Shown: piece by piece, positions 1-64,000 of the stretch
How the letters are laid out: every line of letters begins with the position of its first letter
Numbering within the stretch: the first letter of the stretch is position 1
Source of the DNA: Ilex aquifolium
Taxonomy: Eukaryota > Streptophyta > Magnoliopsida > Aquifoliales > Aquifoliaceae
Reading direction: 5' to 3'
Assembly: GCA_951799425.1 (NCBI GenBank)
Contig: OX637404.1
Span: 248,001 to 312,000, forward strand
Length of the DNA: 64,000 bases
Made by a program: the position numbers and the translations under genes
Notes under the pieces: generated by a model
What the model saw: the letters and a program-made list of their open reading frames with translations, nothing else
Database searches by the model: none
What the model was told of the DNA's origin: nothing

Positions 1-391
1 TGTTATTAAGTGCAGGACGACTAAGAAATAACATTAAAAAAAAAAAAGAAATGATAACTTACGGTTTTACAGAAAATATGGCCTTAATAGAGAACAATGG
101 CGAAACATAATTCATTTAGCTGAATGTTGGGACAAAATTTTGTTGAGTTGAATTGAGTTGTCACTGTTTTATTTTTAACATATGTCATGCTTGGCACCAT
201 AAATATTGCTGGAGTTTGTCTGGTAATTTTGTTCTGTAATATAAAGAAGAAACACATGAACCCCCCCCTCCCCCCTCTTTTTTCTCCCAAAATAATTTCA
301 TCAGATTAAAAAGGAAAAGAACGAACGGAAAACACACACATCTATGTTGAATCCAATACTCAGAAAGGAAAAGCATCGAATCAAGCGTCAC

Positions 392-487
392 CTGCGCTTG
401 CATGTGTTTTGTGGACTCAGCCCCATCCAGTGCTGCTTGAGACGAGAGAACAAAAGCATCGACAGGATCATCCCCAGCAGCTAATCT
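392..487 (-). CDS. DHBK: DHBK exon, late DhaL domain
   Basis: This 96-nt, phase-0 exon encodes 32 residues, including [18 protein letters not shown] and [11 protein letters not shown]. This is the family segment just before the conserved C-terminal part. The acceptor is AAATAG before AGATTAGC and the donor is CAG/GTGACG. An alternative acceptor 5 nt downstream (TTAG/CTGCTG) would break the frame with the preceding exon, which decided the boundary. The final exon, with the usual AGRSSY start, is not found in positions 1-391, so it lies beyond the left edge. Confidence 0.88.
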
Positions 488-3400
488 CTATTTATAAAGG
501 TTCATATATTAGCAAATTACTTTCAGGCCAAAAACTACATGACACAAAACCCAATTGACCATTAATGATAACCTCTCTAAGAACCAACAATGCCGGAGTA
601 AGAGCATCTAACAGAGTGCGATGACCTACACTAGCCCCCCCATATTTACTGACTGCTGCAATGCCAGCTTCAAGTGCATCAGCCCCTGAACAACATAACT
701 CATTAATGAAAGAGTATTAACTAATGAAGAACAAATCTGAGACTTACTGGACTAGAAATTATCTCACACTGCATGGGTGTAACAACAGAGTGGCTGTCTG
801 CTTTCAACTGTGCATATGCTGCCTTACAGAATATATTATATCTGTTTTAAAGACAGATGTTCAAGCTGTGTGATAACTAAAAACAAAAATAAAAACTTTA
901 AGGGTGAACAAACAACCATAATAAATATTTTCGAGACAGCGTAGATACTATACATGATGCCACTTGTTCCTCCCATTACTCTACTGATAGAAGATCCAAT
1001 TTCGTTGACAGTTTCTGCAGCATCATTGAGCGGATAGCTGGAAAAAGAAATTGAAAGCAAAAACAAAATTAGAAATAATTACATGATAAGCCCACGTCTG
1101 TGGAGCTCAAATGAGTAATGATCGCCGAAAACCATTATCCTATATCAATGGATGATTGCGGACGAAAACAAATCTGTTAGCAAAGCAAGAAAAAAGAATA
1201 ACAATGTAACGACCCGCCCCAACTGTCAAGATATTGTTTACTTTGAGTGCCCATATACCTTCACGGTTTTGTTTCTCTGGGGCTTCGCCTAAAAAATGAC
1301 TCTTGACAATTAAGGGTGAGCACACCACATATATAGCCTAGTCACTCCCCCATCCCGAGTCGATGTGGAATGCAACACATGAAGCTGCAGCACCTCCTCA
1401 CCTCACAAGGCCTTTTGGCAAGCTACTATACTCCACCCCCCCCCCCTTCCTTAGAGGCCCACGCGTCCTTGCCAAGCCCATGTGGGGTCCACCCCCCACT
1501 GGCTGTAAGAGAGTCGCCTCAGATATCACCTATAACGATCCGTCCTAACTGTCAAGATATTGCCCACTTTGGGTGCCCGTTTACCCTCACGGTTTTGTTC
1601 GTCTAGGGTTTCACCTAAAAAAGGCTTCTTGGAGAATTAAGGATGAGCACACCACATATATAGCCCAGTCACTCCCCTTCTCGAGTCGATATGAGATGCA
1701 ACACATGAAGCTATAGCACCTCCTCACCTCACAAGGCCTTTTGACAATCAAAAGTGGGCCTCGCGAGGACACGTGGCCTCTAAGGGGGGTGGAATGTAGT
1801 AGCCTATCAAAAGGCCTTGTGAGGTGAGGAGGTGCTATAACTTCATGTGTTGCATCCCACATTGACTCGGGAGGGGGAGTGACTAGGCTATATATGTGGT
1901 GTGCTCACCCTTAATTGTCAAGAGACCTTTTCTGGGCGGAGTCCAGAGGAACCAAACCGTGAGGGTGTATAGGCACCCAAAGTGGACAATATTTTCACAG
2001 TTGGGGCGGATTGTTACAAGTGGTATCAGAGCCGACCAGTTGGGGGGTGGACGAGGATGCGTGGCCACTAAGGGGGGTGGAGTGTAATAGCCAGCCAAAA
2101 GGCCTTGTGAGGTGAGGAGGTGCTATACCTTCATGCATCGACTCAGGAAAGGGAGTGACTGGGTTATATATGTGGTGTGCTCACCCTTAATTGTTAAGAG
2201 GCATTTTCTGGGCGAAGCCCGGATGAACAAAACCGTGAGGGTGTATAGGCACTCAAAACAGACAATATATTGACAGTTAGGGCGGGTAGTTACAAACAAA
2301 ATAAACAGAAATGTAAAAGTCTTATGTTTCCAATCAGCATATTATGCTGCATGCTATGCCATAAGATTCCCATTGAATCCACTAACGCAAAGAAAAACCT
2401 ATTCATAAGTCATGTAGGCCTAACTACAGATATATGGCTGGTTAGAAAATAAAATTACTAAAGTTCAAGCAACAGTAATGTAGATCCAGTATACTGGAAG
2501 CAGACTAATTCATATGAATTTTTTTGAGCTACTATAATAGGTTGTAATAAATTGTCCAGCTATTAACTCAGAAGTGATTAAGTGCAAATATATTATTGTC
2601 TTCCTTAAATCTTACCTAGTTATTAACATACAGAAAAAGATACCCTAGCATAATTGGTAGAAGCAACGGTTACAGCACAATAAATTAAAGAACAAGCTTC
2701 CAAAGCTTGTGGAAATTTAAACATCAGCATTGACATAACTAACCCAAACTCTATAGGATGCTCCACCAAATAGAAGTATCCCTTTAATCACTATCATGGT
2801 GAACTTTATGCATAACACTTACCTAGAAAGGTTCTTACGAAGAATTCAAATTTTTTAGATACTCGCTGATCAACAACAGCATAAAAACAAGGTAAATTAC
2901 TTCTAGAGGATATCCTCAACAATCAATGGTTTCATACCCATCAGACCTGGCTTCAAACTCAGAAATACAAACACAAGTACAGTTGAGCATTAAGGAGGAA
3001 TACTTATTGGGCAATGTAAGATTTCAACCCCATTCTTAATCATAGTTGCGCATTACTGTAAAGAATGTGAGAAATGTCACATAATGATAGGCATTCAGAT
3101 CATCCTAATTGGCATACACCAAATTGGGCCACCTATTCCAGACCTTATTTCAATCTCATACTTTTCCAACACCCATTATGGCATGCCAAAATGCTCACTG
3201 ACCACTGAATACTTCATATGAATTTGCATCCAATAATCCTCTGGCATATGTATTTGAAAATAACTTGAGCCAAGACAGAAGCACCTCTTCATTTCTTCCA
3301 AAAGTTAGCACAAAAGTCAAGATAGGGGGAATGAATTGGTCCAACAACAAACAGCAGGGCAAGAAAGGAGAATCCATGAGAAATAGAAAGCATTGAAATC

Positions 3401-6400
3401 AGAAGCTAGCCTCTTGTTAGTCGATACATCACAGATTACTGAATTCAAAGCAAGCCTCAACCAAACTATTTGGGATCCGCTACAAGCGAAGGAAGTCTCA
3501 GAGTACTTCACTGTCAGTGGCTCAAAGTACTAAAATTTCCATCATACGAAACCCCGATGTATTCCAGACCTTCACAAGGATTTGATAAATCAATGGTGTA
3601 AATAAGTGCATGGGGAGTGTTTCTCACACTTCACATTATTACCCCAATAAGATTTTACTTTCTCTACTAACACCAACAAATATCACACCAAGGTCATATT
3701 TACTTTAAAGCCCATGTAATCTTAGTCCTCCTCAACAGAGTGCCAAAACTGTCCACATTTCATAATTCTCCAAAATGGTTTGTAGAAGGGAATCATGTAA
3801 ATACGAATGTGTGAGCTAAGGCATGTCATATATGACTTCCTAACATGGTTTATGGAATATGGACTTTTACTTACTATCATATACTTATTACAAAATCTTT
3901 TACAAAGTTATACATGACACAAGGATAATGAGCAAACTAAACGTCCATTTTCATATACTTACTGTTAAAGCCCCGAAAATGTATTTGAGGAAGTGGTTTG
4001 GTTGTAGGAAAACCAGTCTGAGGCAAGGAAAATTTCGTTTCGAAACTTCTGAAACGTTTTTATTTCCAAAGAGACTGAAATGAATCAGTGATGAAATCTG
4101 AAACGTTTTTATTTCCAAAGAGACTGAAACGAATCAGTGATGGAATCGAAATTCTAATATTCCATAATATTTCGAGATATTCCATAATATTTCGAGATGT
4201 TTTGTAATATTTCAATGCATTTACGCAATTGTTTCGAAATGTTTCAAGGTTTTTCAAGATACTTTAATATATTTCGATTAATGTATTGGAAAAATAATTC
4301 TTAAATTTTTTATTTTTTTCATTATGTTTCTAAAATGGGTCGGAACGTTTCTGAAACACGTCAAAACGTTTTTGTTTCCTAGGTGACCAAAACAATACAC
4401 TGAAATGAAATTTTGATCCATGGTCTGAGGTACTTGTTCCCCGTATGTCGGAACCTACAACAGGTATGCTTGGTTGGTTTCCTATTCTTGGTTTTGTTAG
4501 CTTGTAGTAGGTGTTTTGTTTGTATGGGGTGCTCTGCTTGTATCTTATGTTCTCTAATCTTTTGCTCTAATAAAATTCAGGGACAATTCTTGTTAGTGAG
4601 TCAGGGGAAATAGGGTTGAACCGGTCTAGAATGGGTCTGAACCGGCCTGAAATTTGCAGAACCAAATTTAGATGGTCTGAACCGGCATGAAATAGGGCTG
4701 AATCGGCATGGAATGGGCTGAATCGGCATGGAATGGGCTGAACCGGCCTGAGAGGAACTGATAATTTGAGCCGGACTGGACAAAGCTGGTCACCAGACTC
4801 CAACTGGACTTGGGCTTTGAACGGATTAGACTTAGATTGGTTGTTGTGGGCTTAATAACGTCAAAACCCTACCCGATTGAACTCGGGTCTTGTCTTCAAT
4901 CTCTAACGACGTTAAATGGAACCCTATTGGCCTCTCAACAACGAAATGGCAACAACCCAGCCTCTTCGACTCAACTGCAACAATCAACAACCCAATAAAT
5001 TCGTCACTGAAACTTGTGGCTCCGGCAATCGATTGACTGCAAGAATCAACAACCCAATTACTTCATCAACTCAACTGCAACATGTGGCTCCGACGATTGA
5101 TCCTCAACAACAGCAACGCAATCGATCATTGTTCACTCCACTACGACCACGAATCAACAACTCAAAGGTGGTCGGCAACATCGACTCCACCCCGAAGACG
5201 AACAAGGACTCAACAGCGGTGATTTCCTTCTTGACGGGGCTATGCATAATGCGTGGCTCTGATACCTTGATAACAATATATCGAGTTCTAGATCGAGAGA
5301 GAGAGAGAGAGAGAGAGAGGCGTAATTAAATAGGAAGAGAAAAGCTAAACATTAATTAATCACAGAGAGTTATATAGTTACACATGGAATAGGGTAATGA
5401 CCCTATTGCCCCTAACTAACAATTACAATGACACCCCTTTGGGTGTTACTTACATTGCAAAATGGTCCTTCTTGTTTCAGATATCACAATGGCACCCCAG
5501 TCAAAATGTGTCGGCTGACAGACATTACCGGAGATATTTTTGAAGTTTGTACTCAACTTTGTAATGTCTCCCCCAATACTGGGTTAAGAGTCCCCCAATT
5601 CGAATCCAAAACTCCCCAACCAAATACCAACCCTAGGAAACACCAAACCACCACCGCACCAATAGCCCGAAACCACACACCCCTATTTCTCTCTCTCTCT
5701 CTCTCTCTCTCTCACACTGACAAACACAAAGGCACACACACAAGAACACCCAATATAGTGTAATATCCTAGATTTTTAAAAAATGGGGATTGCAATTTTA
5801 ATATACTTAGTGATGAAATTTTGAGATTTTTTTTTAGAATGATGATTAGGATGAATTGTAGGGTATAAGGTTATTACAATCTGGATAGGAAATTTGGAGA
5901 TTTCAAATGAATAAATAGACCTCAAAAATGAATTCCCTGTGTGAAGACGAGTCCAATGCCTGCAACATTAGATAGATTTCATGTTGGAAGAAAAATGTCA
6001 TGCTAAGTGCCCAAAGTATCCAGAATGTACATATAGTTGTCCAATTGCATGTGTGACAAGTGGTGGCCATGTGACAAGTGGTAGCCATGCATTTGTGACA
6101 AGTATCAAGCTAAGAAACCATGCAAGGGGACACCTTCTCCTTGCATTTGCCTATAAATAATTGACAAAGTTCAACCACAAACCATTAAGAAAGAAGAGAA
6201 AAATAGGGAGGAACCGAGAGAGAGAGAGAGAGAGACGTGGACATGAAAAATCTGTAAAATTTGTTGTCAATATTAACGGTGAAATTAACTCAAATTGAGA
6301 TAAAATTTGAGTATATTATTCTTAAGGTTATATAAGTGGATTATCTCGCAAATATGTATCCAGTACCGATCTGAATCTGATCTGAAGCGGTTGTAGATTT

Positions 6401-9400
6401 TTCTAATTCTGGGATGGATTTGACTTTTTCATACCGTTATAATGTTTGTATTATGTTTGAAATATCGTTAAATGTTTATTACATTTTGAACCATTTATTT
6501 GTTAAACAGTGTTGATTCTGATTGGATTTTGTCTTTGTAAGCTGTACTAATTATAATATTTTTGATTTGGTTACGGAACAATGGATTTTATTGGAAATAA
6601 TTTTTGATAAAAGATGTGCACACAGATTGAGCGACAGGAGGATTATGAATGACGTTGAGACCATAGAAGGTTTTATGGGTATGATTTATCCGTCTTAGAG
6701 GCCCAATGGCCTTCGGGCTTAGGTTCCAATTGTTACACAGGGAAGCGTATCTTCTTGTGGGGAAAGTTTCTAAAAAGTTGAAATGATGAAATGTGAATTT
6801 GAGGATGTTGTTTGTTCTCTGGTGTGGCACAAAAATAAATTTCGATGCTCGACAAAGAATCTTCTATTTATGTATCGAAAGTATGTTTCTCAAATACCGA
6901 CAAAATTATATATTTTCAAACTGTGTTTCTTTTAAAATAGGATTTACCCACTGAACATACTGTTGGCTCACACTACATCGTTGTATATTTTTTAGGACTT
7001 GCTAAAATCATTTCGAGGGAAAATATATTGTCAATTTAGGGTAGACAGACACGGGTCAATTTGAAGGTTCGAGAGAGATTTATTACTGGATTTGTGTATG
7101 GAATAATGTTTTGAAGCTTGTGATCGCTGTAATTTTTTCCAAAATTGTAATATTTATTACTTTCGGACAAATTCGAAAATTGGATTTGTGGTATTGCGGT
7201 TATTAGTGCTCTGAATGGTGTAATTGGAGGTGTAAGTTGTCGATATTTCACCCAATAATATTTCAAGAAATCGGGACATTATAAAGTGGTATCATAACTT
7301 AAGTTTTAGATCTTGCATGAGTACTATGGGGAGTGCATTAGCCAAGCTTCTGTTGCTATAATGTATAAGTTACAATGGTATCAAAATTGTAGAATTATGG
7401 ATAAATCATTGAATATGGTATTAGAGTGACAAAGTAATTTGCTTACCGACTGTAGGTTTCGAGGACAAAACTTTCTTTTAGGGATATAGATTGTAATATC
7501 CCAAACCTTTTTGAAATGGGATTGCAATTTTAATATGATTAGTAGTGAAATTTTGAGAAATTTTTTGGTTGACAATTAGGATGAATTGTAGGGTTTAAGA
7601 TTATTATAGTCTGGCTAAGAAATTTGAATATTTTAAATGAACAAATGCACTTCAAAAATGGATTGCTTGTGTGAAGACAAGTCCAATGACAATAATATTG
7701 GGTAGGTTTGTGCCGAAAGAAAAATGTCATTCTAAATACCCGAAGTATTCGGGATGTCCATATAGATGTCCAAGTGCATGTGTGACAAGTGGTAGCCATG
7801 CAAGTGTGACATGCCATAACCATGTAGATGTGATAAGTGTCAAACTAAGAGGTGCAAACCATGCAAGGGGACACCTCTTCCATACATTTGCCTATAAATG
7901 GCAGACAACATTCAGTGACAAACTATTAAGAAAGAAGAAAGGGCGAAGAGAAGACAAGGGAGGACCCGAGAGACAGAGAGAGAGGAGAGACAAAGAAGGA
8001 AGAAAGAAGAGAGGAAGAGAAAAGGTAAGGGATGACTCCAGAGAGAGAAAAAATCCTAAGTGGATTATCTTGCAAATATGTATCCATTACCGACTTTTTC
8101 ATACCGTTATAATGTTTTTATTATGTTAGAAATTTCATTAAAATGTTTATTACATGTTGAACCATTTATTTGCTAAGTAGTGTTGATAATGATTCGATTG
8201 GATTTTCGAAAGTTGTACCAATTATGATATTTTTTATTTGGTTATGGAACGATAGAATTTATTAAAAAAAAAATTTTGATAACAATATGTGCACAAGGAT
8301 TGAGCGGCAGTAAGCTTATGAATGACGTTAAGACCAAAGAGGGTTTCATGGGTACCATTCATTGGTTTTGGAGGTCCAATGGCAATGGCCTTCGGGCTTG
8401 GTTTCCAATCGCTACACAAGAGACATCTTCCTCGGGTAAAAGTCCTGAATTGATGATATGTGAATTCTAGGATGTTATTTGTTCTCCGATGAGGCACAAA
8501 AATGAATTTCAATGCTCAATGAAGTATCTTTTATTTATTTATGCGAGGAGTTTTCTATTTATTTATTTATTTATCAAAATTATCTTTTTCGGATAGTGGA
8601 AAAAATAATATATTTTCAGACCGTCTTTATTATAAAATATGATTTACTTACTAAGCATATTGTTTGCTCACCCTAAATTGTTGTATATATTTTTTTTCAA
8701 AAATGCTAGTCATTCAGGAAAAAATATGTTGGCAATTTGGGCTTTGACAAGGCATGTCAATTCAAAGGTTCGAGAGATATTTGGTACTAGATTAGTTTAT
8801 AGAATAATGTTTGGAAGCTTGTTGATTGTACTAGTACTGACAACTGTAATTTTTTTTTGAAAGTTGTAATATGTATTAAGTTGAGAATTATGATTACTTA
8901 AACATATTGAACTTGAGCTGGGCAAAGCTGGATTGAGCCTTAATTGGGCTGAATTGTTTGATGACCCTGGGGTTTGTGAAAACCTGAAATGCAACCCAAG
9001 AGAGAAACCGGATCTTGTCATCCTTGTGCAACTTGGGATTGAACTTCCTGCAAGCACCAGGTTCCAGCAGCGACACCACTCACCGATCCACCTCCGGCAA
9101 CGACAAAAGCCAAAAATAAATCACCGGCAACGACCAAAAAAAATACCCAAAACCATCACCCACTCAATAAGCAATGCCCAGCCACTAGAGAAGATACTGA
9201 ACAATTGGCTCAATACACATCAAATTCAACATTCAATACCCACAGCCAGTGGTTCTAGGTCCATGATCGTGGGCTACATAGAACAAGAACCAAACAAGAG
9301 CAACGAAAAAAAACAAAAAGAAAGACAGAGGAACAACGGGTTTAAAATTCAGTACTAACAACGAGTTTTAGATTAAATTGGAATACCAATGCTCTGATAC

Positions 9401-12400
9401 CAAGTTGAGAATTAAGATTAGGGTTGAGAGAAAAAGAAGGATGAACAGAGGAAAGATAAAATAATCAATTGTGTAGGTAATGCTGCCTTACACTCTTATT
9501 TATAATAAACTGATGTTATGAGCAATTACACTATTACCGTACACTATTAGTAATCTAAAATAAGAACTCTTAACATATTACTTTCGGACCAGTTTGGGAA
9601 TTGGATTTTTGTTATTGAGGCTACATGGTATAATAGAAGATGCAATTTGTTGATATTTCACCTAGTAATTTTCCGAGAATGTGGGGCGTTATACATTGAC
9701 CTACACTTATAAAAAAGACCCACACACTCACACATCCACACAAAATACCCACACAAAAACATGCAAACATGCACAGAGTGGATTTCCCAATTTTATATTA
9801 GGATTTTAATCTCTTTTTTTATTGTAAATGTTTTTTAGGGTTTGATGGTGGCTTGGCACCTATTGCACAAAATAAAAGACAACAAAGATAGAGAAAGATG
9901 GCTTCTGAAACTGAAACTGAATGGTGGTGGGGATGTAGACTGGTGGTGAATTTGGTGGTTTTGTCGTGTGACAGGTTGGGTAGTGGTCATCCTACCAAAT
10001 TCTTGGTTGTGGTAGTGACGATACTGGGTTACAGTGGTGAGAGGATGAATTATGACATTGACATTGGATTGATTGGTTGGAAATTTGCAGATTGGTAATG
10101 AATTGGATGGGATTGCAGTAGTAGGTGGCTGTTGGTTGTAGGGGAGAGATAGAGAGAGAGAGATTGGGTGACTTAGTTGTCACTCAGTTGACTTGACTAG
10201 TTAACTAGGTTGATTTTAATTCGTAAATAGTTTAAATTCAGTGAGGACAAATTGAATACTTTCCTAAAATCGAAAGCAAATGATGCAATCCATAAGATGC
10301 TCAAGAAGAGACAAATTTAAAGACATGAAGAATTGTGAAATTTGACTTGCCATGAAGACAGACTTATATGAAACCTTGCATAGCTTTATTAGAGTCCTAT
10401 TTTTAATTACCTTACGTTTGTTTGCTAGTATTTAGTAATTTATATGATTCTTTTATATTTTTTAGGGTCAAGGGTATTTTTGTAATTTCTAAAAATTTTA
10501 AAATGGGTCATATTTTAGGGTCAATTTTTAGTATTGGATATGCTAGAATTTAGAGTCCTACTTCTAGTTAATTTTAATTTTCTAATTTGTAGGGACCTAG
10601 TATTTTTGGAGTCTTAGAGACTTTAGAATCCTAATCTTTTGAGATTAGGAGTACTTACAACTCTATATATAGTTAGTGTTACTTTTAATAAAAGATAGAG
10701 AGATATTCAAAAATTTCAGCAATTACATGCTTCTTGAGTTGTGTGATACAATTCTAACCCTAGGTCTGATGCCTAAAGAACCCTAGGAGTAATTCCTAGT
10801 CAAGTTACTGTTCACATCCCCATTACTGTTCACAGCCCCTATTTTTATTTTACAAAATTGTCCTACATCAATTTGGTATCAGAGCCAAAAAATACTATGT
10901 TATGCGACTTAAATATTGACTTGCAATGATGGAGATACAAGATTTTGATGGAAGGAATGATCCTATAATATTCTCTAATTGGCTTATGTCTATTGAAGAC
11001 TACTTTGCCAAATATAATTTCTTAAACGAGCGGAAAATAAGATTTGCCAAGATGAAACTTGTAGGCATGGAAAAAATTTGATGGTTTGGTGTAGAAGGAG
11101 ATTTAAGAAGATTGGGATTGTCGTCAATCAACACATGGCAAGAGATGAAAGCTAAGTTTCAACACAAGTATATGCCCTCAAACTATTGTAGCAAGTTGTG
11201 CAAACAACTTATTAATCTACAACAAGGTAACCTATCTATCATGGAGTATAATCAAAGATTTGAAAACCTAATGTTGAAATATCGTATCGTAGAAGACCCT
11301 TGCCAAATAATTGCTCGATTTAAGGCTGGTTTAAGAGTAAATATAAAGGCAGAAATACTTGGGCAGCCACTATACAACGTAGATCATGCATTCCAAGTGG
11401 CACTTGGTACGGAGATGTACCTAAATTTCCTTCACCAAATAAGTACATCAAGAGTTTCTTCATCCCGAAGGGCTAAAACTCAAAGTTATTTGGATTCAAC
11501 TGTGCAACTAAAGAAGATTCATCAAAAGCAGCCAAAAGCAACAAGTGATCCAATAATTCAAGATGGAGGAAATCAAGTAGAACAACCAACACAATCCCAA
11601 GCAACTTCCCTACTTACTTGTCCAAAGGCTAAGGTAAAAAATGAATATCCAAATAATTTTTTTGTTGTGGAGCATAACAAGATGGAAAATCCAGCAACTA
11701 GTAGTGAATCCAATATGCCTTTAAAGATGAGTAAGTTACTATCTAAGAGCTTTGAAATAGCGCCAAAAGAGTTGTCGAAAAAAATTCCTCCTATCGACGA
11801 CTTTCAACCAATAACATTAGTATCTCAAGTGCTTGATTTTTTTGCATCCACCAAGAATCTAAGTGAGCATAAAGAGCCAACTAATGGTGCTCAAGAGAAT
11901 ATTAAGGCTACAACAAAAGAAAATATCAATAATGAACCAAGATATAGAATCAGAAACCATTACAAAAAGTTTGATTGAGCAAGAGGAAGGGAAGGCTACA
12001 ATTGAGGCTATTAGGCTTCATGTTCAATGTCAATTTGAGGACGTTCTTTCTATTCATTTTGCTCCACCAATTGATTTTTGTGATTCCAAAGAAGTTCAAC
12101 GACCAAATTGAGAATATTGATCACCAATTTTTTTTCTTTATTTCCTCAATTCAAGAAGAAAAGAGGGCGCCATCTTCAGATTCCTCAAAGAGTGCTAATT
12201 CGAAGCTTATGGACTTCCATACTTCGACAATTCAAAACTCAAGGTGGAGTTTTCTCCAACTAAGGGAGAATGATGCAATCCACAAGATGCTCAAGAAGAG
12301 ACAAATTCAAAGACACGAAGAATTGTGAAATTTGGCTTGCCATGAAGACAAACTTATATGAAACCTTCCATAGCTTTATTTGAGTTCTATTTTTAATTAC

Positions 12401-15400
12401 CTTAAGTTTGTTTGCTAGTATTTACTAATTTATGTGATTTTTTTATATTTTTTAGGGTCAAAAGTATTTTTGTAATTTCTAGAATTTTTAAAATGGGTCA
12501 TATTTTTGGGTCAAATTCTAGCATTAGATATGCTAGAATTTAGAGTCCTAGTTCTAGTTAATTTTAGTTTTCTAATTTGTAGGGAGGGTGTTTTTGGAGT
12601 CCAAGAGACTTTGGAATTCTAATCTTTTGGGATTAGAAGTACTTAGAACTCTATATATAGGATATTCAGAAATTTCAGCAATTACATGCTTCTTGAGTTG
12701 TGTGATGCAATTCTAACCCTAAGTGTGATGCCCAAGGAGCCCTAGGAGTGATTCTTAGTTGTTAAGAATATTAGGGTAGTATATGTAAATTGTTAATAGT
12801 AAGAGGATGTATGTGTAATTCTTATTACTGTGAGTTAACTATAAATACAAGTGATGTATGAGGGCTAGGTTAAGCTTTTAACCTCTCTCTGTTTCCCTCT
12901 GAATATTGTCTCTCATATTATGTTGATCCTTCAAACTTAACATGGTATCAGAGCAAGTAAAATCCTAAATATATTTTTTTTGAATAAATTAATTCGATTG
13001 GGGGTGGTGTTGTTCGTATATGTGCTACAGTGGTGTTGTTCGTATATGTGATACAGTGGTGGTGGTCTGTGTTGATCATTGGTGGTTGTCTGTGTTGATC
13101 GTTGGTGGTGGTTGGTGGTGGTCTGTGTTGTTGTCTTGTGCTAGTCGACTGGTGTAGTCGACTGTTGTTGTGGTTGTCTGTGGTGGTGGTTGTCGGGGCA
13201 GTCGAAAACCCTGTGGCTCGCGATCGCCTATGGTGATCGAGTGTGGTGTGCTGTGGTCGTGTGGTGGTGGTGTGCTGTGGTCGTGAGGCTGTGCTGCCTT
13301 GCGCCGTCGAAGACCAGAGGGGTCCTGTGGAACCCTAAGTGAAGAAGACGAAGTCCGGATCAGATCGGGTCAAGCCCGAAACCCTAAATTAATTTATTTC
13401 GGTTCAGCCGGTTCGGTTTAGGGTTTTAATCCGGTTTTTCAGACCGGTTCAGCGGTCCAGAAGATTCAGCGGTCCGGTTCAGTGATCCAGAAGCCAAAAC
13501 CGGTCCGGTTCAGTGATCCAGAAGCCCAAACCGGTCCGGTTCAGTGCTTCAGCCGGGTTTTTGAGCCCGGTTCAGTGTCCCAGCAGCCCTTGTGGGCCGG
13601 TTCAGTGCCCCAGCAGCCCCTTGTGGGCCGGTTCAGTGTCCAGCAGGCCCTTGTGGGCCGGTTCAGTGCTTCAGCAGGCCCTTTGTGGGCCGGTTCAGTG
13701 TCCAGCAGGCCCTTGTGGGCCGGTTCAGTGTTGGTTCAGTGGTCCAGCAGTTTTTTTTTAGTTGCTATTTCTTGAACTATAATGGATCCTAAGCAAGATA
13801 GTGGATCCCTTACTCCATTTGTGCCACCTACTTCTACTCCGACTATTATTAATGGTCCTCTGACCTCTGTTAAACTCAATGGGACCAATTATACTTTATG
13901 GTCTCGATCCGCTCAAGTCTTTCTTCGAGGCAAAGGATTTAAGAAGTATCTGGTGGACCCAAAACCCAAGGAAGATACTCCTGGGTATGATCAGTGGGAA
14001 CAAGAGGATGCGCAAATCATTTCTTTACTATTGAATAGTATTGAGCCTAGTATTTGTTCTACTTTGCTCTATCTTGACACTGCTAAGGAGGTTTGGGATC
14101 ACTTGGCTACTATGTATTCTGGTACGGGTAATTTTACCCGAGCTTATGAGGTGTGCCAGGAGTACTTTCGGCTGGAACAAAGTACTCTAAGTGTTGAGGA
14201 TTATTACTCTCAGATTCGGGGAGTCTGTGAGGAGATGAAGACCTATCATCCGTTTACTACTGATGCAGCAGTTTGGAAGAAGCAGCATGAGGACATGAGT
14301 GTTGTTAGGTTTCTAGTAGGGTTGAAACCCGAATATGAGGCTATTCGTTCTCAGATTTTGGGTGGCTCTAGTCTTCCCTCACTACTTGAGGTGTTCTCTC
14401 GTGTACATCGTGCTACGTTGTCTACTTCAGGCAACCATCATGGTACCTCCACTGATCGCTCAGCTCTTGTTGTTCCTGGTAGCCACAGTGATGGTCATCG
14501 AGGTGGTCGTGGTGGTCGTGGTGGTCGTGGTAGTCGAGGACGTACAGGAGGTCGTACGGGTGGTCGTGGGGGCCGTAGTGGACCTCGTTCCTGTACTCAT
14601 TGTGGCCGTGGAGGGCACACTGTTGATTTTTGTTGGGATTTACATGGAAAGCCATCTGGTGCTGCTAATCAGGCTTCCTATCAGGACGACACCTCAGTTG
14701 TTGCTTCTATAGCTCGGTCAGCTCCACCAGATACTGGGTCGGTTACTGTTACACTGGGTCGAGAGGAGTATGCCCAGTTTTTATCCCAGCAACAGGCTGT
14801 TCCATCTCCCTCCACTGCTACTTTTGCCCAGTCAGGTATTGCTCCCACTTGTTTATTGTCCTCCACTCGCAGTCCCTGGATCATAGACTCTGGCGCTTCT
14901 GACCACATGACTGGTGCGTCTGATGTTTTTTCTACTTATCAGTCTGCTACTTCCACTCGTAGTGTTACTCTTGCTAATGGTACTTGTTCTCAAGTTTCAG
15001 GTTCGGGGACTACTCACTTGAGTACTGATATGTCCCTATCTTCTGTCTTATTTGTCCCTCAATTTCCGTTTAGTTTACTTTCCATTAGTAAGATTACTCG
15101 GTCACTCAATTGTTCTGTCACCTTTTATCCTTCTTATTGTGTCTTTCAGGATCTCAAGACGAAGAGGAAGATTGGTACGGGGCATGAAGCTGGTGGCTTA
15201 TACTACTTTGATTTTGACTCACCTACTCGGGCTCTGCAGACCTCGTTGTCCCCCTTTCAGTGGCATTGTCGTCTTGGACATCCCTCTCTCCAGAATCTGA
15301 AGCGTCAAGTTCCTGGTCTTCGTTGTGTGTCGTCTGTATCTTGTGAAGCTTGTCAACTTAGTAAGCATCACCGAGTGTCATTTCAGTCTAGAGTCAATAA

Positions 15401-18400
15401 TCGTGTGTCCAGTCCATTTGAGTTGGTCCATTCTGATGTATGGGGTCCAATAAAGAATATTTCATCTAATAAATATCCTTATTTTGTCTCATTTGTAGAT
15501 GACTATTCTCGTGTGACTTGGTTGTTTTTGATGAAAGCTCGGTCTGAATTATTCTCTATATTTGAAACCTTTCGTAAGGAAATAAAAACTCAGTATGGTT
15601 GTCGTATACGTATTTTACGTTCTGATAATGCTCGGGAATATGAATCTGATCCTTTTTCAGCTTATCTTAGTAAAGCTGGCATTATTCATCAGACTTCTTG
15701 TGCTTACACATCTCCACAGAACGGTGTTGCCGAACGCAAAAACCGTCATTTGTTGGAAGTCACACGTGCCCTGTTATTTCAGATGAATATTCCCCGATAT
15801 TTTTGGAGTGATGCTGTTCTTACTGCCTGTCACCTTATAAATCGTATGCCATCCTCTGTGTTAAATGGGCAAAGTCCATATTCTGTCCTCTTTCCTGGTA
15901 AGCCCTTATTTTCACTCCCTCCTAAAGTTTTTGGATGTGTCTGTTATGTTCACAATTTAGGTCCTGGGTTTGACAAACTTGACCCTCGAGCTACCAAATG
16001 TGTATTTCTTGGTTATTCCCGCACGCAGAAGGGGTATCGTTGTTATAGTCCTTCTCTGCGCCGTTACTTTACTAGTGCCGATGTCACATTTGAGGAATCT
16101 GTTCCATATTTTTCAGTACCTTCTCAGCCTTTGGATCTGGACTTTGGGTCATCTCATGTACCACCATCTCTTTCCTCATCTTCAGATATTCCGCTGCCCA
16201 CTGTATTACCATCTACTTTACCTCTCCGTGTCTACTCTCGCCGTCCTCGCCCATCGACTGAGGTGCCCGTACCGTCTTCCTTGCCGCCTTCTGATCCAGG
16301 TACATCAGATAATTTAGACTCTTTACCTATTGCTCTTCGCAAAGGTACTCGTTCGTGTGTTACTAATCACCCCATTGCTCACTTTGTTTCATATGATGCC
16401 TTGTCTCCTGTCTTCTCTTGTTTTACTTCCCAATTATCTACTATATCTGTTCCTAAGCATTTACAGGATGCATTATCTGATCCTGGTTGGAGGAAAGCTA
16501 TGGAAGAGGAGATGGATGCCTTACATCATAATGGGACTTGGGATCTCGTTCCTTTACCTCCTGGTAAACGACCTGTTGGTTGTCGTTGGGTGTATACAGT
16601 TAAATTTCATCCGGATGGTTCTGTGGAGCGTCTCAAAGCCAGACTTGTTGCAAAGGGCTTTACTCAGACTTATGGCATTGATTATGAGGAGACTTTCTCT
16701 CCTGTTGCCAAAATTTCCTCTGTTCGTATCTTGATTTCTTTGGCTGCTAATCTTGATTGGCCCCTGTTTCAGTTAGACGTCAAGAATGCCTTCCTACATG
16801 GTGACTTGGTTGAAGAGGTGTATATGGAGCAGCCACCTGGGTTTACTGCTCAGGGGGAGTATGGTAAAAGTGTATGTCGGTTAAAGAAATCTTTGTATGG
16901 TTTGAAGCAGTCACCGAGGGCATGGTTTGGTAAGTTTTCAGATGCAGTTTTAGAGTTTGGTCTTCGTCGATGTCAGACAGATCATTCTGTGTTTCATAGA
17001 CAGACAGATGCTGGTTATGTTCTATTGGTGGTCTATGTAGATGATATTGTGATTACTGGAAATGATTCTGAGGGGATTGCCAAGTTAAAAATATTCTTGC
17101 AGGATCGATTTCATACTAAGGATTTGGGAAAACTCAGGTATTTCTTGGGTATTGAAGTGGCTCGATCTAAACAGGGTATTTGCTTATCCCAGAGGAAATA
17201 TGTACTTGACATGCTAGAGGAAGCAGGTTTGTTGGGTGGTAGACCTATTGATGTTCCTATGGATCCGAATCAGAAACTTCTGATGGATGATGGTGCACTA
17301 TTTGAGAATCCGGGTCGGTATCGCAGATTGGTTGGGAAGCTCAATTATCTCACTATTACTCGACCGGATATTTCCTATGCAGTCAGTATAGTAAGTCAGT
17401 TCATGGGGTGTCCTAGAGTACCACATTGGGAGGCAGTTACTCGTATTCTGCGGTATCTCAAACGTGCTCCTGGACTTGGACTGTTATATCGAGCCAATGG
17501 ACATCTTAGAGTGGAAGGTTTCTCAGATGCTGATTGGGCTGGCTCTCCTTCTGATCGGAGATCAACCACTGGTTATTGTACTTTCTTAGGAGGTAACGTT
17601 GTCTCATGGAAAAGTAAGAAACAATCCGTGGTAGCAAGATCCAGTGCTGAGGCTGAGTATAGGGCAATGGCGCATACGACGAGTGAGTTGACTTGGCTAC
17701 TACACTTCCTCCAAGAAATTGGGTTTCCAGTTCAACTTCCTTTACAGTTGTTCTGTGACAACCAGGCAGCTATCCATATCGCTGCCAATCCGGTGTTTCA
17801 CGAGAGAACCAAACATATTGAGGTTGATTGTCACTTTATAAGGGACAAGATAGTAGCTGGGGAAATTACAACTCCATTTGTGAAATCTGAAGATCAGCTT
17901 GCAGATATGTTTACCAAAGCATTGAGTCGTACATGTCTTGCAGGGATTTGTTCCAAGCTTGGATTATATGATATATATAGTCCAGCTTGAGGGGGAGTGT
18001 TAAGAATATTAGGGTAGTATATGTAAATTGTTAATAGTAAGAGGATGTATGTGTAATTCTTATTACTGTGAGTTAACTATAAATACAAGTGATGTATGAG
18101 GGCTAGGTTAAGCTTTTAACCTCTCTCTGTTTCCCTCTGAATATTGTCTCTCATATTATGTTGATCCTTCAAACTTAACATTAGTCAAAGTACTGTTCAC
18201 GTTACTGTTCACAACCCATTACTGTTCACATCCCCATTACTGTTCACAGGTACTAGTCACAGCCCTAATTTTTATTTTACAAAGTTGTCCTGCATCAACG
18301 GATGTGAGCAAATTCACACAAACTTTCACAATTGATTGATGGAAGTATACCCCGAGGAGCACAATCACAAACTGGAAGGGCTGAGTGATTTCCAAAACAA

Positions 18401-21400
18401 AAAGTATATCATCTAAGTTGAAATAATAAAAAGTGATATTATGGTTAGACGAAAAGAGAGAAGGATAAAAGAAAGGGAGATGAAAGAAAAGAGAGTAATC
18501 AGTTGTGCAGGCTACGTTGCCCTACATTCTCTTATTTATAGTAAATTGATATTACAGGAATTACAATATTCCCTACACTACTAATAATATAAATAAGAAT
18601 TCTAGCACTTCCCCTCAAGTTCGAGCATAAAAATTAAAAATATCCAATTTGGAACAAAGATTACTGAACACAGATCGAGTCAATGGTTTTAGAAGGATGT
18701 CACCAAGCAGATCACTAAACTTGATGTATAGTGTGATAATCTCCTTATGCATTAGGAGATTTGGAATAAAATGGCTACCCACTTCAATGTGTTTAGTCCT
18801 CATGAGATGCCTTATTGTTGGAAATGAAAATAGCGATCTAGTTGTCACAATACATCTATATAGGAGAGGGCACATTGATACCCATACCACGAAGTAGTGA
18901 ATGAACCCACAACATCTCACACCAATATGAGTCATTGCCTAGTATTCAGCCTCTAGACTTGAACGTGCAACCACATTTTGTTTCTTACTACGCCAAATAA
19001 CAATGTTACCACAATAAATGTATAATAACCTGAAGTAAATCATCTATCAATATGACTACCTGCCTAGTCAACATTAGAAAAACCAGTAATAATCATGGAG
19101 CATGAAGGACTATATAACAAATATGACAAATAGTCTCGTAATGAGGCTTATGAGGAGCACGCATGAATTGACTAATTACACCAACACCATAGGTAATACT
19201 AGGATGTGTGATCGTAAGATAAATCAACTTATCAACCTGTGAAACACGAATACTTCGTTGAGGTCGGTGTATCCATATCGGATACCATATCACATATGGT
19301 ACTCATCGAATACTTGAGGATATGTATTGAATACACACTTCCTGCATATCTAGTAATAATGAAATATTTGGATATTTTACGGATACTTTTGTATTCGAGC
19401 AACACCACTTATAATTTTTGAATTTAATCTTTAACATCTTCTTTTGAATTCACATACCATATAATAATACATCAACAAAAATTCATACTACATGGAAGAC
19501 ACGTGAGTATTTTTCAAGTATTATCTACTATTACATGTCAAAAAAATATAAAATGAATCTGTATAATCTTAGCAATAAAAACTTCAAAAGAAACCCACTA
19601 AGTAAATATTAGTTTTGATTTCTGTAATTAGTCACTTCACTTTGTGAATATATCATGATGATATGATATATACTATTTTGAAACTAATAAAAATTGCTAA
19701 TTTTCCTTATTATCGCAAAGAATTAACAAAATATATAATTATTAAGTCGCTAGAAAATAGAAAAAATATGAAATATATTTTATTATAAATGTATCACGAC
19801 CGTATCTATATCTGTATCCGTATATGTGCTTCATAGTTACTACCACACCCTACATCATCAAAAATTTCACCTCTCAACATCTAACTTAATCGTAGAGTCC
19901 ATTGGAGTATTAGCTAGATGTGCACCAAGGTTCCCAATTTCAGATAGTAGATCCAACACATTTTCGTTCGCACAAACTAATACCTCCCTTTGACCAGGCA
20001 ACCTCGATCCCAAGAAAATACCGAAGAATACCCAACAGTGGTTGCCGAGTCCCAATGCTGAACTGTAAGCACCAGATCCGAACAGTAACAACCAAATCTA
20101 AACAATACTGGCACAAGTAGTGGTTGCCAAGTCCTTGTTAAAGCCAAAAAAAATAAAAAATGAACCCAAAAATAGTTGGCTCAGTCACAGATCTACTCTA
20201 GGGTCTTAGTCAAACCCTTGCAATACAAAAACAACCATAAAAAACTCCCAGATGGCATCCAAGAATCAGATCAAAGAATCGGCTCCAAAAACTCTAAAAA
20301 ACATTCAACAATGGAAAAATCTGTATAGATGACCTCAAAAGATTCTAGGACAATCACCACAAATACCATAGCAAAAATTCTAATCATCAGAAATTGCTAA
20401 CGTCATCGCCGGAAAGTGCTGATGTCATTGCCAGACAGTGACGTTAGACTGGGCAGCAGCCTAAGGTTGATTCTGTTATGTTTTCTTCTAATTTTCCGGC
20501 TAGAATAATGCCCTAATACCAAGTTGAAATAATAAAAAATAATATTATGGTTAGAAGAAAAGAGAGAAGGAGAGAAGAAAGAGAGTAATTATTTGTGTAG
20601 GCTTCGTTGCCCTACACTATCTTATTTATGGTAGACTAATATTAAGGGAATTACAATATTCACCAACGGGCCTTCGGTCTAATGATACTCCTTACCTTCT
20701 GAAAGCTTTGCCTTCTTGAGGTCAGGGGTTCAAGTCCCCATCCCCTCCCCCCCCCCCCCCCCCAAAAAAAAAAAGGGAATTACAATATTGCCCTACATTA
20801 CTAATAATATAAATAAGAAGAACTCTAACAATCTACAATTGTCAGAAACCATGTGTTTGTTGTCATTATAACTTTCCCATGTATATTTTACCAAAAGAAA
20901 AAAGTTGAACATACATCCTTCATTTGGCTATATTCAACAAAGAAAGTTTAATGGACGGGACATTATAATTGTCAAATAATATGCAGAATTTTGTTATATG
21001 TTCATCAATTCTGCTCTAAATGAACAAATCTATTTTGCAAATGAAAATACTTGATGCAGACAAGTCAGAGAAAGAGAACATACTGCTTCTTCATGTCTTC
21101 AAGAATTGCTGATGCTCCTCTGAACATCTGCAAGAGAGCAAGGGATTAGACAAGCATGCGATCTATGATCACATCAACATTTACTGTAATCAGGAGACTT
21201 ACTGTTGACCCACAGTCACCATCGCCTACTTTGCTATCCCATTCATTTAAACTGTCCTTGAGATTAACAACTTCAGTTGCTGCTGCTTCTATAGCCACCT
21301 CAAGAATATGGCTTTCTGGATCTAACTGTTGTGGTTGACTGAATGCCTAACCAAAAGCAGAGTGGATTAATGATGCTGTCATAATACTATACAATTCTTA

Positions 21401-24400
21401 AACACAAAATATATGATCTCTAAAACTAAAATGTAGCAATATTTTGTTTAGCCATCTTAATTATTCATAGCTCACGACATGGGTCAGTAGAAGAATAAAC
21501 CGTCATGGTCACTGAAACTTGTTTTGTCAAAACAGCACCCATGATATTAAAAGCACAAACAATTTTATCTTTCTGTGCTGCCCATCTCAATTGTTAGTGA
21601 CACAACCTTGGAAGCACCATGCTTCTCAGACACTCCTCAGCAGGTGGCCTATACTCTTGGGTAAGTGGCGTACACTCTTCAATTGATTCCATTTCAAATG
21701 ATAAAAATTAATTTTGACCACGTGTTTGACCCCTTGAAAATAAAGAATAACATAAGAAAGATGGGAAATGGTGGACAAGGTGTCCAACCCAAGAAAGAAA
21801 ATAATGAACATTACATAGAGCTTTAACCACACAAATTCTAACTATAGGTCATAAGAAGCTCTCCACCAGCAAAAATATAAAAGAAATGAATGTCATCACA
21901 ATCCTTTGTAATCAAAGTCCCAAAAGATGCTAAACAAATAATTTGATCCCATTAGCCTTCCACCACTTCATATCTATCCTGAAAAATCCTCAGATTCCTT
22001 TTCAACCAAATAACTCATAAGGTATCAAAAATTGCACCATTCTGAAGAGTAGTTCCTTTTTATCCATCCCAAAGCTCCTAAAATCTACAAGCAGCATATC
22101 AAAAAAGGACCAACAACCCAACTCAATCCTGGCAAATTAAATAATTTATTCCAGAAAGACAAGGCAATGGGATAGTGCAAAAATACGTGATCAACATTGG
22201 CACATAACACACCATTGCAGAGAGAAATGCTTGAGGTCTTATCCTCTGCAACATATCATTGGTATTGATATTGCCATAAGCAATAGTCCACGCACACATT
22301 ACACCTTAATGGGCACCATTACTATAACCATTACTGTTACTTTTGGCTAGAGTTATTATATTAAAGATATCTCCAACTTACAAACAAATTTACCGTATTT
22401 AAATAGGTTAAGTCAAATGAAAGTTTTTCAAGAGAGTTAGGCATCAGGATGAGAGGGCATATCATATTTTTTTATGCTTGCCATGCTTTATACCTAGACA
22501 TGGATGATTAATGGCATCAATTACAGCAATAGGTATAAAATTTACTAGTCATTAAGTAATGATTGTCATCTAATACAGCGCCGATGGCATCAACGACAGC
22601 AATAGCTAAATGTCATGGTTAGCAGTCTATTGCACAACTCGTTAACATGCATACATATTGAGATAAACATATGAATATATGATAAACTGCATAACCCTAT
22701 AAGTAAAAAACACATTTATTGGTTCCTATTTCCTGCCTCTGTGCACCGTGTCTTGCTTTTTTATCATTTGTTCTACCAGTATGTCCATCGCATGTGATAT
22801 CCATTTGCCGTATATGTGCTCAAGATTCTTAGGACACAACAGAAAGATATGAATAAAAGTTGAAAACTAAGAAAAAAATACATTCCCTCATCTCTCCCCC
22901 CGCCCCCCCAAAAATAAAAAATAAAGAAAGAAAGAAAGAAAACAAATTCAAATAAAAACGTTACGAGTTATGGTTTAATTAGATGGTTTCACAGCCAAAC
23001 ATTTGAATAAGATTCTAGAAAATATCTGTGATCTCTCTTTGGAAGAAATTATCTCTGTATTAGATCAATTTGGTTTCAAGTTTCTCAAAAATTGCAATAT
23101 ATTTGTATACATGTATACGAGTTTTTGTGGGTGAATACATCATCTTGTACTTGGACAGAAATACAAAAATCCAACTAGTTGAAACTGATGTGTGCCTAAG
23201 AATGTGTCAACACGGTATTGGTTGACAGCCAAAAGTTACTCTCTTTCAATTGATTTTGCTGTTGCAATTCCATCACCTTACAAAGAGCTCTCTGAAGCTC
23301 ATTGAACTTAAGCTTACCTGACTATATTTCTGTTTACACCAAAAAATAGCAAATCAATTGACTTCAGCTTATCTGACTATATTTCTGTTTGCACCCAAAA
23401 ATAGCAAATCAGAGGGTGACAAGTGAAAGAGAGGAGACGAGACATCATGGGCCGCTAGTTGGAGACAGTTCAGTGCACGTCTATGCATCTCGAGAAAAAA
23501 GGCCAAGATTATAGTCATGACCGAAAAAGATGGCTTCGACGTTTGGAGGTCATCCCTCTAAATAACAGAGGTCAGGCCATATAGAAGAGATCCATGATCA
23601 AACACAACAAACTCTACACAGAGCCAGTCTATCTTATATTTACTTATCCTTGCTCCCAATCAACTTTATTTTTCCTGTATCCCATCACTCTAGTGATCTT
23701 TAGCTACTTTCATTTAATGCTAAGTACAATACTTGTTTCATCTTCTGAATGTAGTCTGTTTGTTGCTTTGCATTCCAGTGGTCTTTTTTACGCTTCAGTC
23801 CATTACGCTGTTATTTGAAAAATTATTTAAAGTCCTTGAACCCTAAGACATAGAAAAGAATTCAGAGGTAACCTTACTCCTCGCTACAATAGCCTAAACA
23901 GTCACGATTTTTAGAACCTCATGACAGTTGGAGTAGGTAAGGTCGTACATGTTTTGTCTTAAGTCCAATCGGACTTTGGCGTGCCCACAAGCCGAAAATA
24001 CGCCAAACATATTTTTTGGCACACCCGGTGAGACCCCAAGCATTCATATGGCGAACACCCGTGGAAAGGCCAAAATTGGTTCATCAAAAGTGCCTCCAAT
24101 CATAGTTATCAAAATCGTACGATTCGCGATTCGATTCGTACGATTCGGTTCGATATAGGTACAAAACGATTCATATCTTATATGAGAATCGTTTTAGAGT
24201 TGAATCGCACCTGAATCGTACGATTCGATTCGTATCTCACGAATCGCACGATTCATTTTTTTGTAAAACTCAAATTTTTGGCAAAACAACATCGTTTTGT
24301 TTTCAGAGGAACCCACACCCTAATAAAAACTCAACCTCTTTACTCATTCTCTCTTTAACGTTGTCTAAAGTTCGTCATGCGTTGTCTAAAGCTAAAGGTC

Positions 24401-27400
24401 ACAGCTAATGCTCTAGCATCATCGGTTGATTTTTGTTCTCAATTCTTTCATGGGTAGTTTGTTATGTTTTAATTTTTTATTTCAAAATATTGGCCTATAT
24501 GTTTTCTCCCAATTAATTTTATTATTTGTTCTTTTTCCATTCATGTTTGTAACTTAATCTATACTGGGCGTCACTATTTTGGTTCTTGAATAGCCATAGT
24601 TCTTTGATAAAAAAAAAATTTCAAGTTGTTAAATTTGAAAATGGTTAAACAAAAGATAAAAATAAAGTAAAATGTTAGCGTCTTTCCATTTAGACGACGT
24701 GATTATGTCAATTGACTATTTTTAGAATGTAATAATGTTCAATATTCAATATTTTGTCTATTTTAAATACGTAGTATTATTTTTTATTTTTGTTCAAATT
24801 TTGTGTCGAATCTTACGATTCACGATTTTCAAATTTAAGATTCCGATTTACGATACGAATTGCGATTTGACAATTATGCCTCCAATGCACGAGGTTGTTG
24901 AAGAAAACTGGTCTAGCATCCCCAACCTGCAAGGAGAGTTACCTCCACTCGGAGGGCAAGAGAATCAAGAGTCCGACTCAGAGCCCGAAGCCTCAATTAA
25001 GGCTTTGTCACACGAAGTCTCTCAACAAGTCTCCAGGTTTATCAATAGTTTAGGGGATCTAATCAGAGAAGAATCTGACCGCACCGGGCCGGCGTTGGAG
25101 CGGCTAATTGACAATTTGAACCGTCTGGGGGACGTGAGATAACCGTTGTTTCCCATTGTACACGCAGCGCCTGTAGAAGCACCACAGCCGATTCTTCCCC
25201 CGTATGTGCCGCCACAGAGGGCGCAGCAAGCCAGAAATGGTCACCGGCGAAATAACAATCCTCTTTTTTAGGAGGAGGTGGCCCACAATCCTTAATTCGG
25301 GGAGCAACGGAGGCAGTTGCCAATCATTCTTCTAGCAGCGTCCTAAGAGGTCATGAACAGTGACCAGCTGGATGAGATAATCCAAGAACATGCCGACCCT
25401 GGTATTGAAAGCTATATCCTGACTAGGTGGATAGGGAACACAAGTATCCTCGAGGATACAAGGTCCCACTTCGCTACCTTCTCGGGAGAAGACGGTCAGT
25501 CGTTCCACTGTGCAATGCGGTGAAGCAGGGGCCAAAGAATTTTTATAGTTAGGATTGTTCACTAATTTCGTGGAGTTCATTGTAACATCTCAATCACTTC
25601 TATGGTCATGATGCCATCAAATTTAAGACATAAAAGCTATATTGAAGGGAGGAGATCAAGCATCAAAATTACATCAGCCTCTATATACACCTTCATACTT
25701 AGGACAAAGGTAATGACCTAGATACCTAAGATGACCCCTTATCTATTTTTAACTTAGGATGTTTAGGATGAAAAATGAAATTGAAAGCAATCCAATTATG
25801 ACTCTAAGGGATTTTTCGAAGCAAAATTTTTCTAAACTAATTTTGTGTTTTGAAAACATAGGTTGAGTCACAATCGGACCCTCTTTGACCAACATCTTTT
25901 AGTGCTCAAAAGGATAAGTTTTTGCATGGTTTGACACATAGAAAACCTGTAGGGACTGCTTTATGCCCGCTAGCATTTGCTAGAGCGGTCTCTTGATGAC
26001 TTAGGAGAAAAAAAAAAAGGAAAAGGCCACGAAATGCTGCACAGGACTCACTATATAAGCTCATTCGAGCAGTGCTCATGGTCGCTCGAGCGGCGCTTAC
26101 CTTAGTCGGGATTGGAACACAAATTTCATTCTAGCGACAACTGCCCTATGACCGCCCTCCCACCGATCGAGCGGTCGTTCGTGAATCTGAGTTTTCTTAT
26201 TTACTAAGACTACCCTTATTTCGGACTTATAAATAGGTAATTTTTTTTCCACATCTAGGCCAAGCTTTGAGAGAGCCTTTAGAGAAATTTTTGAAGAAAA
26301 AATCTATCTTTTAACCTTAAGAGCTTCTACTACAACCTAGATTCCTAAGAATCTAAATGCTACCACTAATGATTATTTCCATCCTCACAACATGGAGTAG
26401 GAGAGCTTGTTGGTGAACAAACCCATTGGTGTGTGCATACCGAGAATTGTTTACGTGCCCTTAATCGCTCGAGGCCTAGACAAACTGTGCGGCAGGGAGG
26501 TTCAAGTGAAGCTACACTAGATGTTGGAGAGGGAGTTTCGACAGAGAGACATAAAAAGGAAAGGAGTATCTAGTCATGGGTATTAGTTGACGTATAAGAC
26601 TCGAATACTTGTATTGTACACACTTGCAATTGTGAGCACACACACGCACTATATGTTTGATGTTTTGATTGCTTGATATCATATCATTCATAGTTGTGCA
26701 AATTAGTTATGTGGGATTCGGGATCGCCGTGAGATTGATTTAAACAAATTAATTGCATACTAATTTAATCAATCGTCATGGAAGGGTTGTTGGTGATTAA
26801 AGGGGTTCTCATCGTTAATTTCCATATTCGATTGAGAATAGCTAATTGTGGTAGATATAGACTTTAATTTGTAATTGATTTGGGCTAAAATTGAAAAACC
26901 TTTTCACCCCTCTAGGTTAAGTGTCTTGGTCTCCACGTGTATAATCGTGAGAGAAGATCCATATCAGATTCCCCAGCTATGGCCGACTTGGCCAGCTTGT
27001 ATCAAATGGTCGGGGAGATGGCAGAGCAGTACATCGTGCGGTTCATGAGGGGCACGAACTAATGTAGATTGGCGCTGCCTGAAATGGAATATGTGCGCAT
27101 TGTGCAGAACGGACTGGGTTTTGAGCTCCAGAAAAAGTTCGAGGGGATGGAGTTTAACGACTCGTTCGAATTGGCTACGCGATACGAGCAAATCCTACGA
27201 GAGGAGTTGGACTGAAAAAACGCGTCCAAAAGTACGTACTACTAGGATCCCAACACAGAAATCTTCATGGTCAAGCCAGATCAGGAGTTGGAGGTAAACT
27301 TGGTAGAAATCGTGGTTAGACAACCACATATTTACAGCCTGGGCCATGGATTTAATAAGGAATATCATTCCCGCATCCACAAGACAACGTTCTTTTATCA

Positions 27401-30400
27401 TTTTGGCCACCGACTATTATACAAAGTGGGTAGAGGATATTCCAATGAGAACGGTCAACCAAACCGACATCATTCAAATGATAAAAAAAAAAAAAAACAT
27501 AATGCACTGGTTTGGGCTTCCCCAGCACATAGTGGTTGACCAAGGAACAATCTTTACTAGAAGCGAAGTTAAGAGATTTGCAGAAGAGTATAACTTCAAC
27601 GTGATCCCCTCAACCACATATACGCGCAAGGCAACGGCCAAACAAAGTAATGAAAAGAATCATTGCAAAGATGGTAGAAGACAACCCAAGGGGCTGGCAT
27701 GATAAACTATCGAAAGCACTATGGGCGTACAGAACATCCAAACGATCCTGCACTGGAATTACACCATTCAAGCTGACATACGGACACGATACAATTTTGC
27801 TTATGGAGATTACTATAAAGTCGTTGCAAGTGGCTTTTCAGCATAAGTTAAGTCCAGCAGAATACAATGAAGTCATGATGATCGTGCTTGAAGATCTAGA
27901 CGAAGTGCGACTGGGTGCCTTGGATTGCATTAAGGTACAAAAACTAAAAGCCGTCAGGGCGTACAACAGAGGGGTAAAAACAAGATGTTTGGAACAGGAG
28001 ACTTAGTTTGGAAAGTGAGGTTGTCTTTAGGACTTAATGAACAGAGGACTGGTAAGTGGTCGGCCAACTGGGGAGGACCATTTGAAGTCCTCGAAGTCAA
28101 GAAAGGTGGCATTTATTACCTAAGAGATCTGGATGGTGAGCATCACAATCGCTCTATCAACGAACATTTTTTAAAGGCCTACAGACTAACGGTGTGGAAG
28201 GCTGTGGAGCGTGAGTGAGACCTTTAAAATGGGAGGTCACGACCAGTGGCCTAGGGTAGGCCGACGGCTAATATGGAAGTCATTCTACCATTTAATAGTT
28301 GTAAGAAATGCAACGACAAAATGGACAATTTCAGTGAACACAAATTGTAAAATACATGAAAAACAAAGTGTTGCATAAGTACTTCGTCAAAGTAGCTTGC
28401 TTTTGGAAGCTTGTCGTCTTGATTTCAAGATGACAACTTGCACAGCGGAAACAAAAAAAGAGCAGAAGAGAAGGAGAAAGCTTGAGTGCACGAGGCAGAA
28501 TATAGACCTCTAACACGAGCTTCTCCTAGTTAGAGACTTCCCAAAATTTTAAACCTTCTTTAGTCCCCACTTTCCCATTTCCAGAAGGATGCTGAGGAAA
28601 GTCATCCTAGGGCTAAACTGAAGATCAGAGGAGTAAGACAGAACAAGGCTGCCAAATGCACCGGAAGCCAGATGTAGTATCTTCTTCCAACTTCGATAAG
28701 TGTATGCTGCTAACCCATGTTGCCTTACCCCCAAGAAAATGATCTTCAAAATGAACCAAGGATGGAGGCAAAAAGAGGTATTCATCCAAAGAAAGAACAT
28801 GAAGTTGGTAAAGCCAACTGCAAACATGAAAGGGAAAATACAAAGCAACGACTTTGGTTAAGACCGAAGGAGGAAAGAGGTTAGGAACTAACAAAGTCAT
28901 TTTCCAGTTTTCTCTTTTTTGGGTCAGGAGGTTCAGAGGAAACAATGGTGTTGCACAATCAAGGGACATCCTTGAAAAAGTTTGGTTTTCTCCAAAATTC
29001 TTAAGTGCATTATGGGTATTTATAGGCCATAAGGAAGTTGAATATTTTAATGGCCTCACCTCGAAAGCTGCCTATAATTTATGGTAATTTAATGAGAGGA
29101 GAATAAAGCGTCGCTTTGAGAAGCAGTCAAAGTACCTAAATGCACGTACGTGGATCAAATGATGGAAACGTGATGTAAGTGACAATTAATGTCATTTAGT
29201 TCGTAGTCATGTCAGCCGTCACATGGGAAATGAGAAATGAAAAGACAGATTTAAGAAAAAAATGGGCAAAAAAATCCATCTTTATTTATTATCATTTCTC
29301 TTGGAACTGTACAAGATTGAAAAAATGAGTTTTTAGTTGGTACAGTGATTTATTAACGGCCTACAACCCGGCCAAAGCCGACTTCGCAGAGGCCGAGCCT
29401 TTATCCACATAGGTCGCGGCACTTACCACGACGGCCTTGATTTCTTCCAAATGCTCTTGGTAGGACACGGATTCCTCTAGGAGTGCTGCACATCGAGCCT
29501 CTAACTCGGCAATCTAACAGTCTATCTGTGCCAGCTATTGAGGAATTGAGTCAAAGCGGCTACAATGACTAGGGCAAGTTTGAATGTGTTGATTCAAGTT
29601 GACTAGCCACTCTCGTTGCTCACGAATAACGACAAGACAGTATTGACGCTTTTGTTACAATGGTCCTACTTCCTGAAGGATGGCCGGAAGTTCATCAACT
29701 AGACGTACCAACACTTGGCAGTCCTCTTCAACAATGAAAGGAGAGGCGACCAGTGACCTGATCGAGTGAAACCACTCCTCAAGAAAGTTCAGTTCATCTA
29801 CCAGAATGGCAGCGTGACCAATAATAACCAGCATTGTTGTCTCACGATGATCTTCGAACTTGCAATTCAGAATTAGTCCTGAATGCTGAAAGGAGACATG
29901 TCCAAAAGAAAGGCAAGTCTTCAGAGAAGCTAGGACAGAAGACAAGTTCACTTCAGGTGGAGGAATAGCAATCAAGGATGCAGCAGCGGCTTGAGTTAGG
30001 GTCGCGCCCTGGACAGTCTCAGCGGCCGAACGAGTACAATGGCCTGTTGGAGAGTTAAGAAGTTCTTACCTATGGGCTGGACCTTCTTTATTTTTAAGGT
30101 CCACAATGTAAGACACGAATACGTATGACGATCATATACATATTTATTACGAGCATGTTCCCATGTGATATGAGTGTGCATGATAGGTAACAACTATTTA
30201 ATTATGAATACTTATATGAGACCCGAACATGAATGATTGATATGTTTAATATTTAGAGAGTGCAGATGACTAAGGTATGAGAATTAGTGGATTGAATGAC
30301 AATAGGAGAATTGTTTTGTTTAAGTGTGAAAAATTAATAAGTATGTTTGAATGTGATATGATTCTATTATTTTATACATGTTAGTGCATGTGAGATTAAG

Positions 30401-33400
30401 TGGATGACAAGCATATGATATCAACTTATTCTCTATAAAAAATATATGTATTAGGGTATGTGATAAGTGAATTAAAGGCTAACAATATAAATTTAATGGT
30501 TATCAATACTTTGGATATACTTATCTATATACATATATAGATAGAGAAAACATATATATCTATATATATGCATACAAGGGGATATGTATATATATAATGA
30601 AGGGATTCTCCACTAAGGGAGACATATTGAATAAATATATACATACACTTAATGATGAAAGCTCCACTAAGGAAAATGAATGAATGGGATTAAGAGGGAG
30701 GGGGAGATTGGCGACTAGAGGGAGAGAGGGTGGGGACTCCACTAATGCATTTGGGTAGAAGACTAGCATACTTGGGGAAAAAAAAAAAAAAGAAGAAAGA
30801 AGAGAAGACTTTCTCTTGCAAGTCTCGGCTAAGGAAAAGAAAGAAAAGGAAAGAAGAAGAAAAAAAAAACAAATACCAAGACTCTCTACACTTGGAAGTT
30901 TTGGCTAAGAAAGGAAGAAAAAAAGAAGCTCTCCACACTTAGGGAAGTTTTGGCCAAGGCTGGAAGGGGAAGGGTGAAAGGCTAATCGTTGTGCTTGGTG
31001 ATGTAAGAAGTGGGTACAAAAGGTAAGTCATGTAACCTACTCTCCTCCTAAATGTATAGATACAACTCTAGTATGTGTATTTTAGGTATTGCATGTAGAT
31101 AAAGTATGGTGTTTGGTATGTATTTTGGGTATTGCATGTGTTAAAGCGTGATGTTTGGTATGAATTTTGGGTAATGCATGAAGGATTACCATAATACTTG
31201 TGTGGACGTGTGAGCATAATTAGTGTTGTTGCATGAAAAATAAAAATAATAAAATTGTTGTATGTGGATTAAATTTTGGCCAAGAGAGATACTAGCTTGG
31301 TGGGTAGCTTAGAAATTTTGTGAAATTGTTGTTGAATTTTCATAAATCCATGGGTATGAGTTAATTACAAGAAAGCATGCAATTTTGTGATTTTATAGGA
31401 AATTATGCAAGTTCAAATATACTTTTGTTATATTTATAATTTTATGAGAAAAGTTTAATTTGGGAGTAATTGGTTCGAATAAATATTGTTTTAACAAATT
31501 CGAGAAGACTAACTTAAATCGATTAAAGTAGATAATTTTGTCTAATGCGAATAGATTATTTCATTTGACTCGAATTGATTATTAAACTACTAGTTTAATC
31601 GATCCGAGTAGATAATATTATTTGGTGTAAATGAATTATTTAATTCGACGCAATATAATTACTAAACTTGGTTTGAACAAACCAATTCAAGCTTAAGCGA
31701 TATTATTTATTAATACTCGAATGGAATTGTGAATATTGGGTGCCAGGTTCGGAGACGAGCAAAGCAAAAAACGTCGCACAAAACGCTATTGCTGAGGGGT
31801 CATCTACGATATAGAACTTTCCGCAAGGTTGGTGCGCTAACCTACATTTTCTTTATGCATAAATAATTAAGTTTGTTTGATTGCTTATTTTATGAGTTCT
31901 GTTGAGATTCAATAATTGAGTGTTATACTATTGTTGGGGAACGGAGATCATCTAAACAACGAAGTAAGTCTTTATAGCTTGGGTTGATTGTGTGATGGAA
32001 CATGTGTATGCAATAAGAGATGACTATGTGGGTAATGAATTTATTTGTGATTGTGATTCGTCCTTACGACGAGATAGACATTAAGGAAATTATTTATTGA
32101 TTACGAAATGTCTTCTTGACAAGAATTATGACGGCAATTTGTGGTGGATATGAGATATCTACATGATAGGAACTAAGTGTTCGGTTTCGAGTTATCTATG
32201 TGACGAAAAGAAAGAAAAGCTAAGTGGTTTGAGACTTCTAAACGATAGGTGTCTACGTGACATAAATTGTCTGCACAGTTAAGTCGTCTAAGTGACGAGA
32301 GTTAACTGTTGGGATAAATTGTCTACGTGACTAAAAATAAATTAAGTGTTTCGAGTCATCTTCGTGATTGAATTAAGCTATGTGCTGGAATGGTTTAAGT
32401 GACGAGAACAAGAGTTGATGTCATGTTATGGGTCGTATGAAAGATAAAAATTAATATTATAATTTGAGTTGTCTGAGTGACGAATGGTACTTATGTGATG
32501 ATATAATCTTGCGGTGTATGTTGCTTGGGTGGTGAAACGGTTATCTCATGTTAAAATTACGAGATTACGAATAATAAATTTCTACTAATGAATTAGTGTA
32601 TCTTGTTATTTTCTTGGCTCTCTAATTATGGGAAACCACTGGATACTCGCTGAAAAATTTTCTCGAAATCTTTTCTGGATCTCTGTACACAAGCCTGAAG
32701 TCCACTGCCAAAACTAGAGGTTCAGTCGGGAGTTGTCGGGGGAATGGCTCGTGTCAGTATGTTTTTGTTCTTTTTCCTTTTGGTTTGTATAGAACTTTAG
32801 TGTTTTTCTTTGGCGTGTAAATGACACCTTAAAAAAAATGTTTTTGGGTTATGACTATTTTATATGGTAGTGAACGCTGTGCTTGCACTCATGTGACTTT
32901 TTATTTTAAAAGTGGACTATGTTATACATTTTGTCAGGGTTGATTTTTTTGATTAAAACAAATATATTAATAGTAGGTTTGCGAGACAAAGTGTGTTATG
33001 TCTACATTATATTTTCAGTTCTAAGCCCAGAACGGGGTGTTGCACACCACCTCAACATTATCGGCCACATCAGTGACCATATCGCTGAAAGAAGGCGCCG
33101 GCAAAACTAAGTTAACTACGGCCATGGAAGAGGCCATAGAAGTAGGAATGATCACCGGCCCGAGGGGCTCAAGTTTCCAAAGATCGCATCTTAAGAAAGC
33201 CTTTTATTAACAGAAGCAGACGGAGGAGTGCCATCACGTTGGCAAACACGGCGCACAAGAGGGGCATCATCGTCAATGTATTGTCCCTCGCTGACCTAAG
33301 GGTGAAAGACAAATGAAGAAGGGGTTGTAGAAGAGCGTTGCCACTTATCCTTGCGGCAAGGCCTTATTGGAGAAGAAGGCATAGTTGAGGAAGACAAATC

Positions 33401-36400
33401 AGCAGAGGTCACAGATCAAGGTCAACATTCTGAGGTCGTACAACGGCAGAGAGAGAAATCCTGACCAAGCCGGCCCTAGGAGATGGTTGAGCCCGTGATG
33501 GAAAGCCCACATGATTGAGAATAGAGACCGTGTCACAGTCAAATTGCCGAAAAACGTATCATTTCTACCAGGCCTTGGCAAACTTCAAAACCTCGAATAA
33601 CTCAGTAAAGGAGGTCATTCGAAAAGAGCGACGAGCAAAAGAGTAACGATGGCTTACTTCTCGAACATTCATATGGGTCAAATTAGGCCGATTTATGAGG
33701 TCAGTGTTAAGGGTACGGATGAAGGAAGGAATCTTCTGGACCAAGCCGAATTGGCGGGCAAATTACTGTGGCATGTAAACTTCAACGCCGCAGTGAGCAT
33801 TGGCACCGTAAGTCGGCCCTAGGCCATAATGCAAGTCTTAGGGGTGGAGGTAGGAGAACTAGACGTCCCCAGGTGAAGCAGCGTCAACGGGGGCTTCACC
33901 AGGCTTATAAAGGAAACATTATGTCCCCGAGTTTCGAGCAAACGACATCCAAACGGGTTGTGAGTTGTTCAAGTTATCCAAATAGGAAAAGCAATCTGCA
34001 AAAGACTGCTCTTTGGAAGGGGTCGTGGCAAATAAGTGATCGTAAGAGAAGGAGACATTGTTAGCATACGGGATGGAAAATTCTGGGAAGTAAGCACGAA
34101 ACCACAGCTGGAGCACCCACAAGGGACCCGAACCTTTTTGCATCTTTGATGCCACAGTTTTCTACAACCCACGATAGCGGTGGTGAGCATTACAGATTAT
34201 ATAGGCACAAAGAACAAGCCGTTACAATAATTAAAAGATATGGATGGATCGCGTGTCAGTCGTTTCCTATAAATTTGAAAAGACGAAAGATAAGACCAAG
34301 AGAATACACGTAGAAGATTGGCCGCAATCCCTAAGTTTCACAGCCAATGACGAGATGACAACCAAGTAAGGCAAGTGTAACGGCAAAAGCTTAAATTCAA
34401 AAGAGCCAAAACGACACCCCGAATATGGAGTATTTAGTAGCATTGTTTTGGGGGGCAATGTTTATACCCAAAAATAGCAAAATCAAAGGGTGATACGCAT
34501 AGTTATCAAATCGTGTATCGGAAGGCATATCGTTTTTTTAAAAATAGTGTATCGTAAGATACGGTGCAATTTTAAATAAATAATAATAAAATATATATAC
34601 CTTTGAAAAAAAATCATACACTCATAAAAACATAGCATTTCATTAATACTCCACCAACTATTCAAGTGACCAACATAGTTCACTAATATTATAATGCAAA
34701 GTTCACAGCCATAATTCACTAATTATTTGGCTTTGTAAATAAATTAACAGAATTTCTTACACTTGCACAGGTTTAGCTGGAGTAGCTGGAGGAGAAAGAA
34801 GGCAGATCGAGGGCTGCTTCGATGGCTTCTCACTTTCTCAGATTTTGCTGCCTTCATCGATGAAGAAGAGAGAGAAGACGGAGAACAGAGAGAAGACGAA
34901 GAACAGAGAGCACAGAGAGAAAACGGAGAACAGAGAGATCTGAAGAACACCGAAGGCTACTGTGTTTTGCTTCGTCGTCTTCGTCGGTCGTGAGGTCTGA
35001 AGAACACTGAAGGAAGACAGCGAATGGAGAGAGAGAGGAAAAGAGGAATTTTAATTTTTTTTTGTACACCCTAACCCTGAAATGACGTCATTTTCGGTGG
35101 GAGGGATAAAAAAATCAGTCTCTTATTTAGGCAAAACGACGTCGTTCCATCTAAAAAAAAAATAAACAGGTTTGCGCGTATTGTTCGTATCGTATCGTAA
35201 AAACGTATCGTGTATCGGACGATACAACGCAAAAACGATACAGACCTACGATCCGTATCGTTTTACTTCTGTATCGTGACGTATCATACGATACGTATCG
35301 CGTATCATACGATACTAACAACTATGGTGACACGTGAAAATGATCCAACGGTCATGAAAGAGTCTCTGAGAGGCCATGATTGACAAAGTTTTTGGGGGAG
35401 TAGGACTCTAAGAATCCCGAGAAATAGGGAGACGTGACATCATGAGTCGCCAATGGGAAACGATTCAGTGCATTTCATCGCATCTCGAGAAAAAAGGCCA
35501 TGACTACAGTAATGGCCGGAAATGATGGCTTTGACGATTGGAGGTCATCTCTATAAATAACATAGACCAGGCCACAGAGAAGGGATCCACAATCAAACAC
35601 AACAAACTCTACACGGAGCCAGCCTACCTTATATTTACTTATCCTTACTCCCGAGCAACTTTATTTTTCATGTAACACATCACTCTGGTGATCTTTTGCT
35701 ACTTTCATTTAATGCTAAGTACGGTACTTGTTTCATCTTTTGAATTTAGTCTACTTGTTGCTATGCATTCCAGTTGTCTTTTTTACGTTTCAGTCAATTA
35801 CGCTGTTAGTTGAAAAATTATTTTAAGTCCTTGAACCCTAAGGAATATAAAAGAGCTCAGAGGTAGCCTTACGCCTCGCTACAATCGCCTAAATAGTCAC
35901 AATTTTTAGAACCTCACGCCGGTTCGAGTAAGTAAGATCGTATGTGTTTGGATCTTAAATCCAATCGAACTTTGGCACGCCTGCAATCCAAAAATACGGG
36001 TCTTGTCAACAAGACCCGTATGATAAGACCCGTATTTTAATAGATTTTGCTCATACAAATTATTTAACAATCAATTATTTTCTCATCTTGATGCAACCTT
36101 GATTGAATTGTGATAATTTGTAGAAGGTGTTTATACAACTCTAATCCTAGTCCCTAGTTACTTACACGATGAAATATTTTTTATGATCTACATATTATTA
36201 GATTTGGTAGACGTGAATTTAAATTACTTAATTTTACTAGTAAAAATAGAACTGAGACTTTAATGTAATGATTGATGTTAGGTGATCTATAGAGGTGCAT
36301 GTTGGTTAGTATCTCATATTAATTAATCGCATGATATTTAATTATGGACAGTTTGTTATAATATCCCAATTTGGGAAATTATATGGGTTAAGATGGATGG

Positions 36401-39400
36401 TTGCCACCAAAGTGGTTCATTCATTGAAATTTTAAGATCGTTCTCATGCTTTTATTACGGGATAGTCTATAAATTATAATATACAATTACCTGCCCAAAA
36501 AGGGTTATTGTGTGTTATAATTTGGAGAAGTCATGAAACATTGTGTTAGAAATGTAATAGTCTAGAAGGTCTATCTTCCCAAAAGGGATAGATTTTTTGA
36601 AACTTAAATATTCTCATTGGTTAGTTTCATGAAAAAGATGACCGATTGCAAATTGCGTTCTCTGACCAAAGGAGAGTTTGTAGTTATGTATTTAAACTCT
36701 CTTAATAAAATATGACTTATTATAATTAAAGTATATTTTATTTATTTATTGCCCAATTTTGCAAACTGGTTGCATTCTCGTTGCCTTGACTAGCCTCTTT
36801 TCTTGGCAATAATAATAATGTCAACATTGAGATCCTGACTAGTTCTAATTATAAGAGATGAAAGCAAGATATTAAGTTTATCCTGAGAATTGCTAATATA
36901 GTCTTAGCCTTGCAAGAGAATGAACCTCCTAAACCTACCAGTGAAAACTCCTCTAAAGTAAAAGAACATTATACAAAGTGGCAAAAATCTAATCGACTGA
37001 GTATGATTACCATGAAAAAGTCTATTTCTGAACACCTTATGAGTAATTTGCCTGAAATCAAGAATGCAAATAAGTTCTTTACTGTTGTAGGAGAGAGATA
37101 CAATGTATCCAATAAGACTGAAGTTGGGGCGTAATGAATGAAGTGACGAGTATGAAATATGATAATATAGGCTGTGTTAGGGAATATATCCTTAAAATAG
37201 TCCATATTCAAACCAAGCTCAAAACTTTCAAAATTTATATTCCTGATTATTTCATTATTCACACTCTTAATTTTTTGCCTCCTAAGTTTAGTCAAATCAA
37301 AACTACCTATAATACCCAAAATGAGTCTTAGACAGTAAATGACCTTATCTCCTAGTGTGATTCCGAGGAACAAAAACTTAGAAAAAAAAGAGTGAAACTG
37401 CCTAGTTTGTTTCCCAGCCTAGATCTAGTTTCAAAGGTGGGTATCTAAGAAATAAAAGAAAATCTAATCATAATGCTCCAAAAAAGGCATGGTACTGGTC
37501 AGAATGTGGAAGGTCCTAAGGCTGCCATTCGAAAATATGTCAAGAGTTACTTTTGCAAGAAATGAGGTCATAAGAAAAAAGTGAGTGCACTAGATTAAAG
37601 TCTTGGTCAGAAAAGAAGAATAAAGAAGAAGGTACCTCACTAGTCTTTGTTTGCCTTTGAATACAATTTAGTTAATGTCCCATTAAATTCTAAACATGGA
37701 ACAAGATGTACAATTTTGAATTTTAATCTATATCCACTTCTTTGGAGTTCACATACAAGAGTGAAGAGAAGGTCCCTATTCTCCCTAAGCTTGATTGGAA
37801 TCTTTTTGGTGAAGAAAAGCAATAGCAATCACCCAATGAAAATGAGAAGCAAAAGTAGCCACTTATCGAAAATGTGGAGGTTCTTGAACCACAACAACCA
37901 CAAAGACAAGTGATTGAAGATTTAAAGGTCTATTCGAGAAGAAAGAAGGATAAGACCACTTCTCTTCCTCCTTGCCAATCATCATCCTTGACTTTAGGTA
38001 ATTTTGCTCTTCCTGTTTCTAATTCAAATCCTGTTGATGACTCTTCCACTCCAGATTTTCATGATATAGATTTGTCCATTGCGCTAATGATATAGATTTG
38101 TCCATTGCACTTCACAAAGGAGTCACGTCATGTACCCAACATCCCATTTCTAACTTTATCTCATATGATTATCTCTCAGCTTTGTATCCTAGTTGTCTTC
38201 TGTATCTATTAAACCTGCAAGATGCACTTAATGATCCGAAGTGGAAGGAAGCAATGCATGAGGAGATGAAAACTCTTCAGAGAAATAACACATGGGACTT
38301 GGTTAAGCTACGTAGAAGAAATAAGACTGTTAGATGCAAGTGGATGTTTGCAATGAAACATAAGACATGGTTTTGTGGAAAGGTAATCGGCTAAATTGGT
38401 GGTCAAAGGATTCACACAAACATATGGGATTGACTACTAGAAGACTTTTGTTCCAATGGCAAAGAAGATGACCTCAATTCGAGTTCTCTTTCCTTGGCTA
38501 CAAATTTTGTTGGCCCTTTTAGCAGTTTGATGTGAAGAACGTCTTCCTCCATAGAGACCTTGAGAAGGAAGTGTATATGGATGCTCCTCATGCGTTTGAT
38601 TCTTTCTATACTTCGAGCACAATGTGCAAGTTAAGGAAGGGAGTGTATGAATTGAAATAATATCCCGGGCTATGCAGAGATATGGATATAGACAGAGTCG
38701 GAGAGACCATACCTTATTTATTAAAAATTCTTCTCATATGAAGGTAATGGCTCATATTGTATATGTAGATGATATTGTTTTGCCTGGAGATGATTTTGAA
38801 GAGATGCAAAAGTTAAAGAAGAGCCGGTGAGTTTGAAATCAAAGACTTAGGAAGTTTGAAGTACTTCCTAGATATTGAAGTTGTCAAGTCTAGGCAAGGT
38901 ATCTTTATCTCTTGGCGAAAATAGGTTCTTGGTCTTCTTAAGGAGACAAGAATGCTTGGATGTAAGGCCACAGATAACCTAGTGGAGCAGAATTTTAAGC
39001 TAGGAGAAGATGAGCATGCCTCAGTAGACAAAGGCAAATATCAAAGGTTGGTTGATAGACTAATTTATTTATCCCCCACTTGGCCAGACATTGCTTATGT
39101 GGTAATGTTGTAAGTCAATTTATGCATTAACCCCGTCAGTCACATATGAAGGCAATTTATCGTATTCTTCGATATTTGAAATAATCTCGTGGTAAAGGAT
39201 TATTATTTTCTAGACATGACCACAATGAGTGGAACTAGAATCTTATACAGATACAGAATGGGCAGGTGTAGTGATAGATAGAAGGTCTACTTCTGGATAA
39301 TGCACTTGTTGGAGGAAATCTAGTAACATTGAGTAGTAAAAAATAGTCAGTTGTTGCTTGATCAAGTGCAAAGGCAAAGCTTAGAGCTATGGCTCATGAA

Positions 39401-42400
39401 GTGTGTGAATTGCTCTAGATAAAGACTCTACTAAAAGAGATTGGCTATGACTTAGTTGATCTGAAGTGGTTGTACAGTGATAACAAGGCAACAATCAATA
39501 TTGCTCATAATCGGGTTCAACATGATAGGATAAAACACACAGAAATTGAGACATTTTATTATGGAAAAGTTGCATTAAGGGGTAATTTACATCAATTACG
39601 TGAAGACAAGAGATCAACTTGCAGATATATTGACAAAGGGAGTGTCAAGCAAGGTTTTTTCATGCAACTTTAAGAGAGTTGGGAATGCATGATATCTTTG
39701 CCACAGCTTGAGGAGGAGTGTTAGCAAGTTGTATTAGTTTCTAATTCTTATGTTCAAGTAGGGGTGTCAATTTTTTACTCGAACACGAACACGAACCCGA
39801 CTCGAACCGAACCCGACACGAACTCGAAAATAACACGATTAGTTGACACGAGTAATAAATGGGTCAAATTAAGGTTCGACACGAATAACACGATTAATGG
39901 GTACTGTAGATAGAAAATAATTATTTAACGAGTATTGTAGATAGAAAATAAGAATTTTATAATTTTTTATAATTTTTTAAATAGTATTATATTAGTTGTT
40001 GTCAAATTAAATAATTTTTTATTAACACGAATATTGACACGAACCGAAAGTGATACGACACGAAAATAACACGACCGAAAGTGACACGACACGAAAATGA
40101 CACGACACGACACGATTGACACTCCTATGTTCAAGGGTATTTATGTAATTTAATACTCTTCTTTTAACTAGTATAAAAAACATTCTAAGAGTAAGGGAAC
40201 CCTAATACTGGTTCTGCTTAGCTGTAATTAACCTTTTCTCTTCTCCTCTTTCTCCTTAATTCTTTGTGGCTTCTTATTCATATTCTCTTTTTAGTTGATT
40301 CAACCTAAATACTTCAATTGCTAGTCCTCAAAAAGCAAGAAGGCATCGTGTTATGGAGGTGAAAGACACCAAAACTCCTCAGGGATAGTCCATGGAGACT
40401 AGTTATGGATTGATATTATTTTGTCCATATGCAAGACATTGATGGGATTTGGCACTCTTGGTATTGGATCCAACGTGTAGAGTCTACGGCATTCAACTTG
40501 GGCTTTTCAAACAATGGTTTTTACCAGATACTCATACTCACATTCACACTCATATTTCATTCCATATCATGTTTTTACATTCCGTTCATTTGTTAGTGTC
40601 ATTTGTATCTTGTAGAACTACTTGAATATAAAATCTTCTATATGTTATGGAGAATTTACCCAACGGGGCTAATTGAGCTTTCCCTTCCACAAACATTTGT
40701 CAGATAGGTCAGTATCTCAAGGCATAGTGGAAGTTTTTAGCTAGACATGAGCTTGGAAAGTTGCAAAAGGGATTGGAGTTACTTTTTCTTAAATTGAATG
40801 CTGATTACTTTTGAGAAGTGAAGTAGAGGAATTATAGTTCTATAGTCGCTGTTTTGTTAGATTCATGTTGGACCTTGGGCAACGCAGCTTGTGAGGATTT
40901 CGTGAGCCTGATTTGCAACCCAGTCTAAGAAGTTTTGTGTTATATATGATGAGTATTGTCTAGCATAGCAGTGCAGTGGCTCTCACAGGTTAAGCTTGAT
41001 ACCTGTGTCTTGAAAACGGAACCTGGCCAAATTTTTGTTTAGAAAATCTTTCACATTTGACTCTTTTTTTCTGAAAAATAATTGCTAAGCCTGTGTGTTT
41101 GTTGGGATGTACAGTTTTTCTGAATTAAATCACGATTAAGGAAATCTAGGGCACCTAAAGCTCCTACGCTCACAAAAAATGAGTTAAAACAAAATAAAGC
41201 AGAAGGCTCAAGTATGAGATAGCAGGCTTATCATGATTGAACCGCTCTAGCCTCACTGTAAGCATGTGATATGATCACCCTCACCTCCCAATTGGGAGAT
41301 CAAGGGTTCTAGCCTTGCTATAAGCATGGGGTTGGCTGTCTTGGGGTCCCCAACCTGTGGCTGGGGCGGGGAAAAAAAAAAACAAACCTCATCACTCTTC
41401 GGCAAACATGATGGTGGAACTGGAACAGGAACCTTGGCAGGTGGGCGCGAACCTACAAAGCATATATGACTTTTGAGTCCCAATACCAATGTAAATATTA
41501 TGCATACATCTTATCAGTTGTGATCAAGAGAAACAAGAGAAATAAATGGCTCAATGATCTGATCAAATAATATCACTATGGTTCGAGAGAAAGTAACAGT
41601 ATCCACTCGGACACTACAATGGAAGTGTGTTGAATCAAGAGTAGACAATATGCGTCTTTATTATGAACGTTATATTTTGTCGCCACTTATGAAAGGTCAA
41701 GTTGACACAAATAGGCATTGCGATGCAAAGAGAATAGAAGGAACATGTATCACATGCGCAAAATTTGAGAAAATACCACACGAATATTCTACCATAGTGG
41801 GTATTCAAGAATCAGTACATGAAATTTAATGAATTTGAAAGAAATTGTATTGAGAAGTAATCTTTATGGAACTTGCGACGTGTCTATTTGTGTCAAGGGT
41901 CCTAGATATGTAACCGCTCAAGATATTATCTTACCGCCTTATGTAGAACTCGTTGATAATACACAAAATATAGCTAGCTTGATGGAACCAATTGATTTGT
42001 GTATTGGATTACAAATCAAGAGGAATCATGGATATCGTATAAAAATGTCAAGTTTCCGTAATAGATTCCCCTAACGCTAGACTAATAATAATAAATCCCC
42101 CTCAATCGCATAATGGCTCCCAAGGCTCCCTTCCTCTTGTTAGGGTCGATTGTTCGACTTGAGCTTGAGTAATTGACTTTCTCTCCATGGTCTAGCCTTC
42201 AAAGAATTCCAATGATGTTTGCCAAACACACAACTTTCACTAATTCGATCTAGTGTAAGCCCAGCAAAGTAAAAAGACAAGTAGTTTGCAACATTAATGC
42301 ATTCAAAAAAGTAAGCAAAGAACACACTGAATGCGGTCACTAACCATCAACACCAACAGGCCAATATGGAGCCTTAGTAGGAGCATCCAAATGCTGAAGA

Positions 42401-42646
42401 ATAGTTTGATCTGCCTTCATGACAGAGATTGAGAACCCTGCCCAAAACATGTAACTAAAAAAAAGCAAGTGCTAGACAAAAATAAATAAAAAACAGTTTG
42501 GAAGAATTAACGAACCTGCCATATCAAGGGAAGTCATAAACGACCCTGTATACACTCTATCAACAGCCAGGCCATGTTCCAGCTGCAATTGAGGAACAGC
42601 TTTTCCAGCTGCAATCATCAATTCCATTATAGGGGTGGCTCCTAAT
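392..42646 (-). CDS. DHBK: Dihydroxyacetone kinase-type gene (putative 3,4-dihydroxy-2-butanone kinase), nine exons, both ends outside the window
   Basis: Joining minus-strand exons 42516-42646, 42345-42437, 41388-41452, 21203-21346, 21084-21127, 954-1037, 768-841, 573-685 and 392-487 gives 844 nt that stay in one frame. Every junction has a GT donor and AG acceptor. The family phosphorylates dihydroxyacetone or related short ketoses with ATP. The exons encode, in order, the end of the DhaK (ketose-binding) domain, a proline-rich linker ([11 protein letters not shown]) and most of the DhaL (ATP-binding) domain, including VGDGDCGST (the metal and phosphate loop), MGGTSG and KYGGASVG. Plant homologues are close to 590 aa (from memory), so roughly the middle-to-late half is visible. 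The N-terminal exons and the last exon are missing. Introns are 78, 892, 20041, 75, 20046, 112, 82 and 85 bp. No stop or frameshift is seen, so the gene is probably functional. The family assignment is from recognition, not from a search. Confidence 0.9.
573..685 (-). CDS. DHBK: DHBK exon, DhaL domain
   Basis: This 113-nt exon completes a split Trp codon (T/GG) and encodes [20 protein letters not shown] followed by HRTLLDAL and a leucine-rich end. [11 protein letters not shown] matches the conserved nucleotide-binding helix region of plant dihydroxyacetone kinases. The acceptor is TTCAG/GGGCTG and the donor is GAG/GTTATC. The exon ends in phase 0, matching the next exon. Confidence 0.9.
768..841 (-). 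CDS. DHBK: DHBK exon, DhaL domain
   Basis: This 74-nt exon encodes [20 protein letters not shown] and then TPMQ. It starts one base into a codon and ends with the first base of the split Trp codon. The acceptor is AACAG/ATATAA and the donor is AGT/GTGAGA. The frame joins both neighbours without a stop. Confidence 0.9.
954..1037 (-). CDS. DHBK: DHBK exon with GGTSG motif, 3' of a 20-kb intron
   Basis: This 84-nt exon encodes [20 protein letters not shown] and MGGTSGI. GGTSG is a conserved glycine loop of the DhaL domain. The acceptor is TTTTTCCAG/CTATCC, with a good polypyrimidine tract, and the donor is AT/GTATAG. The first base completes a His codon started in the exon at 21084-21127. The two half-codons are therefore separated by about 20 kb of transposon-filled DNA. 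Confidence 0.92.
1205..2294. mobile_element. Inverted cluster of TRIM/SMART-type miniature LTR elements
   Basis: Four copies of a 210-226 bp LTR lie here in two head-to-head pairs. Minus-oriented copies are at 1205-1430 and about 1531-1750. Plus-oriented copies are at 1795-2018 and 2083-2294. The plus LTRs start TGTA(G/A)TAGCC and end GTTACA. The internal part of the right-hand pair (2019-2082) is only 64 bp: a primer-binding site (TGGTATCAGAGC) at once after the LTR, then a purine-rich tract (AAGGGGGGTGGAG) before the second LTR. The left pair has a longer, decayed internal part (about 100 bp). The copies meet near 1750 in truncated internal sequence, so transcripts could fold into a long hairpin. 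There is no coding capacity. Such elements depend on proteins from other LTR elements. Confidence 0.85.
1795..2294 (+). mobile_element. Complete TRIM unit: LTR, 64-bp internal region, LTR
   Basis: LTR 1795-2018 (224 bp), internal 2019-2082, LTR 2083-2294 (212 bp). The primer-binding site TGGTATCAGAGC starts 2 bp after the first LTR. The purine tract abuts the second LTR. No target duplication is seen, because the left side runs directly into another partial internal segment (about 1756-1794), as expected for a tandem or rearranged array. LTR divergence (several substitutions and small indels) shows it is not recent. Confidence 0.82.
2295..4015. other. Intron sequence without recognised features
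   Basis: About 1.7 kb of AT-rich sequence in the large kinase intron. I found no credible ORF, LTR end, terminal repeat or RNA gene here on either strand. It may be original intron or very old transposon DNA. Confidence 0.5.
4024..4422. mobile_element. hAT-type MITE, copy 1 (399 bp)
   Basis: The element is bounded by an exact 8-bp duplication, GTCTGAGG (4016-4023 and 4423-4430). Its ends are inverted: CAAGGAAAATTTCGTTTCG on the left and the complement of CATGGATCAAAATTTCATTTC on the right. The body is built of GAAACGTTT/AAACGTTTC subterminal motifs and has an internal direct duplication of about 45 bp (AACGTTTTTATTTCC appears twice). It has no ORF. The ends match those of the 5.2-kb hAT element at 44040-49274. 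Confidence 0.88.
4570..5421 (-). mobile_element. Degraded minus-strand copia-like LTR element (leader plus one LTR)
   Basis: On the minus strand a candidate LTR (about 5421 to 5271) starts TGTTAGTTAGGGGC, carries a TATATAA box and a GA/CT microsatellite, and is followed by a primer-binding site (GGTATCAGAGCCACG, complement of 5249-5265). Downstream, 4600-4790 holds repeated CTGAACCGGC-type motifs. These resemble the GGTTCAG-rich leader of the copia elements at 13.4 kb and 43.8 kb. The partner LTR and all coding sequence are missing. The 137-codon open frame at 4916-5329 lies in this leader and ends in the microsatellite. I do not regard it as a gene. Confidence 0.5.
5422..5758. other. Intron spacer with CT microsatellite
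   Basis: No gene is seen. A (CT)n run of about 24 bp lies near 5690-5712, followed by a CA-rich stretch up to the next LTR. Confidence 0.5.
5759..7283 (+). repeat. 5' LTR of the compact element
   Basis: It runs from TGTAATATCC to ATTATA and is directly followed by AAGTGGTATCATAACTT. It aligns along its length with 7492-9693. Shared landmarks include GATGAATTGTAGGGT, CATGTGTGACAAGTGG, a GA microsatellite near 6210-6235 and TTACTTTCGGACAAATTCG near the end. Confidence 0.75.
7492..9693 (+). repeat. 3' LTR of the compact element, interrupted by a copia derivative
   Basis: This is the second copy of the 5759-7283 LTR. It is split at 8878 by a 697-bp insertion with TATTA duplicated on each side. 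Without the insertion it is about 1500 bp, close to the 1525 bp of the other LTR. The open frame at 7671-8129 lies within the LTR, in its GA-rich part, and is not regarded as a gene. Confidence 0.75.
8879..9575 (-). mobile_element. Internally deleted minus-strand copia derivative (697 bp)
   Basis: The element is bounded by a 5-bp duplication, TATTA (8874-8878 and 9576-9580). On the minus strand its LTR runs from 9575 (TGTTAAGAGTTC) to about 9404 (ending CAACT), then a primer-binding site (TTGGTATCAGAGC, complement of 9391-9403). Only about 20 bp of the other LTR remain (8879-8898, AGTTGAGAATTATGATTA). LTR style and ends match the copia elements at 18416-20830 and 57141-63038. The 141-codon plus-strand ORF at 8933-9358 overlaps the internal region antisense and is not supported as a gene. 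Confidence 0.78.
9694..10280. other. Intron spacer, no gene recognised
   Basis: There is a CA-rich stretch (9720-9775), a GGT/TGG-rich stretch (9840-10080) and a short GA microsatellite (10145-10165). The 66-codon ORF starting at 9898 is low complexity and has no recognisable motif. Confidence 0.45.
10281..10870 (+). repeat. 5' LTR of the gag-only element
   Basis: A 590-bp repeat starting TGATGCAATCC and ending CCTACATCA, directly before TTTGGTATCAGAGCC. It contains a TATATATAG box near 10671 and repeated TACTGTTCACA motifs near the end. Its second copy is 12271-12759 plus 18186-18297. Confidence 0.82.
10927..11978 (+). pseudogene. Retrotransposon gag (gypsy-type capsid domain), one in-frame stop
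   Basis: The frame opens with [20 protein letters not shown], the typical start of plant gypsy gag proteins. It has a stop near 11081 and continues as a 288-codon open frame from 11112. The capsid signature is clear: [19 protein letters not shown], then [18 protein letters not shown]. The family packages element RNA into particles. After about residue 130 the sequence becomes charged and low complexity, and no zinc knuckle is seen. The stop (TTTGATGG context) could be a single substitution. Frames beyond 11978 up to 12328 are shifted relics. Confidence 0.75.
12271..12759 (+). repeat. 3' LTR of the gag-only element, first part
   Basis: It matches 10281-10769 or so (TGATGCAATCCACAAGATGC onward) and is broken by the copia insertion. 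The remainder continues at 18186-18297, and the copia duplicated TTAGT at the break. Confidence 0.8.
12760..12942 (+). repeat. 5' LTR of the intact copia
   Basis: Starts TGTTAAGAATATTAGGG and ends AAACTTAACA. It contains CTATAAATACAAG (12839-12851), a TATA-type promoter, followed by a CT-rich stretch where transcription probably starts. Confidence 0.93.
12943..12954 (+). promoter_or_regulatory. Primer-binding site for minus-strand DNA synthesis
   Basis: TGGTATCAGAGC directly abuts the LTR. This is the standard plant copia site, complementary to the 3' end of initiator methionine tRNA (established knowledge). Confidence 0.92.
13566..13740 (+). repeat. Tandem 30-32 bp repeat in the copia leader
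   Basis: About five units of the type CCGGTTCAGTGTCCAGCAGG followed by CCCTTGTGGG lie head to tail just before the start codon. They sit in a longer GGTTCAG-rich leader (13395-13760). The spare reading frames at 13482-13792 are products of this repeat and are not genes. Confidence 0.85.
13782..17990 (+). CDS. Ty1-copia gag-pol polyprotein, intact, 1402 aa
   Basis: One frame encodes all retrotransposon proteins in copia order. Gag (about 30-230) includes [19 protein letters not shown] glycine/arginine-rich stretch (240-268) is followed by a CCHC knuckle, [14 protein letters not shown] (about 271). Next come aspartic protease [13 protein letters not shown] (about 366), the pre-integrase zinc finger (WHCRLGHP to [11 protein letters not shown], about 490-530), and integrase with [15 protein letters not shown] and NGVAERKN (the D, D and E catalytic residues). 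Reverse transcriptase has [13 protein letters not shown] and YVDDI (about 1085). RNase H has [16 protein letters not shown] and CDNQAAI. The stop is 7 bp before the LTR. The length is normal for the family and no catalytic residue is missing. The first ATG after the leader was taken as the start. Overlapping frames at 14335-16734 are shadows. Confidence 0.96.
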   Translation: MDPKQDSGSLTPFVPPTSTPTIINGPLTSVKLNGTNYTLWSRSAQVFLRGKGFKKYLVDPKPKEDTPGYDQWEQEDAQIISLLLNSIEPSICSTLLYLDTAKEVWDHLATMYSGTGNFTRAYEVCQEYFRLEQSTLSVEDYYSQIRGVCEEMKTYHPFTTDAAVWKKQHEDMSVVRFLVGLKPEYEAIRSQILGGSSLPSLLEVFSRVHRATLSTSGNHHGTSTDRSALVVPGSHSDGHRGGRGGRGGRGSRGRTGGRTGGRGGRSGPRSCTHCGRGGHTVDFCWDLHGKPSGAANQASYQDDTSVVASIARSAPPDTGSVTVTLGREEYAQFLSQQQAVPSPSTATFAQSGIAPTCLLSSTRSPWIIDSGASDHMTGASDVFSTYQSATSTRSVTLANGTCSQVSGSGTTHLSTDMSLSSVLFVPQFPFSLLSISKITRSLNCSVTFYPSYCVFQDLKTKRKIGTGHEAGGLYYFDFDSPTRALQTSLSPFQWHCRLGHPSLQNLKRQVPGLRCVSSVSCEACQLSKHHRVSFQSRVNNRVSSPFELVHSDVWGPIKNISSNKYPYFVSFVDDYSRVTWLFLMKARSELFSIFETFRKEIKTQYGCRIRILRSDNAREYESDPFSAYLSKAGIIHQTSCAYTSPQNGVAERKNRHLLEVTRALLFQMNIPRYFWSDAVLTACHLINRMPSSVLNGQSPYSVLFPGKPLFSLPPKVFGCVCYVHNLGPGFDKLDPRATKCVFLGYSRTQKGYRCYSPSLRRYFTSADVTFEESVPYFSVPSQPLDLDFGSSHVPPSLSSSSDIPLPTVLPSTLPLRVYSRRPRPSTEVPVPSSLPPSDPGTSDNLDSLPIALRKGTRSCVTNHPIAHFVSYDALSPVFSCFTSQLSTISVPKHLQDALSDPGWRKAMEEEMDALHHNGTWDLVPLPPGKRPVGCRWVYTVKFHPDGSVERLKARLVAKGFTQTYGIDYEETFSPVAKISSVRILISLAANLDWPLFQLDVKNAFLHGDLVEEVYMEQPPGFTAQGEYGKSVCRLKKSLYGLKQSPRAWFGKFSDAVLEFGLRRCQTDHSVFHRQTDAGYVLLVVYVDDIVITGNDSEGIAKLKIFLQDRFHTKDLGKLRYFLGIEVARSKQGICLSQRKYVLDMLEEAGLLGGRPIDVPMDPNQKLLMDDGALFENPGRYRRLVGKLNYLTITRPDISYAVSIVSQFMGCPRVPHWEAVTRILRYLKRAPGLGLLYRANGHLRVEGFSDADWAGSPSDRRSTTGYCTFLGGNVVSWKSKKQSVVARSSAEAEYRAMAHTTSELTWLLHFLQEIGFPVQLPLQLFCDNQAAIHIAANPVFHERTKHIEVDCHFIRDKIVAGEITTPFVKSEDQLADMFTKALSRTCLAGICSKLGLYDIYSPA
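17998..18180 (+). repeat. 3' LTR of the intact copia
   Basis: Second 183-bp LTR. No difference from 12760-12942 was found on direct comparison. It is preceded by the polypurine tract at 17989-17997 and followed by the TTAGT duplication. Confidence 0.93.
18615..20091 (-). pseudogene. Copia reverse transcriptase/RNase H fragments
   Basis: Minus-strand fragments read [20 protein letters not shown] then DSTIKL (about 19990-19880), [20 protein letters not shown] then [13 protein letters not shown] (about 19235-19130), and [15 protein letters not shown] to [14 protein letters not shown] (18800-18620). These are in the normal copia order but have frameshifts, stops and deletions. The gag, protease, integrase and most reverse transcriptase regions are absent. 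Confidence 0.8.
19237..19836. mobile_element. MITE-like insertion inside the copia remnant (600 bp)
   Basis: This AT-rich block interrupts the RNase H-side coding sequence at a point where related copia proteins are continuous. The ends are roughly inverted: CTGTGAAACACGAATAC on the left and the complement of CTATGAAGCACATATAC on the right. Possible 8-bp flanks (TTATCAAC/TTACTACC) agree at 5 positions only, so it is old or the edges are slightly off. Inner parts have inverted GTATCC/GGATAC motifs. It has no ORF. Confidence 0.55.
20661..20774 (+). mobile_element. tRNA-derived SINE with target duplication
   Basis: About 110 bp inserted in a copia LTR. It is flanked by the 17-bp repeat AAGGGAATTACAATATT (20644-20660 and 20773-20789, overlapping the A-tail by two bases). 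It contains an A-box-like GGTCTAATGATAC and a good B box, GGTTCAAGTCC (20727-20737), the internal RNA polymerase III promoter of tRNA-type SINEs. It ends in a C run and then an A-tail. It encodes nothing and relies on a LINE for mobility. Confidence 0.82.
21084..21127 (-). CDS. DHBK: DHBK exon, 44 nt, 5' of the second 20-kb intron
   Basis: This small exon encodes [14 protein letters not shown] and two bases of a His codon. The acceptor is CTCTTGCAG/ATGTTC. The donor CA/GTATGT is strong and joins CTATCCG at 1037, 20 kb downstream, to restore HYPLNDAAE. The Met is internal, not a start. Confidence 0.9.
21203..21346 (-). CDS. DHBK: DHBK exon with the DhaL metal-binding loop
   Basis: 144 nt, 48 codons. 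It encodes [20 protein letters not shown], then [16 protein letters not shown]. The aspartates of GDGDCGST bind the Mg-ATP complex in DhaL-type kinases (established), so catalytic capacity looks preserved. The acceptor is TTTTGGTTAG/GCATTC, the donor ACA/GTAAGT, and both ends are phase 0. It follows a 20,041-bp intron. Confidence 0.93.
21347..21879. other. Intron sequence without recognised features
   Basis: About 530 bp of AT-rich intron DNA next to the exon. No terminal repeats or coding sequence are seen. Confidence 0.5.
21880..22310 (-). pseudogene. LINE (L1-type) C-terminal fragment
   Basis: The minus strand reads, across frameshifts and stops, [13 protein letters not shown], then [20 protein letters not shown] and [15 protein letters not shown]. 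This is the zinc-binding region (C..C....DH.F..CP.A...W) that ends plant L1-type LINE reverse transcriptases. It is followed by a decayed tail. The 5' part of the element is missing, as is usual for truncated LINE insertions. It is assigned from motif recognition only. Confidence 0.65.
22311..23310. other. Intron sequence without recognised features
   Basis: About 1 kb. A C-run followed by an A/GAAA-rich tract lies at 22896-22950 and may be a decayed SINE tail. Otherwise nothing is recognised. Confidence 0.45.
23386..24009 (+). repeat. 5' LTR of the gypsy element
   Basis: 624 bp, starting TGTTTGCACCC and ending GCCAAACA. It matches the 34459-35998 copy along most of its length, for example GACATCATG, CATCTCGAGAAAAAAGGCC and TTGAACCCTAAG. 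It lacks about 70 bp present in the other LTR. The 75-codon ORF at 23594-23818 lies inside it and is not a gene. Confidence 0.8.
24101..24878. mobile_element. hAT-like MITE of family B (778 bp), copy 1
   Basis: The 8-bp duplication CCTCCAAT (24093-24100 and 24879-24886) flanks inverted ends CATAGTTATCAAA and TTTGACAATTATG. Both subterminal regions are packed with GTACGATTCG/CGATTCGTA motifs. The inside is AT-rich and noncoding. A second member is at 34498-35326 in the 3' LTR of the same gypsy element. Confidence 0.82.
25597..26955. other. Unidentified 1.36-kb block splitting gag, LTR-like
   Basis: The block lies between two gag segments that should be contiguous, so it is probably an insertion. 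Edges are approximate and no duplication was found. It contains CTTATAAATAGG (26229), a TATA-type box, and upstream several motifs with a CTCGAG or TCGAGC core between 25970 and 26190. The layout resembles an LTR (regulatory repeats, TATA box, untranslated part), but the family is unknown. Confidence 0.4.
27340..28218 (+). pseudogene. Gypsy integrase, C-terminal half, frameshifted
   Basis: The frame reads [31 protein letters not shown] and [18 protein letters not shown]. After a frameshift near 27620 it reads [38 protein letters not shown], and the C-terminal WKVRLSLGL to [21 protein letters not shown]. It joins DNA of element copies into the host genome. It lies only about 100 bp after gag, so protease, reverse transcriptase and RNase H have been deleted. 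An A-run at 27482-27496 may have helped cause the nearby frame problem. Confidence 0.82.
28219..29400. other. Gypsy internal spacer between integrase and antisense ORF
   Basis: Noncoding, as is usual for the long 3' part of Tat-lineage elements. Open frames on both strands at 28331-29087 have no recognisable motif. Confidence 0.45.
29400..34160 (-). pseudogene. Antisense ORF with plant mobile domain, split by a solo LTR
   Basis: On the minus strand, 34155-33919 reads [20 protein letters not shown], then [18 protein letters not shown]. This is the core of the plant mobile domain found in the antisense ORF of Tat/Retand gypsy elements. The frame continues in pieces to 33050 ([20 protein letters not shown], then [10 protein letters not shown]). 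Removing the 30107-33044 LTR with one flank copy makes it run on as [14 protein letters not shown] at 30106-30070. A further open part lies at 29975-29655. Stops and shifts are present, and its role in the element is unknown. Confidence 0.65.
30107..33044. mobile_element. Probable gypsy solo LTR (2.9 kb)
   Basis: It begins TGTAAGACACG and ends GGGGTGTTGCA. Near-matching 5-bp flanks are CACAA (30102-30106) and CACCA (33045-33049). Both edges are supported independently because deleting the block rejoins the antisense reading frame. It is noncoding, with A-rich and GA-rich stretches (30780-30930) and a degenerate array of GTCTACGTGACGA-like motifs at about 32090-32530. No internal region accompanies it, consistent with LTR-LTR recombination. 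Confidence 0.65.
34459..35998 (+). repeat. 3' LTR of the gypsy element, with MITE
   Basis: It is preceded by a purine tract (TTTTGGGGGGCAA) and starts TGTTTATACCC. The MITE at 34498-35326 sits 39 bp inside it. The end is approximate: similarity to the 5' LTR stops at AAAAATACG, where a palindrome begins. Confidence 0.75.
34498..35326. mobile_element. hAT-like MITE of family B (829 bp), copy 2
   Basis: The ends CATAGTTATCAAATCG and GATACTAACAACTATG are inverted. Flanks GTGATACG (34490-34497) and GTGACACG (35327-35334) agree at 7 of 8 positions. Subterminal regions consist of CGTATCG/CGATACG motifs and, as in copy 1, there are AAAACGACGTCGTT-like palindromes inside. Charged ORFs at 34763-35069 come from a GAAGA-rich tract and are not genes. 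Confidence 0.82.
35994..36021. repeat. 28-bp near-perfect palindrome at the gypsy 3' edge
   Basis: Arms ATACGGGTCTTGT and ACAAGACCCGTAT are separated by CA. A third partial copy (AAGACCCGTAT) follows at 36025-36035. It lies exactly where similarity between the two gypsy LTRs stops. Confidence 0.85.
36036..36840. other. Sequence before a copia remnant, unassigned
   Basis: AT-rich and without ORFs. It may be the decayed 5' LTR and leader of the following copia element, but I could not match it to the 3' LTR at 39719. Confidence 0.35.
36840..39718 (+). pseudogene. Copia gag-pol remnant
   Basis: Pieces follow in copia order: gag (36910-37330, [20 protein letters not shown] and [10 protein letters not shown]), a knuckle-like KSYFCKK with a stop before GHKKK (about 37545), a hinge near 37920, reverse transcriptase (38215-38380, [20 protein letters not shown]) and its FDVKNVFLH and VYVDDIV traces (38525-38780), and RNase H (39470, [19 protein letters not shown]). 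Protease and integrase are absent and many stops and shifts are present. The end is followed by a polypurine GAGGAGGAG and an LTR. Confidence 0.8.
39719..40310 (+). repeat. 3' LTR of the copia remnant, interrupted by a MITE
   Basis: It starts TGTTAGCAAGTTG directly after the purine tract. Without the MITE it continues through an AGTATAAAAAAC TATA-type box (40171) and a CT-rich stretch. The right end is not clear (no CA end or duplication recognised), so 40310 is approximate. Confidence 0.55.
39759..40126. mobile_element. MITE of family C (368 bp) with ACACGA-rich body
   Basis: It is bounded by the 9-bp repeat ATGTTCAAG (39750-39758 and 40127-40135). The ends AGGGGTGTCAAT and ATTGACACTCCT are inverted. 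Subterminal parts are full of ACACGAA/CACGACACGA motifs. A 9-bp duplication would fit a Mutator-type relative and an 8-bp one a hAT relative, and I cannot decide between them. Confidence 0.8.
40311..41225. other. Intron sequence without recognised features
   Basis: About 0.9 kb, with no credible coding or repeat structure seen. Confidence 0.45.
41240..41383 (+). mobile_element. SINE-like element abutting a kinase splice donor
   Basis: The sequence GAGATCAAGGGTTCTAGCC (41298-41316) resembles the B-box region of the SINE at 20661-20774 (GAGGTCAGGGGTTCAAGTCC). A TGATATGATCACC-like stretch stands in the A-box position. It ends in a G-rich part and an A-run at 41372-41382, only 5 bp from the exon edge at 41388. 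CTAGCC..GTAAGCATG occurs twice in it. No target duplication was found, so the call is tentative. Confidence 0.45.
41388..41452 (-). CDS. DHBK: DHBK exon, interdomain linker
   Basis: A 65-nt exon encoding [20 protein letters not shown] then E. This is the proline-rich hinge between the DhaK and DhaL domains. The acceptor is CTTTGTAG/GTTCGC and the donor is GAG/GTTTGT. The first two bases complete a Gly codon (G/GT) and the exon ends in phase 0. In the transcript the donor is followed immediately by a run of U, which comes from the tail of the SINE-like element. Confidence 0.9.
41578..42075 (+). pseudogene. rpoA: Chloroplast rpoA fragment in the nucleus (NUPT)
   Basis: The plus strand reads [20 protein letters not shown] to [16 protein letters not shown]. 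After a one-codon-size break it continues [40 protein letters not shown] and [13 protein letters not shown]. This is the N-terminal half of the plastid RNA polymerase alpha subunit, recognised from its strongly conserved sequence. A frameshift plus small deletion near 41712-41735 removes part of the family segment GIAMRRALLGE. A stop at 41827 separates the halves, and similarity ends near 42060. It lies in antisense orientation within a kinase intron and is not functional. Confidence 0.92.
42345..42437 (-). CDS. DHBK: DHBK exon, end of DhaK domain
   Basis: A 93-nt exon encoding [20 protein letters not shown] and [11 protein letters not shown]. The acceptor is TTGGGCAG/GGTTCT, the donor GATG/GTTAGT. 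It starts two bases into a Gly codon and ends with the first base of the Gly codon completed at 41452. Confidence 0.93.
42516..42646 (-). CDS. DHBK: DHBK exon, DhaK domain (most upstream exon visible)
   Basis: A 131-nt exon encoding [40 protein letters not shown] and DMAG. The acceptor is AAATTGCAG/ATTAGG and the donor GCAG/GTTCGT. It begins with the third base of a codon, so at least one exon lies upstream. None is recognisable in 42647-64000. Confidence 0.94.
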
Positions 42647-43780
42647 CTGCAATTTAGAAGCAATGAAACAGCAGAAAATGTTTGCTAGAAAACAATATAC
42701 AGCTTAGACCAAATGTGATGTAGATTGAAAAGTACCAGATAACTAGCCGCACTAGTGAAAGTTCGCAAAAATTAATCATGTGCAGCCCACAAAACCCAAA
42801 AAAAATCATGCTGTATCATATAAACGGACAGTACCAAAATATTCTGCAAATGGAAAGACTGTAATTTCAAACAAAGGGTAACTCAATCACTGTTCCATCT
42901 TCGCATTAATATTCTTCAGAGGGCGAGTATTAGAAATGTCAAGGTCTGCATAATTCCAGATTTAAACTAGAATAACTTTAGCTCCATTTTTTACTAAACA
43001 AGTACATCTCTATCCTGATCAGATTTAGCATCAGAGTTTTGAAAGAATCAACAGTTAGTAGGGTAACACAATCATGGGGGTACACTAGTTTTGCCAAAAA
43101 TTACGTTTTTTCTCTAATCAATTTATTGCTGGTATGCTTTCTAAAATTTCCAAGAAATTAGTGTGAATGGACCCTTATGTTGGACCCACCAAGAAAGAAA
43201 TCTCTAATTAGATACTTTAGGGGTCTAGTGTGAAATTTTATATTGATCAACTCAATGGGAAATTGGGAATATAGTACTTAGAACTTCAGAGAAAGCATGG
43301 CTTATGGCATCGCCAGTTTCTATGTGACAGCACCAAATCTTGAGTCCCTCCTACTCTCCGACACCATAGTAGGTTTTAAATCATGCCAGTTGTGCAAATT
43401 TAAGGAGCGTATGGTGTGCTCATAATCATTTTTCTCTATTTTTCCTCAAGGGCATTTGAGGTGGTGGTAATTTTTGTTGACTTGGGCACCTTTCATTTTC
43501 GTCGATGACTCGGCAGAGCTCTAATGAGGACAAAGGTTGCTCCCATCAACCATGGAACCTACTATATGAGAAAATGAAATACAAACTCAACTAATTGTTC
43601 ATTGCTCAAATGGGCTTTTGTGCAATAATTGTCCCATATTTCCATATTGTATTTCATGTAATTCATTTCTCACTTATATTTTCAATAGACCACATTTTTT
43701 ATTATTTTGAAGAAAATGTATTCCTTACAAACTAAAACCAAAGCCCTAAAACCGATGGACATTTTCGTTATCACATAAAT
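42647..43780. other. Upstream intron sequence, one possible copia trace
   Basis: Mostly featureless. On the plus strand at about 43295-43430 a broken frame gives GLWHRQF and FKSCQLCKFKER, faintly like a copia pre-integrase finger. This is too weak for a firm call. Confidence 0.35.
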
Positions 43781-44744
43781 ATGCACCAGTAAGAAGAAAC
43801 ACACGGATAGCCTCCCTACCACATGATCTACCCAGTTCAGACCGATCCAGTCAGACTGGTCCGGCTCAATCCGTTTCAAACCTAACTGGTTCAGTTGAGA
43901 CCCGGTTCAACTCTCACCTACTCCGTTTTGGGCCGATTCATACCGGTTCAGGGTCCTTTTGGTCTGGTTCAGGCTAGTTCGTCCGTTTCTTGACCTGTTT
44001 ACCTTGTTCTACTCATTTTCTACTCCGATTCATCACCACTAAGGATCGAAGTTTCGTTTCGAAACGTCCGAAACATCCGAAACGTTTCGGAATTTCAACA
44101 CTGCGACACGACACAGGTGTTGAATCAAAGAATTCCAATGTTTCAGTCGAAACGGCACTATTTCGGACCGTTTCGGTCGAAACGGCACTGTTTCGGACCG
44201 TTTCGGTCGAAACAGTACAGTTTCGACGAAACATATATTCGGTTCACCACTCCAGTCCAAAAAAAAAAAGAGAGAGGCTCAGTCAACAGATTCGTTCATA
44301 GCTCCAAGCCAAAAAAAAAAAAAGGCAGAAAGTAGATTCCTTCAAAAATCACATGTATCATGTATGTCCAGTCTTTCAAGCAGCAAAAAAAAAACAGAGA
44401 AGAGGGAGAGAAAGACACCAGAGTCCAGATAAACAAAATATTGAAGGAGAACTTACCTCGACTCCAGATTTGAGCAGATCCAAGATCTAGGGCTTGGAGT
44501 TGTTCGGTCTTCATCGCAGCGACCACGAGATACCCACTGATCCTGGTATGTCTTCTCTTCTTCTTCTTCTGTCTCCGTCTCTCTCTCTCTCTCTCCGGCA
44601 ACAGATCGCGGCAGCGACCGCGGCATCGCGATCGCGATCGCCATCGCAAGCCCTCGCCTCTCGCTGTCTGTGTCCGGTCGTTCGTGTGGATGAGTTGTGC
44701 TGAGTGCTACCCTCTGCTTTTATATTTTATTTTATTTTTTGTTA

Positions 44745-45215
44745 TAACTATGACTAATTACATATAATACCCCATTATAATTATACTTAATACCTCATGT
44801 AATTACATTTAATACCTACTATAATTATTTTTAATACCTACAATAATTAAATTTAATTCCCCACTGCCCTTCTCCCTTTTATAATTTTTTTGGTTATTAA
44901 TATGAACAATTATATTTAATACCGTACTTTAATTATATTTAATATCTTACTGTAATTATATTTAATACCCACTGTAATTATATTTAATACCTATTACAAT
45001 TACAATTACATTTAATACCCCACTGCAGATACATTTAAATCCCACTCTTCTGCCTTTTTTTTTTTTTTTTAAAGTTTGAACAATTACATTTAAATACCCT
45101 ATTGTAATTATATTTAATACTCACTGTAATTACATTTAATACTCAATGCAATTACATTTAATATCCCATTGCAATTACATTTAATACTCACTGCAATTAC
45201 ATTTAATTTTTAAGT
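44745..45215 (+). repeat. Degenerate tandem repeat of about 23-25 bp inside the hAT element
   Basis: More than a dozen variants of TAATTACATTTAATACCCAC with CTG lie head to tail, interrupted twice by T-rich spacers. They are located before the transposase start, probably within a 5' intron. Confidence 0.75.
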
Positions 45216-45365
45216 ATGCATAAGTACCATTAATTTAATTTGATACCCTTCATTATTAGTATTATTAATTGGATAATATTTTAATTTAAAAGTGTTATAC
45301 ATGTCATATTTAATTTGTAAAATAAATATAATGTATTTGATAATGTAATAACATTTATTGTAGAT

Positions 45366-48300
45366 ATGACTTCAAAGGGAAAGAATGTGGTTACTGAATC
45401 ATCCCAGAAAAAGAAAAAAGAACGTTATATTGGATGGAACTACGCGAACGAATTGGGGATAATCGACAACATGTGATGTGTAATTTCTGCCATAAAAAAA
45501 TGTTGGGTGGCGGTGTCTCACGGTTAAAACAACACTTGGCAGGCAGTTATAATAATGTGGAACAATGTGATAAGTGTCCTCTTGAAATTGCGAGAGCTAT
45601 GAGGGATTACTTGAATCGCAACAAGACTGAAAGTGCAGAAATAACTGATGAACGGAGAAAAATGAGACAGAATTTAATTGGTGGATCAAGACGGAGGAGT
45701 GGGATCAAAATTTATTCTTCCGATGAAAATTCAGATGATGATATGGATATAGAATATAGAGCTGATATTGAATATGCAAAACAACAATCTATTCGCGATA
45801 TACATATGGCCGAGCAAGGCTTTAGAGGTGGAAGTTCTAGACCATCTATCCAAAAAGGTGGTACATCTAGGGGTTTGCTGCGGTCACATAGTGTGAAGGA
45901 ATCTTGGGATAAATTCTCAAGAAAATCACAAAAGTTGATGGGCAAAGAAAAAAATCTCACGATAGAAGAGATAGATCCTTCAATGTATCGGAATAGGGAA
46001 GTGAAACAAGCCAAGCTAACTCATATGTGGAATCCCAAAAAGTGGGCAAAGTCGGCAAAACATGCTATTGCAAAGTATTTCATTTATGAGAATATTCCGC
46101 CAAGCAAAGCTCAAGGTCATTTCTACCAATTGATGATTGATGAAATTGTTTTAGCTGGAGTTGGTGTGAAAGGGCCAACCCCATATGAGATTGGCGGGTC
46201 ATTACTAGATAATGAGATAGATGAACTTAAAGAGTACATTGACCAATTCAAAAAGAAGTGGGAGATTTATGGAGTGACAATCATGTGTGATGGATGGACA
46301 TCCACCACAAGATTATCTATCATTAACTTTTTGATATACTGTGATGGAAAAGTTGTGTTTCACAAGTCAATTGATAGTTCTGGCCATGACAAGGATGCTA
46401 ATTATATTTGGGGCTTGATGGAGGCTGTTGTTGAGGAGATTGAAGAGAAATACGTGGTTCAGATTATTACAGACAATGGAAGTGCGTACAAAAAAGCAGA
46501 TGAAATGTTGATGGAAAGAAAATCACACTTATATTGGACTCCTTGTGCTGCCCACTCTTTGGATTTGATTTTGCATGATTTTTCCAAGATTGAAACAGTT
46601 CAAAATGTGCTAGAGCAAGCTAAAAGAGTGACCAATTTTATCTATAATCATAATAGAGTCTTGGATATAATGAGAACATTTTGTTCGGGGGAATTGATTC
46701 GGCCAGGGCAAACAAGATTTGCCACTAATTATATTGCCCTACAAAGTATTTTGGAACAGAAAAATGGCTTGCAAAGGATGTTCACTTCAGAAGATTGGTC
46801 TAGGACTGCGGCAGCAAAGGATCCAGTTGGGAAGCGAGTTCAAGGGACGATTCTAAATCCTAAGTTTTGGGAGAACGCCAAAAATGTGTTGAATATGCAT
46901 ACACCTATTGCAAAAGTTCTAAGAATAGTAGATGAGGAAAGAAAAGCAACAATGTCATATGTATATGAAGCAATGAAACGAGCAAGACAAGTTGTCAAAG
47001 ACGCGACTCCTAAATTGTGCAAAAAATATCTTGATATCATTGATGCTCGATGGAAAAAACAAATCATTCAACATATTCATATGGCAGGTAAACTTATTGT
47101 TTACCAATTTATATTTTTATTATTGATAAGTATTATCATTTTGGATGTTATCATTTATAAGTGTTATCATTATTTATATTGTGTATCTTATTACTTGAAC
47201 CCTACATACCATTATGAAGAAGATGTTGGTGTGTTAGAAAGTTTGTTGGATTCGCTTCGGATCGTTGTGTCTAGATTAGAGACAAATCCAAACAAGGCTG
47301 CTGAAGCACTTGCAGAGGTAATACTTTAGTATTTCAATGTGCTAAATTATAAATGTGCTAAATTAATATATAACATCAACATATACATGATATTTAGGTA
47401 AAAATATTTCGAGAGGCTATGTATTGTTTTGCTGACCAAGCTGCAATTAGAGGAAGAACAAAAAGTGATCCAGGTAATTAAGTAGATTATTTACATATTT
47501 ATATTTTGTTCTCATGATTTTCTATTTATATTTTTCTTTAAGGTTTTAATATGTTTCTTATTATTATGCAGCTGAATGGTGGTTTATGTATGACACTGAT
47601 GCTCCAAATTTGAGAAGGATTGCTATGAGAATATTGTCGCAAACAGCCTCATCTAGTGGTTGTGAGAGAAACTGGAGCACATTTGCTCTCATTCATACTA
47701 AAGTGCGGAATCGACTTAATTATCAAAAGTTAGAAAGGCTGGTGTTTGCACAATATAACATGAGGTTGAAGTTAAAGCACCTTATGAAGGACAAAAAAGG
47801 GTATGAATTCAGACCTATAGACTTAACCACTATTTTTTAGGAAGACGAAGGTATTTCAAAGTGGTTAGATGATCCTGGTGATGCACTTTTAGATGAACTT
47901 GATGATGGGCAACCAACAAGACCAAACACTTTCCTGACAACGTGGGCAAATCGTTTTTCCGATGACGATGGAGGCGTAGGCCTAAGTCAAGGTGTTGTGC
48001 CACCACGAAAATCAAGATCCAAAATAAGTAGAGAAGGATCAAGTAAAGCAATGGATGATGAAGAGTTTGACAGACTAATGAGAGGTCCACCAAGACGTAA
48101 GCAACCTATCACTGTCACTAGTAGTACTGAGAATGATCATAATGGTGATGGTAGCAATGATGATGGTGGTGAAGATGATGATGAAGATGATGATGAAGAG
48201 AGTGGTGGTGGTAGTGGAGATGGTGACAGTGGAGGTGGTGATAGCCATGGACATGGAGGCGATGGAGGTGGTAGTGATGGAGATATGGGAAGCCAAAGTC

Positions 48301-48938
48301 CACATGGAATTGTATTCACTATAGAGGAAGGATTTACACATGCTACACAAGATGAAGATCATGGCTCTCGACGAATGCTTCAATATGAACGACGCTCAAA
48401 ATCAACTCGAGATCCTCAACATGAGCGTACTCAAAATCCGATCACTCCACATGGTATGGATGCTATTAGGCAGAGAGTTGACATGATTAATGATGGTTTT
48501 TTTACTATGAGTATAAGTGGAAGTGGAAGTGGAAGTGGAAGTGAACGCCATAATTATGGTTCGTCGTCTTCATATGGTTATGGTTCTGGACATGACATTC
48601 CCTCATATGATTATGGATCGGGGTATGACATACGAGGATATGAACATGGATCCTCAACATATGGTTATGGATCTGGCTATGACTCCCAGACATCCTCCTC
48701 ATATAGACAAGATGAAGGTTGGCAAGGGACTGGTGCATTCGTTCCCCAACAGATTAGATGTAGTATTGCAAACTATCAGAGGTTTGGGAGAGAATATAAT
48801 GCATATTATCGTAGTAATATGAGTTGGAGTAACTATTGTCATCATATTTATGTCACATATGGAGTTTCTCTTAGTAGCTACCCAGAGCCTACACCGATGT
48901 ATGAGCTTGCTCGACACTCCACAGGGGGATGGATGTAG
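45366..48938 (+). pseudogene. hAT transposase with BED zinc finger, spliced, two lesions
   Basis: The probable start is ATG 45366 (MTSKGKNVV); the frame there shifts by one near 45440 into the long frame from 45434. Domains: BED zinc finger (MCNFCHKKMLGG to RLKQHLAG), a central DDE-type transposase fold with VTIMCDGWTS, IITDNGSAY and WTPCAAHSLDLI (the C..H motif of hAT), and the C-terminal dimerisation region (SQTASSSGCERNWSTFALIH, from 47640). Likely introns follow HIHMAG (47085; the read-through stretch is hydrophobic), 47320-47397 and 47473-47571. An in-frame TAG at 47838 separates DLTTIF from EDEGISKWLDDPGDALLDEL. The frame then runs open to 48938 through an Asp/Glu- and Gly/Ser-rich tail. 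Such enzymes cut and re-insert elements with matching ends. Confidence 0.85.
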
Positions 48939-49389
48939 CCATGTAAGTATGTACTCATTAGCATTTTATGTGTATCATGAGACCTTAACATTATGTAAAA
49001 ATTTGTTTATTTGATGAAAATTAAGTGTTTGAAACTAATTTAAGTGATTTCCGCCTTATGTCAAGCCTTTTTTTCCCTCCAATTTAAATTTATTCTTGTA
49101 TAAATGGATATTAACCCAATAAATATGTTGAATTAATCAATTTTTAGCTTATCTTTATAAATAAACGAATTGTATTTGTGTTTCCACGTGTTTCCATATT
49201 TTTTCTGCGTTTCCGAAACGTTTCCGTTTTTAAGCTGACCGAAACGGTACTTCGAAACGAAACTTCGATCCTTGATCACCACATAGCTTAGCGGTTCACT
49301 TTTCTGACCTGGTTCAGTGGTTCCAACAACTTTTTGGCCTATCTCGTGAACTGATTCAGAATTGGTTAAACCTAAAAGCAGTGATTATA

Positions 49390-50690
49390 TTTTTGCTCAA
49401 TGGGAACAGGAAGATGCACAAATTATTTCACTTATGCGAAATAGTATTGAGCCTCACACCAGTTTATCTTTACTTTATTTAGACACTGCCAAGGAGATTT
49501 AGGATCGATTGACATACATGTATTCTGGTAGTCGTAATATCACACGAATTTATAAGGTATGTAGGCAATATTTTGGTATAGAACAAGGCACGTTGTCCCT
49601 TGAGGAGTACTTCTCCAAGCTAATGGGTATTTGTGAAGAACTTAAGATGTATCAGCCTACATCTTCTGATGTTTCAAAGATGCAACAACAACGTGATGAT
49701 ATTGATATTATCTGATTTTTGATTGGATTGCGATCTAAATATGAGCCAATATGTGTCATAATGTATTTTCTCGACTGGATTGCAATCTAATTGGATTTTT
49801 GACAGATTTTGGGTAGCTCCAAGCTTCCATCTCTTCCTAATGTATTTTCTCGGTTTCAGCGGCCTGCCTCGTCAAATCATAGCTCGCCACTCGCTAATGG
49901 TTCCTGACCATATTAGTGATAGATCAGCTTTGGTTACCTCTCAGAATAGATCAAGCAATTCTCACAGAGGTCGTGGTGGTTGAGGAGGTCGCAGTAAGTG
50001 CGGTGGATCTGGGGTTCTCGTGGCAGTCATGGTGGAAAAGCAGGTCGCGACGTTCATAAATGTACTCATTATGGTCGTAAAATTCACACTGTAGACTATT
50101 GTTGGGATTTGCAAGGAAAACAACCTCCCTATGCTCATCAGGTTTCCTCTCAAGATGATGTTCCATCCTCCAGCCCTAATCAGCGCCTTGCTGGTGACCT
50201 CATTACTATTTTGAGGGATAAGTATGCTCAGTTCATGTCTCAGAATAGGCCATAACCTCCTCTACTGGCACCTTTGCGCAATCGGGTACAACTTTCACTT
50301 ATTTACGGTCTTCTGCCCCCAAACCATGGATCATTGATTCCGAAGCCAAGATCATATGACTAGTTCTCCTGATCACCAATCTCACTTTCATCCTGTTGGC
50401 CCATCTCGCAGCGTTACTCTTGCTAATGGGTCATCATCACAAGTTTCCAATTTGGGTAATACACAACTTAGTTCTTCTATATCAGTGTCCTCTGTTTTGC
50501 TTGTTCCTCGGTTTCTTTTTAGTTTGTTATCTATTAGCCAAATCACTAGTTCTCTTAATTGTTTAGTAACATTTTATCCTTCATGTTGAATCATTCAGGA
50601 TCTCAGATGATGAAGAAGATTAGTACAAGGCATGAATCGGGTGGTTTATATTACTTTGACTTCGAGCCTACTCCTAGAGCCTTACAAACC
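49390..50690 (+). pseudogene. Copia gag to protease remnant
   Basis: It reads [27 protein letters not shown] with a stop, YMYSGSRNITRIYKVCRQYF and LSLEEYFSKLMGICEELKMY. Further on is a knuckle-like CTHYGRKIHTVDYC in which one Cys is replaced by Tyr, then a protease trace at about 50330 (WIIDSE) and LSSSISVSSVLLVPRFLFSL. It is closely parallel to residues 70-460 of the 13.8-kb polyprotein but has stops, small duplications and shifts. Confidence 0.82.
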
Positions 50691-51206
50691 TCCTCTATAG
50701 ACAATCAAATCTAACTTGTCGAAACACTTCGAAAATCTTCCACATCACCCAAAATAATCGTCGTCAGAGTCTGACGCACTGACGTCAACATCTGACATAA
50801 TGACGTCAACGACACACATGTCAGAAAATTTAACGACAGCCATGATCAGTGTCGATTTTTTGTTCTGAGTATAATGGTGATTTTTCCAGAATTTTTTGGA
50901 TCCATCTAGCAGATTTTTTGGATTTTTGAATGATTTTTCTATTTTTTTTTCTCGCAATCGAGATCCGCAATTTTAGACCAAATTCAATGTTGGTTTCTAC
51001 TAAGTGCTACTTGATTAAGCTCGATAGGATAGATCTAAGATACACATAGTGCTTTGGTGTTTTTGGATCGTAGTTGTGGGGTTTTTGTTGAATTTGGTGT
51101 GCCAACAAACTAGTTTTGATCTATCTCGACTTCGGCTTGGCTCTACTACATTAGTCTTCTTCTGGTCAGGTACTTTTGGGTTTTTTCTGCTCTTCAAAGC
51201 TATTTG
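50691..51206. other. Unassigned sequence before the solo LTR
   Basis: GACGTCA motifs occur at 50782-50815. It may be leader sequence of the copia element that resumes at 53812, since the solo LTR is a clean insertion. I see no gene. Confidence 0.4.
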
Positions 51207-53806
51207 TGTAAAACCCGAAAAAATTAAAATTTTAATTAAAAAGGGCAAAATGGTAATTAGTTATTACGATGCGAGTTGAAAATCTGAATTTTTCTAGAAC
51301 TCGGATGACGAAACGGACCTCACTGTTAGATTCGTATCGTGAAATCTAGCTACCCAGTCAATTTTCGTCGAATGCCGAAATAGTCTCGATCAGGTATCGC
51401 ACGACTAAAATAAACGCGGTCAAATTTATTCGCGAAAACCAGGAAATCATTTAAAAATAGTTCAATAAAAATTTACTAAACTCAACACGGGACGAAATTT
51501 AATTGATTTAAGATAAAATCAGATCAGAAAAATCGAGACGTGTGGCGCAATAAAAGCCAAGTATTTGAGGAGTATAAAAGGGGAAGAAAATCAAATTTTC
51601 TTCCCCATTCTTTAGCCTATTTTTGGATAGAGAGAGAGAGAAGAGAGAAAGAAAAAGAAACAGAAAAAGAGAAGTCTCCCTCTTCACCTTCTTCCTCCGA
51701 TCTATGCGTTCCGACCGTCAGATTTCTTCGAGCCAAGAACTAAAGTCGTTCTACGTGACAAGACCTACAAAACCATATCAAAGATCATCAGTTTCGCCAC
51801 AATTTCAAAGACGAGATTTTCGTGATCAAGGTTGGGAGGCTTGATTTTGGGTTTTTGAGATTTCTTTTACGCGGATATTCGCTATAAGAGGTAAGGTTTC
51901 TTTCCTAACTAGGTTTATTTCAACCTAGAGTTATATATAAAATGGGTAGAATGATTAAAGATGAATTCTCTTGTTTAGCATACACCTAGTGTAGCTAGAA
52001 TGTAGAAAATGGGTATGAGAGTATGTTTAAACCAATTCTTGCATGATTTGAGTTTTGATGAGATTGCTTGGTTTGGATTTCATGAAATAGATTGTTGAGC
52101 ATGCTATGTGTTTACATATTTTTACCTACTAAGTGTTTGATAAAATGCTTAGGAATCCAAGCATGTTGTTTGGATTGAAAATATAATAACATGCTTAGTG
52201 ATGTTATGAAATGTTATTATATACTTTATGATATAATTGACATTTGAGGAAATTGGATATGTTCATTATATGTTTTATGATGTGATGAGCATGTCATAGA
52301 AATTACAATTGTACAATTTGATTGCATAAGAATATGAAATGTAATTGCGCATTAAATTTGCATATGCATGGATAACAACGTATTTGTGGGCATTCGATAT
52401 GAGTGTGGACATGTGTACATGTTTTTGGTCAAACACCATCCTTGGTGGGTTGATACGTGGACTCAAAAAAGTTGGACCTAGGTTCGACTGAGTCGCACGA
52501 GTTGCATTTAAAACAAGTGTCGGGTTAGCAAAAAGGGCTAGATTCTCCCTCGGGTACAAGACCCGGTAATCTCGGATACGTACTCCGGTTGGTATTGAGT
52601 CCATAAAGTGTGTCGGTGTACGCGAAACCGTTGGTGAAAGTCCATAGATGCCGTGTCGGTTGGGTGACCGTTGGTGGAAGTCCATAAATACCCACCCTAA
52701 GAAAGATACAAGATTTTATAAAATGGTCATCGGATGTTTAACATCAATGGTAAGGATTTGGGATGGCCGGATGCATATGCATGGCATGACATGAATTATG
52801 GGAGCTAATAGAGGGCTCGGGTTTGCATTGCATGCGTGGGTTTCACCTCATGACATGTATGTATTTAAATGAGGGCTTGATGTGATAAATTGCATGTGAC
52901 GTCTCATATGCATCTGGGTTGAGGAGTAACCTCCTTAGGAGATACCCTATTGAGCATGGCTCACCCTTTATGGGAATATATTTCAAGTGTTGGGCAAGCT
53001 TCGGCGGATAGCCCTCGCTTGGGCTCGTGTTGAAGAAAGAGCCGGGTCGTGGCTCTTAGATTACATGTTGTAATTTCATGTATATTTTGTTTTGGCCTTC
53101 TATAAATCATGTACAAACTTGTATTTTGACTAAGGCATATAATGGGACATTATTCTTTTCTAAAACAAATGAATGGAATGGGTGTTGAATGAGTTATTGG
53201 GTAAAAAATTAGATTTTTGGGAGTTTGGAAAAAATCTGGGTTATACGTACCGGTACCCCACAGGTACCTGGCATCTAGAGAATTCAGGTACCGATACCTA
53301 GGCTCACAGATACTAGTACCCCGAAGACATTGGACTTAGCAAGTACCGGTACCTAGGCTCACAGGTACCGGTACCACTCTATCGAGGGCCCAGGTACCGA
53401 TACCACGACTTACAGGTACCGGTATCTGAAAATCAGAGGGCTCAAGGATCGATATCACATACCCGAGGTACTGGTACCTCTTCCTAAAAATTGAAATTTT
53501 AAATGAAACATTGTCAAACCTTCACCTCTTTACCTCTTTTCTTGGGATGACGTAAATGATTAAATTTTAAGCCTATACTTTGGGATGTGGACCTTAGAAT
53601 AGTCGTATGATTATTGTATGCACAGGTTACGTATTGAGTAGAATTCCCATACAAAGGAGACTCTACCCAAATTCCATTTTGATTATGATCCTGGTGAATA
53701 GGGTGTTATGACGTGGTATCGGGTTATACGGTACTCACAGGTAGTTCTGCAGGTTGATGGGTGATCAACGGATTGAGAAAGGACCCCCAGATTTTGGGGC
53801 ATCACA
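51207..53806 (+). mobile_element. Gypsy-type solo LTR (2.6 kb)
   Basis: It starts TGTAAAACCCG, ends GGGGCATCACA and is flanked by a perfect 5-bp duplication ATTTG (51202-51206 and 53807-53811). It is noncoding and includes a GA-rich stretch (51615-51680) that would fit an untranslated region. An array of AGGTACCGGTACC-like motifs lies at about 53245-53475. With no internal sequence between LTR and duplication it is a product of LTR-LTR recombination. ORFs at 51540-52685 are incidental. Confidence 0.82.
53245..53475. repeat. Degenerate array of palindromic AGGTACCGGTACC motifs
   Basis: About eight variants of (A/C)GGTACCGGTACC are spaced 20-40 bp apart inside the solo LTR. GGTACC is its own complement, so each unit is self-complementary. 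Confidence 0.8.
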
Positions 53807-54594
53807 ATTTGGGTGCAGCTAGATAATCGGGTGAAGCTCACTGGGTGATTGTGGTCATTGGGAGAGAGTTATGTTGCTACTGCCAGACTTGGTTCCCTCT
53901 ACTACCAGACTTGTTTGTTATTTTTCAGAGCAATTTTTTGGTTGTGTTAATTTGCCTATGAGACCATGACTTAACCCAATGTAACCTCAAGCAATACATG
54001 AGAAAATACCGGAGAAAGTGGGTTGAGCATTCAGAGGCTCTTGCAAATAACCCTTTCTCTCCAGATTAGTCCAAAGAAACTAGATGGAGCAATTATCTTG
54101 AATGGTCACGAGCTTGCTTGTTATCAATTCAAGCTATTTCTTTTGATGGGTATTTTCCAGGAGAAAATAAGAAGCCTAGTGAGAGTGGCCCTTCCTTGAA
54201 GTGGTGGACATCTAATAATGCCCTAGTTATGTCTTAGTTGCTTAATTTAATGCAACCCTTTATTAGCCATGATTTTCTATTGCTTGACACAGCCCATAAA
54301 ATTTGGACTATTGTTACCTACATATTCTCAAAGGGGCAACGATGTTAAAGCTTATGATCTTCAAAAGAAAGTTCGAGAGACTAACCAGAAGGATAAGACT
54401 CTTGCAGTATACTACATAGAGTTGACTACTTTATAGCATGAGCTTGATTACTACCAGAGTTTTCAAGTGGATTGTACTAATGATGCTACAAAATTTTCGC
54501 AGATGCTACAAGATAAACTCCATACGTGCATTTCTCCATGGAAACTTGAAAGAGGAGATATATATGGAGATTCCACCTAGGTTTTTATCTCAGG

Positions 54595-54891
54595 CAAGGA
54601 ACTAAATTTCGTTTCGAAGCTTTCGAAACGTTTTTCCTTTCCATGGAAATCGAAACGAATCATTGATTAAAAATCAAAATTCCTATGTTTCGAAATGTTT
54701 CGAAGTATTTCGGCAGATTTCGAGGTGTTTCGGTATCTTTCGACTTATGTTTCGGTGTGTTTCGACCAATGTTGCAGAAATAAATTTTTAAATTTTTTTT
54801 TATTTTCATCTTGTTTCCAAAATATTTTTAAAATATTACTGAAACGTTTTCGTTTTCAAACTCACCAAAACTATACACCGAAACGAAAGGT
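54595..54891. mobile_element. hAT-type MITE, copy 2 (right end eroded)
   Basis: The left end CAAGGAACTAAATTTCGTTTC and body motifs (GAAACGTTT, ACACCGAAACGAAA) match the MITE family. The right end lacks the GATCCTTG terminus and no duplication is seen. It splits the reverse transcriptase of the copia remnant between PPRF and KVCKLKK. Confidence 0.75.
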
Positions 54892-55497
54892 AATCGAAGG
54901 AAAAGTGTGTAAGTTGAAGAAGTCACTCTATGGGTAGAAGCAATCACCTAGAGCCTGATTTGATAGGTTTCTCAAAACTATGCTGAAATTTTGATCTAAC
55001 CATTGTCATGTTGATCATACTATGTTCACCAGGTAGATGACAAAATAGCAATCATCATTGTATATGTAGATGATATAATGATAACTGAAACCTTTGTGCA
55101 CAAAACCACCAAATTAAAAGCTCAGTTAGCAAGGGAGTTTGAAATTAAAGACTTGGGTGCATTGAGATATTTTCTTAGGATTGAGATTGCTAGATCGGAC
55201 AAAGGCATTTTTATCTCCAAGAGGAAATATGTTCAGGACTTACTTGAAGAAACTGGTATGTTGGGATGTGGACTTACAGATTCTCCAATTGAACTCGATC
55301 ATCGGTTGGGAACTGGTGTTGTTGATGTTGTGGATAATGAGAGATACCAAAAATTAGTGGGAAGATTGATATATCTCTCATACTCGGCCTAATATTGCTT
55401 ATGCAATGGGGATTATAAGTCAATTCATGCATGATCCTCGAGTCCCTCATCTTGAAGTTGTTCACCGTGTTCTGAGATATCTCAATTCAGACCCAGG

Positions 55498-55849
55498 CAA
55501 GGATCAAAATTTTGTTTTGAAACGGTCAAAACGTCCGAAACGTTTCTATTTTCAAGGAGATCGAAACGAATCAGTGATGAAGTTGAAATTCTAATACTTC
55601 GAGCTATTCCATAATGTTTCGAAATATTTTGTAATATTTCAATGCATTTGCACAATTGTTTTGGAATGTTTTAAGCTGTTTTAAGATACTTTAGTATATT
55701 TTGACCAATATTTTGAAAAAATAATTCTTAAAATTTTTATTTTTTTCATTCTGTTTCTGAAACAGGTCGAAACATTTCTAAAATACATCGAAATGTTTCT
55801 GTTTCCTAGGTGATCGAAACAATACACCGAAATAAAATTTTGATCCTTG
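55498..55849. mobile_element. hAT-type MITE, copy 3 (352 bp)
   Basis: Inverted ends CAAGGATCAAAATTTTG and its near complement at AAATTTTGATCCTTG. Flanks GACCCAGG (55490-55497) and GCCCCAGG (55850-55857) agree at 7 of 8 positions. It is inserted in the RNase H part of the copia remnant and has no ORF. Confidence 0.88.
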
Positions 55850-56664
55850 GCCCCAGGGAAAGGGATCTTTTTCTCTAACAATGGTCACTTGAAAATAGAA
55901 GCATTCACTAATGCAGACGAGGTAAGTTCAGTAGATGACAAAAAATCCACTTCAAGCTACTACACCTTGATAGGAAGAAATATTGTCACATGGCGAAATA
56001 AAAAGTAAGTAGTGGTAGCCAGGTCTAGTGTAGAGGCTAAGTATAGAGCGATGGCTCATGGAGTTTGTGAGCTTATGTGGCTCCAAATCCTACTTTGTGA
56101 ACTCGGAATTCGTGGTGATGAGCATATAAGACTGTATTGTGATAATAAGACAGCTATCAATATTGCACACAATTCAGTTCAACATAATAGAACAAAACAT
56201 GTTAAGATTGATCGACACTTCATCAAAGAGAAGTTGAGCAAGGATCTAATTTGCATGTCATTTGTGAAATCAGAAGATCAGTTGGCCTATGCTTTCACAA
56301 AGGGGCATAGTAGCAAGCTTTTTCATCCTATCACTTGCAAGTTGGGTATGAGATACATTTATACACCAACTTGAAGGAGAGTGTTATGTTATGTTAAATT
56401 AGAATGTAACCCTTAAGGGTAATTTTAGTATATTATAGTGTTATATATATTGGGATGTAGTTGTGTAATCCTAACACACTACACTCTTCTCATAATCTTT
56501 ACCTCTCTCTCATTCTTCCTCTCCTTCAAACCCTAATTACTTCATAATCTAACTATAAGTGATAAACTTTTGGATGTTCTAATTTGACTCTTGTTTTTAA
56601 ATTTTGATCCATTTACTAGGTAAAACAGTCAAAATGGAATATTATTTACCATACTTGTTAAATC

Positions 56665-57016
56665 CAAGGATCAAAACTTCGTTTCAGTGTATTGTTTCGG
56701 TCACCTAGGAAACGGAAACTTTTCGATGTGTTTCGAAAACGTTTCGGCCTGTTTCAGAAATATAATAAAAAAAATAAAAAATTTAAGAATTATTTTTCTA
56801 AAACATTAATTTAAATATATCAAAGAATCTTGAAATACCTTGAAACATTCTGCAACAATTGTGCAAATGCATTGAAATATTATAATATATCTTGAAACAT
56901 TATGAAATACCTCGAAATATTAGAATTTCGATTTCATCACTGATTCGTTTCAGTCTCATTGGAAACGGAAACGTTTCGGACGTTTCGACCGTTTCGAAAC
57001 GATATTTTGATCCTTG
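56665..57016. mobile_element. hAT-type MITE, copy 4 (352 bp)
   Basis: Ends CAAGGATCAAAACTTCG and CGATATTTTGATCCTTG. Flanks GTTAAATC (56657-56664) and GTTAAATT (57017-57024) agree at 7 of 8 positions. It has the same length as copy 3 and the opposite orientation (its ATTGTTTCGGTCACCTAGG is at the left end). Confidence 0.88.
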
Positions 57017-57140
57017 GTTAAATTAGATAATTGAGGAAGGAGAAAATCAAATACCAATTAAAGACCCATGCCCATCCCAGGGGAGCCAGATGAATAGTAC
57101 CGTTCAGATGCCACTTTCACTGTCCAAACGCAATGATTGA

Positions 57141-57342
57141 TGTTAGCGTTCTTATTTTTATGTTTTATATTTATATAGGGTAATATTGTAATTACCCAAG
57201 ATAAGGTTTAATATAAATAAGAGTATAATAGGGCATCATTACTTATACAAAAATTATTCTCCTATTCTCTTCCTCTCTCTTTCTCTTTCTCTCTTCTTCT
57301 CCTTTTCTCCTAACATAATAATGTACTTTTTACTTTTTAACT
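57141..57342 (+). repeat. 5' LTR of the copia at 57 kb
   Basis: 202 bp, TGTTAGCGTTC to TTTTTAACT. It contains an AATATAAATAAGAG promoter-like box (57211) and a long CT-rich stretch. It differs from the 3' LTR by several substitutions and a 12-bp length difference, so the insertion is old compared with the copia at 12.8 kb. Confidence 0.87.
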
Positions 57343-58047
57343 TGGTGTCATGAATAGTGTCGCATGCAAACAATAACTTTGTGAATAGTGACTGATGAAC
57401 TGTAACTCAACGGACAGTGCTTCCAGCCCTGACAAGTGTTTTTTATGCTTCAATCCCTACCAAAGAGGTGCAACTAGAGTATTGGAGACTGTTGGTGAGC
57501 TACCCATTTAGTTTTGGGTGAATTTTTGTAGTTTTTCTTGGCTAAGAAGTTATCAGTAGTGACCAAATTCACCTGAGTTGCTATTCAGACTTTGGGTTCA
57601 TCTGATTTTGTGATTCCTGAGTTTGTTGTGGGGAGCTCGTGTTGTGGGTAATCTGTTTATGCTATGGGTAACTTGCCACTATAGTTTTTGGGCCATTTTC
57701 GCTTGATTTGTTCTTTGATATGATCCTCTCTTGATTTTTTTTCGTCGATTCTATTGCTTCAAACCAATATTATGGGGTGTGATTAAGGAGCTTGTGTACT
57801 CAGTTGGGTGATTCAAGGCATTTGGGTTGATTTGTGAAGAAATTTTGGTGGTTTTGGTGAGTCAGCATCCTGGTTTCTACCCACTGGTGATGCATTTCTA
57901 GCTGATTATGCATTCTGTTATTATTTTGCTTTGTTTTTTTGACTAATCAGTGATCAACTGTGGTGGTTTTGGTGAGTAGACAGCTTTGATTTGCACACAA
58001 ATGATGAGGTTTGGGGAGATTTTGGCTTGATTTTGTACTCTACTACT

Positions 58048-59107
58048 CAAGGATCGAAATATCATTTTAGTGTACCATTTCAGTCTACTCGAAAACAAAA
58101 ACGTTTCGAAAACTCAATGGAAACATAAAAAAATTGTGGAAACATAAATAAAATTCTTTATTTATAAAGATAAGCTTAATAATTAATTGATTGAGCATAT
58201 TCATTGGGTTAACATCCATTTATACAAAATAACATTAAGTTTTGTGGAAGAAAAAGGCTTAACCCGACTCATACTTAATTTCAGATAATTTTAGATATTT
58301 AATATACCATAAAATTAATTGTAGCTATTTATTAAACAATATATATTGTTAACATATCAATTTAGCAAATAATAATAAAATACAAGAATAAAAGGGAAAA
58401 AAAGGAGGGGATTAAAATAGGGGTTATTAACAATGATAAAAGGAAAAAAAAAGGGGGAGGGGTATTTAATTTAATTAACAAATCTAAAAGACCTGACCAA
58501 AAAAAACATAAACGAAAAAAGGGGGACAATTAAAACAAACAGTCGTCTATTCTCAAGCAACGCACAAGAGAGAGAAGATGAAGATCTGAAGTCGTCAGTC
58601 CAGTCCCTACCTCATCCCAATCCCAATCCCATATCTGCAAATCTGAGAGGAAGAGTGTCATCCCCCTCCCAAATCTGTAGACTAGAACGAGAGAGGGACT
58701 TGATGAAGACCCAGTACCAGCAGAGAAGAAGAAAGAGAGAAGAACAAGAAGAGAAAGGAAGAAGATAGTACCTGGAGGAGGCTGGATTTGGACTGTGGGA
58801 GTGAACGGTGGCTTGGATATGCTCAAATCTGGACTCAAGACCTTAGCAAGCTGATGAACTCTTCTCCTTCTTTGGATTTCTACATAGTGATCTCTCTCCC
58901 TCTCTCTCTCTCTTGCTGAAGACAAGGATGATTGGTGAAGAATCATCTTACTGTTTTAACCGAAACGTCAATGTTTCGACCGAAACAGTTTGAAACATTG
59001 ACGTTTCAGTCGAAACAATGAAATTTTTTGTTTCAACCTTTGCTTCGTGTCGATGTGTTGAAAATTCGAACCGTTTAGGATATTTCGACGCGATATTTCG
59101 ATCTTTG
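58048..59107 (-). mobile_element. Internal deletion derivative of the hAT element (1060 bp)
   Basis: Ends CAAGGATCGAAATATC and GATATTTCGATCTTTG are inverted. Flanks CTACTACT (58040-58047) and CTGCTACT (59108-59115) agree at 7 of 8 positions. Bases 58150-58260 match, in reverse, the right-hand end of the 5.2-kb hAT element (for example TTTATAAAGATAAGCTTA against 49145-49170). The other half resembles its left-hand untranslated part. The transposase is gone. The 138-codon ORF at 58530-58946 lies in the untranslated-type region with a GA microsatellite and is not supported. Confidence 0.85.
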
Positions 59108-59429
59108 CTGCTACTGTTTTACTATTATCTATCTGCCTCATTATAGATTCTCTTCACAAACTTGTTGTTTTGCTTCTCCAATCTTCAAGGCTGAGCACTA
59201 TGGTGATGGGTTCTTCGCTTAAATTGTTAAGTTGTTGATTTACTTGAATAGCTGATTTACTTTGTGAGCTTGTTGATTTTGCACAGTGGCATGGTGCTGC
59301 TCCCATTGTATTATGCTTCTCTTCCACTGCCTTTGGTTTGACCTACTTGTTGGTCTATTACTTGGTGGTTTATTGGTCTTATAGTTTCTTACTGCAAAGT
59401 AGTTTTTTGTGTTTTTGTTCCTTAGGGCG

Positions 59430-62400
59430 CCTTTGAATGGTGGTCGTGGTCATCGTTCTGGGTAAAAGTGTACTTATTATGGTAGTACAAGACATACCAA
59501 GAATTATTGTTGAGATAAATATGAGATACCAACATATACTCGTCGGGCTTCTAATGATCTTATCCAATACATCAGACTTCTACTAGTGGTCCAGTTGCTC
59601 CTACTACTAACTCTTATGATGATCTTTCATCTTAGCTTCGTCAACTCATCCAACAGATATCGTCAATTTTTACACATTTCTCTATTCTTCCTACTGGCCT
59701 TACTAATGGATGTGACCGAGCATTTATAGTTGCTCAACCTTCTTTGTCATCTTGGATCATTGATTCAAAAGCTAGTGCTCATATAATTCTTCCCTATTTT
59801 CTAATTTTCATTTGTGTAACTCACATATTGTGTTGGCTGATGGTTCCTTTCGACCAATACAGGAGACTGTCGATCTTTGTCTTACTCAATCCATGCCCTT
59901 AACCTCTGGTTTGTCTATTCCTAATTTTCCTTTTAACTTGTTATTTGTGAGTCAGTTGACATTCTCTCCTTGTGTTTTTCAGGTCCTCAAAACAAAGAAA
60001 GTGATTGGTGTGGGACATTAGCACAATAGTCTTTACTACTTAGATCCTGATGATTCTATTTCTGCCTTGAGTGCTACTAAGTCTCCTCTTCGGTGGAACT
60101 TTCAACTAGGTCATCCTTTCTTGTAAAAGTTGCGTCAAGTTATCCTGGTTTGAGCCACATTTTGGTGTCAAAATGTGAGGCTAGTCAATTAGGTAAGCAT
60201 CATCATAGCTCTTTTCCTCTTAGTTTTCTAGTCGCCAATCCAATTCGTTTCATGTTGTTCATAAAGACATTTGGGATCCTGCATGAGCCAAAAGTATTTC
60301 TAGTTATCAGTATTTTGACATCTTTGTTGATGATTTATCTCATATAACTTGGTTATTTCTTATGAAAAACCGATATGAATTGCATAAGGTCTTTACCACC
60401 TTTGATAATGAAATTCTAGTTCAGTTCGATACCCGTATTAAGGTTTTTCGGTCTGACAATGCCCTTGAATATATTCAATCATTTATGAAAAACTTTTGTG
60501 CAGACTGTAGCCTTATCCATCAAACTACATGTCCTCGTACCTCCCAACAAAATGGCGTTGCCGGACGTAAACATCGTCATTTATTGGATGCTACCCGCAA
60601 CTTGGTGTTTAAAATGTATGTGTCAAAACCATATTGGGCTGATACTATTCTTACTTCAGTTTATCTTATTAATCGCATGTCGTCCCCCATTTTGGACAAC
60701 AAATCTCCTTTCTAATTACTTTATCCTTATAGACCGTCATTTGGACTCACTCCTCGTGTCTTTAGTTGCGTTGCATTTCTTCATCTTTTTGGTCCAAGTC
60801 TAGATAAACTTTTGCCTCGCTCAGTTAAGTATATCTTTTTTGGGATATTCTTGTACTCAGAAAGGTTATCGGTGTTATGACTCTTCTCTTGCCGATACTA
60901 CGTTAGTACTGATGTTACCTTCTTTGAGTCATCATCTTTCTTTTCTGCATCAGGACATACACTTTCACAAGATTTAGTCTTTTCCGGTCAGGGGGAGCCC
61001 TTGTTGCTTGTTGTACCTGATAATGTACCTTCTTGCTCCTCGACAACTACACCTCCATTGCAGGTTTATCATCGTTCCAAGGACAGAAAGGTTGTGTCCA
61101 TATCCTCCAACTCCACAGTTGTCACCTGATTCTACTGAGATCTTGCCTTCAGAGCCGTCAGCTAGTTCACCCTCTTCCAATTTGCCTATTTCTCTGAGGA
61201 AATATACTCGTAACTATACTAGACATCCCATTTCTAATTTTGTTTACTTGCATCGGCTTTTTTCATCATTACATTGTTTTGCATCTACCTTATCATTTGT
61301 GGTTGTTCCTAGTTTCTTGGCACAGACTTTGACATCTCCTGAATGGAAATTAGCTATGGATGAGGAAATAAAAGCTCTTCATGAGAATCAGACTTGGGAT
61401 CTCCCCTCACTTCTTCCTGGGAATCAGCCCGCTAGTTATTGGTGGATCTACACTGTGAAATATCTTCCTGATGGCTTTGTCAAGCGTTTAAAGGCTCGGT
61501 TGGTTGCCAAAGGATACACCCAGACATATGATGTTGATTACTGTGAGACATTTTCCCCTGTTGCTCGACTTAACTCTGTTAGAGTTCTTATTTCGATTCC
61601 AGTTTGTCATAATAAGCCCTTATCCTAACTGGACATAAAGAATGTCTTTTTATATAGAGATTTACTGGAGGAGGTATACATGGTTCAGCCCCCAGGTTAT
61701 ATTACTTGTGGTAAGTAACAATTAATATGTTGCTCGAAGAAAATACTATATGGTCTAAAACAGTTACCACATGCTTGATTTGATAAGTTCAGCACTGTGG
61801 TCCTTCAATATGGTTTTCAGTGTTCTACTTCAGATTATTCAATGTTTATTCGTCGTTCTATCCAAGGGGTTATCATTCTCATTGTATAGGTTGATGACAT
61901 TATCATTAGTAATGATGATTTTGATGGTATTGTCAGTTTTAAACTCTAATTATGAAAGCAGTTTTACACTAAAGATCTGGGCCTTCTTCGGTACTTCCAT
62001 AAGATTGAGGTTGTTCAGTCAAAGGAAGGTATCAATCTATGTCAAATAAAGTACATATTGGATTTGCTATCTGAAACCGGTACTCTTGGTGCTTGTCCTA
62101 TTGATACCTCTATAGATTCTACAATCAAATTAGATGCTGATAATGGGGAAGTCTTTGACGACATAGGGCGCTATCGGAGATTGGTTGGTAAACTGATCTG
62201 CCTCACAGTTACGCGTCCCGATATTACATTTGTAGCTGGAGTAATTAGTTAGTTTATGCATACTCCTCGCAAGCCTCATTAGGAGGCTACTTGTCGTATC
62301 CTTCGGTATCTAAAAAGAGCACCCGAAAAAGATTATTATATCAGTCTTCACCATGTATGACTATTGTTGGTTTTTATGATGTTTAGCAAATAGGTAATCG

Positions 62401-62846
62401 TACTGGTAGACGATCTAACTCTTGGTCATTGCACATTTGTTAGTGGTAGTCTTGTTACTTGGCATAGCAAGAAATAGAATGTAATTGCATGTTCAAGTGT
62501 AGAGGCTGCATATCGGGTTATGGCTTACATGCCGTTTGAAATGTTGTGGGTGCGTACTCTACTTCGTGATATGGGGATTAGTGTCTTCTCCTATACAGAT
62601 GCATTGTGATAATCAGACAACTATTTTTATTGCCAGTAATTTAGTGTTTCATGAGTGCACCAAACACGTATAAGGAGATTGTCATTTTATTTGTGATCTC
62701 CTGATGCGAAGGAGATTATCACTCCATATATCAAGTCTGGTGATCAGTTGGGTGATATTTTTACTAAATCATTATCCCGGTGGTACCTTCAATAATCTTT
62801 GTTCCAAGTTGGGCATTTTTTATTTTTATACTCCAACTTGAGGGGG
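59430..62846 (+). pseudogene. Copia pol remnant
   Basis: The fragments are in normal order. A knuckle (CTYYGSTRHTKNYC) has lost one Cys. Next come protease SWIIDSKASAH (Gly of DSG lost), integrase HQTTCPRTSQQNGVAGRKHR, reverse transcriptase [20 protein letters not shown] then KGYTQTYDVDYCETFSPVA, LLSETGTLGACPIDTSIDST and [20 protein letters not shown], and RNase H pieces to the PPT. Many stops and frameshifts are present and the gag is largely missing. Confidence 0.85.
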
Positions 62847-62848
62847 AG

Positions 62849-63038
62849 TGTTAGAGTTCTTATTTTTATGTTTTATATTTATGTAGGGTAATATTGTAAT
62901 TACCCAAGATAGGATCAATATAAATAAGAGAGTGTAGGGCAACATTGCTTACACAAATTATTCTCTTCCTCTTTCTTTCTCTTTCTCTCTTCTTCTCTTT
63001 TTCTCCTAACATAATATTGTAGTATTTACTTTTTAACT
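62849..63038 (+). repeat. 3' LTR of the copia at 57 kb
   Basis: 190 bp, directly after GAGGGGGAG. It ends TTTTTAACT before the ATTGA duplication. Confidence 0.87.
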
Positions 63039-63043
63039 ATTGA

Positions 63044-64000
63044 TAAGATTGGATTGACGAAGACGAATTTGGATCTCGAATGACGAGAAGACCGTCCGAA
63101 TGTAGCGACACCGCCCGGACGCAAGCAATGAAAGATGAATTCCAGAGAACTAGCACCACTCGGACACTTTGGGAACCGTTTAGACGCAGTTTGACGATAC
63201 GTACCACTACCATTTGGATGCATCTTCAACCGTCCCGACACCCCTATTGATTTGCAAACTCTAGTGACTTTTCACGGTCCGAACACTGCATGTACTGTCC
63301 AGGCCCGCCGTGAAGACTTGTTTCGTACTTCAGCTTATTTAGGATTCTGAATTTTACTTAATGTCTCCTACCTACCTATGCCTAGACTCAAGTATAAATA
63401 CCTGCTCTCATCTATTGAGAGGGATCCTCTTCCTAGCCTTTTTACATTATTTCTAACTTTTTGAGATTCATCATGTCTTGTGAGTAATCTCTCTATACTC
63501 TTTAGTTAGGGTATAGATTTAGGATTGTAAACCAAATATTTATGTTATACAATTCTTTAATGTTATATTCTTTCACGAAATTCAAGATTGATTGAATGAT
63601 TTTTAGCAAAGTATTATACTCTGTATAATTAATTGATTATTCATTAACTTAATAGAGTTCTTGATATGGATAATGTTTTTAATTCCCTGCAAGTCTTATA
63701 GAACTAGTTCTTCAATTCTTATTTTCAAATTAATCGAAATTAGTGTTTTCAAAGTTATATCTTCCGGTTGATTACACTAACGTTAGAAATCAACTGAGAT
63801 AATTGTAATTGCATAAATATAGATTTTTAGTGAGCATGAATAGCTCCACATCCCGAAACTAAAGAGTATCTTTTCCAATGGATGAATTCTTTTTTAAATT
63901 TCCTGCATTTATTTCACAAAGCAATTTCAAACCTTCAACACCAATTTTACATTTTCTTCCTTTTACCTACTATTACTTAATTTCTTTGATCTCTGTGGTA
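63044..64000. other. LTR-like sequence with CGTCCGGACG motif array, unassigned
   Basis: 63080-63310 has about eight variants of a CCGTCCGGACGC-like motif (a TCCGGA-type palindromic core). CAAGTATAAATACCTG (63389-63404), a TATA-type box, follows, then AT-rich sequence. The order suggests the promoter end of another LTR running out of the window. It already hosted the 57-63 kb copia, since the flanking sequence continues across it. No gene is seen. Confidence 0.4.

Follow-up and report, generated by a model that had tools for sequence, protein, structure and literature searches.

Structure of the kinase locus

The window analysed here is a stretch of 64,000 nt from Ilex aquifolium (assembly GCA_951799425.1, contig OX637404.1, positions 248,001 to 312,000 of the forward strand). 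Its minus strand contains 844 nt of coding DNA, which is divided into nine exons running from window position 42646 to 392 (Table 1). In gene order the exons are 131, 93, 65, 144, 44, 84, 74, 113 and 96 nt long, and they are separated by introns of 78, 892, 20,041, 75, 20,046, 112, 82 and 85 bp. When the nine exons are joined, one frame gives 281 complete codons with 0 stops, while the other two frames contain 25 and 16 stops. GT or AG was found at all the splice sites (18 of 18; 9 acceptors and 9 donors). No RNA genes were detected by Rfam gathering scores or by ARAGORN.

An initial annotation had described nine exons joining in one frame across introns of 20,041 and 20,046 bp, with junctions at 41388/21346 and 21084/1037, canonical splice sites and no lesion. 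The nine exons are indeed all present on the minus strand in an open frame, and both lengths and both junctions were reproduced exactly. The larger of the two introns lies in phase 2. It separates the half-codons CA and C of one His, just as the annotation had it.

Table 1. Coordinates of exons, introns and repeat elements in the window
Feature	Position	Strand	Remarks
Exon a	42516..42646	-	End of Dak1 domain
Exon b	42345..42437	-	End of Dak1 domain
Exon c	41388..41452	-	Dak1-Dak2 linker
Exon d	21203..21346	-	Start of Dak2, with GDGDCGST stretch
Exon e	21084..21127	-	Dak2; CA of the split His codon at its end
Exon f	954..1037	-	Dak2
Exon g	768..841	-	Dak2
Exon h	573..685	-	Dak2
Exon i	392..487	-	Dak2
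Giant intron A	21347..41387	-	20,041 bp, GT-AG, phase 0, junction 41388/21346
Giant intron B	1038..21083	-	20,046 bp, GT-AG, phase 2, junction 21084/1037, splits His CA/C
Probable third giant intron, 3' part	42647..64000	-	21,354 bp; hAT-type transposase stretch and three Copia fragments
Old LTR element, putatively Gypsy-type	23425..35998	+	LTR pair, integrase ORF; 12.6 kb, exact ends uncertain
Copia pol fragment	38065..39650	+	Found by tblastn using the Copia ORF of the window; approximate bounds
Degenerate, frameshifted rpoA fragment	41578..42035	+	RNA polymerase alpha chain 8w9z_A, 7.9e-77
Short gag-bearing LTR element	10281..18297	+	LTRs, PBS-like sequence, gag; 2,591 bp without nested insertion
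Intact Copia element	12760..18180	+	5,421 bp; nested in 3' LTR of the gag-bearing element
Copia pol fragment	18624..20035	-	Same orientation as the gene; tblastn; approximate bounds
Fold-back repeat (self-inverted, 76%)	1205..2294	.	Near the acceptor of intron B

Protein family of the joined frame

The 281-residue product was compared with Pfam, and residues 135-280 match Dak2 (2.4e-32; profile positions 1-142 of 174), while residues 1-67 match the C-terminal part of Dak1, that is, only the last fifth of the profile (2.8e-16; positions 247-312 of 313). Almost the whole product (residues 1-280 of 281) aligns with 26vk_A, a deposited dihydroxyacetone kinase, at 5.7e-30. Residues 33-248 align with 1un8/1un9, which we take to be the single-chain dihydroxyacetone kinase of Citrobacter. 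In these alignments the GDGDCGST stretch of the product stands opposite GDGDCGET in 26vk_A and GDGDTGST in 1un9_A. Judged by these profile and structure matches, the family assignment of the joined frame is far above chance, and the earlier reading of a dihydroxyacetone kinase-type gene is borne out by both the Pfam domains and 26vk_A. Since the end of Dak1 and most of Dak2 are matched, the locus is read as the 3' half of a one-chain (Dak1-Dak2) dihydroxyacetone kinase gene. The domain order and the GDGDxG stretch are common to the locus and to the single-chain enzymes (26vk; 1un8/1un9); the locus differs in that the window covers just its 3' half and that giant introns interrupt its coding sequence. 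Judged by their titles, the papers returned by a literature search did not deal with dihydroxyacetone kinase genes with transposon-bearing introns in plants.

Contents of the introns

The largest insertion in intron A is an LTR element whose repeats (23425-24002 and 35421-35998) are 85% identical (K ~0.173). It contains an integrase ORF at 27307-27702 (rve, 2.3e-08, with 34.6 bits where the cut-off is 32.6), and we read it as putatively Gypsy-type rather than as a member of another superfamily. At its aligned borders no clear target duplication was seen. Ten ORFs were scanned against profiles at a threshold of 0.1, and only 27307-27702 scored above the curated cut-off. In a separate Pfam scan of ten proteins, two (ORFs 27605-28006 and 38065-38394) had no family at 0.001; the first adjoins the scoring integrase ORF, and the second lies inside the Copia stretch identified by tblastn.

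Exons b and c are separated by 892 bp, about half of which is taken up by the rpoA fragment. This fragment is presumably of plastid origin, as judged from its protein; the solved chains that it matched are named only RNA polymerase alpha. Together with the types of element present, it points to a plant host.

In intron B, two LTR elements are nested. The outer one, which bears gag, has a 590-bp 5' LTR, LTR ends TGATG...CATCA, and a PBS-like sequence (TTTGGTATCAGAGCC). Its LTR pair is 92% identical over 559 ungapped columns (K ~0.09), and the gag ORF at 11082-11978 matches Retrotrans_gag at 3.6e-13. The interior of 1.4 kb is too short for pol and gave no match to Copia pol, the only pol compared. 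We take this element to resemble the TR-GAG (terminal-repeat gag-only) type. No target duplication was seen in its flanks at the borders that we set.

The inner one, a Copia (Ty1) element, is inserted in the outer element's 3' LTR. It has two identical 183-bp LTRs with TG..CA ends, a TTAGT duplication on both sides, a PBS (TGGTATCAGAGC) and an uninterrupted gag-pol of 1,404 aa, in which integrase precedes RVT_2 in one frame. Since there are 0 differences between the 183-bp LTRs, the insertion is recent, and the 95% bound on its age is 0.6 to 5.5 million years under assumed rates of 1.3e-8 to 1.5e-9. This structurally intact copy is a candidate for an element that is still active or was so until recently.

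The initial annotation did not say what the giant introns contain. Of intron A, 70.7% lies in the element spans listed here; the share is 52.5% for intron B and 44.5% for the stretch upstream of exon a. Each span is counted whole between its outermost matches, domain-less interiors included, and other repeats do not enter the count.

Near-equal lengths of the two giant introns

The near-equality of 20,041 and 20,046 bp had been called probably chance by the initial annotation, and the contents of the two introns agree with that view. A comparison of A with B at E 1e-3 gave only three shared pieces (59-179 bp, 68-78% identity), all of them in Copia pol stretches. The intact Copia with its 5-bp duplication accounts for 5,426 bp; taking both away would leave an intron B of 14,620 bp. 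Since different insertions make up A and B, and one recent Copia took intron B from 14,620 to 20,046 bp in a single step, the near-equality is accidental, a passing coincidence, and we regard this as close to demonstrated.

For one random pair of introns, the chance of a difference of 5 bp or less is as low as ~0.0002-0.0005 (three assumed log-normal length distributions), a figure that would favour a reason behind the equality, such as one intron having been copied from the other or the length being under selection. However, such a pair is unsurprising among many multi-intron genes in a scan that reports oddities, the contents differ except for the weak Copia matches, and intron B would be shorter, at 14,620 bp, without the Copia insertion. 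A causal equality is therefore extremely improbable. Intron duplication as the source of the equal size was rejected, the likeness of A and B being limited to weak Copia matches.

Missing ends and a probable third giant intron

Both ends of the gene were searched for with generic query sequences, a plant-type one for the N-terminal part and another for the C-terminal part. As a control, the C-terminal query found all the expected exons (7 of 7; c-i), in linked groups at E 2.1e-35 and 2.5e-23, with exon c alone at 6e-5 and one stray match at 0.62. It gave no last exon in window positions 1-391, so by this generic query the last exon is placed outside the window, left of position 1. The N-terminal query gave credible matches only to exons a and b, and its next best matches had E 2.7, or 6.1 at other settings. 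The active-site His of Dak1 binds the substrate covalently and is expected in the N-terminal exons, none of which was found in the window.

Since no N-terminal exon was found upstream of exon a, a third giant intron is likely; as far as the generic query can tell, it probably extends beyond the 21,354 bp that lie between 42646 and the end of the window. The initial annotation had raised such an intron of more than 21 kb as a possibility. This part of its reading now appears likely, with only the 3' part of the intron in view and its far end beyond the window; the 5' exons that it proposed to look for upstream and the last exon left of position 392 were not found in the window.

A hAT-type transposase gene or relic lies on the plus strand of this upstream stretch at 45398-47840, with BED (below cut-off), DUF659 and hAT dimerisation matches in two reading frames.

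Integrity of the gene

That no N-terminal exon was found in 21 kb upstream could also mean that duplication of a dihydroxyacetone kinase gene left a recent pseudogene or a 5'-truncated piece here, too young to have gathered lesions. However, all nine exons are free of stops, frameshifts and splice-site losses. The LTRs of elements in the introns are 8-15% diverged, and a gene that died as early as the Gypsy-type insertion should show lesions. The expectation was estimated by a simple and rough model which takes LTR divergence as a clock, counts stops and splice dinucleotides only, and is weaker for a late death. For a death at the Gypsy-type insertion (K ~0.173), ~2.3 stops and 3.1 losses of splice dinucleotides are expected and none was observed (P ~0.005); for a death at the insertion of the younger, gag-bearing element, zero lesions have P ~0.07. 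As for truncation, a third giant intron accounts equally easily for the missing exons. We consider a pseudogene or truncated fragment unlikely. Since there are zero lesions alongside elements with LTRs 8-15% diverged, the sequence favours a gene that selection maintained through most of the time in which its introns grew. The plant would then appear to tolerate the intron load, as the initial annotation had supposed.

Repeats of this kind can mislead assemblers, and an assembly join might have set unrelated exon blocks 20 kb apart. Nothing direct points to such a join, and several observations stand against it: the window is without N, the three exon blocks are correct in order, strand and phase, and the Copia is complete with its target duplication. 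A misjoin is thus very improbable. An assembly gap was rejected as well, with 0 N in the window.

Probable growth of the introns by transposon insertion

Beyond the observed exon structure, open frame, family, main element identities, nesting order and recent Copia insertion, we hold it very probable that the locus is the 3' half of a plant Dak1-Dak2 gene, one that probably works, in which two introns and probably a third have grown to at least 20 kb by successive transposon insertions. LTR retrotransposons and other transposons would have inserted one after another until the introns reached 20 kb or more, while selection would have held the exons and splice sites and the intron interiors would have drifted. 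A primary transcript would have to span more than 42 kb, and the small exons would be joined across gaps of 20 kb. By analogy with Arabidopsis and rice, the insertions are probably silenced as intronic heterochromatin and may be read through with IBM2-type machinery. In rice, when OsIBM2 is impaired, the affected genes with heterochromatic introns are reported to lose their 3' transcript through premature polyadenylation (PMC7145194); the present gene resembles those OsIBM2-dependent genes in having transposons in its introns and premature polyadenylation to avoid. Among the points against this explanation, the gene could be truncated, with the N-terminal and last exons outside the window, and both the Gypsy-type and the gag-bearing elements are without a target duplication at the borders set.

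Long introns in other plants

Introns of this length have been counted in other plants. Ginkgo is reported to have 16,939 introns longer than 20 kb (12.45% of all), and much of the length of its long introns is ascribed to LTR elements (PMC5118899). For Cornus officinalis, 13,567 introns longer than 12 kb are reported (11.7% of all), its long introns being repeat-rich and Gypsy-enriched (PMC12860560). Among 2,184 chosen orthologs of Chloranthus, 876 genes are longer than 20 kb, and here too LTR elements are named as a major source of intron length (PMC8626473). Some introns of conifers exceed 10 kb (PMC4108047). Like the kinase gene, long-intron genes in Ginkgo, Chloranthus, magnoliids, Cornus officinalis and conifers combine normal exons with very long introns, and no difference in kind from those of Ginkgo, Chloranthus and Cornus was found. 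White spruce is different: repeats are reported to account for only 2.94% of its intron sequence (a figure quoted in PMC5118899), so long plant introns are not always built by transposons.

Introns of about 20 kb are thus not striking in several plant lineages, and the locus is one more such gene, real and ordinary. It opens no new question. It offers a clear small example of how a plant gene swells, with normal exons and with two introns of equal size that were built up from separate insertions of different age, one of them recent. This matters for annotation: if its maximum intron length is set short, a gene finder would break the visible part of the gene into three.

Element orientation and minor repeats

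Among the scored elements, 8 of 9 are antisense to the gene (one-sided P 0.02), a post hoc count of elements that we chose ourselves, 4 of which (three Copia fragments and the hAT stretch) lie in the unproven third intron, so that it is not leaned on. The set of surviving insertions may reflect selection against sense-oriented ones, which could cause premature polyadenylation, an idea that we find unlikely. Such selection has reportedly acted on human endogenous retroviruses. In rice, no orientation bias of intronic elements was seen genome-wide (PMC7145194), and in this they differ from the mostly antisense set of the holly locus.

Two direct-repeat pairs occur in intron B (5753-6232 with 7484-7984, and 6422-7121 with 8092-8822), which suggests that 5753-8822 is a duplicated block or an old element. 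In the stretch upstream of exon a, 55498-57016 is an inverted pair of 353-bp arms that are 85% alike, and a third copy of ~327 bp is found in intron B at 4097-4423; together they are probably members of a small repeat family.
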